Shown one piece after another: positions 1 through 64,000 of a DNA stretch of 64,000 nucleotides. Both the position numbers and the translations under genes were made by a program. The stretch's first letter is position 1. Each line of letters starts with the position of its first letter. The stretch is from Agelas oroides (taxonomy: Eukaryota > Porifera > Demospongiae > Agelasida > Agelasidae): NCBI GenBank assembly GCA_949130485.1, contig OX422185.1:18293353-18357352 (forward strand), written 5' to 3'. A model generated the notes under the pieces. That model made no database searches. It worked only from the letters and a program-made list of their open reading frames with translations, and had not been told where the DNA came from.

Positions 1-182
1 TTGTATAAATCGAGTCCACCTTTCACTATGGGCCACTATGGCAGTCTGTATGATTATGTCATTCACATAGCACTAATTACTAGCTCCCCACATCACTAAT
101 TACTAGCTTCCAACCTCCTTTAAGTCCTGACCAAAGCAATGTATTTGTGTCATATGACCCAAACCAACTACGATAGTCACAA
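1..182. repeat. dispersed repeat fragment
   Basis: No gene is seen here. The first 120 bases resemble 58865-58985 (shared blocks around the words tttcactatgggcc and acttccaacctcct), so this is a fragment of a dispersed repeat next to the first upstream cassette. Confidence 0.45.
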
Positions 183-709
183 AGCCTAATCAAATTATCA
201 CAATCAGCTGATTCCACTGCTACCATATAAGGCAATAGTGGAATCTGCTCCATGTTTGGGGGGGCGTATAAGTATTGACCGTTCGAACTAGCACAAAGCC
301 AGGACTGCAGGAGAAACCTGTATCGGGTGAAGTCAGTTCCTGAGAAGTTAATCAAGTCTGAGATATTAAGTCTATCATACACAAAGAAGGTAGGAAGTTC
401 AAGTAAATTAACCACTAGTTTCTCATCTCTGTCCGTGCCCACTTCAACTGTCTGTGCAGGCATTTTTAACTAAAACTTTGGTGCGCAGGGTTTCGGTAAC
501 GATTGATTGGCACTAATTTATACATGCTATGGCTATGCATATAAAGTATAGCAAACGTAATTGTTAGTTTCTCATCCTATTAAATATCCACACTAGGGAC
601 GGTAGTGGGGAGGTTTTTTTTAATTGTTAAAAATTTTCAAAAATAACTTTTGCCAAACCTGGTAGTGTAGTTTTATTTTGTAACTTTTATTTTCAGGTCT
701 TAAATAACA
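183..709 (+). promoter_or_regulatory. upstream cassette 1: putative promoter, non-coding first exon and 5'UTR intron of kinase gene 1
   Basis: This block recurs, with divergence, upstream of the other kinase genes (12051-12579, 22187-22599, 39909-40150 plus 40728-40813) and in two orphan copies. Its core starts near the words ccactgctaccatataaggc. A conserved block ends gggtttcg|gtaac (donor GT at 496-497). A pyrimidine-rich acceptor, cttttattttcag, ends at 696, 13 bases before the ATG. I read this as a non-coding exon spliced to a short leader joined to the coding exon. The splice sites are seen; the promoter role is inferred from position and conservation. A minus-strand ORF at 80-463 overlaps the block but is not maintained in the other copies. 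Confidence 0.55.
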
Positions 710-2998
710 ATGGCTCTGCAGCCCCAGCCACAGTATGAGTTTCACTATCAAAGAGTTGAACTTCTCAAAACTGAGTCTCTTGGCATTGGATCGTATGGTG
801 CCGTCTGCAAGGCCATGTGTGATGACTTGCCCTGTGCTGCTAAAATCCTCCACCCCGCCCTCTTCCAGTTCACTGCCCCAGGAACTACAAGTGTTATGAG
901 AAAGTTTGAGCAAGAGTGTCGTCTTTTGAGTGCCATAAAGCACCCACACATTGTCCAGTACTTGGGCACATACCATGATCCTGAGTTGAGGCTGCCAGTA
1001 CTCTTAATGGAGTTAATGGATGAGAGTTTGACCCGATTCCTGGAGCGATCCCGCGAACCAATCCCCTATCACACTGAGGTGAATCTCTGCCACGACATAG
1101 CCCTGGCCCTCTCCTACCTCCACTCTAATGGCATCGTCCATCGTGATCTATCAAGCAACAATGTGTTGCTGATTGCAGGCAGCAGGGCCAAAGTGACAGA
1201 CTTTGGAATGGTGAAGCTTTATGATGTGAACCGCAGCACTGCCCACCTCACCCCCCTCACTCTGTGCCCAGGTACAACTGTGTACATGTCCCCTGAAGCA
1301 CTGAAAGATCGACCAGTCTATACCAACAAGCTGGACAGCTTCTCTCTCGGTGTTCTTTGTGTTCAGATCATGATCCGACAGTTTCCTGACCCTGGGGACC
1401 GTGTGATCGAAGTTGAAGATTCACGATATCCAACAGGTAAAATTGAAGTGCCTGTTCCTGAAATTGATCGTCGTCAATCCCACATTGACCTGATTGATCC
1501 CGCCCACCCCCTGCTACCAGTTGCTCTTGACTGCCTAAAGGACAGAGACAGAGAAAGGCCATCTTGTCATGAGCTTTGTGGTCGCATGTCCACACTGAAA
1601 GCATCCCCCACGTACACTGAGAGTGTGCAACTGTCTCAAGTGAGTACCAAACCAATACAAAGTGTCAACAGAGAAAGTAGAGAGAGAGAAATACAACAAT
1701 CACAACAGACCCGAGACCTTCAACAACAGCTGCACAATAAAGATGACCAACTGGAAGAGAAGGAACAAGAAAATCAGCAACACCGGCAGCAGATTCTGGG
1801 ACTACAGACTCTTCTCACTGCCAAAGATGAACAACTAGCTGGTAAAGACCACCAGCTACAACAGAAAGAAGTAGTCATGGCTGCACATCAGCAAGAGATT
1901 CAGCAGCTCAGACAACAGCTGCAATCCAGTGAGCAGGTGGCTGAAGAGATCCAACGAAACCTTCAGGAGAGAGAGAAGATGATTCAAGATCTGCAGAGAC
2001 ACGTCCTAGAACTACAACAGCAGTTGAGGCAGACAGGAGGTCAGAGACAAGAGGAAGGGGAGGCTAGTGGTGCAGCAGCAAGTGGGGGTAGCATCAAGCT
2101 GAGGTGGAGAGATGGTGGGAGGGCACCATGTGAGATGTATGGAGCAGTGTCTGCTGTGGATGGGAGTGTGGCATATTGTCAACAAGGTGGGTCCAAGAGG
2201 GTATTTGCCTACAATTCCACTAATAACAAATGGTCTGAACTTCCCGAGTGTCCTAACTATGGTTTCAGTCTAGCAGTTGTCAACAGTCTCCTCACTGCCA
2301 TTGGTGGGAAGACATCAAACCGTGAAGTTACAAACTCACTCCTCAGCCTCACTGATAATAAGTGGACAAAGTGGTTTCCTCCTATGCCAACCAAGCGCCG
2401 GTGGACCGTTGTAGTGTGCAGTGGCAGGTCTCTGGTTGTGGCAGGAGGAGTGGGTGAAGGATACAAGTACCTGAGTACTGTTGAAGTGATGGACACAGAG
2501 ACCCTACAGTGGTCCATAGCCAGCAGCCTCCCACACCCACTTTTCGCAACATCAGCAACACTTTGTGGAGACCAGGTTTATATGCTGGGAGGTTTTTATG
2601 AGAGTGAGGAAGAATCAGAGTCAGTATTCACCTGCTCACTGGCTGCCCTCCTCCAGTCTTGCCAGCCACAGTCCCTGGTAGCACAACTGAAGACTTTGTC
2701 ATTAGCTGGCAAACCTAAAGTCTGGCACCAGCTAGCTGATACCCCAGTTACCTTATCCACATGTGCCTCACTGCAGGGACGACTGCTGGCAGTGGGTGGG
2801 TGTGGTTCAGATGATGAATACACAACTGCCATTCACATGTACAACACAGCAACCAACTCATGGGAGGTCATCAGCCACATGGCAAGTCCTCGATCTCAAT
2901 GTCTAGTGGCAGTCCTCCCTCACAATGAACTCATGGTAGTGGGTGGTTGTACAGCTGGTGCCAAGACCAACTCTGTAGAAATTGCTTGGATAATTTGA
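710..2998 (+). CDS. kinase / coiled-coil / Kelch protein, paralog 1
   Basis: A 762-residue single-exon protein, probably an intracellular kinase with a protein-interaction platform. The kinase domain covers about residues 15-300: glycine loop GIGSYGAV (25-32), ATP lysine K45 in AAK, helix-C glutamate near 69, catalytic HRD 144-146 with N151, DFG 164-166 and SPE 194-196. The catalytic loop reads HRDLSSNN, with Ser where Ser/Thr kinases have Lys and without the tyrosine-kinase AAR pattern, so substrate class is uncertain; overall it looks TKL-like. Residues about 320-445 form a Gln/Glu-rich coiled coil, followed by a Gly/Ala linker. Residues about 465-762 form a Kelch propeller, with GG doublets in AIGG, VAGG, MLGG, AVGG and VVGG. 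There is no signal peptide or membrane segment. The ATG follows a putative acceptor by 13 bases and lines up with the starts of the three paralogs. All key catalytic residues are present. The biological role is unknown. Confidence 0.93.
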   Translation: MALQPQPQYEFHYQRVELLKTESLGIGSYGAVCKAMCDDLPCAAKILHPALFQFTAPGTTSVMRKFEQECRLLSAIKHPHIVQYLGTYHDPELRLPVLLMELMDESLTRFLERSREPIPYHTEVNLCHDIALALSYLHSNGIVHRDLSSNNVLLIAGSRAKVTDFGMVKLYDVNRSTAHLTPLTLCPGTTVYMSPEALKDRPVYTNKLDSFSLGVLCVQIMIRQFPDPGDRVIEVEDSRYPTGKIEVPVPEIDRRQSHIDLIDPAHPLLPVALDCLKDRDRERPSCHELCGRMSTLKASPTYTESVQLSQVSTKPIQSVNRESREREIQQSQQTRDLQQQLHNKDDQLEEKEQENQQHRQQILGLQTLLTAKDEQLAGKDHQLQQKEVVMAAHQQEIQQLRQQLQSSEQVAEEIQRNLQEREKMIQDLQRHVLELQQQLRQTGGQRQEEGEASGAAASGGSIKLRWRDGGRAPCEMYGAVSAVDGSVAYCQQGGSKRVFAYNSTNNKWSELPECPNYGFSLAVVNSLLTAIGGKTSNREVTNSLLSLTDNKWTKWFPPMPTKRRWTVVVCSGRSLVVAGGVGEGYKYLSTVEVMDTETLQWSIASSLPHPLFATSATLCGDQVYMLGGFYESEEESESVFTCSLAALLQSCQPQSLVAQLKTLSLAGKPKVWHQLADTPVTLSTCASLQGRLLAVGGCGSDDEYTTAIHMYNTATNSWEVISHMASPRSQCLVAVLPHNELMVVGGCTAGAKTNSVEIAWII

Positions 2999-3068
2999 TG
3001 AGGTGGTAGAAATGGTTTCATACAGTACACACACTATGTAAATTAAATGGGAGACCACAGTTAGGTCA

Positions 3069-3339
3069 AAGACTTAAAAAACATTAAAAATGTAAAAGGA
3101 TGTAGGGATGGCATGCCAAAAAGCATGCAAACAAGGTAGGGATGATACAATAGTGAAGGTAAATTTACAAAGCCTCATCCCTGCATCGTTTTCACATTAG
3201 TTTGAACTGTAATGTAAAAAGATGTAGGGATAGGGCTTTGTAAATTTACCCTCACTATTATATCATCCCTACCTTGTTTGCATGCTTTTTGGCATGCCAT
3301 CCCTACATCCTTTTACATTTTTAATGTTTTTTAAGTCTT
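3069..3339. repeat. near-perfect 270-bp palindrome (hairpin MITE)
   Basis: The arm beginning gacttaaaaaacattaaaaa at 3071 is mirrored by the sequence ending at 3337. The arms are almost identical over about 100 bp each and continue, with mismatches, to a central loop of about 12 bases near 3205-3216. It lies just 3' of kinase gene 1 and could fold as one long hairpin in RNA. Its terminal motifs do not match the other MITE families here. Confidence 0.85.
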
Positions 3340-3450
3340 GTTTCTGTACTTTTTTGATGTTAATCTCAGTTACAGTTAGACCTAAGAATATTTCAATTCA
3401 AAACTTGAAACGAGATTGACAATTTAGTAGTGGTTCCAAGCATATAATAC

Positions 3451-3594
3451 CTGAATGGCCAGTTCTCCAGTGCGAGTCATTATGGTGAGCACCAGCAGTG
3501 CATGGTCGTCCATGGTCATTTCTAGTGAACCCCTCAGCACTCACCTTCTCCAATAAAGGTAAAATAAATGACAGCATCTTTCCTGTTCCGGTTC
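3451..3594 (-). pseudogene. DDX21/50-like helicase exon relic, copy A (motif I)
   Basis: The minus strand encodes the Walker A exon of a DEAD-box helicase of the DDX21/DDX50 type: GTGTGKMLSFILPLLEK, then an acidic linker. The reading frame is lost before the expected PTREL motif (motif Ia), although the exon end ATTCAG|gtatt is still visible at the DNA level. The intact version of the same exon is at 15309-15445. No neighbouring exons in order were found, so this is a dead duplicated fragment. Confidence 0.75.
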
Positions 3595-3683
3595 CTATAA
3601 TTAGGGAACAAAAAACAGCTTTACAGGATAAACTCATATAGGCAAATCTGTATATGTAACTAGAAGAATGTACACACATGAGA

Positions 3684-3770
3684 GTAGCCTCGTTCCCTGG
3701 TTCTCCCCACACACACACAAATGAATAAAGCAATGAAAGCTGGGCGGAGCCTGAGAATGAGGCTATTGTG
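3684..3770. repeat. short MITE of the tagcctcgttcc family
   Basis: Ends resembling gtagcctcgttccctgg and cctgagaatgaggcta face each other in inverted orientation. This is a short member of the family that recurs about twenty times in the window. Confidence 0.55.
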
Positions 3771-3845
3771 GGTGTAATACTTTAACTTGCCTTGTTACCC
3801 TGCCACACACAGGCATTCAAACTGATCTTAGAAGCCTGCTCATTG

Positions 3846-3960
3846 AATGATTCAGCCTACACACAATAGCTCCTCAAGCCAGGTGTTCTGGGTTCAATCC
3901 CCAGTAGCTGCCAGCCTTTTCACTTTCCTCTATTTTCATCTCATAACATCTATTGCATGA
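3846..3960 (+). repeat. tRNA-derived SINE-like element, family 2, copy 1
   Basis: A pol III box-B-like word, gggttcaatcccc, is followed by a conserved body (gctgccagccttttcacttt) seen also near 15750-15870, 48950-49045 and 63705-63780. A convincing box A is not visible, so the tRNA origin rests mainly on box B and on the multi-copy nature. Confidence 0.5.
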
Positions 3961-4021
3961 GCCAAAATCTTTCAAAAACACTAAATGTTTTAGAAACACA
4001 AAGTCAATTGCTGCACGCATG

Positions 4022-4039
4022 CGCATACACACACGCACA

Positions 4040-4115
<76 letters not shown>
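4022..4115. repeat. CA microsatellite with adjacent helicase intron remnant
   Basis: About 90 bases of CA dinucleotide, impure at the left edge. Immediately right (4116-4155) lies cctcctcaatcctccctc...cttcaag, the intron end that precedes the DDX21/50 C-terminal exon on the minus strand at 5581-5625. The microsatellite and intron end were thus copied here in the opposite orientation without the exon. The long reading frames across the CA tract are artefacts. Confidence 0.9.
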
Positions 4116-4120
<5 letters not shown>

Positions 4121-4155
4121 AGATGCCATTCCCTCCTCAATCCTCCCTCACTTCA

Positions 4156-5240
4156 AGACACACACACAGGCTTTTATAACTTCACTTTTGGTATTGACTA
4201 CACTATACACAGATACTTCAAAATTAGTGGGCTCAAACAGTGAACTGAGCCTTCCTAAAATTTCTCTAACCATAAAACACCTTCACTCTACTATTCCGCA
4301 GCTGTTCTTATAAACAACTGGCTGAACCTAACACTTGTGGGTTTAGTGAGGACTCACTTCCGCTATGAATACACTGAGTAGTGTCATGAATATTGTTATT
4401 AGAGCCTTCAGCTGTGCTGGTCTTGTGACCAGAACCTCCTGAATGTACAGAAAGTGGGGTCGCTCTCTAATTGAGAGCTCCAATCAGATTCCAGGGTGTA
4501 ATTGGTGTTGAATGATGCAAACAAGTGTATTTGAGGGGCACATTTCACATTTGGTAGTTGTGGCTTGGTAGAAAATAGCAACACAATTAAATGAGAACAA
4601 AGTACCTGACTGGCCGGCTATCAAATTGGCAGGATTTTTAAATTGGTGATTGGGGACAAACTTGCCAAACTAAAACCCTTGCCAAATTTCCCAGTTATAG
4701 TGAATTTATTTGCACATTTACAGTATACAAGAATGCAGAAACGGGAGAACAATGCACCAATGAAATGCACGCTCTTATAACAGTATTCACAATAAAACTT
4801 ATGTCATACAATGTGAAACCCATAAGTGTTTCATTGAGGGACCACTTACAAACAAGCTTCATTTTGGTTTCAATATCTGCATGGATAAACACTGCCAGAT
4901 GAAATTAGCTTTTTTGTTTCTTGAATTTTCATAGAAGGCTCATTAATGGACCTAAACACCTCATGAAAGTGAAATTGAACTTTATGTTCAGTCAATGAAC
5001 ACACACTTCATCAGCAACAAATTCCAAGTCAGTCTCCTCCTCCCACACACACTTCACACCCTCTCCTCTCCTCCACTCAACACATGGGCTTGTCCAATCA
5101 CATCCTTGCAATCAAACACTGAATTATATGATACGTATTGAATGGGAAACAACCACTTGACTCCACATTCTTTCAATGTCTTTTGTGTTGGTTTACTGAT
5201 ACAGTGGACAAGATGGACAAGAGAGGGGATCAGAGGGGGG
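4156..5240. other. intergenic DNA, shared segment of the duplicated unit
   Basis: No gene seen. Parts (4300-4560 and 4680-4990) recur at 49240-50460 and partly at 16100-16720, for example the words gaatgcagaaacgggagaac and cacctcatgaaagtgaaatt. These appear to be intronic or flanking DNA of the helicase fragment carried along in segmental duplication. Confidence 0.5.
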
Positions 5241-5455
5241 AGGGAAAGATTGTGTGCATGATACGTAGGATGAAGAACGGCCGAGGAAAAGATGGAGAGG
5301 GACGGAGTAAAGGGGGGCAAAGAGGGGGAGAGGCAAAGAGGGGGAGAGAGGTAGGGAGAAAGGAAAGCGTAATATTAAGAATGAGAGGAAGGAGAAAGAT
5401 GGGGAGAAAGAGAGTAGAGGGAGGAAGGGGGAAAGGGGGAACAAGGGAAAAAGTT
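5241..5455. repeat. purine-rich low-complexity tract
   Basis: A strand-asymmetric run of GA-rich sequence (units such as gagggggagag). Reading frames through it are compositional. The right part (from about 5375) is repeated at 6295-6350. Confidence 0.7.
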
Positions 5456-5463
5456 ATGCTCAC

Positions 5464-5580
5464 CTGTTGAGCTGAGAGAAGTGATCGTGTGGATATTTCT
5501 CTCGCTCCTGATGTACAGGCAAGGGCAGCTGCCAGTGCATTGGTTGCTCCTCTCTCCTCAATGAGCTGATCAGCTGCCTT
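5464..5580 (-). pseudogene. DDX21/50-like helicase C-terminal exon, copy 1 (intact as an exon)
   Basis: The minus strand holds a 117-base, 39-codon open exon encoding ADQLIEERGATNALAAALA and ending at ATRSLL-type residues. It matches the conserved region that follows the helicase core in DDX21/DDX50 (EKLIEEKGAVEALAAALA in human DDX21, from family knowledge). It is bounded by a pyrimidine-rich acceptor ending cttcaag and a donor CAG|gtgagc, both well formed. It lies upstream, in minus-strand sense, of the motif I relic at 3451-3594, the wrong order for one gene, so it is called a relic although the exon itself is undamaged. Confidence 0.7.
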
Positions 5581-5620
5581 CTTGAAGTGAGGGAGGATTG
5601 AGGAGAGAATAGTATCTATA

Positions 5621-5625
<5 letters not shown>

Positions 5626-5674
<49 letters not shown>

Positions 5675-5687
5675 ATGCGTGTGTGTG
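5626..5687. repeat. GT microsatellite
   Basis: A GT dinucleotide tract interrupted by catgcg. On the minus strand it sits in the intron, 45 bases upstream of the acceptor of the helicase exon at 5464-5580. Confidence 0.9.
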
Positions 5688-6370
5688 GTGAGGTGGTGTG
5701 TATATGTGTTGTGGGTAAGGGAATTTGAAGGGGAGGTGAGAAGGGGAAAGGAGAGACTCACTCAGCATACAGATAGAAGCCAAGGCTGGTATGTTAGCTA
5801 CCTGAGGGTAAATAGGTACCCGTACAATGCTGTTGATCTGTTTCTTTAGCCTTAAATTTTTGGCTTGCTTGTAGCTCAGGTAGTGCAAAAAGTTTACGGT
5901 AAGACAGGCCCATTTTCACATATTTTGTGCATTTTTTTCCGGGCTATCCGCCGATATATAGATCGTGCAGATCGGTCCAGGCGTAACAAAATGTGACAAA
6001 ATTTCGTGCGGGGATGTCGATCGAGTCACGCACGACAATGTTGACAAAAGCCGTTCGTACGCCACCTAACCTTGCCTGACGCCGACCAAAAGTGGATTTT
6101 CGTGAAGTTAAGGTACCATTGTATAAAAACGAGCGCAAGTCCAGCTTGAATCGGCCATGGTTTGAGAGAGCTGTCTGTTGGAAAAGGCAGGAAGTAAGCG
6201 GCATGCTAATTACACGTTGGAATGAAGCCTCCCGGGCACTTCCTGTTCTTGCTTTAAAATCCAATTATCTGGACCGCTGGCTTAACGACTGTTAAGAATG
6301 AGAGGAAGGAGAAAGATAGGGAGAAAGAGAGTAGAGGGAGGAAGGGGGAAAGGGAAATGGTTATGCTCAC

Positions 6371-6487
6371 CTGCTGAGCTGAGTGAAGTGATCGTGTGGA
6401 TATTTCCTTCACTCATGATGTACAGGCAAGGGCAGCTGCCAGTGCATTGGTTGCTCCTCTCTCCTCAATGAGCTGATCAGCTGCCTT
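6371..6487 (-). pseudogene. DDX21/50-like helicase C-terminal exon, copy 2 (stop codon)
   Basis: Duplicate of the exon at 5464-5580, with the same length and splice borders. A base change turns the Gly codon after ACTS into TGA, so this copy is disrupted. The mutated copy sits beside an open one, as expected after tandem duplication of a fragment under little constraint. Confidence 0.75.
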
Positions 6488-6527
6488 CTTGAAGTGAGGG
6501 AGGATTGAGGAGAGAATAGTATCTATA

Positions 6528-6637
<110 letters not shown>

Positions 6638-6907
6638 TGAGGTGGTGTGTATATGTGTTGTGGGGAAAGGGAATTTGAAGGGGAGGTGAGAGGGGAAAGG
6701 AGAGACTCACTCAGCATACAGATAGAAGCCAAGGCTGGTATGTTAGCTACCTGAGGGTAAATAGGTACCCGTACAATGTTGTTGATCTGTTTCCTTAGCC
6801 TGCCAAATTGTACACATTTTTACTTCTTACAAATCATTAATTTATTTGTATATACCACATTTCTTAGAATATTTGGTAGTTTAAAAATGAAATATTATAT
6901 TTACATT

Positions 6908-7370
6908 AACAAAGTTGAAATTCATAGAGATGCTTATCACAACCACCAGATTCCACTGCTACCATATAAGGCAACATTGAAATCTGTTGCCTGTTTGGGG
7001 GTGTGTCAGTACTGCCAGTTTGAACTAGCACAAAGTCAGGACTGCAGGAGCAACCTGTATCAAAGAACTCGTGTGAAGTCAGTTCCTGAGAAGTGAATCA
7101 AGTCTGGTCTATCATACACAAAGAAGGTAGGAAGTTCAATAGATTTAGGCACAAGTAAAATTAATTGTTAGTCTCTCATCCCCGTCTATGCCCATTTTAA
7201 CTGTCCATGCAGGCTTTGTTTTAACCTAATTAACTTTGGTGGGCAGGGTTTTGGTAAGTTTTTCTGAATATGATTACTAATTTTAAAAATAAAATTAAAA
7301 TCCCAACTACCATCCCTAGTGTGGATAATTAATAGGAATAATTAAGTATGCTTAGCTTTGCAGGCATAGC
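6908..7370 (+). promoter_or_regulatory. orphan upstream cassette (no kinase gene follows)
   Basis: A copy of the kinase upstream cassette: gaaattcatagagatgctta near 6917, ccactgctaccatataaggc near 6954, and a conserved exon end ggcagggttttg|gtaagt near 7230-7248 with a consensus-like donor. The intron part runs to gcttagctttgcag, where a MITE (7371-7985) interrupts it. No kinase coding exon follows, so this marks a lost gene copy or a transposed promoter. Confidence 0.6.
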
Positions 7371-7985
7371 TAGCCTCATTCCCAGGTCTTGTGCATGTTC
7401 GTCGCTTGCAGTACGAAATTTGTGCGAAAGGCCTGGTCCATTTTATCACGTGATGTGTGTCACAGACATATTTTTATGTCACACCCAGCATACAGCGGTA
7501 CAGCAAATATCGCCATGTTGCAGAGATAAGCACAAATTGAGTTGGAAGAACGTAACAAAGGCCACACACATACGATAGACTAAAATAGTAAACTAGAGAT
7601 GAAGAAGACGAGGAGCCAGAATCTAGGCTTAACCTAGTAACACGATGTGGCCATCAAGTTCAAATCTCACCCCCAAGAGAACCTGGAGTTCAGTGCTACA
7701 AGGTATTTGATTTATATGTCTAATATCCAGCTAAATATGGCAGCTTGTGCTCTTTCACTGCCGAGACTTTTAGCACTTGGGTAATTTCGCACACGAACCA
7801 TCGCTGTGATCTATGGGGCCTCTTTCAATGCTGAACAGTGCGCTAGTTCATCTATGACATCATTGATTTCAGGAGAATGGACGTGACGTAGGCTGCGTCA
7901 CCCATCACGTGATAAAATGGAGCAGGGAATCTGCACGAATTTTGTGTTGCAAGTGACAAACGTGCAAGGCCTGGGAACGAGGCTA
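7371..7985. mobile_element. MITE of the tagcctcgttccc family with about 90-bp inverted ends
   Basis: The left end tagcctcattcccaggtctt and the right end aaggcctgggaacgaggcta are inverted copies. The similarity continues inward through ccattttatcacgtgat on both sides. The interior shows no transposase; a small ORF at 7348-7578 crosses the left end and is not credible. Confidence 0.8.
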
Positions 7986-8142
7986 ATGTATAGCCACACT
8001 TTAAAAAAGGGCATGTGTTAACATACAAGGAGAGCCTTCAAACTTCATATTCTTTACAAAGTTTCCCTATTGGATAATCAAAGTGTTGCCACTGATAAAA
8101 TATGAAGTTACTGTGGCAACCATGCACAACAGGGGGTTACTT

Positions 8143-8640
8143 TAGTACTGTAGTCTCACGAAAGAGTGCCCACCCCCTATTTTTGGCCCAATTTCCTGTT
8201 TATGGTCAAAGTTTACTCGAGTGTGCGTCCAGCCTGGAGCGAGCTTCACGTGGCTATTGGAGTGCAACCGAGAAGCACAGCCTCAAGCGCTATGCATATC
8301 TGAGGTAAGAAACTTCGTCAACAAAGGTTATTACAAAGCAGCTTGCGTAGACAGACGCAGCTAATGCGGCATGCACTGCGAGCTACACTATGCTCATAGT
8401 GACATCATGCCGTTCAGAGTGTAGAGTTCCGTCAGCACTTGACTTCAAAGCCGCTGGTGGTTCCGTTGTACGTTATTGTTTGTCCAATTATTTGCTTCGA
8501 GGGCATCGAGTCACTGTAAACATGACATGGGCGCCATTTAGTGGTTAAATGCGGAGACACTCGAAAGAGCGCCCATCCCCCTGTTTGGCAGGATCGTAAG
8601 GTGCTCTGTCCATGAGCGCTCTTTCATGAGACTACAGTAT
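8143..8640. mobile_element. inverted-repeat element, actgtagtctcacgaaagag family
   Basis: The left end actgtagtctcacgaaagag and the right end ctctttcatgagactacagt are inverted. Related single ends occur near 33270-33312 and at both ends of the insertion near 40397-40727. The interior is non-coding. Confidence 0.65.
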
Positions 8641-9158
8641 TGCCATACGTGCATTTGCAGATAATTCTAGCATATGTACGTACAAACACTCCCCATGCCA
8701 CTGTAAGAAAATCAGAGATTGATTTAACCCATGATGGGCCATCTCAGTTGTAGTTTGGCCTGATCCAGGCCCAGGCCTTGGACCAACTCCCACCTTTTGC
8801 CATGGTTTAGGGATTTTTTCCTTTGTCTGCTCAAGGTTCCAATAAAGCATGAATACTTCCACGCAAATTTAACAATACATGACTGAGTTTAATCCTATAG
8901 TACATAAATATTTGCCTGAGTCCAGCCAATAATCAGAGAGTCGGTATATTCTGTATGTGTGGATGGTGCGGACGTGCAATATATGCAATACTTAATAAAA
9001 TTTCGATGATTATTTTTTTAAGCTCTGTCAGTACAGTTCTGTGTTGGTCAGTTGTCATGTGATCGAAATCAGGAAATCAGCTTCACAAAGCACTCGAAGG
9101 ATTGTACAGAGAGTGGTTGGCCTTCATCAGATTCTAGCTGGCAATGTTACACATAATT
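8641..9158. other. intergenic, homologous to 18836-18960 and 20020-20180
   Basis: No gene seen. Words such as taatcctatagtacataaat and the gagtccagccaataat block show that this spacer and the spacer between genes 2 and 3 are copies of one ancestral segment. Confidence 0.55.
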
Positions 9159-9163
9159 GTTAC

Positions 9164-9822
9164 GTGCATCTCAGCATCTGGTCTTCTTTGGTGGTCCTAG
9201 TAGTGTACCGGTGCACCTCAGTACCTGGTCTTCTTTGGTGGTCCTAGTAGTGTACCGATGCATCTCAGCATCTGGTCTTCTTTGGTGGTCCTAGTAGTGT
9301 ACCTGTGCATCTCAGCATCTGGTCTTCTTTGGTGGTCCTAGTAGTGTACCGGTGCATCTCAGCATCTGGTCTTCTTTGGTGGTCCTAGTAGTGTACCAGT
9401 GCATCTCAGCATCTGGTCTTCTTTGGTGGTCCTAGTAGTGTACTGGTGCACCTCAGTACCTGGTCTTCTTTGGTGGTCCTAGTGGTGTACCGGTGCATCT
9501 CAGTATCTGGTCTTCTTTGGTGGTCCTAGTAGTGTACCAGTGCACCTCAGTACCTGGTCTTCTTTGGTGGTCCTAGTGGTGTACCGGTGCATCTCAGCAT
9601 CTGGTCTTCTTTGGTGGTCCTAGTAGTGTACCAGTGCATCTCAGCATCTGGTCTTCTTTGGTGGTCCTAGTAGTGTACCAGTGCATCTCAGTACCTGGTC
9701 TTCTTTGGTGGTCCTAGTAGTGTACCGGTGCATCTCAGTATCTGGTCTTCTTTGGTGGTCCTAGTAGTGTACCAGTGCATCTCAGCATCTGGTCTTCTTT
9801 GGTGGTCCTAGTAGTGTACCAG
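9164..9822. repeat. 47-bp minisatellite, 14 copies
   Basis: The unit ggtcttctttggtggtccta plus a variable stretch (gtgcatctcagcatct or gtgcacctcagtacct) repeats every 47 bases. Copies differ by a few recurring substitutions that occur in patterns, indicating homogenisation of unit variants. Confidence 0.95.
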
Positions 9823-9882
9823 CGCAATATTCATGTGCTATGAATACCCAGAGTTCATGCAGTATTCATTTCTTAATCGCAG

Positions 9883-10243
9883 GTTTGTGCCAGAGGAGGG
9901 GGTGGAACTCTGGCTATATTCATGGCCCTGTGTTTGTGCCTGAGGAGGGGGTGGAACTCTGGCTATATTCATGGCCCTGTGTTTGTGCCTGAGGAGGGGG
10001 TGGAACTCTGGCTATATTCATGGCCCTGTGTTTGTGCCTGAGGAGGGGGTGGAACTCTGGCTATATTCATGGCCCTGTGTTTGTGCCTGAGGAGGGGGTG
10101 GAACTCTGGCTATATTCATGGCCCTGTGTTTGTGCCTGAGGAGGGGGTGGAACTCTGGCTATATTCATGGCCCTGTGTTTGTGCCTGAGGAGGGGGTGGA
10201 ACTCTGGCTATATTCATGGCCCTGTGTTTGTACTTGAGGAGGG
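9883..10243. repeat. 49-bp minisatellite, about 7 copies
   Basis: The unit contains gtttgtgcctgaggaggggg followed by tggaactctggctatattca. Internal copies are nearly identical; the first and last are degenerate. Remnants of the single-copy sequence are seen near 20180-20260 (minus strand), so the array expanded after the spacer was duplicated. Confidence 0.95.
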
Positions 10244-11614
10244 CTAATTTAGTAGTGGTTCTGAGATGCATGTAACAGTAACAGGATCATTACCATGTAT
10301 GGTGATAATGAAGTAACACCTGCTGTGCATGGTTGCCATGGTAACTCCATATTGTATCAGGTTTGAAGGCAATGTGACTACGTTTGCATGTTAACCACTT
10401 CAGGGATGTTATATTTTAACAGGCATCGTAACACCCTTTATTTGACAGTGTGGTATTAATACTTGATTTCTTGACATGACACATTTGACATGTTGAAGAT
10501 TAAAGAACACATCACAACACAGAGAATGTACTGCTTCATTGGGGCGAGCCTGAGCGAGCCCCACACTAGTGTGACTGCATTGCACACGTGTGTGTATCTA
10601 TGCTTGTTTGTTTGTTTGTTTGTTTGTTTGTTTGGACCGACACCTTACCGTAAATTTCAAATGAGCACATTCAAATATCTCACGATTGAATGTCCATGTA
10701 CGCCGACGTGTACAGTACTTCAGCTAAGCCGTGAGAATGAGCGTGCAGAGCTACTGCCAAACTTACCCTTCATGTGGTGGTCGGAACTTTGAAGATAAGC
10801 TTAGATCGACTTAAAAAAAAAATTTGTAAAAAATTTTAAAAAAGAAGGAGTTTAGTAGAGTGCTGTAGTGTCAGTAGCTGTGAGTAGTACGTAGTGCCTG
10901 CTTGTGAAAGCAAGCTTGTGTCTAGAAGCAGCAGAAAGGCCACAGTGGCCAAGACTGTACTCATTGGGCAGGCCCAGGTCTTGCGATCGTATGCCAAGCC
11001 TAGTTGGTGACCGTGGCCAGGTGCTTCGAGTGCTGGTCTGGGCTTTAACTAGAATACGCAATTTATCGTTTGTGCTATGCTCTGGTACCCAAGGGAGCTG
11101 AACAGTGGTTGTGTGTGGAACAGAGCCGTGAGTGGTTTAGCGACATAAGGGGGAGAGGTGGGGCTAGTAATGCTTGCTTCCACTCGTGAATGAGCCCCTC
11201 CCGTAGACAAGCTGTGAATTTTTGGAAATGTGCATTCATTTTGGTGCAGTCAAAGTTGTTCATTCCAAGAGTAGTGACAAACATGAGTCTAGCCTGACTT
11301 TGAGAGCAGCTCTGAACAAAAGCTGGCATAGATTGATTGGAGATACATTGGTGGTTGGGACGCTACCTACAGTGAGTGTGTAGATGCGTCCATCGAGTGG
11401 CAATTTTGGGCTCATGAATATATTAATGAGCCGCTAAAACCCTTTGTAAAATTAGGCAAAGCAAGATTGCCCTAAAGCAAACCCTAACCCTGAAACTAGG
11501 AGTAACCCTGGTCCTGACTGTAACCCAAGTTTATGTTTTCGTTAACCTCCACCGAAAGACTTCACCGCCACCTTAATTAATTAATACAGTGAAATTATTT
11601 CATTTGGTGTGAAC
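10244..11614. other. intergenic spacer
   Basis: No gene supported. 10290-10470 is homologous to 20340-20500 (caggcatcgtaacaccctt in both). 10538-10600 is a copy of a dispersed repeat beginning ggggcgagcctgagcgagcc that recurs near 17540, 19015, 19990 (minus), 34622, 38466, 46119 and 56118. A TTTG microsatellite lies at 10606-10635. The remainder (10850-11600) shows no structure that I can name. Confidence 0.5.
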
Positions 11615-12048
11615 TACCGTATAGCCGGAAAATTTGGCGGGGAATTAAATTTGGCAGTTTGGCGGTCTGAGTTGAAACCGCCAAATTAAAATCCGCCAAT
11701 ATTATTTTCGCCTGCAACGCGCATAATGACGTAATGCATGCAGTAGCGCTTTTGGCTCCACCCGGCGCCCCTCTACACGAGCTGTACACGTAGCTAGCTC
11801 GGCGCTAGTACGCTGCCAGTTATATTTATTGTAAATCTGCAGAGTCACGGCTTAGTTCAAGTACCTCAAACGAGAGGATGGCAAACGCTCCCTGATAAAC
11901 ACGCATGCAATGTTATGGCAATGTTTATAATGATGTAATACGCTGCGAGGCACCACCGCCAAATTTAAATTACGCCAATATTTTTTATGCTCGATTTGAG
12001 GCCAAACCGCCAAATTTAATGACCGCCAATATTTCCGGCTATATGGTA
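11615..12048. mobile_element. TA-flanked inverted-repeat element (ccgtatagccgg family)
   Basis: The left end taccgtatagccggaaaatt and the right end aatatttccggctatatggta are inverted. Interior repeats of ccgccaaattt form further inverted pairs. It abuts the upstream cassette of kinase gene 2. No transposase; the minus ORF at 11852-12298 spans the element and cassette and is not considered a gene. Confidence 0.7.
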
Positions 12049-12050
12049 TG

Positions 12051-12579
12051 TAACAAAGTTGAAATTCATAGAGATGCTTATCACAACCACCAGATTCCAC
12101 TGCTACCATATAAGGCAACTGTGGAATCTGTTGCCTGTTTGAGGGGCGTATTAGTTTAAACCACCACAAAGTCAGGACTGCAGGAGTAACCTGAACTAGT
12201 GTGAAATCAGTTCCTGAGAAGTGGATCAAGTCTGGGATACTCAGTCTATCATACGTACACAAAGAAGGTAGGAAGTTTAATACATTTGTGCCAAGCAAAA
12301 TTAATGATTAGTTTCTCATTTCCATTCGTGCCCACTTTAATTGTCTGTGCAGGCGTTTTTTAACTTAAACTTTGGTGGGCAGGGTTTCGGTAATGATTGA
12401 TTGGCATAAATACAACTACACTACCAGGTTTGGCAAAACTTTGTCTGGAAATTTTTACTAATTTAAAAATAAAATTAATAACCTTACTACCATCCAGAGT
12501 GTGGATGGTTAGAAACTAACAATTAAGTTTGCTGTACTTTATTGAAGTTGTAACTTTAACTTTCAGGTTTTGAAGAGCA
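12051..12579 (+). promoter_or_regulatory. upstream cassette of kinase gene 2 with 5'UTR intron
   Basis: Same architecture as cassette 1: conserved core at 12061-12350, exon end agggtttcg|gtaatg (GT at 12390-12391), and acceptor actttaactttcag ending at 12566, 13 bases before the ATG. The intron would be about 177 bases. Donor and acceptor are both well formed, which makes this the clearest of the cassettes. Confidence 0.6.
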
Positions 12580-14895
12580 ATGGCTCAGCAGCCCCAGCCA
12601 CAGTATGAGTTTCACTATCAAAAAGTTGAACTCCTCAAAACTGAAGAGCTTGGCGTTGGATCGTATGGGGCCGTCTGCAAGGCCATGTGTGATGACTTGC
12701 CCTGTGCTGCTAAAATTCTCCACCGCACCCTCTTTCAGTTCACTGCCCCTGGAGCTACAAGTGTTATGCGAAAGTTTGAGCAAGAATGTCGTCTTTTGAG
12801 TGCCATAAAGCACCCACACATTGTCCAATACTTGGGCACATACCATGATCCTGAGTCGAGGCTGTCAGTGCTCTTAATGGAGTTAATGGATGAGAGTTTG
12901 ACCCGATTCCTGGAGCGATCTCGCGAACCAATCCTCTATCACACTGAGGTGAATCTCTGCCACGACATAGCCCTGGCCCTCTCCTACCTCCACTCCAATG
13001 GCATTGTCCATCGAGACCTATCAAGCAACAATGTGTTGCTGATCGCAGGCAGCAGGGCCAAAGTTACAGACTTTGGAATGGTGAAGCTTTATGATGTGAA
13101 CCGCAGCACCACCCACCTCACCCCCCTCACTCTGTGCCCAGGCACAACTGTGTATATGTCCCCAGAAGCACTGAGAGAACAACCAGTCTACACTGACAAG
13201 CTGGACAGCTTTTCTCTTGGTGTTCTGTGTGTTCAGATCATGACCAGACAGTTTCCTGACCCTGGGGACCGTTTCAAGATCATGGAAATCAATGACCCAA
13301 GGATACCGTCGGGTACAGTTCAGGTCAGTGTTCCTGAAATTGAGCGTCGACAATCCCACATTCACCTGATTGACCCAGCCCACCCCTTGCTACCAGTTAC
13401 TCTAGACTGCCTAAGGGACAGAGACAGAGAAAGGCCATCTTGTCATGAGCTTTGTGGTCACATGTCCACACTGAAAGCATCTCCCAAGTACACTGAGAGT
13501 GTGCAGCAGTCTCAGGTGAATACCAAACCAACACAAAGTGCCAACAGAGAAAGTAGAGAGAGAGAAATACAACAATCACAACAGATCCAAGACCTTCAAC
13601 AGCTGCACACTAAAGAAGACCAGCTGCACACACTACGTGACCAGCTCCAAGAGAAGGAACAACAAAATCAGCAACAACGGCAGCAGATTTTGGGACTACG
13701 GATTCTTCTCTCCACCAAAGATGAGCAACTAGCTGGTAAAGACCACCAGCTACAACAGAAAGAAGCAGCCATAGCCACAGGCCAGCAAGAGATTCGGCAG
13801 CTCAGACAACAGCTGAAATCCAGTGAGCAGGTGGCTGCAGAGTTACATCGAAACCTTCTGGGGAGAGAGAAGATGATTCAAGATCTGCAGAGACAAGTCC
13901 TAGAACTACAACAGCAGTTGAGGCAGAGAGGAGGTCAGAGACAAGAGGAGGGGGAGGCTAGTGGTGCAGCAGCAAGTGGTGGTAGCATCAACCTGAGGTG
14001 GAGGGATGGTGGGAGGGCACCACGTAAGATGTATGGAGCAGTATCTGCTGTGGATGAGAGTGTGGTATATTTTCAACCAGGGGAGTATGAGGTGTGGGCC
14101 TACAATTCTACTAACAACAAATGGTCTGAACTTCCTGAGTGTCCTAACGATGGTTTCAGTCTGGCAATGGTCAACAGTCTCCTCACTGCCATTGGTGGGG
14201 TGACATCAAATAATGAAGTCACCAACTCACTTCTCAGCCTCACTGATAATAAGTGGGCAGAAAGGTTTCCTCCCATGCCAACCAAGCGCTGGGTGACTGT
14301 TGTAGTGTGCAGTGGCAGGTCTCTAGTTGTGGCAGGAGGATCAACAGGATACAAGAAACTAAAGCTGAGTACAGTTGAAGTGATGGACACAGAGACCCAA
14401 CAGTGGTCCACAGCTAGCAGCCTCCCACACCCACTCTTTGAAGCATCAGCAACACTCTGTGGAGATCATGTTTACATGCTGGGAGGTGATCAGAATGAAA
14501 AGCAATTAAAGTCAGTATTTACCTGCTCACTGGCTGCCCTCCTCCAGTCTTGCCAGCCACAGTCCATGGGAGTACGACTGAACACTTCGTCATTAGCTAG
14601 CAGACCTAAAGTGTGGCACCAGCTAGCTGACACCCCAGTTACCTTATCCACATGTGCCTCACTACATGGACGACTGCTAGCAGTGGGTGGGTGCGATTCA
14701 GATAATAAAGAAACTGCCATTCACATGTACAATACAACAACCAACTCCTGGGAGATCATCAGCCACATGACAACTCCACGATGTCGATGTTCAGTGGCAG
14801 TCCTCCCTCACAATGAACTCATGGTAGTGGGTGGGGAGACACCTGTTAGTGGCTGGACTGGTACTGACTCTGTAGAAATTGCTAGTATCATTTGA
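12580..14895 (+). CDS. kinase / coiled-coil / Kelch protein, paralog 2
   Basis: A 771-residue intronless coding exon, collinear with paralog 1. Kinase landmarks: glycine loop GVGSYGAV (25-32), K45, HRD 144-146 with N151, DFG 164-166, SPE 194-196. The segment after FPDPGDR is the long type (IMEINDPRIPSG), shared with paralog 3 but not with 1 or 4. The coiled coil carries an extra QLHTL heptad-like insertion also seen in paralog 4. The Kelch propeller starts near residue 469 and contains AIGG, VAGG, MLGG, AVGG and VVGG blade motifs. All catalytic residues are present. Loops between Kelch strands differ most among the paralogs, while the kinase core is nearly invariant. Ligand and substrate are unknown. 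Confidence 0.93.
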   Translation: MAQQPQPQYEFHYQKVELLKTEELGVGSYGAVCKAMCDDLPCAAKILHRTLFQFTAPGATSVMRKFEQECRLLSAIKHPHIVQYLGTYHDPESRLSVLLMELMDESLTRFLERSREPILYHTEVNLCHDIALALSYLHSNGIVHRDLSSNNVLLIAGSRAKVTDFGMVKLYDVNRSTTHLTPLTLCPGTTVYMSPEALREQPVYTDKLDSFSLGVLCVQIMTRQFPDPGDRFKIMEINDPRIPSGTVQVSVPEIERRQSHIHLIDPAHPLLPVTLDCLRDRDRERPSCHELCGHMSTLKASPKYTESVQQSQVNTKPTQSANRESREREIQQSQQIQDLQQLHTKEDQLHTLRDQLQEKEQQNQQQRQQILGLRILLSTKDEQLAGKDHQLQQKEAAIATGQQEIRQLRQQLKSSEQVAAELHRNLLGREKMIQDLQRQVLELQQQLRQRGGQRQEEGEASGAAASGGSINLRWRDGGRAPRKMYGAVSAVDESVVYFQPGEYEVWAYNSTNNKWSELPECPNDGFSLAMVNSLLTAIGGVTSNNEVTNSLLSLTDNKWAERFPPMPTKRWVTVVVCSGRSLVVAGGSTGYKKLKLSTVEVMDTETQQWSTASSLPHPLFEASATLCGDHVYMLGGDQNEKQLKSVFTCSLAALLQSCQPQSMGVRLNTSSLASRPKVWHQLADTPVTLSTCASLHGRLLAVGGCDSDNKETAIHMYNTTTNSWEIISHMTTPRCRCSVAVLPHNELMVVGGETPVSGWTGTDSVEIASII

Positions 14896-15308
14896 TAAGG
14901 TGGTTTTACATCTGAGACCAGTACTGTATAAATTGTTTCATATAGTACACACACTATGTAAATTGAATGTGAGACCACAGTTGGGTCATATTGTCGTATT
15001 TATTGATGCCACTTTCTGTTACATACATTATTCATATGTTCGGAACGCTAACAGTCAAAAATCGTGAATTTTATTTGCAGAGCAGAAATTATGTTACAGC
15101 TTAAAATGCGACCTTTCCAGCTGATTGTGTACTGGTTGGACTCACATATCTGGAGTTGACATTTGTTGTCTCTAACAGAAATTTTTTTTGTACTAGGTTG
15201 TACTATGATATTTTCTGAATACCTGAATGGCCAGTATCAGACAAATTCATGATATTTTCCTGTACAGCTTTATAATATGGTGATAATTCAATATTACTGT
15301 CTAAATAC
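14896..15308. other. 3' flank of kinase gene 2
   Basis: The 3' region (acacactatgtaaattgaat, gagaccacagttgggt) is shared with the other three genes, so it is probably 3'UTR or terminal sequence copied with the gene. No canonical aataaa is visible close to the stop codon. Confidence 0.5.
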
Positions 15309-15445
15309 CTGAATGGCCAGTTCTCTAGTAGGAGTCATGGTGAGCACCAGTGGTGGTCTTCCCTGGTCATTTCTAGTGAACCCCTCAGCAATCAACTTCT
15401 CCAGTAATGGTAGAACAAATGACAGCATCTTTCCTGTTCCAGTTC
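15309..15445 (-). pseudogene. DDX21/50-like helicase exon, copy B (motifs I and Ia intact)
   Basis: A clean 137-base exon on the minus strand. Acceptor ttttatag| opens GTGTGKMLSFVLPLLEK (Walker A), and the exon ends in PTRELAIQ (motif Ia) at CAG|gtattt. Length and motif spacing fit the DDX21/DDX50 helicases. Copies A (3451-3594) and C (48558-48694) are damaged versions. No flanking helicase exons (DEVD, SAT) were found, so this is a duplicated exon fragment, although open; a very long intron to exons elsewhere cannot be excluded. Confidence 0.7.
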
Positions 15446-15709
15446 CTATAAAATGACTTTTCCGGTTTTTAGAATTAGAGAACAAAAACCAGCTTTAACT
15501 CATATAGACAAATCAGCATATGTAATCTAGAAGAATGCACTCATTTGTAGAAGTAGGCTCATCTCAGGCTTTCCCACAGACGAATGAATAAAGCGACGGA
15601 AAGCTGGGCAGAGCCTGGGAATGTGGCTATTGTGGGTGTAATACTTGTCTTGTCACCCACATAGGCATTCAAACTGATTTTAGAATCGTGCTCATTGAGT
15701 GATTTAGCC

Positions 15710-15880
15710 TACACACAATAGCTCATCAAGTCAGGTGTTCCAGGTGTTGTGGGTTCAATTCCCAGCACCTGCCGGCCTAGCCTCGTACCCGGGCCGTGTG
15801 GCCTGGATACGAGGCTACTGCCGGCCTTTTCAATTACGTCTATTTTCATCTCATAACATCTCATGCATGACGCATAATGT
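15710..15880 (+). repeat. SINE-like element family 2, copy 2, with nested short MITE
   Basis: Box-B-like gggttcaattcccag is followed by the family body. A 40-bp hairpin (tagcctcgtacccgggcc facing ggatacgaggcta) is inserted at about 15777-15817, directly before the ctgccggcc body, which is duplicated on each side. Confidence 0.55.
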
Positions 15881-15905
15881 TTTAAAAACACCAAGTCAAT
15901 TTCTG

Positions 15906-15908
<3 letters not shown>

Positions 15909-15973
<65 letters not shown>

Positions 15974-15985
15974 AACAAACAAACA
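15909..15985. repeat. CA microsatellite followed by AAAC repeat
   Basis: About 60 bases of CA, then acaaacaaacaaac. Confidence 0.95.
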
Positions 15986-16209
15986 GGCTTTTATAACCCT
16001 ACTTTTGGTATTGACTACTTTAAAATTAGTGGACTCAAACAGTGAATTGAGCATTTAAAAAATTTATAATTAGCTCTTCATAGTTGCAAGAAAAAAACTC
16101 AACTTAACTACCACTCAGCAGCTGTTGTTATAAACACTTGTGTGTTTAGCGATGACTCACATATCTGCTACGAATGTACTGAGTAGCATTATGAATATTA
16201 ACATATACT

Positions 16210-16395
16210 GAGTGTATTTGAATGCGGACCCCTCCCCCCCTACGTCCACCTCGCATCCACCAGACTTCATTCACATCATAAGTGTTCCCAGACCTTCCCC
16301 GTTTTTCACCGCTCTTCTGCTTCTGCATGTGTATTATACTGAACGCAAACCAAAGAACAAAAACGGGGGAAGCCTGGGAATGAGACTACATTTGC
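16210..16395. repeat. half of a long-TIR MITE
   Basis: The stretch from ccctccccccctacgtccac to gggaatgagactac matches the right half of the complete element at 46585-47024 (ctacgtccaccttgcgtcca, ccgtttttcgcc). The other end is missing. Confidence 0.6.
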
Positions 16396-16791
16396 ATATC
16401 TTTCTTGGAAAGCAAGCCCTCAACAAGTACTTGTCAAATACACAAATGAAATTCATGCTCTTATAACAGTATTCACGATAAAACGTGTACAATTTGTGTC
16501 ATACAATGTGAAATCCATAAGTGTTTCATTCAAAGGATCACTTATAAACAAGTTTCACTTAGCTTTCAATATTCCCGACCAGATAAATACTGACGGAAGA
16601 AATGAGTTTGTTTTGTTTCTTGAATTTTTGGAAGGCTCATTAATGTACCTAAACACCTCATGAAAGTAAAATTGAACTTTATGTTCAGTCAATGAGCACA
16701 CCTCTTGATCGTTGGCAACAAATTCCAAGTCAGTCTCCTCCTCCTGTGAATAATCTCCCTCCCTGAGAGCTACAAGGGAAATTATGGCTGT

Positions 16792-17196
16792 TACCGTATA
16801 GCAGGAAATTTTCGCGAGGTCCAAATTTACGCGATTTTTGTGACCCACGACCAAAGCACTAAAATAAAAACGACGAAATAACCGCAAAAATTTGAACACG
16901 TGAACTTTTGCGTGAACATTCGCACTCGTAGAAATTTTCGCACGTGCATTTTGTGCGCTATGGTCTCGCTCGATCTGACGACGGCACTGCATCGCTATTT
17001 CAAACCGGCAGACGACGTCCTACCGTCTCTCATGAAAGATCTTTCGTCCTCTGTTAGCCCAGCGATGATAAAGGGGCGTGGTCAATAGCTTGCACTAGCG
17101 CTAAACGCGAAAATTAAAGCCGCGAAAATTTCTTATGGAGGAGAAATGGGATTTTCGCGAAAATTTGGACCAGCGAAAATTTTCCGCTATACGGTA
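16792..17196. mobile_element. TA-flanked inverted-repeat element (ccgtatagcgggaaatttt family) with interior ORF
   Basis: The ends ccgtatagcaggaaattttc and gaaaattttccgctatacgg are inverted and flanked by TA on both sides, the target preference of mariner-like and some other DNA transposons. The interior contains a short ORF from 16960 (TTALHRYFKPADDV), unrelated to the ORFs in the sister elements at 44440-45016 and 56344-56890. Non-autonomous; no transposase. Confidence 0.75.
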
Positions 17197-17311
17197 GTAA
17201 ACAAACCTCATCCTAGCGCTATGTCCTCCAACATCGTCTGTTTACTGCTATCAATCTCTGACAGTGTGCTATTACTGTAACATACACCTCATTTTGTGGA
17301 ATATCTGGTCA

Positions 17312-17500
17312 TATATAACCCGTTACCTAGGCAACATATACATATCTCTTTTCTACAGTGATGTTGCCTAGGTAACAGGTTATATAATAGTTAAATCCCT
17401 CCCTGGGGGGTGGTCGTTTTATACATATTCATTTGGTGTCGGGCTACACCCAACACCAATAAGTAAAACGACCACCCCCCAGGGAGGGATTTAACTATTA
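17312..17500. repeat. paired hairpins A and B, copy 1
   Basis: Hairpin A (17312-17385) pairs cgttacctaggcaacat with atgttgcctaggtaac. Hairpin B (17386-17500) pairs aatagttaaatccctccctg with its mirror around the tip cgggctacacccaacacc. The same pair occurs at 18079-18266 (order B-A) and 57842-58031 (order A-B). Confidence 0.85.
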
Positions 17501-17537
17501 CTTATGGACTTCAATCAGCTAAAATTGAAATTATTTA

Positions 17538-18060
17538 ATCGGAGCGAGCGTGAGCGAGCCCCCTTCTAGCGATGCTAACAGCGACTTTCTTTTATATATA
17601 TAATTATTATTATATATTATGTGTCGTACGCCGTGCCGCATATCCTAAACTTATCCAATTTAACGCACGTAACGTCAATAAAATACGTATATATGTGTAC
17701 GTGTTCTACAATGGAGTCGTACAGCAATCCTTCAGCAAGAGTCCCCGAGTCATCACGGAACAGAGAAGACAGACTGCAGCGGAACTTTCATGCAGAGATT
17801 GCTGCGTTGGAAATGCAGAAATGTACTAAATGCTCGGACCAGGCCTTCAGCTTCGCTCACACTCTACTGAGTGTATGCGCTGTAACCGAGACAAGCATGT
17901 GCCAAAGCTGTACTCATCCATGAACAACATGCCACGCCGCACCAGCCGCGCCGCACCAGCCGCGCCGCACCAGCCGCACCGCACCACCCGCTCTGCACGC
18001 GCTTGCGCATCCATCGCATTCGAGCTCACGCTCGCCCCCACAATGCTGTGCATTCACCAA
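17538..18060. mobile_element. segment between the two hairpin pairs, with inverted gagcgtgagcgagccc ends
   Basis: Starts ggagcgagcgtgagcgagcc and ends with the inverted word cgagctcacgctcgccccc near 18020-18040. It contains the Helitron-like fragment at 17711-17935 and a CCGCACCAG-type GC-rich minirepeat at 17930-17990. The flanking order A-B ... B-A makes the whole 17312-18266 region an inverted-repeat structure. Confidence 0.5.
17711..17935 (+). pseudogene. Helitron-like (PIF1-helicase polyprotein) N-terminal fragment, frameshifted
   Basis: The first frame encodes FHAEIAALEMQKCTKCSDQ. After a frame change near 17835 the second frame encodes ECMRCNRDKHVPKLYS and SMNNM. A CxxC pair, then CxRC-RDKxVPKLYS-xNNM, is the pattern I know from the zinc-binding region upstream of the helicase in many animal Helitron polyproteins (DUF6570-like). 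Family assignment is from memory and moderate; the frameshift and the truncation are seen directly. Confidence 0.5.
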
Positions 18061-18078
18061 GTTTTATATGGATATTAG

Positions 18079-18266
18079 TAATAGTTAAATCCCTCCCTGG
18101 GGGGTGGTCGTTTTACACATTGGTGTCGGGCTAGGCCGACACCAATATGCAAGACCACACCCCAGGGAGGGATTTAACTATTATATAACCTGTTACCTAG
18201 GCAACATCACTGTACAAGAGAGATATGAGCAACATTCTTATATGTTGCCTAGGTAACGGGTTATAT
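18079..18266. repeat. paired hairpins B and A, copy 2
   Basis: Hairpin B at 18079-18181 and hairpin A at 18182-18266, with ends agttaaatccctccctgggg and cctaggtaacgggttatatt. Compared with copy 1 the order is reversed. Confidence 0.85.
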
Positions 18267-18284
18267 TGCAGCAACTGATACTGT

Positions 18285-18670
18285 AACAAAGCTGAAATTC
18301 ATAGAGATGCTTATCACAATCAACAGATTCCACTGCTACCATATAAGGCAACTGTGGAATTTGTGCATGTTATTAGTTTGAACTAGCACAAAGTCAGGAC
18401 TGCAGGAGCAACCTGTATCAAAGAACTCACATGAAGTCAGTTCCTGAGAAGTGAATCCAGTCTGGGATATTCAGTCTATCATACACAAAGAAGGTAGGAG
18501 TTCAAAACATTTAGACCAATCGTTAGTTTCTCATTTCTGTCCATGCCCATTTTAACTGTCCATACAGGCTTTTTTTCTGAATATGATTACTAATTTTAAT
18601 AAATCCCAACTACCATCCCTAGTGTGGATGCAAAACTAATAACTAAGTTTGCTTGGCTTTATATGCATAG
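18285..18670 (+). promoter_or_regulatory. orphan upstream cassette 2
   Basis: A further copy of the kinase upstream cassette (gaaattcatagagatgctta, ccactgctaccatataaggc, acaaagaaggtaggag). The donor region is degenerate and no kinase exon follows; instead spacer DNA homologous to 7985-8140 begins at about 18660. It equals the orphan cassette at 6908 in position within the duplicated unit. Confidence 0.6.
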
Positions 18671-20654
18671 CCACACTTTAAAAAGGGTGTTACCGTATGT
18701 GGAGCCTTCAAACTTCACGAAGTTTCCCTATGATAATCAAAGTGTAACCACTGATAAAATTTGAAGCTACCATAGCAACCATGCACAGCAGGTGTTACTT
18801 TAGTATTACCATACATGGTAATGATGCTGTTAATGTTACGTGCATTTGCAGACATTTTAGCAAAAGTACAAACAACACTGACCATGATGGGTCATCTCAG
18901 TTGCAGTTGATCCAGGCCAAACTACAACTGAAATTATACTGGAACTAAGTAGGCCTGACTTTGTGCTAGTTCAAACTGCCAATACTAGCAGGATGATTCA
19001 TGCATCATCGTGGGGCAAGCCTGAGCGAGCAATGCATTGCTGATTTAATGGTTTGTCATGGCACACAAACCATGCCTGTTAGTAACGGTAGGATTCGTCT
19101 ACATGTCTGCTCTTCCATGAGTGTGGTAAGCAAAACTTCACTGATGTAGCCATAGCACTGATGACATACATCTCCGGTCAAAGAAGCTACTACAGCTACA
19201 CACACACTTGGACTAAACTTCCGATGACACTGAAGTTAGGAGCTAAATTTCTGGTGCTTATGAGCATGGCCCTTACCTGATGCAAACTCAACTACTGTGC
19301 GTAATTTGTACCGTCTGTGAGTAGCCTGCCCTTGTCTCTCATGGTTCGCAGCTGCCATACGTGCGTTAATTGAGCCGTCTTCGCTCTGGGTTTCTTGCAC
19401 GCCGACACTGAGCTCTGGCAGTGGCCCTTCACCGCAGTACTGACAGCAGAGACTATCCAAGGACGTGCGTCAGTCTTCGTGAAATATTTATGGTTATGGG
19501 ATACCACTCGTGCGCGCGTACTTACCGTATATTCTAAATTTATGTATGCACAATACAATTTTCACTAAACAGCCATGACTAGGTGTGTATTTTTCCAGCC
19601 AAATATAGAGTTCAGCAGCTATGTATATGAAGCAGTTTAATGTCAAAAGTGCTAAAAAATGGACAATGCAGGGCTGGACGAGTGCCTTCCGGTTGTTTGC
19701 GGAACCGGAATTTGGCTGGAAAATTCGCGAACTTTGACCATGCGTGCACGACCGATCCTTAGAGATCTCTCATTGCTTCTCGTGGTGCGTCTCGACTCAT
19801 CCTTCATGTTTTGCAGCTATAGCCTAACGTACGCAGCCACCGAGAGTTGGTCAATCTGGACCGCTGACCACGCCCACTTCCATATCCCGTAACCTTAAAT
19901 GTGCTCATTTAAAATATACGGTATATGGCCGCAAGCATGCAAACAAGCAAGCATACACACGCACCTGCGCAATGCAGTCATGCTAGTGTGGGGCTCACTC
20001 AGGCTCGCCCCAACTAATATACCCTTTCCCTTGTCCCACCTTTGTTTATGGTTTGTCAGCTCAAGGTTACAATAAGGCATGAATACCTCCCAGCTAATGT
20101 AACAATACATGAATAGTGCCCAGAGTTTAATCCTATAGTACATAAATATTTGTCTGAGTCCAGCCAATAATACATGAATACAGTCAAATCGCTGGCACAA
20201 ACACAGAGACATGAATATAGCTAGAGTTCCTCCCCCTTTACTGGAACAAACATTTGTGTGTGCGCATATTGCACAAGTACACTACTAGGACCACTAAAGG
20301 AAACCAGATGCTGAGATGATGTAACATTTAACAGCATCATTAACATGTATGGTGATACTGAAGTAACACCTGCTGTTCATGGTTACCATGGTAACTTCAT
20401 ATTTTATCATATGATGAAGTTTGAAGGCGATGTGACTAACCTTTTATATTAACACTCATATTTTAACAGGCATCGTAACACCCTTTTTGACAGTGTGGCA
20501 TAGATACTTGATTTCTTGACACAACACATTGAAGATTAAAAACGACATCACAGCACAGAGAATACACCTTTTTATAAAATAAGCCATTGAATACTGAAGT
20601 GGCTCATAAGCTCCTGAGTACATAAATTACCAAGTATCCAAGAAACGGGTGCAT
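18671..20654. other. spacer homologous to 7985-10480
   Basis: No gene supported. Collinear similarity to the gene 1-2 spacer appears at 18660-18960, 20020-20260 and 20330-20540, interrupted by copy-specific insertions (19000-20020), including two inverted copies of the gcctgagcgagcc repeat near 19015 and 19990. ORFs at 19236-19558 and 19659-19892 show no family features. The 47-bp array of the sister spacer is absent here: only a short remnant (aggaccactaaaggaaacc on the plus strand) is present near 20290. Confidence 0.5.
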
Positions 20655-20863
20655 GAACAGGTGCGTGGGGCCCAGAATGTCTAAATCCAAAATGTCTAAT
20701 GCCAGAATGTCTAATACTAGAGCGCATGCGCCCAGAATGTCTAACACTTTGATCAATTGGTACTTGACAGGTTTCGATTGACAGCATATACAGTGCTTGA
20801 CTAATGACAGGTTTTGATTGACAGCAGACATAGAGGTTCTAGTAGTATATAAGAAGCCTAAAC

Positions 20864-21480
20864 ATGTCTTTGCATCATTCCCAAAATCTCAAAAATGGAG
20901 TTTATCACCAACCAGAAAGGCGGGCAATCACTAATACGGGATGGAAGCAGGTTTACCTTAAACAGGATAATGGCACTGTGCAGTCACTTGGACTTACAGA
21001 TCTATATAAGAATGATCCAGTCATCCGGAGTTTCATTCACAAGACTGCTGCTCTCGCATTTGTGCCACTAACATTTGTACGAATTGCTTGGAGTGCAATT
21101 GAGGCTGATGCACCAGCGATACCAGAAGCAGATGCCTACCGCAACTACTTCGTACAACCTGACTGGACGGTAACTTCCTTCCAAGAACATGGAACTACCA
21201 CTGCCATGAAGGGCCTCAGACCAACAACCACCTGGAAGGATGGCACAACCGGCTGAAGAGGGTTGCCAGGAAAGCTCACCCTAACTTCTATGAGTTCATC
21301 GAGATTATCTAGAAGGAGCAGGCTGCTACGGAAGTCCCCATTCAACAACTATCAGGCGGTGGAAGAATAAGAGCGAAGAGGAAGAAGGTGGTGCAGCACA
21401 AGGAGACAATCAAGAGACTAACTGAAGAACTTACAAATGGAAGTAGATCTCTAGATTCATTTTTGTCTAGCATTAGCCAT
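20864..21480 (+). pseudogene. MULE transposase C-terminal fragment, frameshifted and interrupted
   Basis: The first frame runs to about 21165 and contains DPVIRSFIHKTAALAFVP, which matches the helical stretch following the catalytic core in MULE/FLYWCH-associated transposases (ALAFVP signature, from family knowledge). A frame change near 21165 leads to TNNHLEGWHNRLKR, the conserved NNxxEGWHNxL motif near the C-terminus, followed by a stop at about 21310 and a basic tail. The DDE catalytic region is absent. The fragment is thus a dead, 5'-truncated gene. Confidence 0.75.
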
Positions 21481-21492
21481 TGTGTTAGTTTC

Positions 21493-21925
21493 TTTTGATT
21501 ATTAGTTCATTGTTTTTGTGTACTGCACACTGTATTTGTCTACTGCACATTGTTTTTGTGTACTGCACACTGTATTTGTCTTTTGATTATTAGTTCATTG
21601 TATTTGTCTACTGCACATTGTTTTTGTGTACTGCACACTGTATTTGTCTTTTGATTATTAGTTCATTGTATTTGTCTACTGCACATTGTTTTTGTGTACT
21701 GCACACTGTATTTGTCTTTTGATTATTAGTTCATTGTATTTGTCTACTGCACATTGTTTTTGTGTACTGCACACTGTATTTGTCTTTTGATTATTAGTTC
21801 ATTGTATTTGTCTACTGCACATTGTTTTTGTGTACTGCACACTGTATTTGTCTTTTGATTATTAGTTCATTGTATTTGTCTACTGCACATTGTTTTTGTG
21901 TACTGCACACTGTATTTGTCTGCTG
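21493..21925. repeat. 68-bp minisatellite inside the MULE element
   Basis: The unit ttttgattattagttcattg plus tatttgtctactgcacattg and a related half-unit (tttttgtgtactgcacac) repeats about five times with almost no divergence. Each unit is itself built of two similar halves. Confidence 0.95.
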
Positions 21926-22186
21926 CACATCTTTGTTGGTGAAAATTGCTAACTGTTAACACATTTGGACATTCTGGGTACGTGCACAGAGAAATTAGAT
22001 ATTCTGGCATTAGACATTTTGGATTTAGACATTCTGGGCCTAATTCGAACAGGTGTGTGAAAAAATGACCCACAAAAGCATGATCGTTTCAGTCAATACT
22101 ATGGACATGCTTCACTGCTCATAAGCTCCTGATGTACTTTAATCAGCTAAAAATTGTTTGATTTTTACTATTAGAATATATCTAGT

Positions 22187-22599
22187 AACAAAGCTGAAAT
22201 TCATAGAGATGCATATCACAATCAACAGATTCCACTACTACCATATAAGATAACAGTTGGCTGTTTGGGGGTGTATTAGTATTGCCCGTTTGAATGAACA
22301 GCACTGAAGTGCAGAACCCTTGGCGCAAGCTAGATGTGTTCGATTCTGTGCAAAGTCTACTCAGGTGTTTCAGAAGATCTCTTACTCGCTTGTCACTGTT
22401 GGTCGGGCGGGATTTCAGCAACAATTGATCGGCAGATTGTGCAGAACGTTTTCTGAAAATTATTACAATTTTAAATAACCCCAACTTCAGTTTCTAGTAT
22501 GGATAGTCAATAGGATGAGAATTAAGTTTGCTTAGCTCTATATGCATAGTATGTATAAACTACTGCAGCTGTAACTTCACTTGCAGGTCTTGAAGAATA
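22187..22599 (+). promoter_or_regulatory. upstream cassette of kinase gene 3, altered donor
   Basis: The conserved core starts at 22194. The word at the expected exon end reads gggatttcagcaac near 22410 instead of gggtttcggtaac, so the GT donor has become GC or is lost. The acceptor cacttgcag ends at 22586, 13 bases before the ATG, as in the sister genes. A GC-AG intron or a different first exon is possible. Confidence 0.5.
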
Positions 22600-24750
22600 A
22601 TGGCTCAGCAGCCCCAAACTCAGCATGAGTTTTGTTATCAAAGAGTTGAACTCCTCAAAACTGAGTCTCTTGGAATTGGATCGTATGGCATTGTCTACAA
22701 GGCCATGTGTGACGACTTGCCCTGTGCTGCTAAAATTCTCCACCCTGCCCTCTTTCAGTTCACTGCCCAAGGAACTACAATTGTCATGCGAAAGTTTGAG
22801 CAAGAGTGCCGTCTTTTAAGCGCCATAAAGCATCCACACATTGTCCAGTACTTGGGCACATACCATGATCCTGAGTCGAGACTGCCGGTGCTCTTAATGG
22901 AGTTAATGGATGAGAGTTTGACCCGATTCCTGGAGCGATCCCACGAACCAATCCCCTATCACACTCAGGTAAATCTCTGCCACAACATAGCCATGGCCCT
23001 CTCCTACCTCCACTCCAATGGCATCATCCATCGAGACTTATCAAGTAACAATGTGTTGTTGATCGCAGGCAGCAGAGCGAAAGTGGCAGACGTTGGAATG
23101 GTGAAGCTTTACAATGTGAACTGCAGCACTGCTCACCTCACGCCCTTCACACTGTGCCCAGGTAAAATGGCATACATGTCTCCAGAAGCACTAGGGGAGC
23201 CTCCTATGTACACTGACAAGCTGGACAGTTTCTCTCTCGGTGTTCTGAGTGTTCAGATCATGACCTGCCAGTTTCCTGACCCTGGGGATCGTTTCCAGAT
23301 CATGGAAATCAATGATCCAAGAATACCCTCTGGTAGAGTTCAGGTTGAAATTCCAGAAATTGAACGTCGACGATCCCACATTGACCTGATTGACCCAACC
23401 CACCCCCTGCTGCCAGTTGCTCTAGACTGCCTAAGGGACAGAGACAGAGAAAGGCCATCTTGTCATGAGCTTTGTGGTCGCATGTCCACACTGAAAGTAT
23501 CTCCCAAGTACACTGAGAGTGTGCAGCAGTCTCAAGTGAATACCAAACCAACACAAAGTGCCAACAGAGAAAGTAGAGAGAGAGAAATACAACAATCACA
23601 ACAGATCCGAGACCTTCAACAACAGCTGCACACTAAAGATGACCAGCTGCAAAAGAAGGAACAAGTAAATCAGCAACAACAGAAGCAGACTCTGGGACTA
23701 CAGACTCTTCTCACTGCCAAAGATGAGCAACTAGCTGGTAAAGAAGCAGCCATCGCTGTATATAAGCAAGAGATTCAGCAGCTCAGAAAACAGCTGCAAT
23801 CCAGTGCGCAGGCGGAGGCTAGTCGTGCAGCACCAAGTGGGGGTAGCATCAAGCTGAGGTGGAGGGATGGTGGGAGGGCACCAAGAAAGATGTGTGGAGA
23901 AGTGTCTGTTGTGGATGAGAGTGTGGCATATTTCAAACCAATGGGGTACAAGAGTGTATCAGCCTACAATTCTACTAATAACAAATGGTCTGAACTTCCT
24001 GTGTATCCTAACTTTCACTTCAGTCTAGCAATGGTCAACAGTCTCCTCACTGCCATTGGTGGTAGGACACCAAACCATGAAGTCACCAACTCACTCCTCA
24101 GCCTAACTAATAATAAGTGGACAAAACAGTTTCCTCCCATGCCCACCAAGCGCCGGTTCACTGTTGTAGTGTGCAGTGGTAAGTCTCTGGTTGTGGCAGG
24201 AGGACTGGGAGAAGGAGGCAAGGAACTAATTACTGTTGAAGTGATGGACACAGAGACCCTACAGTGGTCCACAGCAAGCAGCCTCCCACACCCACTCTAC
24301 CAAGCACCAGCAACACTCTGTGGAGACCAGGTTTACATGCTGGGAGGTCGGGATCAGAATGACAAATCAAAGTCAGTATTTACCTGCTCACTGGCTGCGC
24401 TCCTCCAGTCCAGCAAGCCACAGTCACTGGGAGCACGACTGAAGACTTCGTCATTAGCTAGCAGACCTCAAGTGTGGCACCAGCTAGCTGATACCCCAGC
24501 TACCTTATCCACATGTGCCTCACTACATGGACGACTGCTGGCAGTGGGTGGGTGTGATTCACATGATAAAAGGACAACTGTTATTCACATGTACAACACA
24601 ACAACCAACTCCTGGGAGGTCATCAGCCACATGGCAAGTCCTCGATGTCGATGTTTAGTGGCAGTCCTCCCTCACAATGAACTCATGGTAGTGGGTGGGC
24701 TTAAAACTTATGTCGAGACTGACTCTATAGAAATTGCTAGCATTGTTTGA
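22600..24750 (+). CDS. kinase / coiled-coil / Kelch protein, paralog 3 (DVG variant)
   Basis: A 716-residue intronless coding exon, the shortest paralog: the coiled coil is about 50 residues shorter, so the Kelch part begins near residue 415. The kinase domain retains GIGSYGIV, K45, HRD 144-146 and N151, but residues 164-166 read DVG instead of DFG. The changed Phe is part of the regulatory spine in active kinases, so activity or its control may be altered; the Mg-binding Asp and the Gly remain. The activation segment ends CPGKMAYMSPEAL, where paralogs 1 and 2 have CPGTTVYMSPEAL. The C-terminal 17 residues and the 3' flank closely match paralog 4. The reading frame is otherwise undamaged. Confidence 0.92.
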   Translation: MAQQPQTQHEFCYQRVELLKTESLGIGSYGIVYKAMCDDLPCAAKILHPALFQFTAQGTTIVMRKFEQECRLLSAIKHPHIVQYLGTYHDPESRLPVLLMELMDESLTRFLERSHEPIPYHTQVNLCHNIAMALSYLHSNGIIHRDLSSNNVLLIAGSRAKVADVGMVKLYNVNCSTAHLTPFTLCPGKMAYMSPEALGEPPMYTDKLDSFSLGVLSVQIMTCQFPDPGDRFQIMEINDPRIPSGRVQVEIPEIERRRSHIDLIDPTHPLLPVALDCLRDRDRERPSCHELCGRMSTLKVSPKYTESVQQSQVNTKPTQSANRESREREIQQSQQIRDLQQQLHTKDDQLQKKEQVNQQQQKQTLGLQTLLTAKDEQLAGKEAAIAVYKQEIQQLRKQLQSSAQAEASRAAPSGGSIKLRWRDGGRAPRKMCGEVSVVDESVAYFKPMGYKSVSAYNSTNNKWSELPVYPNFHFSLAMVNSLLTAIGGRTPNHEVTNSLLSLTNNKWTKQFPPMPTKRRFTVVVCSGKSLVVAGGLGEGGKELITVEVMDTETLQWSTASSLPHPLYQAPATLCGDQVYMLGGRDQNDKSKSVFTCSLAALLQSSKPQSLGARLKTSSLASRPQVWHQLADTPATLSTCASLHGRLLAVGGCDSHDKRTTVIHMYNTTTNSWEVISHMASPRCRCLVAVLPHNELMVVGGLKTYVETDSIEIASIV

Positions 24751-25430
24751 TAAGGTGGTTTTACATCTGAGACTAATAGTGTAGAAATTGTTTCATATAG
24801 TACACACACTATGTAAATTAAATGTGAGACCACAGTTGGGCTATATTGTTGTATTGATGCCATTTTCTGTTTCATTTAGTAGATAGCACATTATTGTGAC
24901 AGTTGAACTCCAGTTAAAAGTTGAGATTAAAAGTTTATTTAAGCCATTCGGCTGTCTACTGTTAATGTGTCTACCACAAACGCAGACCACCCGCGATGGA
25001 CACGTCAGTTACTTTGCGAAAGCGCCCTGCTTCCTTGCCCTCGTTGCTAGCGTCGGAGCATGGGGTTGGGGGGAACCCCAGTGATGACATGCTTTTAAAC
25101 AGTCTCTCAACCTAATGCTGGTGGGTTTACATCATGTGAAGAGTACATGCATATATATGTATTTACAGCCCATTGCTAGGTGGTTGCTAAGATTATAGAA
25201 GACTTATAAATGGTCAACATGCCCACGGAAGAGCTGATTCAGCTATATCAGGTGTGAACTGTGACTATATCAGGTGTGAAGAGTGGCTATATCAGGTGTG
25301 AACTGTGACTATATCAGAGTCTGCCAATAAAAGGTACATGTACAACACAACAAACATGCAGTTTAGTCATCCCCCAAAAAGTACAGTAGGCCTACATGTA
25401 CAACACAACAAACATAGGTCTCTGTTTATT
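24751..25430. repeat. 3' flank duplicated at 43118-43788
   Basis: About 680 bases after the stop codon are almost identical to the region after kinase gene 4, far more similar than the genes themselves. It contains the 3'UTR words acacactatgtaaatt, an ORF of 62 codons present identically in both copies (24896-25084), and a triplicated gactatatcaggtgtgaa motif. The similarity ends at ggtctctgttt. Confidence 0.85.
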
Positions 25431-25439
25431 TGCCCAAAA

Positions 25440-25770
25440 ACTCTCCGAGCAATGCGATTTCGCCGACACACTCGACCACATGCTTCGTGATCGACTCGTT
25501 TATGGCATTCGGAATGTGCGCGTACAACGACGCCTCTTGGTAGAGCGTTTAAGAAAGCCTATGACTTGGACCAAGCGTCGGAGACAGCCGAGAAAAGCTC
25601 TAAACATTTGCACCAGCAACAATCGTCTCACCCTGTTCACGCCGTCTCCGGCGCACCCTAAGAACCCGACCAGACAACAAACAACAGTGTCCTGCTATCG
25701 CTGCGGTGGAAAGCACGCAACCAAGGACTGTCAGCAACGAATATTTGCCAAAAGTGAGGGCGATAGATAG
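25440..25770 (+). pseudogene. Ty3/gypsy-like retrotransposon gag fragment, frameshifted
   Basis: The frame contains LRDRLVYGIRNVRVQRRLL, the typical end of a gypsy-class capsid region, and later CYRCGGKHATKDC, a CX2CX3HX4C zinc knuckle. Between about 25545 and 25640 the gag-like sequence (FKKAYDL) lies in another frame, so at least two frameshifts are present. No LTR, protease or polymerase was found nearby. It is a short relic starting exactly where the gene 3 flank loses similarity to the gene 4 flank. Confidence 0.7.
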
Positions 25771-25996
25771 ATAGATAAAATTTTATTTTGTTAACGCAGG
25801 AATGCAGTATCCACAGAACACAGATCAATTCTGCTCCCCATTTTGCCATAACACACTTTACTAGCAGCTACCGTGACTCGATATAGCGAGCAGCCAGTTC
25901 AAATTCGAAATACGGCAATGCGAATGGAATATACGGACAGTAATGACGTCATTTCCGTGTTGCCAAAACAACCACCTAGCAACGAACTATAAATCT
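25771..25996. other. short intergenic stretch
   Basis: A GATA microrepeat at 25763-25777 and no recognisable gene. Confidence 0.4.
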
Positions 25997-26113
25997 GTTA
26001 AATCACCCTCCCACTCGGGATGTTGCGGTTTATAAGCCCTCCCCCTCGGGCGCTACGCGCCCTTGGGTGTCGGGCTTATAAACCAGCAGCATCCCTCGTG
26101 AGGGTGATTTAAC
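25997..26113. repeat. hairpin MITE (gttaaatcaccctc ends)
   Basis: gttaaatcaccctccc faces gagggtgatttaac, with inner pairing of gtttataagcccg and cgggcttataaac around the tip ggcgctacgcgcc. Comparable in size to hairpin B but with a different sequence. Confidence 0.8.
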
Positions 26114-27240
26114 TAATACATATACATTACAGTATCTTATTATTGCTATGCACGCACAAACAGAACAGTATCCCACCACTTTAGAATGCAAAGTTCACCC
26201 CTTTTCGCAAATTTTTCTAAATGAGGGCAGTGTTCACTTCCACTGAAACTCAGAGATACATACAACATGATTTTAATCAAACTTTCAGTTTCACTTTTTA
26301 TGTGTGGGTTAGCTAAGGGGGAACCTTCCAAAAAATTCTTCCTCACCAGAGGAAAGATTTACCATGAAGCCATCTACAGGGAAAACTCCTGTGACATGCT
26401 TACACATACTTGTGGGTTTACATCCTGTAGTAGATTGGGCTATGAACATTGACATGGGGCATGTAGTCTATTATAAACGTTTGTTTGTTTGGCTATGAAT
26501 ATTGATATTAGGACCTGGTACAAGAGTGCATGATGACATCATTTATTTATACACGTCATCATGCTAGGTAACATAGTGGGGGGATGTAATGCATTGTGGG
26601 GTGAGCATGAGTGACCTAGCCACGTTTGTAACCTGAACTGAAGAGTAAACACAGGGGCACAATAAAACAACCACAGGCACATGTCCAGACTCTCCAGCAT
26701 GTGCACAGAGGATGTGGTATTTTTGAGTGATATTTCTTACCACATGGGGTGGGGTTACTCTCAAAATGAGGAAGAAAGCATCAGCTTTGTAACCTTAGAA
26801 ACAGCCTCCGGTTAGGCTTTTCACCAGCGTACACATCACACTAGTCTCGTTCCCAGGCATAGAGGAGAAAGGGAGCCTGGTATATACTGTTTGCGCAAGC
26901 GTTTATTCGCCACGGAATTCCGTGGCAACCACGTTCGTACATATACGCATGTATGCTGGCAGGCACATGCACAAACAGTGTAGAACAGGCACTTTTTCTC
27001 ATCCAGACCTGGGTACGAGGCTAACATCATACAAGGGAGAGGCCTGGAAACATAACCATGGAGACCATGTATTGTGATGGGCAAGAGCACATAAGAATGG
27101 GCAGCTAGAGGAAGAGCAATGATCAACGAATAAGCTTGCGCGCGCACGTCCACACCTCCCGAGGTAAATGCACGATCGACGACTACTCCTGACAGCCACA
27201 GCGTTACAGCCAGTGATACCTGGTTCTCGTCCATATTGTA
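26114..27240. other. intergenic DNA with MITE ends
   Basis: No gene supported. A tagcctcgttccc-family element spans about 26850-27023 (tagtctcgttcccaggcata facing ctgggtacgaggcta). The word acttgtgggtttacatcctg near 26406 belongs to a dispersed repeat also near 4335, 27935, 37575, 38185 and 49260. ORFs in this region overlap these repeats. Confidence 0.5.
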
Positions 27241-27440
27241 ACCGTAAACCGTACGTTACAAAAATTTTGCGGATGGAACGAACCGCGAAAATTTAACACC
27301 ACGAAATTTTTTTTATGCGAAAATTTCCCGATCTATGGTATGATCGACAAACGTAACTGACGGTCTAAGCTGGAATGCCAAAATCGGCTATTCTCAAATC
27401 ATGTACATGTGAAAAATTTGTCACCTACTTGCCTGCTGTC

Positions 27441-27595
27441 TAGCCTCGTTCCCAGGCCCTGTCCGAAAAATCGGGAAAGGGGCCTGGTAGCACTTCCGTG
27501 TATTTTCTGTCAACCATTACTTCTCAAAATTTTGAGGAGCCAACACTACCAGGCCCCTTTCCCGATTTTTCGGACAGGGCCTGGGAACGAGGCTA
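27441..27595. repeat. complete palindromic MITE, tagcctcgttccc family
   Basis: tagcctcgttcccaggccct and agggcctgggaacgaggcta are perfect inverted ends. The arms continue through ccgaaaaatcgggaaagggg, giving stems of about 50 bp. This is the best reference copy of the family. Confidence 0.9.
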
Positions 27596-29400
27596 CCTGC
27601 TGTCATTGTCGTTCCCGGTACAGAGAGCAGTCCCGTGGTAAAGGGTGGGTGGATACTATATATATAAAAATACCCTTCCACATAACTTTTGGCCGAAGAA
27701 GGGGGTGGATGGATAATACATAGATTCGGTAATATTGAAATGCCATACAATTACTCGCTTGAGTTGTCCCCCAACTGGCATCACCCACATCTGCTACATA
27801 TATTGGCAAATTTAATTAAGTTGTCCATGCAGTGACAGACCCCATAAGCTGCCTTCCAAAAAACAAAATTAGGACAAACCTGGGTACAGACTCTGACGGA
27901 CAGATGGGCTTATAAGCAGCCAATGGAACCTAACACTTGTGGGTTTACATCCTGTACAATATTGGGCTATGAATATCAACATGAGGAACCATGAATCCAA
28001 TTCTAAAACTTAGCGGAGAACAGAGAGACATGCTAGTCACGTAGAATTGCTGGCACCAAATGTAATGTCAATATTATATGTCACAGTTTTGGACCACAGC
28101 CCCCCCCCCCCCCCCCCCACCTCAAGTTACAGCCACATGTGATCCTTATCGCTGCTGAGTAAGTAGACAAGCTAGCTCAAGTTTACCATCCTAGATATGG
28201 TGCTACTAAGCAGCGAGTGAGTTTGCCATGAACATCCAGCTCAACTTCAACAGCTCATGATCTCCAACATGGATAGCACTAGCTACTGAGTAACAAGCAA
28301 GCTCTGTGTGAGCTTCCAGCTCGACTTTCATCAAAACAAGTGAGCAAGCTCAGCGTGAGCATCCAGCTTGATCCAAATCGCTTAGTAGTATCTGTTATGG
28401 GTGCTTTTTCTGTCAGGGTACCCCCCCCCCCCCCCCCCCCCATCTACCTAAGTAGACATTGATGTCATTCACATGACATCAATTTCCAGGCCTGCTCCGT
28501 TCTTGTATACTGTAAGCAACCAAAAACTGGAGAAGGGGATAGCCTGGGAACAAGACTAGTCAGCTGGCTCAGTGAGCTACATTAGCCTCATTCCCAGGCT
28601 CCCCAACTATGGAATGGGAACATGGTCATTGTGAATGTGGGGAGAGCCTGGTATCTTATTTCTCCTATAAGCTCAAAGATAGAAGAATAGTACAAAGGGT
28701 TTAATTACACGTGGGCATACCCGGGGGGCTCAGAAAAGTAAAAGAGCAAAACAGGAAAAAAATCCTGTATGAAACCCTGAAGTATCTAGCTAGTGGAGCG
28801 ATTATTGTACACAACAAGTATTAAATGTATAGTTGTTAATTTGTTCTGGACATTTTCACTTTCATCATGCTCCTGTGAAAAATATACCAGACTCTTCGTG
28901 CCTAGTGTGTTCCAGATCAGGGGAGCCTGGGAATGAGGTTAGAGCTATATCAGTCCCAACTTCTAATTTCCCTTCACAGAATTTTGGTCCTAAAAGGAAG
29001 CTTCCGAAAATTTTCCATTAGGGCAAGTCCAAGAGTATAAATACACACCTCTCAACTCTCACAGTGCCGTCGTGAGACTCATGATTTCAGCTCTGATCTC
29101 ACGATCACACGGTGGAGGCCTCATTTCTCACGGTCTACTGTCTGTGAGCACGACAGACCTAGTCACACGACAGGAGGCTTTAATCCATTCTGCGAATGCT
29201 GAAATGTCACAGTTTGGTGTCTAAATGGAAGAATGAACACCCGAGAATGGCGTATTGCACCACCTCTCACAGATAATAGTCGTTTCACAGTGGAACGCCA
29301 CGTTGCACACGTGGAGGGTAGACCCACCCTCTCTTGTTGAGATGCTATTGGCCACACCCACATCTCATGGCAGACTTCAGTTGCAAGTTGAGAGGTCCGT
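27596..29400. other. intergenic, low complexity
   Basis: No gene supported. Poly-C runs of about 20 bases at 28098-28119 and 28421-28441; single MITE ends at 28580-28650 and near 28915; a diverged copy of the acacttgtgggtttacatcc repeat at 27930. The rest shows nothing that I can interpret. Confidence 0.45.
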
Positions 29401-29444
29401 AAATAATAGGAAGCGATGATTGCTACTTAGTTCTTGCAACCACC

Positions 29445-29599
29445 AACCAGAACAACCAGTTGACACTGACAAGCTAGACAGCTTCTCTCTCGGTGTTCAG
29501 ATCATGACTCGGCAGTTTCCTGACCTAAGCAATCGCGTGACCATAGTTGAAGACTCACGATTTCCAACAGGTACAATCGAAGTGCCTGTTCCGGAAACT
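29445..29599 (+). pseudogene. kinase-Kelch paralog relic (kinase C-lobe only)
   Basis: About 50 codons matching residues 200-250 of the paralogs: DKLDSFSLGVQIMTRQFPD, then EDSRFPTGTIEVPVPE. Four residues (LCVQ region) are missing relative to the intact genes, and both ends stop abruptly; the downstream edge runs into a tagcctcg-type MITE end. The EDSR type of this segment makes it closest to paralogs 1 and 4. Confidence 0.9.
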
Positions 29600-30508
29600 C
29601 AACCAAATACTGGGAGGTAGCAAAGCCCTGGGAACAAGGCTAAACAATGGTCTAGTGCAAGTAGTAGCCACAGATGGTCCTTACATATACCAGAAGTACT
29701 ACACAATGCGCCCATTGTCCTGCCTAGGCAGATAGCTACTACAGTGGTAGTGAGATCAACTTTTTGAAAGAAACAGCTTGCTCTCAGGACTGGCGTGTGC
29801 CATGAGTGACCAACACACACCAAACAATCTCCCAATGGCTGCTCTTTTTGAGGAATGGCGAGTCGTGCAAAACAAAAAAGTTTTAGTACCAATAATAAGG
29901 GGAGAGCCACTTACTGTGCCATGGATGGCCCCAGCTAGGGGGACCATAAACTGTACCCTCGCAAATCAGTGCCCATGGGCAAAGCATCTTACAAGTTTAC
30001 CAAAAATGGGGTGGACACTCTTTCAATACACGTAGCAATTTTATATATAGGCATGTGGTGTCACACATGGAGAAAATTATTTGTAAGAAATCACTGTGAG
30101 GGGTGAGCGCGGTGGCTGAGCTGGGAGGGCGTAGCAGGATGGGGGTGGGGCTGAGCGGTACACCCTACAGCCCAGGATGGGATGCCTGGGGCATGGCTGG
30201 ACTGGTGTCATACCGGAAGTGGGTGTGGTTATATGATGTGATGGTTGGTCACGTGATGATAGACACTTGATTGGTCAATAATCAGAGACATTTGATTGGT
30301 TAAAAATCCCAGACATTTGATTGGTCAGTACGTTGTAGTGATCCGTTCGGTGGGCTTTAATTGGCATCAATGAGCATAAAAATCGATGTTTGTGTTCAAT
30401 CCTCAGTTCTTGTGGCCATGCATTTTCAGAAGATTGGCGAAGCCCTCTTCCAGTTGCTCTGAAAACAAAAAATTGTGTCAAGTTTGGACTTCATAGCCAT
30501 GCAATTCT
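29600..30508 (+). promoter_or_regulatory. intergenic with clustered inverted CCAAT boxes
   Basis: No gene supported to about 30100; 29940-30030 resembles a piece of the insertion at 40415-40480 (gggcaaagcatcttacaagt in both). From 30240 to 30340 the word ttgattggt occurs three times at about 34-base spacing, just upstream of the 200-bp tandem repeats, which each add another attggtcaa. These ATTGG words are possible NF-Y sites; the function is inferred. Confidence 0.4.
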
Positions 30509-31105
30509 AGTATGTTACCATTTAGCCTCCTCTAATTGGTCAATGGGTGTGACGGAAGTGGGTGGGGCCACCGTGGGAACTTCTTATGGGATTTTCCCAC
30601 AGGTATGGGAATTGAGTTGAGAATTTTCCCACGGTCTAAATTATCCATCCCTGAGTCACGTGATATGGTAGGATCATGCACATTGCTTAAAACCCTTTAT
30701 GTTATACCTAGTATGTTACCATTTAGCCTCCTCTAATTGGTCAATGGGTGTGACGGAAGTGGGTGGGGCCACCGTGGGAACTTCTTATTGGATTTTCCCA
30801 CAGGTATGGGAATTGAGTTGAGAATTTTCCCACGGTCTAAATTATCCATCCCTGAGTCACATGATATGGTAGGATGACATAAAAACACATTGCTTAAAAC
30901 CCTTTATGTTACCTAGTATGTTACCATTTAGCCTCCTCTAATTGGTCAATGGGTGTGACGGAAGTGGGTGGGGCCACCGTGGGAACTTCTTATTGGATTT
31001 TCCCACAGGTATGGGAATTGAGTTGAGAATTTTCCCACGGTCTAAATTATCCATCCCTGAGTCACGTGATATGGTAGGATGACATAAAAACACATTGCTT
31101 AAAAG
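30509..31105 (+). repeat. three tandem copies of a 200-206-bp unit
   Basis: Units begin tatgttaccatttagcctcc at about 30511, 30712 and 30918 and end near cacattgcttaaaa. Each contains an inverted CCAAT box (taattggtcaatgg), an E-box-like tcacgtgat (one copy reads tcacatgat) and an internal inverted pair of ttttcccac/gtgggaa. The array ends 35 bases before the acceptor preceding the zinc-ribbon ORF, so a promoter-repeat role is plausible but unproven. Confidence 0.85.
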
Positions 31106-31142
31106 CTTGAGCTTGAACACCACCTTTATTTTTGCAGAAATT

Positions 31143-31661
31143 ATGGATTACCAACTTTGTTACCGGTGTGGTGAATCTTGTGGTGTAGAAGAGAAGGTTT
31201 GCCCCTATTGCTATACGGAAGGTCAAGGTGAAGGCTCCGATGATGAGTGGGATGCTTGTACTTTGATTGGCCCGGAATCGCCGGTTAATGAGAAGCAAGA
31301 GAAGATTGGTGAATTGGTAGAGAAGTTTGAAGCCGAGCTTTTGGCTAAACGCGAACGCGAGTTTAAGATCCCCTCATGTTCGAAGTGCCAACCACCACAG
31401 CATTGGAATCCGTTGTTCGGTACATGTCCTAATTGTTCGAATATCAAACTTTACTGTCCCCATTGTGCGGGGGAGGACCGCGGATACACACTCAGGGTCG
31501 TTAATGGGCCCATTTGTGGGCGATGTCATGGACCATCCTATTGTCCCTGTTGCGACTGGTCGGGGGAAACCGTCGATATCGAGTGGGATGGTATTCTTGA
31601 GAAGATCCGAGAAGAAGCCTACTATATGGCTGCAACAATAGTGGAACAAGACAATGACTAG
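31143..31661 (+). CDS. Cys-rich zinc-ribbon-like protein, unknown family
   Basis: A 172-residue ORF with at least seven CxxC pairs (CYRC, CPYC, CSKC, CPNC, CPHC, CGRC and CPCC), suggesting three or four zinc ribbons separated by an acidic and charged middle part (about residues 35-75). No signal peptide or membrane segment. I chose the ATG at 31143, four bases after an acceptor-like tatttttgcag|aaatt, rather than the upstream in-frame ATG at 31095, which lies in the last tandem repeat. The frame ends in acidic EQDND. I do not recognise a family; nucleic-acid binding is a guess from the zinc ribbons. It heads the 31-33 kb ORF cluster. Confidence 0.65.
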   Translation: MDYQLCYRCGESCGVEEKVCPYCYTEGQGEGSDDEWDACTLIGPESPVNEKQEKIGELVEKFEAELLAKREREFKIPSCSKCQPPQHWNPLFGTCPNCSNIKLYCPHCAGEDRGYTLRVVNGPICGRCHGPSYCPCCDWSGETVDIEWDGILEKIREEAYYMAATIVEQDND

Positions 31662-31744
31662 TTTGAATAGTTTGCATTAACTAGTTTGATAGACTCATAG
31701 TAGTTCTTATTGACAGACTTTGTTTTTCATTTCTATTTTTAGTG

Positions 31745-31981
31745 ATGGAATTTTCCACCCTCTTGTACTTACTACTGTTGTTTCCAGGACTTGCTCCAGT
31801 CATTGAACTTTTGTTCGTCGCGCAGCTGCTCCAAGAAGCGCAAGAGCCCGTTTACATTGTCCATAGCTATTACGATCCAGATACTGGAGCCTACTACGAG
31901 CTGTTTGACGACGGTAACTATTACCTTGTAAGTGACCATGGAAGCGAAGATGACTGGGAGGGGGACGATTACCTATACTGA
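31745..31981 (+). CDS. small acidic protein with hydrophobic N-terminus
   Basis: A 79-codon ORF starting two bases after an acceptor-like run tttctatttttag|tg. The first 28 residues are hydrophobic (LLYLLLLFPGLAPVIELLF), like a signal or anchor segment. The remainder is Tyr- and Asp-rich (YYDPDTGAYYELFDDG, then EDDWEGDDY). It is 84 bases from the preceding ORF and one base from the next. It could be a small secreted or membrane protein, or an exon of a gene whose splicing I cannot resolve. Confidence 0.4.
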   Translation: MEFSTLLYLLLLFPGLAPVIELLFVAQLLQEAQEPVYIVHSYYDPDTGAYYELFDDGNYYLVSDHGSEDDWEGDDYLY

Positions 31982-31982
31982 G

Positions 31983-32153
31983 ATGTACAAATATGTCAAA
32001 GCAGACGAATACCCTGAATCGCTTGGTCCAAACGAAAAAGATTGTCTCCAGAAGAATGACGCCCTGTTCAAGTCGCATTACAAACAGATGTTGGAGGCAG
32101 TGAAGTGCCAAGGTATTCTATATACACAAACCCACACAGAGGTGGAAATGTGA
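31983..32153 (+). CDS. short ORF, possible exon
   Basis: A 56-codon charged ORF (KYVKADEYPESLGPNEKD) starting one base after the previous stop. A donor-like CAAG|gtattc near 32112 suggests that the coding part may end there. The same frame extends upstream through 31932 under the other ORF. No family recognised. Confidence 0.3.
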   Translation: MYKYVKADEYPESLGPNEKDCLQKNDALFKSHYKQMLEAVKCQGILYTQTHTEVEM

Positions 32154-32236
32154 TCATGCATGCAGTGAGGATTGTTTGGGGTCGAGGGTGAAGTGTCCTG
32201 AATACAAAATCGAAGGGAAACGTGAATTGGACGTGG

Positions 32237-32559
32237 CAGACTAGGAGAAGGTCAATAGGGTCAAATACTTCAAGGCTATTTCCCATGGTCCTTGGATGGT
32301 CGAGTGTCCTCGGTGTCGGGTCAAGGAATTGGCATGCAACGCTCATTTCAGGGAGGAGAATGCTTACAGCATCAATGATGGTGGGGATGTTTTGGCAGAG
32401 AAATGGTCTTGTGATCCCAAGTTTGATTCCATCATTGTCAGGACATACTACAAAGAGGTTGGTAAGTACCAGTTCAACGTTGAGAGTTTCTGGGTGGGGT
32501 TTGAAACGGTTTTCAGCTCAGATCCTCAAGTCAATCTGGAAGTGCTCAAGGGCTATTGA
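32237..32559 (+). CDS. second Cys-containing ORF of the cluster, possible exon
   Basis: The frame opens after a TAG at 32243-32245; the likely coding part starts at about 32246-32297 with VKYFKAISHGPWMVECPRC, then CNAHF, a CxxC...C...H arrangement compatible with one zinc site. About 90 residues follow with a regular mix of charged and aromatic residues (SFWVGFETVFSSDPQVNLE), ending at a stop at 32557. An internal exon or the remainder of a degraded gene is possible. It reads like a real protein, but the family is not recognised. Confidence 0.4.
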
Positions 32560-32704
32560 CGTGAAAAATCCCTGTCTGGGTGGCATGACAACAGTGCAAG
32601 ATTTGAGAATTAGTGTTCCAAACTACCCATCATCGACCATGGATGACGATGAAGAGCGTATGGAGATTCCAGTCATCGAGAAAGTGGCACCTTGAAAGGT
32701 CAAC

Positions 32705-32901
32705 ATGAATGTGAGAGCCACCTTTACTCGGACTCAGACAGAAGAGTTGAAGAAAGTATTCCTAGTTACAATGTCTCCACCCAAGGTCGAACTCATCAGT
32801 CTCGCAGAAAGGTTTGTCCTTACCAAAAGACAGGGTGTTGAGGTGGTTCAGAAACCAGCGGGACAAACAAGTACGAAAGCGAGATTGAACAAGCTTCTGC
32901 G
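32705..32901 (+). pseudogene. homeodomain broken by one extra base
   Basis: The first frame gives RATFTRTQTEELKKVF and LAERFVLTK, matching helices 1 and 2 of a homeodomain. Immediately after, the +1 frame gives VLRWFRNQRDKQVRKR, the recognition helix with the diagnostic WFxNxR, then a stop. The frame change coincides with an A run (ccaaaag at about 32822-32828): one A too many accounts for it. It is either an inactivated homeobox, a sequencing error or, less likely, a programmed shift. It is the last element of the 31-33 kb cluster. The homeodomain class cannot be assigned; W, F, N and R of helix 3 are all present. Confidence 0.7.
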
Positions 32902-32959
32902 GACTGAAATGTAGATTCATGAACTAAACATTCATAGTTTAGGAATTCGTGGAATTTGT

Positions 32960-33963
32960 AAATAAGTAGACCTCCCAGACAGTTCATGCTATTATCTTAG
33001 TGTATCTCCATTTTGTAGTGTACTTTGTCAATGGAGTGCTATGTGGAAAGTCAGATAACCTTTCATAGAGATCAGAGTTCGTTTCCGTCTCTATCAACTT
33101 TTGAACTATAGGAAGACCCAGAGAGAGTACTGTGACGCGTCTTGCGACCTGATCGAACACTACTTTTTGAACCTGGAAGTCCTGGGCGTCGTAATTTGAA
33201 CTGAAACCTTCCGATGACCGGAGGGAGCGGGTGATGCTTCGGGCCCTCATCAGCAGTTGGGTAGGGGGCGGGTGCCCTTTCAAGGGTGGCCGCTCTTTTG
33301 TGACACTACGGTATCAATACAATATGCATTCCTATTGTATAACAAAAACGTACTGGACAACAATAATTCTTTTATCCTCTCACTTCATGTCAGCACAAGT
33401 GTCTGCACTCAGGCTATTATCATCAATTACTAGGTCAGTCGTTTCGCCAACGGAACGCTCACGTGATTTTTATTTTTAAAGTTACGTCATTACAGCCACC
33501 TCGTGGTCGTGAATAGTAGCGAAGAACTCTCGCTGAGAAAGAGCGCTTTTTCTCATCGCTCACACTACCTTGGGAAACGGCAACAGTGCGTGATGTTTGA
33601 CTATGAAGTAGGGGTTCTTGTTGCAGTGAGAATTTTTAATCCAGACTGTCATGCCGCGTGATTCAACGCCGAGTTTGCCGTCGTTCCATAATTGGACCGG
33701 GTGATTTAGGGAAGCTGGTGGGATCTATTTTTTCTTGCGTTTACTGGAACAAGCTAGAACTGAGGTATGTTGTTACCAACTAACTGCTGAAGGTGTTAGA
33801 CTGAAGATTGTGTGTTTACTGTACTGTAAAAAAGGTTTCCGGACGGCCTATATTCAGCACATGTACAAATACAATGGTTTGCAGGCTATTAGTAATATGA
33901 AGGAATAAACTAGAATCACACCACGTAATCACTGTCGCTACTAGGTGAATGTAGGGCATTGTA
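32960..33963. other. intergenic with single MITE end
   Basis: The sequence 33250-33312 matches the cactcttttgtgacactacg-type inverted end also found at 8143 and 40727. No credible gene; ORFs at 32984-33283 and 33231-33479 overlap it. Confidence 0.4.
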
Positions 33964-34613
33964 TGGGGTGCCGTTTGTGTCAAAACTCCGGTTTTTATCA
34001 AACCCGTGACCTTACTGATCAAAACATCAATCCGTCTTTAGTAAACATCGATTGATCTCAACTAGAAAAGGCAATCCATCAATCTTTACCAAACAGCAGA
34101 ATATGTTTAGCAAATATGTTTAGCCAAGATCGATCAATGTTTGCTGAACATCGATCGAAGTTTACTAAACATCAGTTGCTGTTTTTTGTAAAGGTCGTGT
34201 AAGGTACCGGATGAAAGTCGCATACGTCATCATTAATGCATTGCCGTGCAACGCCCTCTGCATACTTCAACTTTTGTCAGTCAGTATGAGAAAAGGCTGC
34301 AATTTGGAAGGGGCACTGTCCCTAAGGTGATCTTTAACAACAAAGAACTTCAACCCATAGCTGTACATGCTTCCAAACTGCAGTCTTTTCTCATGCTGTC
34401 TTACAAAAGTCCAAGTATGCATAGAGTGTGGCATGGCATGCATCCATGATGACGTATACGGCTTTCACCTGGTACCTTATGCGACCCTTTACGAAACAGC
34501 AGTCGATGTTTAGTAAAGATCGATGGATTGCCTTTTCTAGTAGAGATCAATCAAGGTTTAGTAAAGGTCATGGGTTTGATAAACACTGGAGTTTTGACAC
34601 AAACGGCACCCCA
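33964..34613. mobile_element. TA-flanked element with about 240-bp inverted repeats
   Basis: The left end tggggtgccgtttgtgtcaa and the right end ttgacacaaacggcacccca are inverted and flanked by TA on both sides. The arms remain similar inward (ctagaaaaggcaatccatc and its mirror; ttgtaaaggtcg) over about 240 bp. The roughly 140-bp interior carries no transposase. Many agtaaacatcgat-type subrepeats lie in the arms. Confidence 0.85.
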
Positions 34614-34988
34614 TAAAATTATGGGGGCAAGCCTGAGTGAGTGCATACACTTGCCTACTCACAGGCTCAACCAATTGTTAAAATTCAAAGAGTAGTCGCC
34701 TATATAGCTCACCTGCAGAAGCATTTGCAACCAGGATAAATTATCTTGATTAGCAAAAAATCTTCCTTGATTATTTACTGTTGATCCCTTGATTTACATA
34801 GGGTAAGATGGTAGCCAAGCCTCCTTGGTTGGACTTCAAAGTCAAGTTGACCCCTTTCTGAGGATCCAGTTTCCATGGTAATACATCATATGGGAGGTCA
34901 AGCGCTAAGTGTGGAGATCGGTCACTGATATGTTGATCGTGTTGATGAGAGTGACATGAACGCATTGTACAGTGACTCTATGGAAGGG

Positions 34989-35555
34989 TAGCCTCGTCCC
35001 CAGGCCCCACCCGAAAAATCGGGAAAGGGGCCTGATAGCGTTTTTGTGTATTTTTTGTCGACCATTTTGAGGAGCCAATCAGATTGCAGAATGAAACCAC
35101 GCGGATTGTGATCCCGTCACATGCGCACTAGGCCAAAAGTGCCGACTATGCAATATGGTAGAGTAGCTCGTGATGGCGTCGTCTGTGTCTCCTATATATG
35201 TGCGGCAGTGGTGTCACGTTTATGGGAGATCGGTGGATGATCGAAATCGGAGAGCGCTGTTTACCCATACGGGTTATCGAGACAAACTCCCCGATCGTCT
35301 GTTGGCACGGGTCCCAGTATAGACAGTGTGCATCCGAACTGGATAGATAAACACGGAAGATAGCATACTACAGCATCACTTGTTCAGCTTCATCTTGCAC
35401 GCATTTGCATGATAGTCAGCTGACATCAACGGTTGTAGTAAGGCGTGTCCTACCGTAGCACGCGTTTGATGACATTTACATTAGCGACAGAAAATACACG
35501 GAAGTGCTACCAGGCCCCTTTTCCAATTTTCGGACGGGGCCTGGGAATGAAGCTA
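34989..35555. mobile_element. MITE of the tagcctcgttccc family, 567 bp
   Basis: tagcctcgtccccaggcccc faces ggggcctgggaatgaagcta. The arms include cgaaaaatcgggaaaggggc, as in the perfect hairpin at 27441, but here a unique interior of about 450 bp separates them. No coding sequence in the interior. Confidence 0.75.
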
Positions 35556-36675
35556 ATGGAAGGGCTGGACCTGAACAGTAAGCCTAGGGCTGAATTTCTT
35601 AGTAATGTTATGCAATCACTGCGATTTTGCAACATTCCATTGGAGGTCAAGGAATGTTGTGCAATTACTGTGATTGTGTAAAGATTAGTGAGCAGTTCAA
35701 CAAAAAGTGTCTCTAACTTACCATCCCTGTCTGGGCCTTCTAAAGAACCACTGCACAATGCATTCATGCCATAACAAATACTTGCATTGTTTTCACTGCA
35801 GAGGGACCGCACACAACTATCAGGGATCATGTGAAGAGCTTCCAAGACCAAGATTGGGAATGCCCTTCCAAGCAAACCATTCAACTCATATCTGTCTCCA
35901 CTTCGGTGTAGGTGATCCAGAAAGGGAAATTTTTATATCTTACCTCCTAATTTCAGACAAGAGATATGTGTTCGTGTACAAAAATAGCTCTTTTACCCCT
36001 GTCACTTCACAGTTATGTTCAGTCTGTTTCATAATGCTCTCTTATCATGCAATGTTTTCATGTTGCTCATTTAGTTTTCTTTGTGTACAGTTATTAATTG
36101 CCAGCAGCTGCATGCATGTTTGATCGCGCGCGCATGGTAATCAGCACACCGGAACAAATCCCAGTGTCTTTTAGCATTAACTACTACCCTTTTTCTTCTG
36201 ATTGTGTAGGGCATGAAAGAATAGCACCTTGTAAAAATATTTTCCGGACGACTTTTGCGTACGGCCTCGAGTTGATATAGGTATGTTCTTGGCCTTGTCA
36301 ACAGCGTATCCAGGCAGATTTCAGATTCCTGTTTCGATTGCTTGAAAGAAAAATAGTCGGTGTTCACGCGTATACAGTAGATAGTTGTTCTGTTGCTACC
36401 TTGCACGGTAAAAGCAGTGCCAAGTTGCTGTCGAAAATCTGAGCGCGGCGCAATTCTTCAATCCCTCACACACGGGTTAAAAATAAATTTGTATGGGCTC
36501 TAGTTACTTCCGGTTCCGTTGGCGAAATGACTGAGGTGGCAAAAAGCCAGAACAAAAAGGCAACATTTTGTTTAACCAACTATACATTCAACATTCAGGG
36601 CCATAGCCATCAGATTTGAAGTGGTCAGGTTACTGGTGCGTGTGTATTCACCAGACGACCGAGTTTCACATGGAT
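35556..36675. other. intergenic
   Basis: No gene supported; ORFs at 35507-35884 (minus), 35707-36123 and 36071-36406 (minus) show no family features. The word gttccgttggcgaaatgac at 36508-36526 is an inverted match to 33430-33448. Confidence 0.4.
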
Positions 36676-37030
36676 GAATGTCTACCTTTTCTGCCCATTG
36701 TGCTGTACAGCACTGGCTTTGGCTTCCCAATCGTTCACTAATCTTGCAAGCCACACCCTTAGCAGATGAGGCTTGTGAGACTAATCGTTCGCTTGGAAGA
36801 ACGACAAATTGTTGGGAGAAAAAGACTCTTTCGTGCTGTTCGCAGCCATCTCGCAAGTTTCAACATGTCACCTCCCGACATGCGCCATGTGCGTGTGGGC
36901 TTTGCGTGGCGTCTACCAAGCAATGGTGCTAAGTGGCGACACCAAGCAAGCCATGAGTGAGGGAAAAAGTGGTCCGGTTGAAACTGGACTAACCGGACCG
37001 GCGGCTACAGCCCTGACATTTGGTGTGTAG
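36676..37030 (+). pseudogene. unrecognised protein-like segment, inverted homolog of 47140-47530
   Basis: The frame LGEKDSFVLFAAISQVSTC ... GDTKQAMSEGKSGPVETG is matched on the minus strand near 47140-47440 by SFSLFAAILQVSTC ... GDTKQTMSEGESGLVETG. Another frame (MRLVRLIVRLEERQIVGRKR) is also open here. Which frame was coding, if any, is unclear. The second copy has an in-frame stop. It is either an old exon or part of a dispersed element. Confidence 0.35.
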
Positions 37031-37121
37031 GCTAGTTGCCCCCTGCTAGCTAGATATGTGTAGTCAGTTACTCGGTACTTTCACTCTTTTTGTCTAATTT
37101 GGTCTCTGTGTATACCCACAC

Positions 37122-38238
37122 ACAATTAAGACCTTTCTACTCCTGATGTTGCTCACATGGGAAAAGATACCCGGTTCCCCTCAACCTAGATCTTCACAAC
37201 TGCCATGTTTGTATTCCAGAACAGGAGAGCCTGGGAACGAGGTTATCACACTGCTTGTAGCAAACACGTCTTCTGTCCTCTTGCCAGTAATTTCTCTAGT
37301 CTGCCATACAGTAAGCTTACTGTCTTCTATATCATCTTGGCTTGTCATCGTCTTCGTCACTAAGAGCACAGGTGGCAGCAAGATATGTGAACTAAGCAAA
37401 GAACTTCCAACCTGTTGCATACATATAAGTGCATTCCAAATAAGGTAGATAGGCTTAATAATTGAGCCTTTCAAAAATTTTAGCTGTGTATCTCAACGAT
37501 GCCTTGAAACTGAGCTCTCCAAGGTAAACGCTGACTGGCCTGGCTTATAACCAACTCCACGAACCTAACGTTTGCGGGTTCCATATCCGCTATGAATACT
37601 GATTCCAATCTATGAATATTATTGCCGAGCGCCTTATTGCCAAGCGCCTTAGTGCGAGGCTCGGAATCGGGGATCCATTCTCAGGATGTGCATGTGTACA
37701 TACGTACGTACACGTTGGTCACGCAATTAAGACCTTTCTACTCCTGATGTTGCTCACATGAGAAAAGATACCCGGCTTCCCTCAACCTAGGTCTTCACAA
37801 CTGTCATGCTTGTATTCCGGAGCAGGGGAGCCTGGGAACGAGGCTACCACACTGCTGCTAGTGAACAAGTTTTCTGTCTTCTTGCCAGTAATTTCTGTAG
37901 TCTGCCATACAGTGAGCTTACTGTCTTCTATATCACCTTGGCTTGTCATCGTCTTTGTCACTACAAAGAGCACAGGTGGCTGCAAGACACGTATAAACTA
38001 AGCAAACAATACACAGAACTTCCAACCTGTTGCATAACTATAAGTGCATTCCAAATAAGATAGTTAGGCTTAATAATTGAGCCTTTCAAAAATTTTAGCT
38101 GTCTATTTCAATGATGTCTTGAAACTGAGCTCTCCAGGGTAAATTCTGCCTGGCCTGGCTTATAACCAACTCCTCGAACCTAATGCTTGTGGGTTCAATA
38201 TCCGCTATGAATGCTGGTTCTAATCTATGAATATTATT
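37122..38238. repeat. direct duplication, period 601 bp, containing a candidate exon
   Basis: The blocks 37122-37623 and 37723-38238 are about 90 percent alike. On the minus strand both keep one open stretch (37251-37359 and 37848-37960) encoding TKTMTSQ, then DIEDSKLTVWQT and EITGK, preceded by an acceptor-like ctcttag or tttgtag. The far border in copy 2 is gtagcctcg, which is also a MITE end, so the donor is doubtful. No family recognised. Both copies also contain a single tagcctcg-type MITE end and the gaacctaacg-type dispersed repeat. Confidence 0.6.
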
Positions 38239-39908
38239 ATATGAGAGGTGATTTGTTGGACTGTTTTTTGATAAGCTCCTACATGTGTCTCAAAAATGAG
38301 TGAAGAAAATTCTGTTACCATGGTGATGACTACTAAGTATCAAGGCTACACCAAACGTAGTTGCTACAAATAAGTTAGACACTTCATCCAATGAAATGTA
38401 CACTTGTTCAAAACGCTCGGGCTTTTAGTAGAACCCTCACTGCACTTGAGCTACAATATTTTTTATTGGGCGAGCGTGAGTGAGCCCCACACTAGTGAGT
38501 TGAAACAGCGGAATTTCTCTGATATATATATATATACATATGTATCGTACGTCGTACGTCCACTGCACACGCTGCGTACGGACACTATGCACGTGATCTA
38601 ATTGGGAACAGTGAGCACGCTTTTATAGTCAGATTTTATAGTTGTTTTGCTGCTTGTAGTGAACATGTATATTCTGAAGGTTCCCGTAAAGTGCAGGCAG
38701 AATGTTGCTAATAAATTATTCATAAGTCGTTATTTTAACCCCTGTGCTGCACTTTGCAGGTGGGTTGTCAGCAGTTACAAGACTAAAGTAAACTTGTGGT
38801 TTACCTGGTCAATCAATGGCTTCATAGACTGACTCACATTTTATGGTTTCTTCAAAAGACTTTAATCAACCACTGATACTCCTGTCTGTTTCCTTCTGAC
38901 AACCTACCTGCAAAGCGCAGTATACTTGCAACAAACTAACAGCGCTAACGGCCAAGTGTTCTACTAAACACTCTCATATATCCAAAGGAGGTCGAGGCAA
39001 GCTCTTTCTCTCTTTAGAGGTACAGAATCTACATACAATACAGTTGTAGTAGATGTTGGTCCAGTTGGAAGTGTTGGTTGTGTGGCACGAGTTCCAAGTA
39101 TGGCCCGTCTTCAGTGACAGCTCAGTCCTCATCTAGCCTTGTCCCCAGGCTCTCCTGCACGAACATCAAATCCTGATGACGAGGTTAGATTTGTCTTGCA
39201 TGGGAGTAGTCTTGCCTGATAGACTTTTGAGTGCTACAGTGTTGTTTGTGTTGAAGCAAAAGCAGTTTCAGATACAAGTCTGCATGTAAGAATATCAGTG
39301 CTGGGAGAAGCCATGGTCTGGCAGGCAAGACTAATTTTAGGATTTAAGTAATGGCAAGGGTTTCATTGAGCTGACAAACATGACAACCATTACCAAAGGT
39401 GCAACTGACTCCTCCACATGTGCAATGAGGGTCTGGTGTTCTGAGGCACATTGCTGTCACATATTATGATCAGGAGAGGGTTAACAAAATTATATTATGT
39501 CACTAAGGCCATAGAATTAAAATTACCAATTTCTCAGACAATTACGAAATTTTCACTCATTAACTAGGCATTTAGTACCTGCACATGTGGCAACTTACTT
39601 CTGGTTTGTGCTTCTATCAACAGCAGGTCGCTCACAGGCGGTACAAATATGAACAGTGGCATGAACGACACTCATAAAAGCCAGAAATTCAGCTCATGAT
39701 TTCATCGTAAAGCTTAATCCAAGCGTGTGTAGCTACATTAGCTACCCTGGCTGGAGAAATGACTGGCATATGTGATACTGGGCTATCTTGGGTAAGGACT
39801 TAGCTACTTGTGCGTTTTGAAATTTGGGTGATGAATCCCATGACAAGTTAGTAAACCAGCAGTGTGCTCCTCGTTCAGGCTGGCACCAAGATAGTAGCAA
39901 AGGTGGCC
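38239..39908. other. intergenic
   Basis: Holds the gggcgagcgtgagtgagccc repeat at 38466 with a TA-rich tail, a short MITE (tagccttgtccccagg at 39136 facing tgacgaggttag at 39176), and no supported gene. Confidence 0.45.
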
Positions 39909-40150
39909 TGAAATTCATAGAGATGCTTATCACAACCACCAGATTCCACTGCTACCATATAAGGCAACAGTGGAATCTGTTGCCTGTTTGTGGGGCGTAT
40001 TAGTATTGTCAGTTCGAACTAGCACAAGGTCAGGACTGCAGGAGCTACCTGTATCAAAGAACCCATGTGAAGTCAGTTCCTGAGAAGTGGATCAAGTCAA
40101 TCTATCATACACAAAGAAGGTAGGAAGTTTGATACATTTAGGCACAAGTA
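39909..40150 (+). promoter_or_regulatory. upstream cassette of kinase gene 4, 5' part
   Basis: The conserved core from tgaaattcatagagatgctt to ggcacaagtaaaac. The similarity stops at 40150, before the conserved exon end and donor seen in the other cassettes. The 3' part of the cassette, with the acceptor, resumes at 40728. Confidence 0.6.
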
Positions 40151-40727
40151 AAACTAGAAGTCTTCAATGTTTTATGGTATAGTTGCGGAACAAAGTGACC
40201 CTGAGGCATTATTTAAACAGCTTTCAGTAAAGGAGTATCATGTTTGGCTTCACAAATACTGCTTAGTGCATGGTTTGTATGGTATCTGGTGTTCGTTTCA
40301 GGGGGGCTGGTACGTGTTAATTCTGCTGGTGGGGGAGACGTAAGCACAATTAATTCGCATTCTGGGTGACACACTCTCCACCCAACTCACCGAATACTGT
40401 AGTCTCGTGAAAGAGCGCCCACGGGCAAAGCATCTTACAAGTCTGCCAAAGAGGAGAGTGGGTACTCTTTCCTCATTTAACTATGAAACAGCATCCAGGT
40501 CATGTTTACAGTGACTCGACACCCAAACCAAATACTCTGACGAAAAATAATGTACAACAGAGCCACGTTGAAGTCAAGTCCGATGGGACTCAACGTTCTG
40601 AATGGCATGATGTCACCATGAGCATGGAGCAACACAAAGTAAACTTTGACCCTATAAAGAACATTGGGCTAAAAGTAGGGGGTGGGTATCCTTTCAAGAT
40701 TGGGTGCTCTTTTGCGACACTACCATA
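40151..40727. mobile_element. insertion replacing the middle of the gene 4 cassette
   Basis: Contains inverted ends related to the 8143 family: actgtagtctcgtgaaagag at 40397 and ctcttttgcgacactaccat ending at 40727. The left 245 bases (40151-40396) are unique. About 200 bases of cassette, including the 5' splice donor, are absent, so gene 4 must use a different first exon or promoter, or be unexpressed. Confidence 0.6.
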
Positions 40728-40813
40728 ATTAAGTTCGCTTGGCTTTATATAAAAATACATAGCATGTATAAATTACTGCAGTTGTAACTTTCACTTTCAG
40801 GCATTGAAGAACA
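40728..40813 (+). promoter_or_regulatory. upstream cassette of kinase gene 4, 3' part with acceptor
   Basis: From aattaagttcgcttggcttt to the acceptor tttcactttcag at 40800, 13 bases before the ATG, collinear with the other cassettes. The element may supply both a new transcription start and an intron 5' part. Confidence 0.55.
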
Positions 40814-43117
40814 ATGGCTCAGCAGTCCCAGCCACAGTATGAGTTTCGCTATCAAAGAGTTGAACTCCTCAAAACTAAAGAGCTTGGTGTTGGATCGTAT
40901 GGTGCCGTCTGCAAGGCCATGTGTGATGACTTGCCCTGTGCTGCTAAAATTCTCCACCGCACCCTCTTTCAGTTCACTGCCCCAGGAGCTACAAGTGTCA
41001 TGCGAAAGTTTGAGCAAGAGTGTCGTCTTTTGAGTGCCATAAAGCACCCACACATTGTCCAGTACTTGGGCACATACCATGATCCTGAGTCGAGGCTGCC
41101 GGTGCTCTTAATGGAGTTAATGGATGAGAGTTTGACTCGATTCCTGGAGCGATCCCGTGAACCACTCCCTTACCACACTGAGGTGAATCTCTGCCATGAC
41201 ATAGCCTTGGCTCTTTCCTACCTCCACTCCAATGGCATTGTCCATCGAGACCTGTCAAGCAACAATGTGTTGCTGATCGCAGGCAGCAGGGCTAAAGTGA
41301 CGGACTTTGGAATGGTGAAGCTTTACGATGTGAACTGCAGCACCGCCCACCTCACCCCCCTCACTCTGTGTCCAGGTACAATGGCGTACATGTCCCCAGA
41401 AGCACTGAAAGATCGACCAGTCTACACTTACAAGCTGGACAGCTTCTCTCTCGGTGTTCTTTGTGTTCAGATCATGACCCGGCAGTTTCCCGACCCTGGG
41501 GATCGTGTGACTGAAGTTGAAGATTCACGATACCCAACAGGTACAGTTGAAGTGCGTGTTCCTGAAATCGAACGTCGACGATCTCACATTGACCTGATCA
41601 ACCCAGCCCACCTCCTGCTGCCAATTGCCCTCAATTGCCTAAAGGACAGAGACAGAGAGAGGCCATCCTGTCATGAACTTTGTGGTCACATGTCCACACT
41701 GAAAGCATCCCCCAAGTACACTGAGAGTGTGCAGCAGTCTCAAGTGAATACCCAACCAACACAAAGTGCCAACAGAGAAACTCGAGAGAGAGAATTACAA
41801 CAATCACAGCAGATACGAGAGCTTCAACGACAGCTAGACACACAGAGTGATCAGCTGCACACACTGGGAGTCCAGCTGAGAGAGAAGGAACAAGAAAATC
41901 AGCAAAAACAGGAACAGATGTTTGGACTACGGACTCTTCTCACTGCCAAAGATGAACAACTAGCTGGTAAAGGCCACCAGCTACAACAGAAAGAAGTTGC
42001 ACATCAGCAAGAGATTCAGCAGCTCAGACAACAGCTGCAATCCAGTGAGCAGGTAGCTGCAGAGTTCCAGCGAAACCTTCTGGACAGAGAGAAGATGAAT
42101 CGAGATCTGCAAAGGCAAGTCCTAGAACTGCAACAGCAGTTGAGGCGGAGAGGAGGTCCGAGACGAGAGGAGGGGGAGGCTAGTGGTGCAGCAGCAAGTG
42201 GTGGTAGCATCAAGCTGATGTGGAGGGATGGTGGGAGGGCACCATGTAAGATGTATGGAGAAGTGTCTGTTGTGGATGGGAGTGTGGCATATTTTCAACC
42301 AGTGGGGTCCAAGAGTGTATTTGCCTACAATTCCACTAATAACAAATGGTCTGAACTTCCTGAGTGTTCTAACTCTTATGTGAGTCTAGCAGTGGTCAAC
42401 AGTCTCCTCACTGCCATTGGTGGAAAGACATCAAACAATGAAGTTACCAACTCACTCCTCAGCCTCACTGATAATAAGTGGACAAAACAGTTCCCTCCCA
42501 TGCCAACCAAGCGCTGTGTGACTGCTGTAGTGTGCAGTGGCAGGTCTCTGGTTGTGGCAGGAGGAGTGGTAGAAGGAAGAAAGAGATTGAGTGCTGTTGA
42601 AGTGATGGACACAGAGACCCTACAGTGGTCCACAGCCACCAGCCTCCCACACCCACTCCACCAAGCATCAGCAACACTCTGTGGAGACAAGGTTTACATG
42701 CTGGGAGGTTTTGATCAGAATGACAAACAATCAAAGTCAGTATTCACCAGCTCACTGGATACCCTCCTCCAATCTTGCCAGCCACAGTCCCTGGGAGCAC
42801 GACTGAAGACTTTGTCATTAGCTAGCAAACCTAAAGTGTGGCACCAGCTAGCTGATACCCCAGTTACCTTATCCGCGTGCACCTCACTGCATGGACAACT
42901 GATGGCAGTGGGTGGGTATGATTCAGATGGTAAAGAAACAACTGCCATTCACATGTACAACACAACAACCAACTCCTGGGAGGTCATCAGTGACATGGCA
43001 ACTCCTCGACGTCGCTGTTTAGTGGCAGTCCTCCCTCACAATGAACTCATGGTAGTGGGTGGGCTTATGACTTATGTCGAGACTGACTCTGTAGAAATTG
43101 CTAGCATCGTTAGATAA
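40814..43117 (+). CDS. kinase / coiled-coil / Kelch protein, paralog 4
   Basis: A 767-residue intronless coding exon. Catalytic residues are intact: GVGSYGAV (25-32), K45, HRD 144-146 with N151, DFG 164-166, SPE. It combines features of the other paralogs: N-lobe as paralog 2 (HRTLFQFTAPGATSV), CPGTMAY near paralog 3, the EDSRYPTG segment as paralog 1, the QLHTL coiled-coil insertion as paralog 2, and a C-terminus as paralog 3 (TYVETDS). The Kelch propeller begins near residue 465. The final codons differ from the others (IVR before the stop). The intact frame over 2.3 kb argues against a pseudogene despite the disrupted upstream cassette. Confidence 0.92.
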   Translation: MAQQSQPQYEFRYQRVELLKTKELGVGSYGAVCKAMCDDLPCAAKILHRTLFQFTAPGATSVMRKFEQECRLLSAIKHPHIVQYLGTYHDPESRLPVLLMELMDESLTRFLERSREPLPYHTEVNLCHDIALALSYLHSNGIVHRDLSSNNVLLIAGSRAKVTDFGMVKLYDVNCSTAHLTPLTLCPGTMAYMSPEALKDRPVYTYKLDSFSLGVLCVQIMTRQFPDPGDRVTEVEDSRYPTGTVEVRVPEIERRRSHIDLINPAHLLLPIALNCLKDRDRERPSCHELCGHMSTLKASPKYTESVQQSQVNTQPTQSANRETRERELQQSQQIRELQRQLDTQSDQLHTLGVQLREKEQENQQKQEQMFGLRTLLTAKDEQLAGKGHQLQQKEVAHQQEIQQLRQQLQSSEQVAAEFQRNLLDREKMNRDLQRQVLELQQQLRRRGGPRREEGEASGAAASGGSIKLMWRDGGRAPCKMYGEVSVVDGSVAYFQPVGSKSVFAYNSTNNKWSELPECSNSYVSLAVVNSLLTAIGGKTSNNEVTNSLLSLTDNKWTKQFPPMPTKRCVTAVVCSGRSLVVAGGVVEGRKRLSAVEVMDTETLQWSTATSLPHPLHQASATLCGDKVYMLGGFDQNDKQSKSVFTSSLDTLLQSCQPQSLGARLKTLSLASKPKVWHQLADTPVTLSACTSLHGQLMAVGGYDSDGKETTAIHMYNTTTNSWEVISDMATPRRRCLVAVLPHNELMVVGGLMTYVETDSVEIASIVR

Positions 43118-43788
43118 GGTGGTTTTACATCTGAGACTAATACTGTAGAAATTGTTTCATATAGTACACACACTATGTAAATTAAATGTGAGACCACAGT
43201 TGGGCTATATTGTTGTATTGATGCCATTTTCTGTTTCATTTAGTAGATAGCACATTATTGTGACAGTTGAACTCCAGTTAAAAGTTGAGATTAAAAGTTT
43301 ATTTAAGCCATTCGGCTGTCTACTGTTAATGTGTCTACCACAAACGCAGACCACCCGCGATGGACACGTCAGTTACTTTGCGAAAGCGCCCTGCTTCCTT
43401 GCCCTCGTTGCTAGCGTCGGAGCGTGGGGTTGGGGGGAACCCCAGTGATGACATGCTTTTAAACAGTCTCTCAACCTAATGCTGGTGGGTTTACATCATG
43501 TGAAGAGTACATGCATATATATGTATTTATAGCCCATTGCTAGGTGGTTGCTAAGATTATAGAAGACTTATAAATGGTCAACATGCCCACGGAAGAGCTG
43601 ATTCAGCTATATCAGGTGTGAACTGTGACTATATCAGGTGTGAAGAGTGGCTATATCAGGTGTGAACTGTGACTATATCAGAGTTTGCCAATAAAAGGTA
43701 CATGTACAACACAACAAACATGCAGTTTAGTCATCCCCCAAAAAGTACAGTAGGCCTACATGTACAACACAACAAACATAGGTCTCTG
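43118..43788. repeat. 3' flank nearly identical to 24751-25430
   Basis: Same content as the gene 3 flank, including the 62-codon ORF (43260-43448), with only scattered substitutions. It ends at ggtctctgttt, after which the two loci diverge completely. Confidence 0.85.
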
Positions 43789-44130
43789 TTTCGGAACAGT
43801 GCTTCGCTATTACATTGACCCATCACTCAGTACAGGCACAAATTCTTCATTTCACTAATGCACGACCGCGGTTTCGGCCTGATTGGGCCTCGTCAGGTGC
43901 ATGCAGTGTACACAATGCATACGTGCAGGACTATATATGCTAGTACAACATGGCGTGTGACGTCAGGCGTACCTACGCTATACAGACGCTACATGTACGC
44001 TATGTGCAGTTCTGTGGCAAGGTTGGTGATGGTGGGTCTAGACAGCTCTCTCCAGTCAACCATCCTCCATCCAGTCCCTTCCGTGCAACGTGGCCGGGCT
44101 GGCCATCGATTTGCATTGTGTCGGCATATA
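43789..44130. other. unique segment between the duplicated flank and the relic
   Basis: No recognised gene. A reading frame at 43858-44142 lacks family features. The segment ends exactly where similarity to the gene 4 interior begins (44131). Confidence 0.4.
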
Positions 44131-44269
44131 GGTCATCAGTGACATGGCAACTCCTCGACGTCGCTGTTTAGTGGCAGTCCTCCCTCACAATGAACTGATA
44201 GTAGTGGGTGGTTGTACACCTAGTAGCTGGACTGGTACTGACTCAGTAGAAATTGCTAGGATCATTTAA
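44131..44269 (+). pseudogene. relic of a kinase-Kelch 3' end
   Basis: The last about 45 codons of a paralog (SDMATPRRRCLVAVLPHNEL ... VVGGCTPSSWTGTDSVEI) with stop codon and 3'UTR words to about 44390. The first about 63 bases are identical to gene 4 at 43006-43068; the rest resembles paralog 2 (SGWTGTDS). It is therefore a partial tandem copy or the original 3' end of gene 4 displaced by insertion of the gene 3-like flank. Confidence 0.85.
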
Positions 44270-44439
44270 TAAAGTGGTTTTACACATGAGACTAATACTG
44301 TAGAAATTGTTACACACACACTATGTAAGTTGAGTGTGAGACAACTGTTTGATTATATTATTGATGCCACTTTCTGTTACATTTAGTAGGTAATATACCG
44401 TATACACGGGTTAATAAGCGCAGCTCGCTATGAAGCGCA

Positions 44440-45016
44440 TACCGTATAGCGGGAAATTTTCGCGGGTCCAAATTTTCGCGAAAATCCCGTTTCCCCTCCA
44501 GAAGAAATTTTCGCGGTTTTAATTTTCGCGTTTAGCTGTAGAACACGAGCTATTGACCACGCCCCTTAACGTGTGCGTCATGTTGCCACGCCTCCGTCGA
44601 GCTCGCACTTGAGACACTTGTCAAATATGGCTGATGGTCGAGTGAGTTTTTCGGTTGAGGCGGTGGTGAGAGGCTACCATGCCTACAAGCACATCTGGGC
44701 CGCTGTCTATGGCGAAGAATTGCCGTGCGAGAGGGAAGCTGGCAACCGGGTCGATGCTTTCGCTGTGGCCGTAATGAAGGATGGGACGGTTGTAGGCCAC
44801 GTTCCGAAGAAGATCTCCTCCGTTTGCTCTTTGTACCTACGTCGAGGCGGATCGATTATATGTCATGTAACATGCACAAAACGCACGTGTGAAAAATGTT
44901 CACGAGTACAAAATTTCAGGTGTTCAAATTTTCGCGGTTTTTATTTTCGCATTTCGGTTGTGGGTCGCGAAAATCGCGAAAATTTGGACCTCGCAAAAAT
45001 TTCCCGCTATACGGTA
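44440..45016. mobile_element. inner TA-flanked element (ccgtatagcgggaaatttt family) carrying a HIRAN-like ORF
   Basis: ccgtatagcgggaaattttc and its mirror aaatttcccgctatacgg, bounded by TA on both sides. Internal arms include ttttcgcgaaaatcccg. It is inserted in the left arm of the element at 44396-46106, which gives a relative age. Confidence 0.8.
44627..44880 (+). CDS. HIRAN-like domain ORF inside the transposon
   Basis: From ATG 44627 the frame reads MADGRVSFSVEAVVRGYHAY, then CEREAGNRVDAFAVAVMKDG and VVGHVPKKIS. The pattern RE-GNRVDxFAVAV...GxVIGHVP is the core of HIRAN-type DNA-binding domains (family knowledge). About 85 residues are plausible before the frame runs into the right arm of the element. 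It is the only protein-like content of this otherwise inverted-repeat element, suggesting a captured host or parental-element exon. Whether it is expressed is unknown. Confidence 0.6.
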
Positions 45017-46106
45017 TTGCTTATTAAGCGCATGCTTCTTTCCTGGTTTTGCACCTGGATAATAACTGCAATTCCACAGTAGTGTACCTGTAAATTTTCT
45101 ACTAGGATTAAGGGTGGTCAGACCTATTACATAACCTTGCATCACCGGTTGCCATGGGGCATGTAACTCGGAAAGTATAGCAGCTATGAACACGCAGTTT
45201 TTTGCATTACAGTGTACGTGCACAGACTGATATACTCCATAAAAATGATAGCTCTACCTTTTCCACAGGAGGCGTGGCAAGGCGACAAAATTTTGACTTG
45301 TTTGTTGATAAAAGTCTCCAATGAAGTCACCTACCTTGGTGAAACAGGGCCTTCTAGGGATATTTTGGTGAGAGGAATCCAATAACAGGGCCCTTTTTGC
45401 GAAATTACTGCGACATCACAAGTTATGCATGAGTTTTAACATTTTGGAGCGTTTAATTTCAGAAAACTTCCTGTTACGGTCAAGAGTATCTCATGCGTAT
45501 GTCACACAGCAAGTATCATCCCATTCCGATGAGCACACGTCAAGTTTTACAGAGTTATGCGCTTTTCTCATTTCCTCGTACTTGTATGGGTACGTGTGCA
45601 TGTGCAATTGAGCAGCTGCAACTAGCAGCCCCACCCTGACTTGCAGTGCATTGGTGAACTTGAATGGTTTTGTGGTTAGTACCCAAGCATACAATCATAA
45701 CAGTGTTTGACCACCCTTAACACTGAGTTAACTTGATTGGGCAGGCTAGTTTCTACAAACAGGTCGGGCAAAGCAAGTTATTGACTATGAAATAGCGGTT
45801 TCAAGATGTCAACTTTTCACCCAGCAGCTTCATCGCTAGCGAATCTCAACGACACAATATCGACGATCTCTATGACTCGACTCTTCATCTACACAGAGAG
45901 ATCAGAAAGACTGCTGCTGTAGGAGGTGATGAGCAGCAGAGTGTCGGAAGGTTCAAGCTCTCGCAGGTCACGATTATGGAGCAGACACCTCTTCCCGTCG
46001 TCGGCAGTTTTGGGGGTGTGGTCAATTTTTGCCTTCATTATTAAGCGCATATTTCCTTGCAGTTTTGGAAATAAGCGTATGCGCTTATTAACCCGTGTAT
46101 ACAGTA

Positions 46107-46584
46107 TTGTTTTATGGGGAAGAGCCTGAGCAAGCCCCACACTAGCAAGTTGAACAACGGATTTTTCTCTGAAAAAGTTTTCTGAATTAAAAGTTCTGAA
46201 ATCACTTCTTAGGCTATTTTTGGACCAAAACTTGCCACTAGTTTGATGAGAGCATCTTCGCAGCACTAGTTCATACTGTGCTGATAGCTTGGGGGATTGA
46301 TTGGACTCAGGTATCAGCCTCGTTCACAGGGTTCTTGTTTCTTTCATCCTCACTCACCTCACCAGGATTTTCACTGTTCGAATCTAAAAGATGAAGATAC
46401 TCGCTTGTCTTGAATTCGCTTGCTAGCCGGCAGAGGAGGGAGGACATAACATCATGTCGTAGCAACAATTGGTGCGCTCTGATGACATTCCAAGGGCAAG
46501 AATCGTGGATACAAGCAACAAGGATCATTCTATGGGTTAAGTCACGATGGGTACATAGGGCTAAGCTGAAGCTATATGGCTAGT
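46107..46584. other. intergenic with repeat fragments
   Basis: A copy of the gagcctgagcaagccccaca repeat at 46123 and a single MITE end near 46316. No gene supported. Confidence 0.45.
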
Positions 46585-47024
46585 TAGCCTCATTCCAAGG
46601 CCTCCCCCGTTTTTACCTTCCGTTTGCGTTCATAATAATACACGGAATTGGAAGATCGGCGAAAAATTAAAACGGTGAAGGCCTGGGAGCATTCATCACG
46701 TGAGTGGACGCGAGGGGGGGAGGGGCCGGTATTCAAAAATATACGTACTAAACTTGAAAGCGAGTTTCTTACGTCAAGACGAATAGTTTCCATCACGCTA
46801 AGGTCTGAAGTTCGAAAACGCGGTAAAGCACTCGAACAGATGATCCTGTGCGTAGTTTTGGCAGTTGGGCCCCTCCCCCCCTACGTCCACCTTGCGTCCA
46901 CCTGACATTATTCACGTGATGAATGCTCCCAGGCCTTCTCCGTTTTTCGCCAGTCTTCCGCTCCTGTGTATTATTGTGAACACAAACGAAAGGTAAAAAT
47001 GGGAGAGGCCTGGGAACGAGGCTA
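46585..47024. mobile_element. MITE of the tagcctcgttccc family with about 150-bp inverted arms
   Basis: tagcctcattccaaggcctc faces aggcctgggaacgaggcta. The arms share ccgtttttaccttccgtttg and its mirror caaacgaaaggtaaaaatgg, and further in gcattcatcacgtgag and its mirror. The interior is unique and non-coding; a half copy lies at 16210-16395. Confidence 0.85.
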
Positions 47025-47139
47025 ATGGCTAGTCAAAATTGGTCATTATGACTCACCTCACAGGCTAAGTTTGTAAGCTTGTGCCAGTTCAACACAAGGT
47101 GAGTCACTGGAGCCCATTTTAAACTGCCAAACATCTTTA

Positions 47140-47530
47140 ACTTTGTCAAAAACCATTCAGAGTATGCAGGGCATAGGCGCTGGTCCAGTTATTCCGGTTT
47201 CAACCAGACCACTTTCTCCCTCACTCATGGTTTGCTTGGTATCACCAATTAGCACCATCGTTTATCGGATGCCCACACAAGGCCAACATGCACACAGTGT
47301 GCAGTTGGCAGGTGACATGCCACATGTTGAAACTTGCAAGATGGCTGCAAACAGTGAAAAAGAATCTCTTCCGAGCCTTTTGAGTCTTTCGAGTCTTCCT
47401 CCCCGTTCTTCAAGTATTATTACTAAACGAATAGTCTCACAACCCTCATTCTGCGAAGGCTAATGTGGCCTGCAAGGTTAGCAAAAAGCCGAAACCATAG
47501 CCAAAACCAGTGCTGTACGGTGCAATGGTC
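47140..47530 (-). pseudogene. second copy of the unrecognised segment at 36676-37030
   Basis: The minus strand carries the SFSLFAAILQVSTC and GDTKQTMSEGESGLVETG stretches, with an in-frame stop between them. The outer words tacagcactgg and gcaggccacatta also align, so similarity extends beyond the ORF. Confidence 0.4.
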
Positions 47531-48470
47531 TCAGAAACATCTCATAATCTCTAGATTCAAAAAATTTTCTGGGGGGCATGCCCCTAGCTGTTGTGTGCTT
47601 ACGCACCCACTAGTAACCCAATCACTTCAAGTCTGATGGTTATGGCTCTGGTATGAATCCTATTATGAAATATTGCACTGTCACAGTTAGAACAGAATAC
47701 AGACACCTTGTACCCAGACTCTCCCACATGTGAAGAGGGTCTGGTGCTCTGAATGACGTTGCTTGTTACATGAGGTGGTGCCAATCTAAAATTAGAGAGC
47801 ACCAATCAGATCGTAGAATGAATACTCATATTCACATGATGTAAGTGACCATATTTAAGCTGCCGAGAAAAGTTGTCTCACAGCTTGTTTTTAGCTGTAC
47901 CAAGAGACTTTGCGGCCTTCTCGAGCTTTTGTAAGCCATACTGTGCAGCAGTCTATATACACTGAGCCGTCAGACACTTGTGTCCCAGATTTAGAAAAAG
48001 CAATTATGACATTTGTTATGTATAGCACCCCTTCGTCCCATGTGTCACCAAAAACGCCAGACCCTTTTTCCACTTCCAGAATCATGTGGTATCATATCAT
48101 GTCATGCAATTTCTTGGAATCATATCAAATCGTCCATGACTAGTATCCCCCACTTCTAGTTTGATCAACATTTCTATCACATCTTATGATCAGGAGAGGG
48201 TAACTAAGTAGTTAATGCCACGAAAAATTATATTTTGATTTTGCCTATTGTCAGGCTCAAGTAATTGAGCCTTCCAAAAATTCATCATTTAATTCAAAGA
48301 CATTGCCTTTTTACGACAATGTAAATTAGTTCCCCAAGAATATAGAAGCCCATATTTCGTACAAGTCACATGAGAATTGGTACTATAAGTCACGTGTGTT
48401 ACATCTGAATGTGCAATGAAATTGGAGGTTGAACCATTAGCTTTGTACTATGGTGATAATCCAATAAATA
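47531..48470. other. intergenic
   Basis: No gene supported. A pair of facing ORFs at 47891-48143 shows no recognisable family. Confidence 0.4.
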
Positions 48471-48557
48471 CCTGAATGGCCAGTATCAGACAACTTCATG
48501 ATGTCTTCCTATATAGCTTTGTACTATGGTGATACTTCAATATTACTTTCTAAATAC

Positions 48558-48694
48558 CTGAATGGCCAGTTCTCCAGTGGGAGTCATGGTGAGCACCAAT
48601 GGTGGTCGTCCCTGGTCATTTCTAGTGAACCCCTCAGCACTCAGCTTCTCCAATAACAGTAAAACAAATGATAGCGTCTTTTCCATTCCGGTTC
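48558..48694 (-). pseudogene. DDX21/50-like helicase exon, copy C (catalytic motifs mutated)
   Basis: The same 137-base exon as 15309-15445, open throughout, but Walker A GTGTGK has become GTGMEK and PTREL has become PTGEL. Loss of the ATP-binding lysine context shows that this copy is not functional. The splice-border words (tatag|, CAG|gtatt) are retained. Confidence 0.8.
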
Positions 48695-48914
48695 CTATAA
48701 TTAGAGAACAAAAACCAGCTTTTCAGGTTCACATAAATAAATCAGAATATGTAACTAGAAGAATGCACACCAATGTCCGAGTAGCCTCATTCCCAGGCAT
48801 GAGTGAAAAAAGTGATGGAAAGGGGGGGGCTGAGAACGAGGCTATTGTGGGTGTAATACTTTAACTTGCCTTGTCACTCTGTCACACACAGGCATTCAAA
48901 CTGATCTTAGAAGC

Positions 48915-49045
48915 CTGCTCATTGAGTGATTCAGCCTACACACAATAACTCCTCAAGCCAGGTGTTCTGGGTTCGATCCCCAGTAGCTGCCGGCCTTTTC
49001 ACTTTCCTCTATTTTCATCTCATAACATCTCTTGCATGAGCCAAA
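48915..49045 (+). repeat. SINE-like element family 2, copy 3
   Basis: gggttcgatccccagtagct followed by gccggccttttcactttcct and the rest of the body. It sits at the same place relative to the helicase exon as copies 1 and 2, so these three arose by segmental duplication rather than by independent insertion. Confidence 0.55.
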
Positions 49046-49089
49046 ATGTTTCAAAAACACCAAATGTTTTAGAAACACAGAGTCAATTG

Positions 49090-49091
<2 letters not shown>

Positions 49092-49121
<30 letters not shown>
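49092..49121. repeat. CA microsatellite
   Basis: A contracted counterpart (about 30 bases) of the tracts at 4022-4115 and 15909-15969. Confidence 0.9.
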
Positions 49122-49125
<4 letters not shown>

Positions 49126-51029
49126 TTCAAAATTAGTGGGCTCAAACAGTGTATTGAGCCTTCCAAAAAATTTTTTACTACGTTGCAGTAGACAAGAAAT
49201 GCTTGAAGAGTGGTAACTACTGCTGGGCAGCTGTTCTTATAAACAACTGCCTGAACCTAACACTTGTGGGTTTAGTGATGACTCACATCCGCTATGAATA
49301 TATTGAGTAGAGTCATGAATATTGTTATTGTAGAGTCGTGAATATTGTTATCAGAGTTCCTTCTGGGTCTTGTATTCTGAGCGACATGAGTGGGTCATAT
49401 TACAGCTTTAGCTATGCTGGTCCTCCTGAATGCACAGAAAGTGAGTTTGCTCTCCAATTTGAGAGCCCCAATCAGATTCCAGAGTGGTAATTGGTGTTGA
49501 TAATGCAAACAAGTGTATTTCAGGGCACAGTTCCAATTTGATAGCCACAGCTTGGTAAGAAACAGCAACACGATTAAATGAGGAAGAAGTGGCTGTCAAG
49601 AGCATTGTTTGTATGTATTTCACTATTATCATTTCTAAGATTAGGAGAAGGCCAGTATTCGTATCGTATTGCCATACAATTACGTACTCACTTTCTACAC
49701 AATCATCTGTAGCTGGTCTCCCCCCTCCCCCTCCTTCCATCTAAGTGCTTACATGATGTAAGCATCTTACATGACATACATTACTGTTAAGTGCAAAGGC
49801 AATGGAAGTATACATATAGTACAAAGTTACATTTGAAGTTATTTCAGTTTCAAGAATATATGGACCCCACTGTCTGAGAACAACTAGTATACATACTACC
49901 CAATGGGTGACAGCCACACCCACCTTAATTAGCACGTGATGCTATCAATATCGTTAAAATTTGAATTTTACATGAACCCTTTGTATATCTTCCTTGGAAG
50001 GTGAGGAAGTACAGCAAAGTTCTCTCTTCCCTCAAATACTTTGTATCCAGTCAGCCAGCTATCAACATGGCAATTAAAAACTGGCGATTGGGGACAAAAT
50101 TACCAAAATTGCCGAACGAAAGCCCCAGCCAAATTTCCAGTTCTACTGCATTTAGAGAATTCATTCATTTGTGTATTTCAGTATACAAGAATGCAGAAAC
50201 GGGAGAACAACCCACAAACGAAATTCACACTCTTATACAGTATTCACGACAAAACTTGTACAATTTGTGTCATACAATGTGAAACCCATAAGTGTTTTGC
50301 TCGAGGGATCACTTATAAACAAGCTTCATTTCACATTTACAATACTCACTGATGGTCTTGGGGGGGTTTCTTTAGGTTTTGAAAATTTTTGGAAGGCTCA
50401 TTAATGGGCTTAAGCACCTCATGAAAGTGAAATTGAAAGTTATGTTGAGTCAATGAACACACCCTCACCAACAACCAAGTCATTTTTTCTAAAATATTTT
50501 TGAACACCTAACTCCCCCTCACCACATCTCTCCCATACACACTTCACACCCTCTCCCTCTCATTCCACTTAACTCATGGGCCTGTCCAATCAGATCCTTG
50601 CCGCCATACACTGAATCAAATGATAAGTACTGAACCACTTAACTCCTCAGCCTTTCAACGTCCTTCGTGTTGGTTTACTGATATGAAACTCGGACAGTTT
50701 TCAAAGCTTTTTAGAATCATTACCTCAATTGGGGCTACCTATGACATAATCATCACATAATTGCAGTGATTTGGGCTTTTTAACTCGCTTGGTGGGCTGA
50801 GTTTCTTCAGATGAGGTTGCCTATGTATAGAAAGAGATAAAAGTGTTAACTGGTCATTTCCAGCTGATGTCACTTCCTGTTTACATTATTGAATTGATTA
50901 ACAATCACCAATGACACATGCACAATTTTCCTCAGGGAATACACTAACGGTGCGAATCGGCAAAAGTTGCATCCATATAATACATTCCCTATAAAAAAAT
51001 GTACCCTCGGAAAACCCTTTGGGGGCTAG
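49122..51029. other. duplicated helicase-flank DNA, then unique intergenic DNA
   Basis: 49130-50460 is homologous to 4180-5030 (acacttgtgggtttagtgat, aatgcagaaacgggagaaca, cacctcatgaaagtgaaatt). 50470-51029 shows no structure that I recognise; no gene is supported. Confidence 0.5.
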
Positions 51030-51375
51030 GCCAGATCCTGCTTAGTTTGGACCCCAGACCCTTCTGGCCGCACAAGGAAGGGTCTGGGTTTTGCCTGGTA
51101 GTGTCTTGAGCGCTGGAATGGTGCAGTCAGTGTCGATGAGGAAAAGAACGCCACATCACCCAACCAGTGTTCAAGTTCTACTAGTGACAGGAAGCGAATA
51201 TATGGTAGAAAATATATAAAATTGGAGTAGTACCTGACCAATCGCATTGAAGATCTGAAGAGGAAGTTTGTAGGATTTAAAGACTACGGCATTCCAGCGA
51301 GACACTTCCAAGCAAGGCTTTTCTCCAGACCCTTCTTCACGTGGCCAGAAGGGTCTGGGGTCCAGACTAGATCCA
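51030..51375. mobile_element. inverted-repeat element (ccagacccttctggcc)
   Basis: ggaccccagacccttctggc and gccagaagggtctggggtcc are inverted; the arms continue for about 90 bp each (tgtcttgagcgctggaatg and its mirror). The interior is non-coding. Confidence 0.8.
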
Positions 51376-52324
51376 GCTACTTTTAGATTAGCCTCGTAAT
51401 TACCTCTTTAAAGTGTCTATATAGTCACACTCAGTTGACAAATTGTCTGTGCAGTGCAGTCAGAAGTAACAACATGTTGACAGTCACTTCACATGTTGTG
51501 ACATATTCAGGGTTCCATACAGAGGAGAGGGGGCGCTGGGATTTCCCTCCCCAAGCAGAGTTTCCCCTCTCCCCCCTCGAAATTTGAAAATTATGATGTC
51601 ATAATTGCCTCAACAGTTACAATAGGAAGCATAATTATAGCTGAATCTGACGTTTCTTGTCCTTAAATATGTCCAGAATTTCATTAAAATCTAATTGGTG
51701 CACCGACGCACGCATGCACCCTTTGCATGCATCTACATCCCCCCACGAAGAACCTGATACTTGTTACATTAATTACATTTCCATTGATATCACTTCCTGT
51801 TTACATTGTTGGATTGATTGCTGGTCACCTAGAATGCACTTCAATTGTTTGTTGTGTTCCAAGAAACACACACACAGTTACAATTTTCACAGAAGAAGAG
51901 GCCAAAAGCTGCACTCCATAATTAGTCTCGTTCCCAGACCTTCGGTATTGGGGGTCTTGCTGAGGGTCTGGTTCCGAGACTACTCGAACTGAATTGTCAT
52001 GAATAAAATTTGTACCTGTCCTGGGCCAGATTGTCTTAGCCTAGTCTTTTAAGGCCTGGCTTGCGACACTAGACAGTTACCCAACCCGTATAAATTTCCT
52101 CACCTTTCGTTTAATCCCAGGCATCGCATTCCACTGAGCTTGTCGTATATTGACGCTGATTCCACGTGGCTGTTTAATATCTACGGAGTTATACGGAAGA
52201 TTGCGTCAACGTTTAGTATACGGGTCCTTAGTATACGGAGTTTTACAAGCCACGTGCACAAATGTTGTTAATTATTTACTCTACAGGAAGTTGTTTACAC
52301 TAATCAGCAGTGAAACTATGCTGC
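51376..52324. other. region upstream of the CD20/MS4A-like gene
   Basis: Contains a short MITE (tagtctcgttcccagacctt at 51923, mirrored near 51965-51985) and the word tttaattaaaatct near 51680. Just before the first coding exon, ttatttactctacag| (ending 52286) resembles an acceptor, so a 5'UTR intron is possible. A small upstream ORF (52318-52374) overlaps the start in another frame. No promoter motif is clear. Confidence 0.4.
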
Positions 52325-52555
52325 ATGTGCAAAAGTGGACCATCCTTCTTCGAGCAAGTTTTGCAAAGCGTTGAATATCTCGACGGGAGGAAAATGTGTC
52401 TGAAACTGGGCAACAAGCGGCACTGCCTGACGCTACTAAGCATCCTGGGGGGTCTCCAGGTGCTAATTTCACTGCCGATTATTGCGCTTTCTTTCGTGGT
52501 GTTCTTCCGGACGACCCTGGGCGCTGCTCTATCGCCTTTCTGGTGCGGATTTGTG
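52325..52555 (+). CDS. CD20/MS4A-like four-transmembrane protein, exon 1
   Basis: 77 codons from ATG 52325; an in-frame TAA at 52301 sets the upstream limit, and GTG 52310 is not a credible start. A 34-residue polar, Cys-containing N-terminus is followed by TM1 (CLTLLSILGGLQVLISLPI, to about residue 61) and the loop ending LSPFWCGFV. The small-residue/Gln pattern GGLQ in TM1 and the PFWxG before TM2 are hallmarks of the MS4A/CD20-like family (PF04103, family knowledge). The exon ends with donor GTG|gtgagt in phase 0. It joins in frame to the exon at 62065. The intron would be 9.5 kb and filled with SINEs and MITEs. Confidence 0.72.
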
Positions 52556-53930
52556 GTGAGTGCGTTCGAACTTTAGTGTTCATCATTTATCAGCTTACAT
52601 AAATTATTTAACCAACCATACACAGATAGGAAAGTTAACGATGCGCTAATCAATTGCTTACGCTTTTGATGTGTAAAATATTCACTGAGCTTTGCTGATA
52701 TTCATAACTTCACTGGACATTGAATACCAGAATTTCATCTTAATTACAATAAGTACTCATGTAAGCTATTAAAGACAGTTTAGTTACTTTTTTTGTACTT
52801 CAGCGGTGCTATTTTAGGCAACTTTACGAGTGTTGTTATCACAACACCAGAACCTGAATAAGGTTATTGCTTGTAGCCTATTTTAGTAGGGTTTATAACC
52901 TGTGACTTCTAGTTTGTGGGACATATATTAAATTTGGGGATAGCATTCTGAGACCAACTCATATACTTAGGCCACAATTCGTTGATTTTTAGTTTCTCAT
53001 CAGGTGCTTCCCCTGCACACAATGCAGGCGGGTATTACCATTATGTATTTAGCAATAGCCAGAAGTTATTTCTCACGAAAGAACCCAACAAACATGATGC
53101 CTGGAGGATCAGCGCTCGTCATACGCCATTGTAGAAGGGTTCTTTTGGATGTTGTGCAGTAGAGAGACACGTTTGTTAGTGTTACGTTCATCGCTACGCT
53201 TATCCGGTTCGTTACTGTCGTTAGTATATGAAATTAAAAATAACAGTGATAAATTCTATCGCAGAAAATCCATGCGGGCGGCTGATGAGAAACTAATAAT
53301 CAACTAATTGGGGCCTTCTATAAACCTGTATTCTCACTTAGTAGTCATCACCTTGGTAACAAGGTTTTTTCCTATGATTAGGGAACATTCACGTAACCAT
53401 CATGATCTAAAGTTGAAGCTAAATACGTGCTCCATACCCTGAAGTGACCCTGTAGCTTCGTTGTAATATTTTCAGAATTGTGGTGGCGATGACATCAAAC
53501 ACAATTCCTCGTTATCGAGACACACACAGAGGTTCAAGAAGCTCGTTACTCAGTTGACGAGGACAAGAACGATGGCTACCATTTTAATTACAGGCATTCG
53601 ATGACGTACTTCTATACCTTTCCTCATGCATTCCACCACCATTACATGGCACCATAAGAATGATAAACATCTCCACTATTGATGAACCATTCATTGTACC
53701 TTCCAAGATGGATGATATGATGGATGACTAAATATGATGCACTTTCATTGGCTTCTCAGTGTGCTCCTACCTAAAGGTTCTCTGCTATATACCAACTTGG
53801 AGTTGGAAGACTTTTGCAATGTTTCAACTGGAGCATTTGGTTGAAAAGTCAGCGAAAGTTTCCAATTTTAAGTTTGTGTCAGATAACCTTTTTTCTGTAT
53901 CTGCGTATTTGTAAAAAAAAGGTTATGTGA
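52556..53930. other. intron 1 of the MS4A-like gene, unique part
   Basis: No additional exon recognised. The sequence is unremarkable apart from repeated atcaccatggtaac words near 53345 and 54130. Confidence 0.4.
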
Positions 53931-54100
53931 CAACTCCAGTATAGAGCATCTGACCAGCATTCAAAAGACCCAGGTTCAAATCCTGGCTAGATCACAAGTT
54001 ATTCAGTCATACAGTGAATATAATCTGGAACCAAGATCCCTGTCACCTCTCAAAGCTGGCAGTCAACTTTCATCTGACACTGCATTATATGCTTGTTCAA
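53931..54100 (+). repeat. tRNA-derived SINE family 1, copy 1
   Basis: A degenerate tRNA head (agagcatctgaccagcattc, then gacccaggttcaaatcctgg as box B) followed by a body (acagtgaatataatctggaa and ctcaaagctggcagtcaact). The head lacks part of the D arm. The body matches copy 2 at 54640-54743 (minus strand). Confidence 0.75.
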
Positions 54101-54639
54101 ATTTTGCTATCCTCACTTAGTGACTATCACCATGGTAACCTTGGTAACAGTTTTTCTTCTCCCAGTACTGAAGCACAATACTGAAGCGCCTCACAGTCAA
54201 GGAACACATTACTCAGTTAATTAGGACAGGGACAGAGACAAAAGCTACCAAGTAAATACCTTATTAGGAGCATTTGATGACATCACTACCATCAATTACA
54301 TGGTACTAAGACAAACCTGTTACCGTGGTGATGGCTATCATGAGACCGAAAAACATCATCACTATTGATAAACTATTACTCACAGTATCTTCCATTATGG
54401 ATGACAAACTATGATGCTCTATGATGTTGCATTGACTACAATTTGGACACAGACTCTACTGTATTCAGTGTGTCTGAAGTGACGTGTTTCATCATTGTTG
54501 CTTTTCTTTGAGAGCTGAATTGCTTGGTTCAAAGCCAACTCCTGTGTCGTACTTCTCGCCCTTTCCATTTGTTTGTTTTATTTAGGTTGTTCATTGTGTC
54601 TCAAGTGGCAGGTTTAATCCCTTGGTGGTAGCCAACCAT

Positions 54640-54815
54640 CCCTTAGATGAAATACCAATGAGTTGACTGCCAGCTTTGAGAGTTGCCATGGTGACCACAA
54701 TCTTGCTTCCAAATTATATTCACTGAATGACTGAATGACTTGAGATCCAGCCAGGATTCGAACCTGGGTCTTCTGAATTCTAGTCAGATGCTCTTACCAA
54801 CTGAGCCACTGGAGC
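54640..54815 (-). repeat. tRNA-derived SINE family 1, copy 2, with near-complete cloverleaf
   Basis: The 72-base head (54744-54815, minus) folds as a tRNA: acceptor stem 6 of 7 pairs, D arm GCTC/GAGC, anticodon stem TCTGA/TCAGA with loop CTAGAAT (apparent anticodon AGA), and T arm CCAGG TTCGAAT CCTGG. Box A (tggctcagttggtaa) and box B (ggttcgaatcc) are both present. The shared 3' body and multiple copies identify a SINE rather than a tRNA gene; an AGA anticodon would be serine, but the long variable arm of tRNA-Ser is missing. Confidence 0.8.
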
Positions 54816-56343
54816 TCTGGCATTGGAGCAGAAGATAGATGGTGTATATGTATCCATGTTCAATTTTCAAGGCCTTTACTCTGCATACTGGCTCACTGGT
54901 ATATAAGAACATCTGAATTCAGAATTTCAGCTTCAGTGGTTGTGGTTTGGCCCTGAAGCTTGCATGGGATTGGTTCCAGGTGTCATGGTGACAGTAAACC
55001 TTGTTGTAATATCCTAGCCACGACTCTGTGGGAAAGTCCCCAAGCCCCTTCCTGACTACCAGGTGCTCCTTTCTAGTGGTTTGCCTAAGTAGGTGACAAC
55101 AGCTTGTTGTCATTACCGCAAACTTTGTTGTAAGTAAATCGCCACATGGCTATGTAGGAAGTCCTTAAATGAGTACCAGGTGCCTTTCAGTGGTTAGTGC
55201 AGTGGGTGACTATTAGCCTCGTTCCCAGGCCTCCCTTTCAATGGAGATAGACATGGTTCGTTGGTTATTCAGAGAGTAGCCCTGTTGCTTGTGGCACTGG
55301 AACCAACAGAAAGCAAGGGGCTAGAAACATGTAATGCTATTTTTGAGAGGTGTGGCATCACTTATAAAGGGAGAGAGTTGTGGTATACGTTTTGTGCTAA
55401 TAAAATGCACTAAGTCCAGTCCCTTACCTGTCTTACTTCCAAAGGGCAAATTTAGAACGCACGATCAAGAGGCAGCTTCGGTTATCTTATTGGCATTGAT
55501 AGTAAGGACTAGCCTCGTTCCCAGAACACTCTCAGCTTTTATCTCATGGCCGTGGAGAAAATCTGGAAGTGGCCTGGGAAACAAGGCTATGTAATTGAAG
55601 TTGAAACCATCTCTATACCAACATTAATGACCCATCTGGGTGGCCCACATATGCACTCTGTCTGAAAGTCCCTAATATGGCACCCTGTTTACAATAAGTC
55701 TCAGTTGTCACGGTGACAAATGGGGATGTCTCAGTGTTGGTTATTATCTATGTGAAGACAAACACACATAATAAGAACGATCTCCCCGCACTCAGAATGA
55801 ATTCCCCAGCCCTACCTCAGGCATCCGGAAGTGTCAGTGGCTAGATCGAGTTAGTCAAGATTTGTTTCGTAAACAGTGCAGGCTGGTACTAACCCATGTG
55901 CCCACATGTATGACTCAGTGAGGAAGTCGCTACATGGAGTCAGTCAAAAGTGATTTTTAAACAAGACGTATCTGTGGGGAAGTCCCTAATGAGAAACTAT
56001 AAGCATGTTATATCTTTGTTTGTTCACTGCCTCATTCCCAGGCAGCATGGGGACTGGGAATGTGACTGTTGATTATTTCACACCAATTTTATATATACTA
56101 GGAAGATGCTTGAGCATCGTGGGGCAAGCCTGATTGAGCAGTAGGCCACTGGTTTCATGTCTTGTCATGGCACACAGACCATGGTGCATGCAGCCTTGGC
56201 AACAGGGTTTGCCAGCCCGGGCCAACTTACAGGGTTTTTCCAGGAGTGAGGGGGGGGGGGGGGGGTGTAGATGCGTGCAACAGGTGCATACACACATCAG
56301 TGCACCTGCTACGGTTTTGTAGATTTTAATGAAATCCTGGACA
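54816..56343. other. intron 1, with MITE ends and microrepeats
   Basis: Two short MITEs of the tagcctcgttccc family (about 55213-55320 and 55510-55588), a copy of the ggggcaagcctgattgagca repeat at 56122, and a poly-G run at 56248-56265. No exon recognised. Confidence 0.45.
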
Positions 56344-56890
56344 TACCGTATATCGGGTTTTAATTGTGTAGTAAAATAATTGCATTTCTTCAAATCTAGA
56401 CGTGAATGCAAAATTGCGTTTGACCAGGTATACAAAAAAATTGTGACAACGACCACCAGGCTAGCGCTCGGATTGTTCATATTGTACAACTTGTTTCCAT
56501 GGCTGACAGCAGGACTAAGAGGCTGTGCGTACTACTGACAGCATCTAACAGTCACTGTATTGCTCGTACGTGGCTTATCCAGCCATTGTTGATGTCTCGA
56601 GGAAATGAACACCGCCCTCGAATAGTAGCCATACAAAAAAGACCAGCGAAAAAAGTAGTAGCCGCGGCGATAGCTGAGTGAAAAAGCGGTAGAGTCATAA
56701 TCACACTCAGTAGAACACTAGAAACATAGCTACAGGCTTTCTTCTAGGATGGCAGCTGTAACTGTTGACGTGTGAAGTTGTGCACGTGGCGAATTAATTT
56801 AAATGAATGCATGTTTAATTTTTGCGTTTCCTAGTATTTCTTGCAATTCACAATTAATAGAAACACGCAATTAAAACCCGATATACGGTA
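56344..56890. mobile_element. TA-flanked inverted-repeat element (ccgtatatcgggttttaatt)
   Basis: ccgtatatcgggttttaatt and aattaaaacccgatatacgg are perfect inverted ends flanked by TA. The interior has a 60-codon ORF (56499-56681, starting MADSRTKRLCVLLTASNSHC) with no recognised family. The ends share the first seven bases with the ccgtatagcggg family. Confidence 0.8.
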
Positions 56891-57841
56891 TTTAAGGACA
56901 GGAATTAAGCTATAATTAAGCTGTACTTTGTTATTGTGTTGTATACCCTACTGTAGCTGTTGAGGCAATTATGAAATCAAATTTCTGGGAGGGAAATTTT
57001 CCAGTGCGCCCCTCCCTCTGTATGAAACCCTGACTTATATATATACTACAAAGCTACAAGTGCATGAAACCATTAGTAGCCATTGTTTCATGTGTTTATT
57101 AACTGCTAGCCTCCTAGCTAGATTCTCCATGTGCGTCAGTGGCTTAATTGGCAAAAGAAACCTGTTACCATTGTGATGGCTATATGCCAATGCTCATGCA
57201 GGAAGTCCCTTATATGGTAAATATGTAGTACCTGGTCTACCAGGTGGGTGTCCAGTGGTTTAGTTGCCATGGATACAGGTTCAGCAGCTGTAGTTGAGGG
57301 ATAGTTTTCGATTGTCACAGTTTCAACCCTAACCCACGATGGCAAACACACTGCCACATCAAACACATAGTAATTGTAAGTACATGATGAGGTAGTCAGA
57401 AAGATATGAAGTGGCTCAGTATTCTGGCGCTGTGGTTATCAAACGGTGGACTGTACCCATGTAAAATGTGGCAGTCCCAGGTAGAAATCCAACATTATTA
57501 CCACATTCAAAGCGCTCTAGTGCATTAAGGGTAGGGCTGCCATGACATGGCTAAATTATATATCATATGTCATTTAATTTCATGTCAAAATATCATGGTA
57601 TATGTCATGACATGCGGTTAATTTCTGAAAGTGCAATCCATCACTGCATGGAAAAAGTCTCATTAACTTAGTATGCTAGTGTTTGGTAAGTTACGAGTAA
57701 ATGTGACCTTTCACAAGTAGGAATATAGGTTTGTTGGCTCAAATTTCCTACATTTTGTGTCAGCTTCTTGTGTGTTCAGGTAAATGACCACACTAGGGTT
57801 TTGTAGATTTTAATGAAATTCTGGAAAACATTTTAAGACAA
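56891..57841. other. intron 1, no gene
   Basis: 57465-57545 is a fragment of the hairpin element complete at 63841-64000 (cattcaaagcgct and ttaagggtagggct). Nothing else recognised. Confidence 0.4.
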
Positions 57842-58031
57842 GATATAACCTGTTACCCAGGCAACATCTAAGAATGTTGCCCATATCTCTCTTGTACAGT
57901 GATGTTGCCTAGGTAACAGGTTATATAATAGTTATATCCCTCCCTGGGGTGTGGTCTTGCACATTGGTGTCGGGCTACGCCCGACACCAATGTGTAAAAC
58001 GACCACCCCCCAGGGAGGGATATAACTATTA
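57842..58031. repeat. paired hairpins A and B, copy 3
   Basis: Hairpin A at 57842-57926 and hairpin B at 57927-58031, with the perfect tip ggtgtcgggctacgcccgac. The order is as in copy 1. This copy stands alone, showing that A-B moves, or is retained, as one unit. Confidence 0.85.
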
Positions 58032-58525
58032 CATACATTAGGTTATGCTCCCTATTGTAGCTATTGAGGCAATTATGACATCTAAATTTTGGGGGGGAAC
58101 CCCAGTGCACCCCCCCCTCCCCCCCATCTGTATGAAATCCTAAGCATCTGGTTTGCATCATATTGGAGTTGAAGCACGTGAATGATATCACAGCGATTCT
58201 TTGGAGGAGGAGCAGAATATCCTTGTTCCAGACTCTTACACGCCCCCAATACTCAAAGCTGCTGAAGTGAGAGTTGGGGAACGAGGAAAGGATTGCACAC
58301 ATAAAAAGGCATTTCTGTCATGAATTGATTCACACGCAATCACATGGTGTTCCTAATACTAGATAGGCTGAAATTAATCCAGGAGGAGCTGTGAAGTTGG
58401 AAAGTACTTTGGTAGTCATTGTACAGAGTTGCTTGCTTCAATGGGTACGTATAAGCACTCCAGCCTGAGAGTTGAACTGTGTCTATGGATAGTACTAGCT
58501 ATACTCTAGCTGCTCCAATAACAAA
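58032..58525. other. intron 1, no gene
   Basis: Poly-G and poly-C runs near 58080-58125; nothing else recognised. Confidence 0.4.
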
Positions 58526-58600
58526 GTTCCAGTGGTTCAGTTGGAAGGAGCGTCTGACCAGAATTCAAAAGACCCAGGTTAGAACCCTGACTGGATCGGT
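58526..58600 (+). repeat. tRNA-derived SINE family 1, copy 3
   Basis: A 72-base tRNA-like head: gttccagtggttcagttgg (box A region), anticodon loop ccagaat, box B variant ggttagaaccc, and 3' acceptor ctggatc. The body is only weakly conserved after 58600. Confidence 0.7.
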
Positions 58601-60250
58601 CAATTGGTAGGTAGTTTTGATGGCCACAGCAGTAGTAAACATATGACCACATCAAAAACAACATCGTACTACCAGCCAGATGTATATGGAGTGGCTAATT
58701 ACACATGCAATTGGAGTAACTGCTGTGTGGCATAGCATGCCCAAGGAGTAAAGTGATTGGTCGTGTCCATCTGTTGTTTTTGTCTGTCTGATTATAGCGG
58801 GCGATCTAGAACTCACCTGCCGGTGTCCACTGAGCGAGTTTCGTTCCAAACAAGCAAGAGGGCCATTGTATAAATCGATTTCACATTTCACTATGGGCCT
58901 CTATGGCAACCCGAATGATCACATCATCACGTAGCACTAACTGCTACCTCACGCACATCACTAATAACTTCCAACCTCCTCTGGCTGATACTCTACCATT
59001 TTAGTTCGCTGAATATGACTTGTAAAGCCATCAAATATTTTGTTGACAGACTGACTGACAGACAAACTAACCAACCATTTATCTACCTTTTCATACATGC
59101 TAACAGGGGATAATTACCCAAGCAGTCAGCCAGGTACCCATAGGTCGGCAGGTTCATACATACAATTTACAAATTACAACATAAAAATTTGAACCATGTT
59201 GCTAAGAGATGGCATGCAATTAGGCACCTTTGAACTTCAATTAGTGCAAAAATTCTCAAGTGTTGACATTTTCCAGTACCAACAACGACATGGGTGGATG
59301 CATGCACTAGCCACAACTTAAGGGTCAAATTACCTCAGTAATCAGATTAAACTGTTATTAAAAGTGCTTCTTTCCATATAAATTGCATTATGAATAGATG
59401 GTGTCTTGTATATGTGTACATAACTGGAAGGTGTGTCAATGTGCTAATTAGTCCCTGGCCTCTCCTAATTACTTACACCCCAATATGTGAATTAAACGGT
59501 TCATTATGATATACCAAACCTATGTGTATGTGTACTTAACGAGAAGGTGTGTCAATGTGCTAATTGGTATTTACACAACCATTAGGCCTCTCCTAACATA
59601 GAAACAGGCTTGGTAACATATAATACCCACAAGAAGGAAATGAAAGGATTCACAATACAATAAGAAGTCAATTATCCAAACATACTGGGGCCAAGGGGTG
59701 TTTGAATAACTGAAATGTCCAGGACAATACCAAACAGAATACTTTCTGTTTAATACACAGCAAATATCTATGAATATTATTATTTTGGACGGTTCAGAGA
59801 AGGGAAGATTCAGATAAGGGAGGTCCTACTAGACTAAGATTGATGCTTCATCGTTGCTGGGTGAGTGGCCGAAGCAGCAGCACACTGCAAGTTTCATGGC
59901 TTGTCACACGTGTTGGTTTCATGGTCCTCTCCCAAAACAGAGAAAAGGTTCTGATGAGCTACTAGTTTCATTCCGAGGCCAGGCATGGGGTTGGAGTGAA
60001 GCTAGTAAGCTACATGATACTGGGTAACAGTGTACACTATACACACCAACATCCGGAAGGAGAAGGATTGGGGGAGGAGGGAAAAGGAGGGGGGAAGGAG
60101 GGAGGAGGGCAGGAAGGTGGGGAGGAAGGGGGAGGTCAAGGAATACTAAATGGTCTCTGGTAGTGTCTGTCCAAGTTCTGGAAGCTAAAGTAAAGAAAAA
60201 TGCTAATTCTCATGATGTATCTATACGTTTTCTCATGGTAGGGTATTAAG
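58601..60250. other. intron 1, mostly unstructured
   Basis: A local duplication of about 115 bp near 59415-59600 (ggtgtgtcaatgtgctaatt twice), a MITE pair near 59965-60005, and a GA-rich tract at 60055-60140. 58865-58985 resembles 1-120. No exon recognised. Confidence 0.45.
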
Positions 60251-60371
60251 TAATAGTTATAGCACAGGTGCCAGGGATTTATGGCAGTAAACAGACCGAG
60301 TCCGAGGGCGTAGCCCGAGGACGAGGTTTGTTTACTGCCATAAATCCCTGGCCACCTGTGCTATAATTATT
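60251..60371. repeat. hairpin MITE (taatagttatagcacaggtg)
   Basis: The arms gcaccaggtgccaggg-like sequence and ccctggccacctgtgc, with gatttatggcagtaaac facing gtttactgccataaatc. Its tip gggcgtagccc resembles the tip of hairpin B. A flanking tatatcccacct (60374) and ggtgggatata (60626) form an outer inverted pair. Confidence 0.85.
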
Positions 60372-62064
60372 ATATATCCCACCTGATTGGCCCTTTGTTG
60401 TTATTATTGTAAACACATCTGTACATGTGCAAGTGTTTACAGTAACAATATTATTTACTGTCACAGAAAAATGATGTAAAATCTGTACTATAGTCTGACA
60501 ATGTAGTAGACTGTAAACTAAAAATACATGGAGAGGGAATTATGAGCCATAATTTCCCTTGTAGCCTTGAGGGGACAAATTATGACAGTTAAAGTCCACT
60601 CTGGCCTATGCATGAAGTATAGTAGGTGGGATATATTATTCATTTTTTCTCAATATCTCATTACCGATGTCTGAGGTATTACATCATGCCAGCTAATTCC
60701 ACCAACTGTTTGCAATCTCCTTGCACTTGTATTTCTGACAAATTACTTTGCAGCGATCACTTCCTTGCCCAGTGTCATTTGAGAGTGAATTCTTTTCATA
60801 GCTTCATAACTAACAGGCAGCCTTGTTCCCAGGCTCTCCTGCGCAAACACTCATAGAGAGCCTGGTTTCTTTCTCACATAAGATGATACAATTGAAGGGC
60901 CGAGAACTAAAGTGGACTAATGCAAAATCAAAATACTAGAAATTTCATGAATTGCACAAAAAAAAACGAAAAAAAAATGCTTGCATACCCTGTTAACCTT
61001 AAAAAAATAAAATTTTTACATTTTCCACAGCTCCTGAAACACATTTTAAGAGTATTTGCAAGTTAGGGGAGTAAATTCAGTATTTGTGGGTTAGTCCACT
61101 TTACCTCTCAGCCCTTCAACTGACAAATAGGCAGAACAAAATGGTCACACTTCACACATTGTTCAACCAACTACACACTCAGTGCTGTATGATGGTTGTC
61201 TTGCGATAGCAAGATTTTATTATTAAGTGTAGTAAGTCGCCTTCACTCTTGTTGTTGTTCTGAGTCCCCCCCCACTGACAATGAAAACCTTTCTCCCCTT
61301 GTCACTCACGTGAGAAATGACACCAGGCTCTCCTCACCTTCGCGATTGCAATATTCACGTTCCAGAGTGAGGGAGCCTGGGAACAAGGCTAAACCATAGG
61401 TCTTCCCACTGTTCAGTTTGTATGTTTTCTGTCACATATTTCAAAGCAATGTGTCACAAATGTACTATATAGTGCATATGCACTTTGTACATACAGCAGA
61501 TATTCTTGCATTCATACAAAGCACGTATGAGCCTGCCCTTAAGGTTACGGTGGGGGGGGGAGTGAATAACATTAGTATGTCACAAACTTGCCTGTATAAC
61601 GTTATCTACCAACAAGCTATCACATTTGTACAACAACCAGTCGCTACAGAGGGCATTCGGCTATAGTTCGGCATAACACTAACTTTGCTACAATACACAG
61701 TCAAGTGACAGTAGGCAGCTGCTCACTAGTACAAACCTGCTACGTCAGTTTACTACGATGGTAGGTGCTATTTATGGCTTAAACAGAGGCAGAGCAACTC
61801 ACTGCAGGGCCACACAAAGTGTTTTTGCTCATTGATATGGCACTTTAAATGCTGCGATATGATCAAAGATGAGCTATTATTTGGTTTCTAGCTGCAATAT
61901 TTTCAAAAATCACATGGAGAAGGACTGTGAGGTTTTATTGAGAAAGGTCTCCCCTCCTGTAGACAGTGATCATGGGAATGAGGGTAGCTAGCTTGAACAG
62001 ATAATTTTCAAAAAAATTTGTCTTATTTTCATTCAATTGATCTGTCTGTCTGTCTTTTTCACAG
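60372..62064. other. intron 1, 3' part
   Basis: MITE ends near 60820-60865 and 61322-61392 (the latter mirrored). No exon recognised between them. The polypyrimidine run ctgtctgtctgtctttttcacag leads to the acceptor of exon 2. Confidence 0.45.
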
Positions 62065-62121
62065 CTATTGGTGACTGGGTTTATTGCAATTTTCATCAGA
62101 CCGACCAGATTTGCTTGGCTG
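62065..62121 (+). CDS. CD20/MS4A-like protein, exon 2 (19 codons)
   Basis: A tiny phase-0 exon, tttttcacag| to CTG|gtaagt, both borders strong. It encodes LLVTGFIAIFIRPTRFAWL: with GFV from exon 1 it completes TM2 and the short basic loop before TM3, exactly as expected between PFWxG and TM3 in CD20-like proteins. Too short for an ORF scan; recognised through frame, splice sites and family order. Confidence 0.7.
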
Positions 62122-62194
62122 GTAAGTTCAATTATTGTACCTGTTTAACAGTTGATAATTACTTGAACAAGTTTGCATAAGACAACTTGGGGAA

Positions 62195-62386
62195 GAGCGT
62201 GTAACTCCGTAAAATTTGAAACCGGACAGAATTTACCACCAGTACTAAAAATAGTAACACATACTGGGCCCGGGGATGCTGCGTAGACATAAGCCGTTGT
62301 TGCTAAGCATGTTACCAGGTGTTCTATTTTTAGTACAGTTATAATTTTGCCCGGACTACAGACCGCTATTGGAGTTACACGCTCCT
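62195..62386. repeat. MITE (gagcgtgtaactcc ends) in intron 2
   Basis: gagcgtgtaactccgt faces ggagttacacgctc; the inner pairs cggacagaatttac... and tactaaaaatag also mirror each other imperfectly. Confidence 0.75.
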
Positions 62387-62988
62387 CATCTACCCACCTG
62401 TTCTTATGCACTCCTGCTTGAATTTGAACTCATTGGCTGGCCAATCAGAATTGGCCCCTATTGAAGACCCCTAGCCTTGTTCCAACTCATTCCAAGGCCT
62501 TCCCTCACCGCTAGTTTTTGATTGCTTGTGGCGAAAAAATAAGCAACTGAAGGTGGGGAAGGCTTGAAATTTCGTTTGCAGGAGCTGCTTATGGTAAAAC
62601 ATCCAACAAGCACTGTTACAGCATACTTCAAAGAAGCCAGTTGTTTACAGCTTGTGAAGGAGATTGTTTACAGTAAACAGAGCCCTTGTACACATGGCAG
62701 GGTATACTGTTTACTGTTGTAAGGAGGATAATTGTATACCTTTGAACTTGCAAATAGAACATCCGCATTGCGCAACACATGGATTCCATACGGCTTCCCA
62801 TCCACCCAGCTTTTCAGCCATGTAGAATGTTTGTCCTGAACTTGACTGTCATACATGAATTGGTGGTCAATATTATAATTATCCATCTTGCATTCACCTA
62901 ATGTCTTTGCATGATTAATGAGCCAAGGTTTGTAATTGTGAACATATTGTACTAAAAACAGGGGAGGGTTGCTAGGAATGGGGCTACA

Positions 62989-62992
<4 letters not shown>

Positions 62993-63033
<41 letters not shown>
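62993..63033. repeat. CA microsatellite directly at the exon 3 acceptor
   Basis: About 20 CA units run straight into the acceptor dinucleotide (cacacacag|ATC), so the usual polypyrimidine tract is replaced by the repeat. Confidence 0.9.
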
Positions 63034-63034
<1 letters not shown>

Positions 63035-63035
<1 letters not shown>

Positions 63036-63155
63036 TCTTCATCCATGTCGTGCTAAATGCATTCTCAATCTGTACCTGCTTCCTGGCAGCTGGTATCACT
63101 GGACTCTACGGAACAGCTGTGCACATCGAACAATTTGGCCAATTTGACCAATTTG
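63035..63155 (+). CDS. CD20/MS4A-like protein, exon 3 (TM3)
   Basis: 40 codons plus one base: IFIHVVLNAFSICTCFLAAG ... GLYG (TM3), then a Phe/Gln-rich loop TAVHIEQFGQFDQF, ending TTTG|gtaat (phase 1). It continues exon 2 in frame. The fourth membrane segment and C-terminus must lie beyond the window. In-window total: 136 codons. Confidence 0.68.
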
Positions 63156-63165
63156 GTAATTTCCT

Positions 63166-63568
63166 CTCCCCTCCTCCCACTCTCCATTGCTCTTCTCCCC
63201 TCCTCCCGCCCTCCATTGCTCTTCTCCCCTCCTCCCGCCCTCCCTTGCTCTTCTCCCCTCCTCCCACTCTCCATTGCTCTTCTCCCCTCCTCCCGCCCTC
63301 CATTGCTCTTCTCCCCTCCTCCCACCCTCCATTGCTCTTCTCCCCTCCTCCCGCCCTCCCTTGCTCTTCTCCCCTCCTCCCGCCCTCCATTGCTCTTCTC
63401 CCCTCCTCCCGCCCTCCCTTGCTCTTCTCCCCTCCTCCCGCCCTCCCTTGCTCTTCTCCCCTCCTCCCACCCTCCCTTGCTCTTCTCCCCTCCTCCCGCC
63501 CTCCATTGCTCTTCTCCCCTCCTCCCGCCCTCCATTGCTCTTCTCCCCTCCTCCCACCCTCCCTCCCT
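63166..63568. repeat. 29-bp pyrimidine minisatellite, about 14 copies
   Basis: The unit ctcttctcccctcctcccgc plus cctccattg repeats every 29 bases, starting 10 bases after the donor of exon 3. Because 29 is not a multiple of 3 and the unit lacks stops, long ORFs appear in several frames on both strands; none is a gene. The minus strand is G-rich. Confidence 0.95.
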
Positions 63569-63679
63569 GACAGCCCACCTCCTGCTTCCTTGTTTCCTTT
63601 AAACATCTTGACATGTTTACTGCTATGAGGTGTACATACAGAGGGTTGTGAGGGATGGTGGTTATCTGGTGGTCAGTGG

Positions 63680-63785
63680 TAGATCGAACACATACTGGTG
63701 CATGACTCAAGCCAGGAGCCCTGGGTGTGATTCCCACTGACTGCCAGCTTTTCACTTTCCTCTATTTCACCTCATGACTATAAGT
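63680..63785 (+). repeat. SINE-like element family 2, copy 4
   Basis: gccctgggtgtgattcccac (box B region) followed by tgccagcttttcactttcct, matching copies 1-3. It is the only copy outside the duplicated kinase-helicase unit, which supports a mobile origin. Confidence 0.55.
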
Positions 63786-63840
63786 ATATGTGGCAGTCCC
63801 AGGTAGAAATCGAACATTATTCTGTTGCGTATTTCAACCA

Positions 63841-64000
63841 TGTTACCGCGTTCAAAGCGCTGTAGCACAGAACTTCCGTTAAGGGTGGGGCTCATACACG
63901 CTGCATAGACTTATCAGGTGTTCATGCATCTTCGCTGCACGTATGAGCCCCGCCCTTAACGGAAGTTTTGCACTACAGCACTTCGAACGTGGTAACGCAG
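63841..64000. repeat. hairpin element at the window edge
   Basis: gaacttccgttaagggtggg and ggcggggctcatacgtgc-type arms pair with the mirrored sequence ending at the last base (ttcgaacgtggtaacgcag). The element may extend past 64000. A fragment lies near 57465-57545. Confidence 0.8.

Follow-up and report, generated by a model that had tools for sequence, protein, structure and literature searches.

A kinase, coiled-coil and Kelch gene family with a diversifying propeller face in the sponge Agelas oroides

The Agelas oroides genome carries a one-exon gene family that joins a protein kinase to a Kelch propeller by way of a coiled coil. Purifying selection holds the Kelch scaffold, and strong diversifying selection acts on the propeller face built by the DA and BC loops. 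Sequences that vary in this way are what one would expect of immune or self/non-self receptors, and we infer a sensing role; with a probability of roughly 0.6, we read it as a large germline family of cytosolic sensor kinases whose diversifying recognition face is shuffled by gene conversion.

Gene architecture, genomic array and exchange between copies

The window, by which we mean the whole 64,000-nucleotide stretch analysed (C3:18293353-18357352 of a 259-Mb, 141-contig assembly), contains four intact + strand open reading frames, each one unbroken frame without introns. All four match protein kinase PF00069 (E 4e-39 to 5e-35) and Kelch_1 PF01344 (E 6e-26 to 3e-23) above the curated Pfam cut-offs, in agreement with the first-pass annotation, which had described four collinear intronless kinase/coiled-coil/Kelch paralogs. 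Protein identity to g1 is 80–84% for g2–g4, and comparison of the four genes confirms the further claim that coiled-coil length and Kelch loops differ between copies. The window also holds two relics that the annotation had passed over, a kinase piece and a Kelch C-terminal piece.

710–2998, + strand: g1, intronless kinase/coiled-coil/Kelch gene, 762 aa, Kelch part 2081–2995 (ORF and Pfam)
12580–14895, + strand: g2, intronless kinase/coiled-coil/Kelch gene, 771 aa, Kelch part 13975–14892 (ORF and Pfam)
22600–24750, + strand: g3, intronless kinase/coiled-coil/Kelch gene, 716 aa, short coiled coil, DFG replaced by DVG, Kelch part 23833–24747 (ORF and Pfam)
29450–29596, + strand: relic kinase-domain piece, query residues ~200–253 (tblastn, E down to 1e-15)
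40814–43117, + strand: g4, intronless kinase/coiled-coil/Kelch gene, 767 aa, Kelch part 42200–43111 (ORF and Pfam)
40874–41689, + strand: kinase domain of g4, residues 21–292 (K45, E69, HRD 144–146, N151, D164, E196)
44132–44266, + strand: relic Kelch C-terminus piece (tblastn, E down to 1e-14)

The tandem array proposed from these genes extends well past them: it runs from 18143699 to 18336466 on the same contig, spanning 193 kb and 18 loci (fragments and broken copies included, the two short relics not counted) and reaching about 150 kb upstream of the window. Across the assembly, a protein search returned at least 59 loci in 76 matching stretches, a lower bound given that 59 of 1440 candidates were scored, and kinase-only and Kelch-only searches returned 133 and 132 matching stretches, respectively. 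Open reading frames were checked in 49 of the 59 loci (g1–g4 included, the other 10 being left out), of which 40 are single unbroken full-length frames and nine, truncated or interrupted, were excluded (L014, L019, L030, L033–L037, L040). No relatives were found in the viral contigs searched, and a wider search of genome contigs gave one match, to the kinase at 24% identity, in a bacterial assembly.

The family grows through tandem and segmental duplication, and its copies swap short tracts by gene conversion, as two features of the window illustrate:

678–16425, no strand: parts of a recent segmental duplication; 678–4489 and 11080–16425 are 99.1% and 98.7% identical to copies ~76–77 kb upstream on the same contig
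22936–23292, + strand: gene-conversion patches in g3, residues 113–120 and 223–231, holding all 13 differences from its duplicate L042

A near-identical copy of g3 likewise sits 77 kb upstream. Compared with their upstream copies, g1, g2 and g3 show 1, 5 and 0 differences per ~910 bases in the Kelch parts and 14, 8 and 13 per ~840 bases in the kinase parts. The differences between g3 and L042 are confined to the two patches, where the g3 alleles are those of other copies (7 of 7 common to g1, g2, L013 and L011 in one set, 6 of 6 common to L006 in the other), which is a signature of gene conversion. A run-length permutation test gave p<0.01 in 13 of 105 copy pairs, duplicate pairs among them.

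By its residues, the kinase head is a catalytically complete member of the protein kinase superfamily: the VAIK Lys, alpha-C Glu, HRD Asp, catalytic-loop Asn, DFG Asp and APE Glu are present in all 40 full-length copies, and the DFG Phe is kept in 38. The unusual catalytic loop HRDLSSNN, singled out early from the window, occurs in all four window genes and in 40/40 full-length copies genome-wide. A lysine is usual in the catalytic loop of Ser/Thr kinases; HRDLSSNN lacks it, so that neither kinase activity nor substrate specificity is assured. The best sequence matches in the PDB include an EGFR entry, IRAK4, CTR1 and TNNI3K, suggesting a TKL-like domain by best-match comparison rather than by a kinome tree. 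The kinase had been called almost invariant; conserved it is, almost invariant it is not, with dN of 0.04–0.09 and dS of 0.25–0.40 between window copies and a mean pairwise amino-acid identity of 0.81 over the 40 full-length copies.

A helical coiled coil, different in length between copies, forms the linker; its helix belongs to the part of the full-length AF2 model above pLDDT 60 (the model as a whole, made from four near-identical rows, has pLDDT 36). Hydropathy alone, applied to the 40 copies, revealed no N-terminal hydrophobic stretch, signal peptide or clear membrane span; two copies exceed a hydropathy of 1.6, and the one located, at g4 residue 568, lies within the propeller. The proteins are therefore probably soluble and cytosolic. 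Not all kinase heads end in a Kelch tail: L051 has the same head and a long coiled coil, followed by short tyrosine-containing repeats.

Diversifying selection on the propeller face

The AF2 model of the Kelch domain, built from a 47-row alignment (pLDDT 92.1, pTM 0.89), is a six-bladed propeller, and its nearest solved folds include the KLHL20-DAPK1, KLHL3-WNK4, KLHL12-DVL1 and KEAP1-Nrf2 complexes and the designed SAKe Kelch proteins.

Codon models were fitted by maximum likelihood to 32 copies, that is, the 40 full-length copies minus five divergent ones (L038, L039, L041, L047, L049) and three near-identical duplicates (L009, L011, L042). Omega under M0 was 0.229 for the kinase, 0.90 for the coiled coil and 0.737 for the Kelch domain, and the comparison of M1a with M2a gave 2dlnL of 13.8, 60.3 and 429, respectively, M2a placing 11.8% of Kelch codons at omega 3.75 with 33 sites at a posterior of ~0.9 or above. 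The conserved kinase head and varying Kelch end described in the first-pass annotation are borne out by these values.

The code was home-made, with one tree per domain, fixed FastTree topologies and naive empirical Bayes posteriors, and controls were run for that reason. The Kelch signal persisted in 191 ungapped codons (2dlnL 135.7), in the 12 array/C46 copies and the 20 other copies taken separately (163.8 and 166.5), and in Kelch quarters each given its own tree (34.8–163.5); 13 of 19 selected sites recurred between the two disjoint copy sets (p 3e-14). Twenty null simulations under M1a reached 2dlnL of at most 5.5, and 12 recombination null simulations of the Kelch domain, with tip labels shuffled every 25 codons, reached at most 44 and flagged up to seven sites. 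The naive posterior flagged 88–97 codons in 5 of the 20 M1a null runs, where the third class sat at omega 1.05–1.13; since it can mislead when that class lies near 1, posteriors alone are not taken as evidence, and the class observed here lies at 3.75.

The kinase value of 13.8 is within the range reached by the Kelch-partition simulations with recombination, and we do not claim positive selection for so weak a signal; nor do we for the coiled coil, the null simulations covering the Kelch domain only. The five divergent copies gave no significant M2a selection (2dlnL 4.9) in a comparison of little power.

Tree-free counts point the same way. Within the window, piN/piS is 1.14 in the loops, 0.42 in the scaffold, 0.24 in the kinase and 0.68 in the coiled coil, so that the Kelch loops do not show uniform purifying selection. 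Loop values are 1.29 (0.99–1.73) in 12 array copies and 1.55 (1.13–2.25) in the stand-alone array described below, against 0.47–0.48 in the scaffold and 0.22 in the kinase; across all 32 copies the loop value is 0.92, not above 1. The motif windows behind these counts and behind the blade offsets given below were drawn after the selected sites were known, and the blade-1 anchor was placed by hand because the double glycine is degenerate there.

Selected sites were mapped onto loops by the strands of the model, independently of the motif windows and with single-residue bridges counted as loop. BC loops hold 20 of the 33 sites and DA loops 9; 3 more sit at strand ends and 1 in a CD insertion, and AB loops have none. 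Kelch variation is thus neither buried nor synonymous, 29 of the 33 sites falling in the DA and BC loops (hypergeometric p 2e-10). Counted from the first glycine of the double-glycine motif, similar offsets recur across blades, though not each in every blade: ~15 and 14 residues on its N-terminal side and 2, 5, 6 and 8 on its C-terminal side. In g4 the sites lie as follows:

42245–42256, + strand: DA loop, blade 1; selected sites 478, 479, 481
42296–42316, + strand: BC loop, blade 1; selected sites 495, 497–501 (495 closes strand B)
42362–42376, + strand: DA loop, blade 2; selected sites 517, 521
42437–42439, + strand: BC loop, blade 2; selected site 542
42488–42490, + strand: DA loop, blade 3; selected site 559
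42566–42586, + strand: BC loop, blade 3; selected sites 585, 588, 589, 591
42659–42664, + strand: DA loop, blade 4; selected sites 616, 617
42710–42730, + strand: BC loop, blade 4; selected sites 633, 636, 637, 639
42827–42829, + strand: CD insertion, blade 4, outside the face; selected site 672
42917–42937, + strand: BC loop, blade 5; selected sites 702, 708 (strand C begins with 708)
43010–43015, + strand: selected sites 733, which closes strand D, and 734, in the DA loop that precedes blade 6
43064–43081, + strand: BC loop, blade 6; selected sites 751, 753–756

Passages of PMC6720452 and PMC4668279 describe DA and BC loops as building the substrate or peptide pocket of KLHL20 and KEAP1, and in the portion of PMC6650413 available the pocket of KEAP1, KLHL2, KLHL3, KLHL12 and K13 is a cluster of the most conserved sites. 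Here the same DA/BC pocket face is the fastest-changing part of the domain, the opposite of the situation in those proteins.

A stand-alone propeller array

The Kelch-only search also uncovered 24 stand-alone Kelch propeller loci, two of which show a stop or split, spread over 557 kb on another contig (C20, 6342633–6899673). The copies begin MAEVWDVQQLKL or nearly so, and no kinase or coiled-coil likeness was found among open reading frames of at least 90 aa in the ~3.8 kb upstream of two of these propellers. Nineteen copies entered the selection tests, being 21 of the 24 loci minus L058 (identical to L057) and L068 (an open frame left out by a text filter). Their scaffold is nearly fixed, and the loops differ in both length and sequence.

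Selection is stronger in these propellers than in the Kelch domain of the kinase family: M0 omega is 1.53, and under M2a a class of 11.5% of the codons has omega 13.4. The 2dlnL is 713.8, or 460.4 when only ungapped codons are used, and 12 recombination null simulations reached at most 12.2. Among 32 mappable selected sites, 29 lie in DA/BC loops and 0 in AB or CD loops, and 18 of the 32 positions coincide with selected sites of the kinase family (p 3.5e-12). No two of the 19 faces are the same. Loops assort almost independently, with p<0.05 in 4 of 91 pairs of loops; linkage between distant scaffold blocks is mostly weak as well (p<0.05 in 1 of 6 pairs), and residual linkage is found in 2 of 6 loop-block pairs; this near-independent assortment of loops and blocks fits exchange between copies.

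The selected codons of this array vary mostly at positions 1 and 2, which raised the possibility of DGR-like targeted mutagenesis; we set it aside as unnecessary, third-position changes being mostly silent and the kinase family varying at all three positions. In 14 of 20 stand-alone propellers a 19-residue window exceeds a hydropathy of 1.6 (four are listed at residues 270–302, near the end), which makes their solubility less certain.

Alternative readings, known systems and biological meaning

Misalignment, recombination or relaxed constraint in decaying copies could mimic positive selection, and gene conversion is real in this family, free recombination lifting 2dlnL to 44 and flagging up to seven sites. 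The observed values of 429 in the kinase family and 714 in the stand-alone array lie far above that, the signal survives ungapped codons, separate trees and tree-free counts in both arrays, the same sites are picked by two separate arrays, and the kinase of the same genes is constrained. The controls largely refute this artefact, which we regard as very improbable. Even slighter is the chance that uncollapsed haplotypes inflated the copy number and that the family is smaller than counted. Some near-identical pairs could indeed be such haplotypes, given the copies of g1–g3 76–77 kb away, and the two C20 loci lying exactly 111,287 bases from identical-scoring copies, one of these pairs, L057/L058, being identical in DNA; the full-length copies overall are far more different, as their mean kinase identity attests, and L009, L011, L042 and L058 were excluded before the codon tests.

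Two biological alternatives carry more weight, and we consider both unlikely. If the family served allorecognition or mating recognition, the face would read polymorphic self or partner proteins instead of microbes, and the kinase would report fusion compatibility. Most allorecognition systems use fewer loci than several dozen, and the several dozen loci spread here over many contigs exceed what is usual for such systems. In favour of this reading, part of PMC1805685 reports the same selection pattern in the allorecognition propellers of fungal HET-D/HET-E, whose WD40 blades carry positively selected codons in their d-a and b-c loops and whose copies evolve in concert. Somewhat less likely again are substrate-targeting kinases, in which each propeller would recruit a different endogenous substrate, the loops having been diversified by subfunctionalisation after duplication and without non-self conflict. 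Endogenous peptides are picked by the same face in KLHL/KEAP1 propellers, as excerpts of PMC6720452 and PMC4668279 relate, but the conservation of those pockets (PMC6650413, in part) is the reverse of what is seen here, and even the closely related stand-alone propellers are strongly diversified.

In the sensor-kinase reading that we prefer, the variable face would bind changing ligands (proteins or peptides of microbial, viral or non-self origin), oligomerisation of the receptor would fall to the coiled coil, and ligand-driven clustering would turn the kinase on. The stand-alone propellers may serve as a companion recognition pool of adaptors, decoys or co-receptors, and the system as a whole would act in defence or allorecognition.

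The closest working analogue is the fungal HET-D/HET-E family. According to the available part of PMC1805685, the Podospora NWD genes (HET-D/HET-E/HNWD; NACHT-WD40, non-self recognition) likewise combine a conserved signalling module, selected propeller loops and exchange between copies, and positive selection at d-a/b-c loops is present here in both the kinase family and the stand-alone array. The fungal proteins have WD40 and NACHT where these have a Kelch propeller and a protein kinase, and whole propellers vary here rather than exchangeable near-identical repeat units. On sequence grounds, we would not file the genes as NLRs, BTB-Kelch proteins or receptor-like kinases. The four window genes have no Pfam match to NACHT, NB-ARC or WD40. 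BTB-Kelch (KLHL/KEAP1) adaptors share the six-bladed propeller with its DA/BC-loop face and carry BTB and BACK domains, for which neither the four window genes nor two stand-alone propellers have a Pfam match; their face, in the portion of PMC6650413 available, is most conserved in KEAP1 and KLHL2/3/12 where this one is hypervariable. With regard to IRAK/TKL kinases, the best PDB matches suggest a TKL-like kinase domain.

Plant receptor-like kinases likewise join a variable sensor to a conserved kinase. The present proteins differ in having no death domain match (Pfam, four window genes) and, by hydropathy, neither the signal peptide nor the transmembrane segment of receptor-like kinases, and their putative sensor is C-terminal, behind the coiled coil. 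Coral tachylectin-2 is not a Kelch-kinase and is not known to have a kinase head. It resembles this family as a recognition protein under positive selection in an early-branching animal, being described in part of PMC2880987 as a putative immunity gene.

No description of a kinase-coiled coil-Kelch family or a hypervariable Kelch repertoire was found in the portions of open-licence PubMed Central literature covered. A figure legend of PMC6993872, an Eph survey, shows a Kelch motif among the domains of Eph-related kinases and describes no coiled-coil/Kelch array or diversified face; the sections of PMC6208332 and PMC11000336 concerned place Kelch-motif genes among differentially expressed sponge genes, without this architecture. 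The word 'kelch' is absent from the text available of PMC4704026 and PMC1420674, and that of PMC10037820 has Kelch only as plant F-box/Kelch.

We give even odds to the broader proposition that an animal evolved a large germline, gene-conversion-shuffled hypervariable Kelch repertoire, both kinase-linked and stand-alone. Such a repertoire would form a new class of variable receptor inside the cell, for immunity or allorecognition, and would parallel the fungal propeller NLRs but carry a kinase head. If this is right, the selected sites would mark where a large candidate repertoire of receptors probably contacts its ligands, and non-self sensing in Agelas oroides would become directly testable. 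It would also mean that a DA/BC-diversified propeller face arose as a recognition repertoire both in fungi, with WD40 and NACHT, and here, with Kelch and a kinase.

Repeats, small ORFs and tRNA genes in and around the array

Further features of the window
3069-3339, near-perfect palindrome of 271 bases, 92.7% self-complementary
9164-9820, minisatellite, 47-bp unit
9883-10243, minisatellite, 49-bp unit
21531-21921, minisatellite, 68-bp unit
31143-31661, cysteine-rich ORF of 172 aa, sub-threshold zinc-ribbon match in Pfam
44627-45082, ORF of 151 aa carrying a HIRAN domain, matched in Pfam at E 1.2e-7
54742-54815 and 58526-58598, a pair of oppositely oriented tRNA-Ser(AGA) genes
63165-63562, minisatellite, 29-bp unit

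The palindrome, which is MITE-like, begins 71 bases past the stop codon of g1, the first of the four intronless kinase/coiled-coil/Kelch genes. The HIRAN-domain ORF sits just downstream of the Kelch relic, a fragment of a Kelch C-terminus, and the cysteine-rich ORF immediately follows a 205-bp tandem repeat at 30507-31104. The two tRNA genes are 85% alike across 88 bases. Overlapping ORFs at 63 kb rest on the 29-bp-unit minisatellite, in which several frames are open, and are probably spurious.

Related loci on other contigs of the assembly

A kinase-only search recovered eight clustered kinase stretches on contig C7 (9751660-10211932), matching at 37-40% identity and lying in open frames of 399-456 aa; this cluster is a kinase array separate from the kinase/coiled-coil/Kelch one. 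On C20, which carries an array of stand-alone Kelch propellers, two propeller loci and copies of identical score are spaced by exactly 111,287 bases, reflecting either a recent segmental duplication or an uncollapsed haplotype.

A kinase head with another tail

At one locus (L051, C18:5105070-5107900), the same kinase head is joined to a coiled coil of double length, and the kinase is the sole match in Pfam. Here, the Kelch part is replaced by a tail made up of repeats of ~20 residues with HSYCN[IV], followed by a proline-rich end in which YENI occurs; this tail could serve as a phosphotyrosine adaptor.
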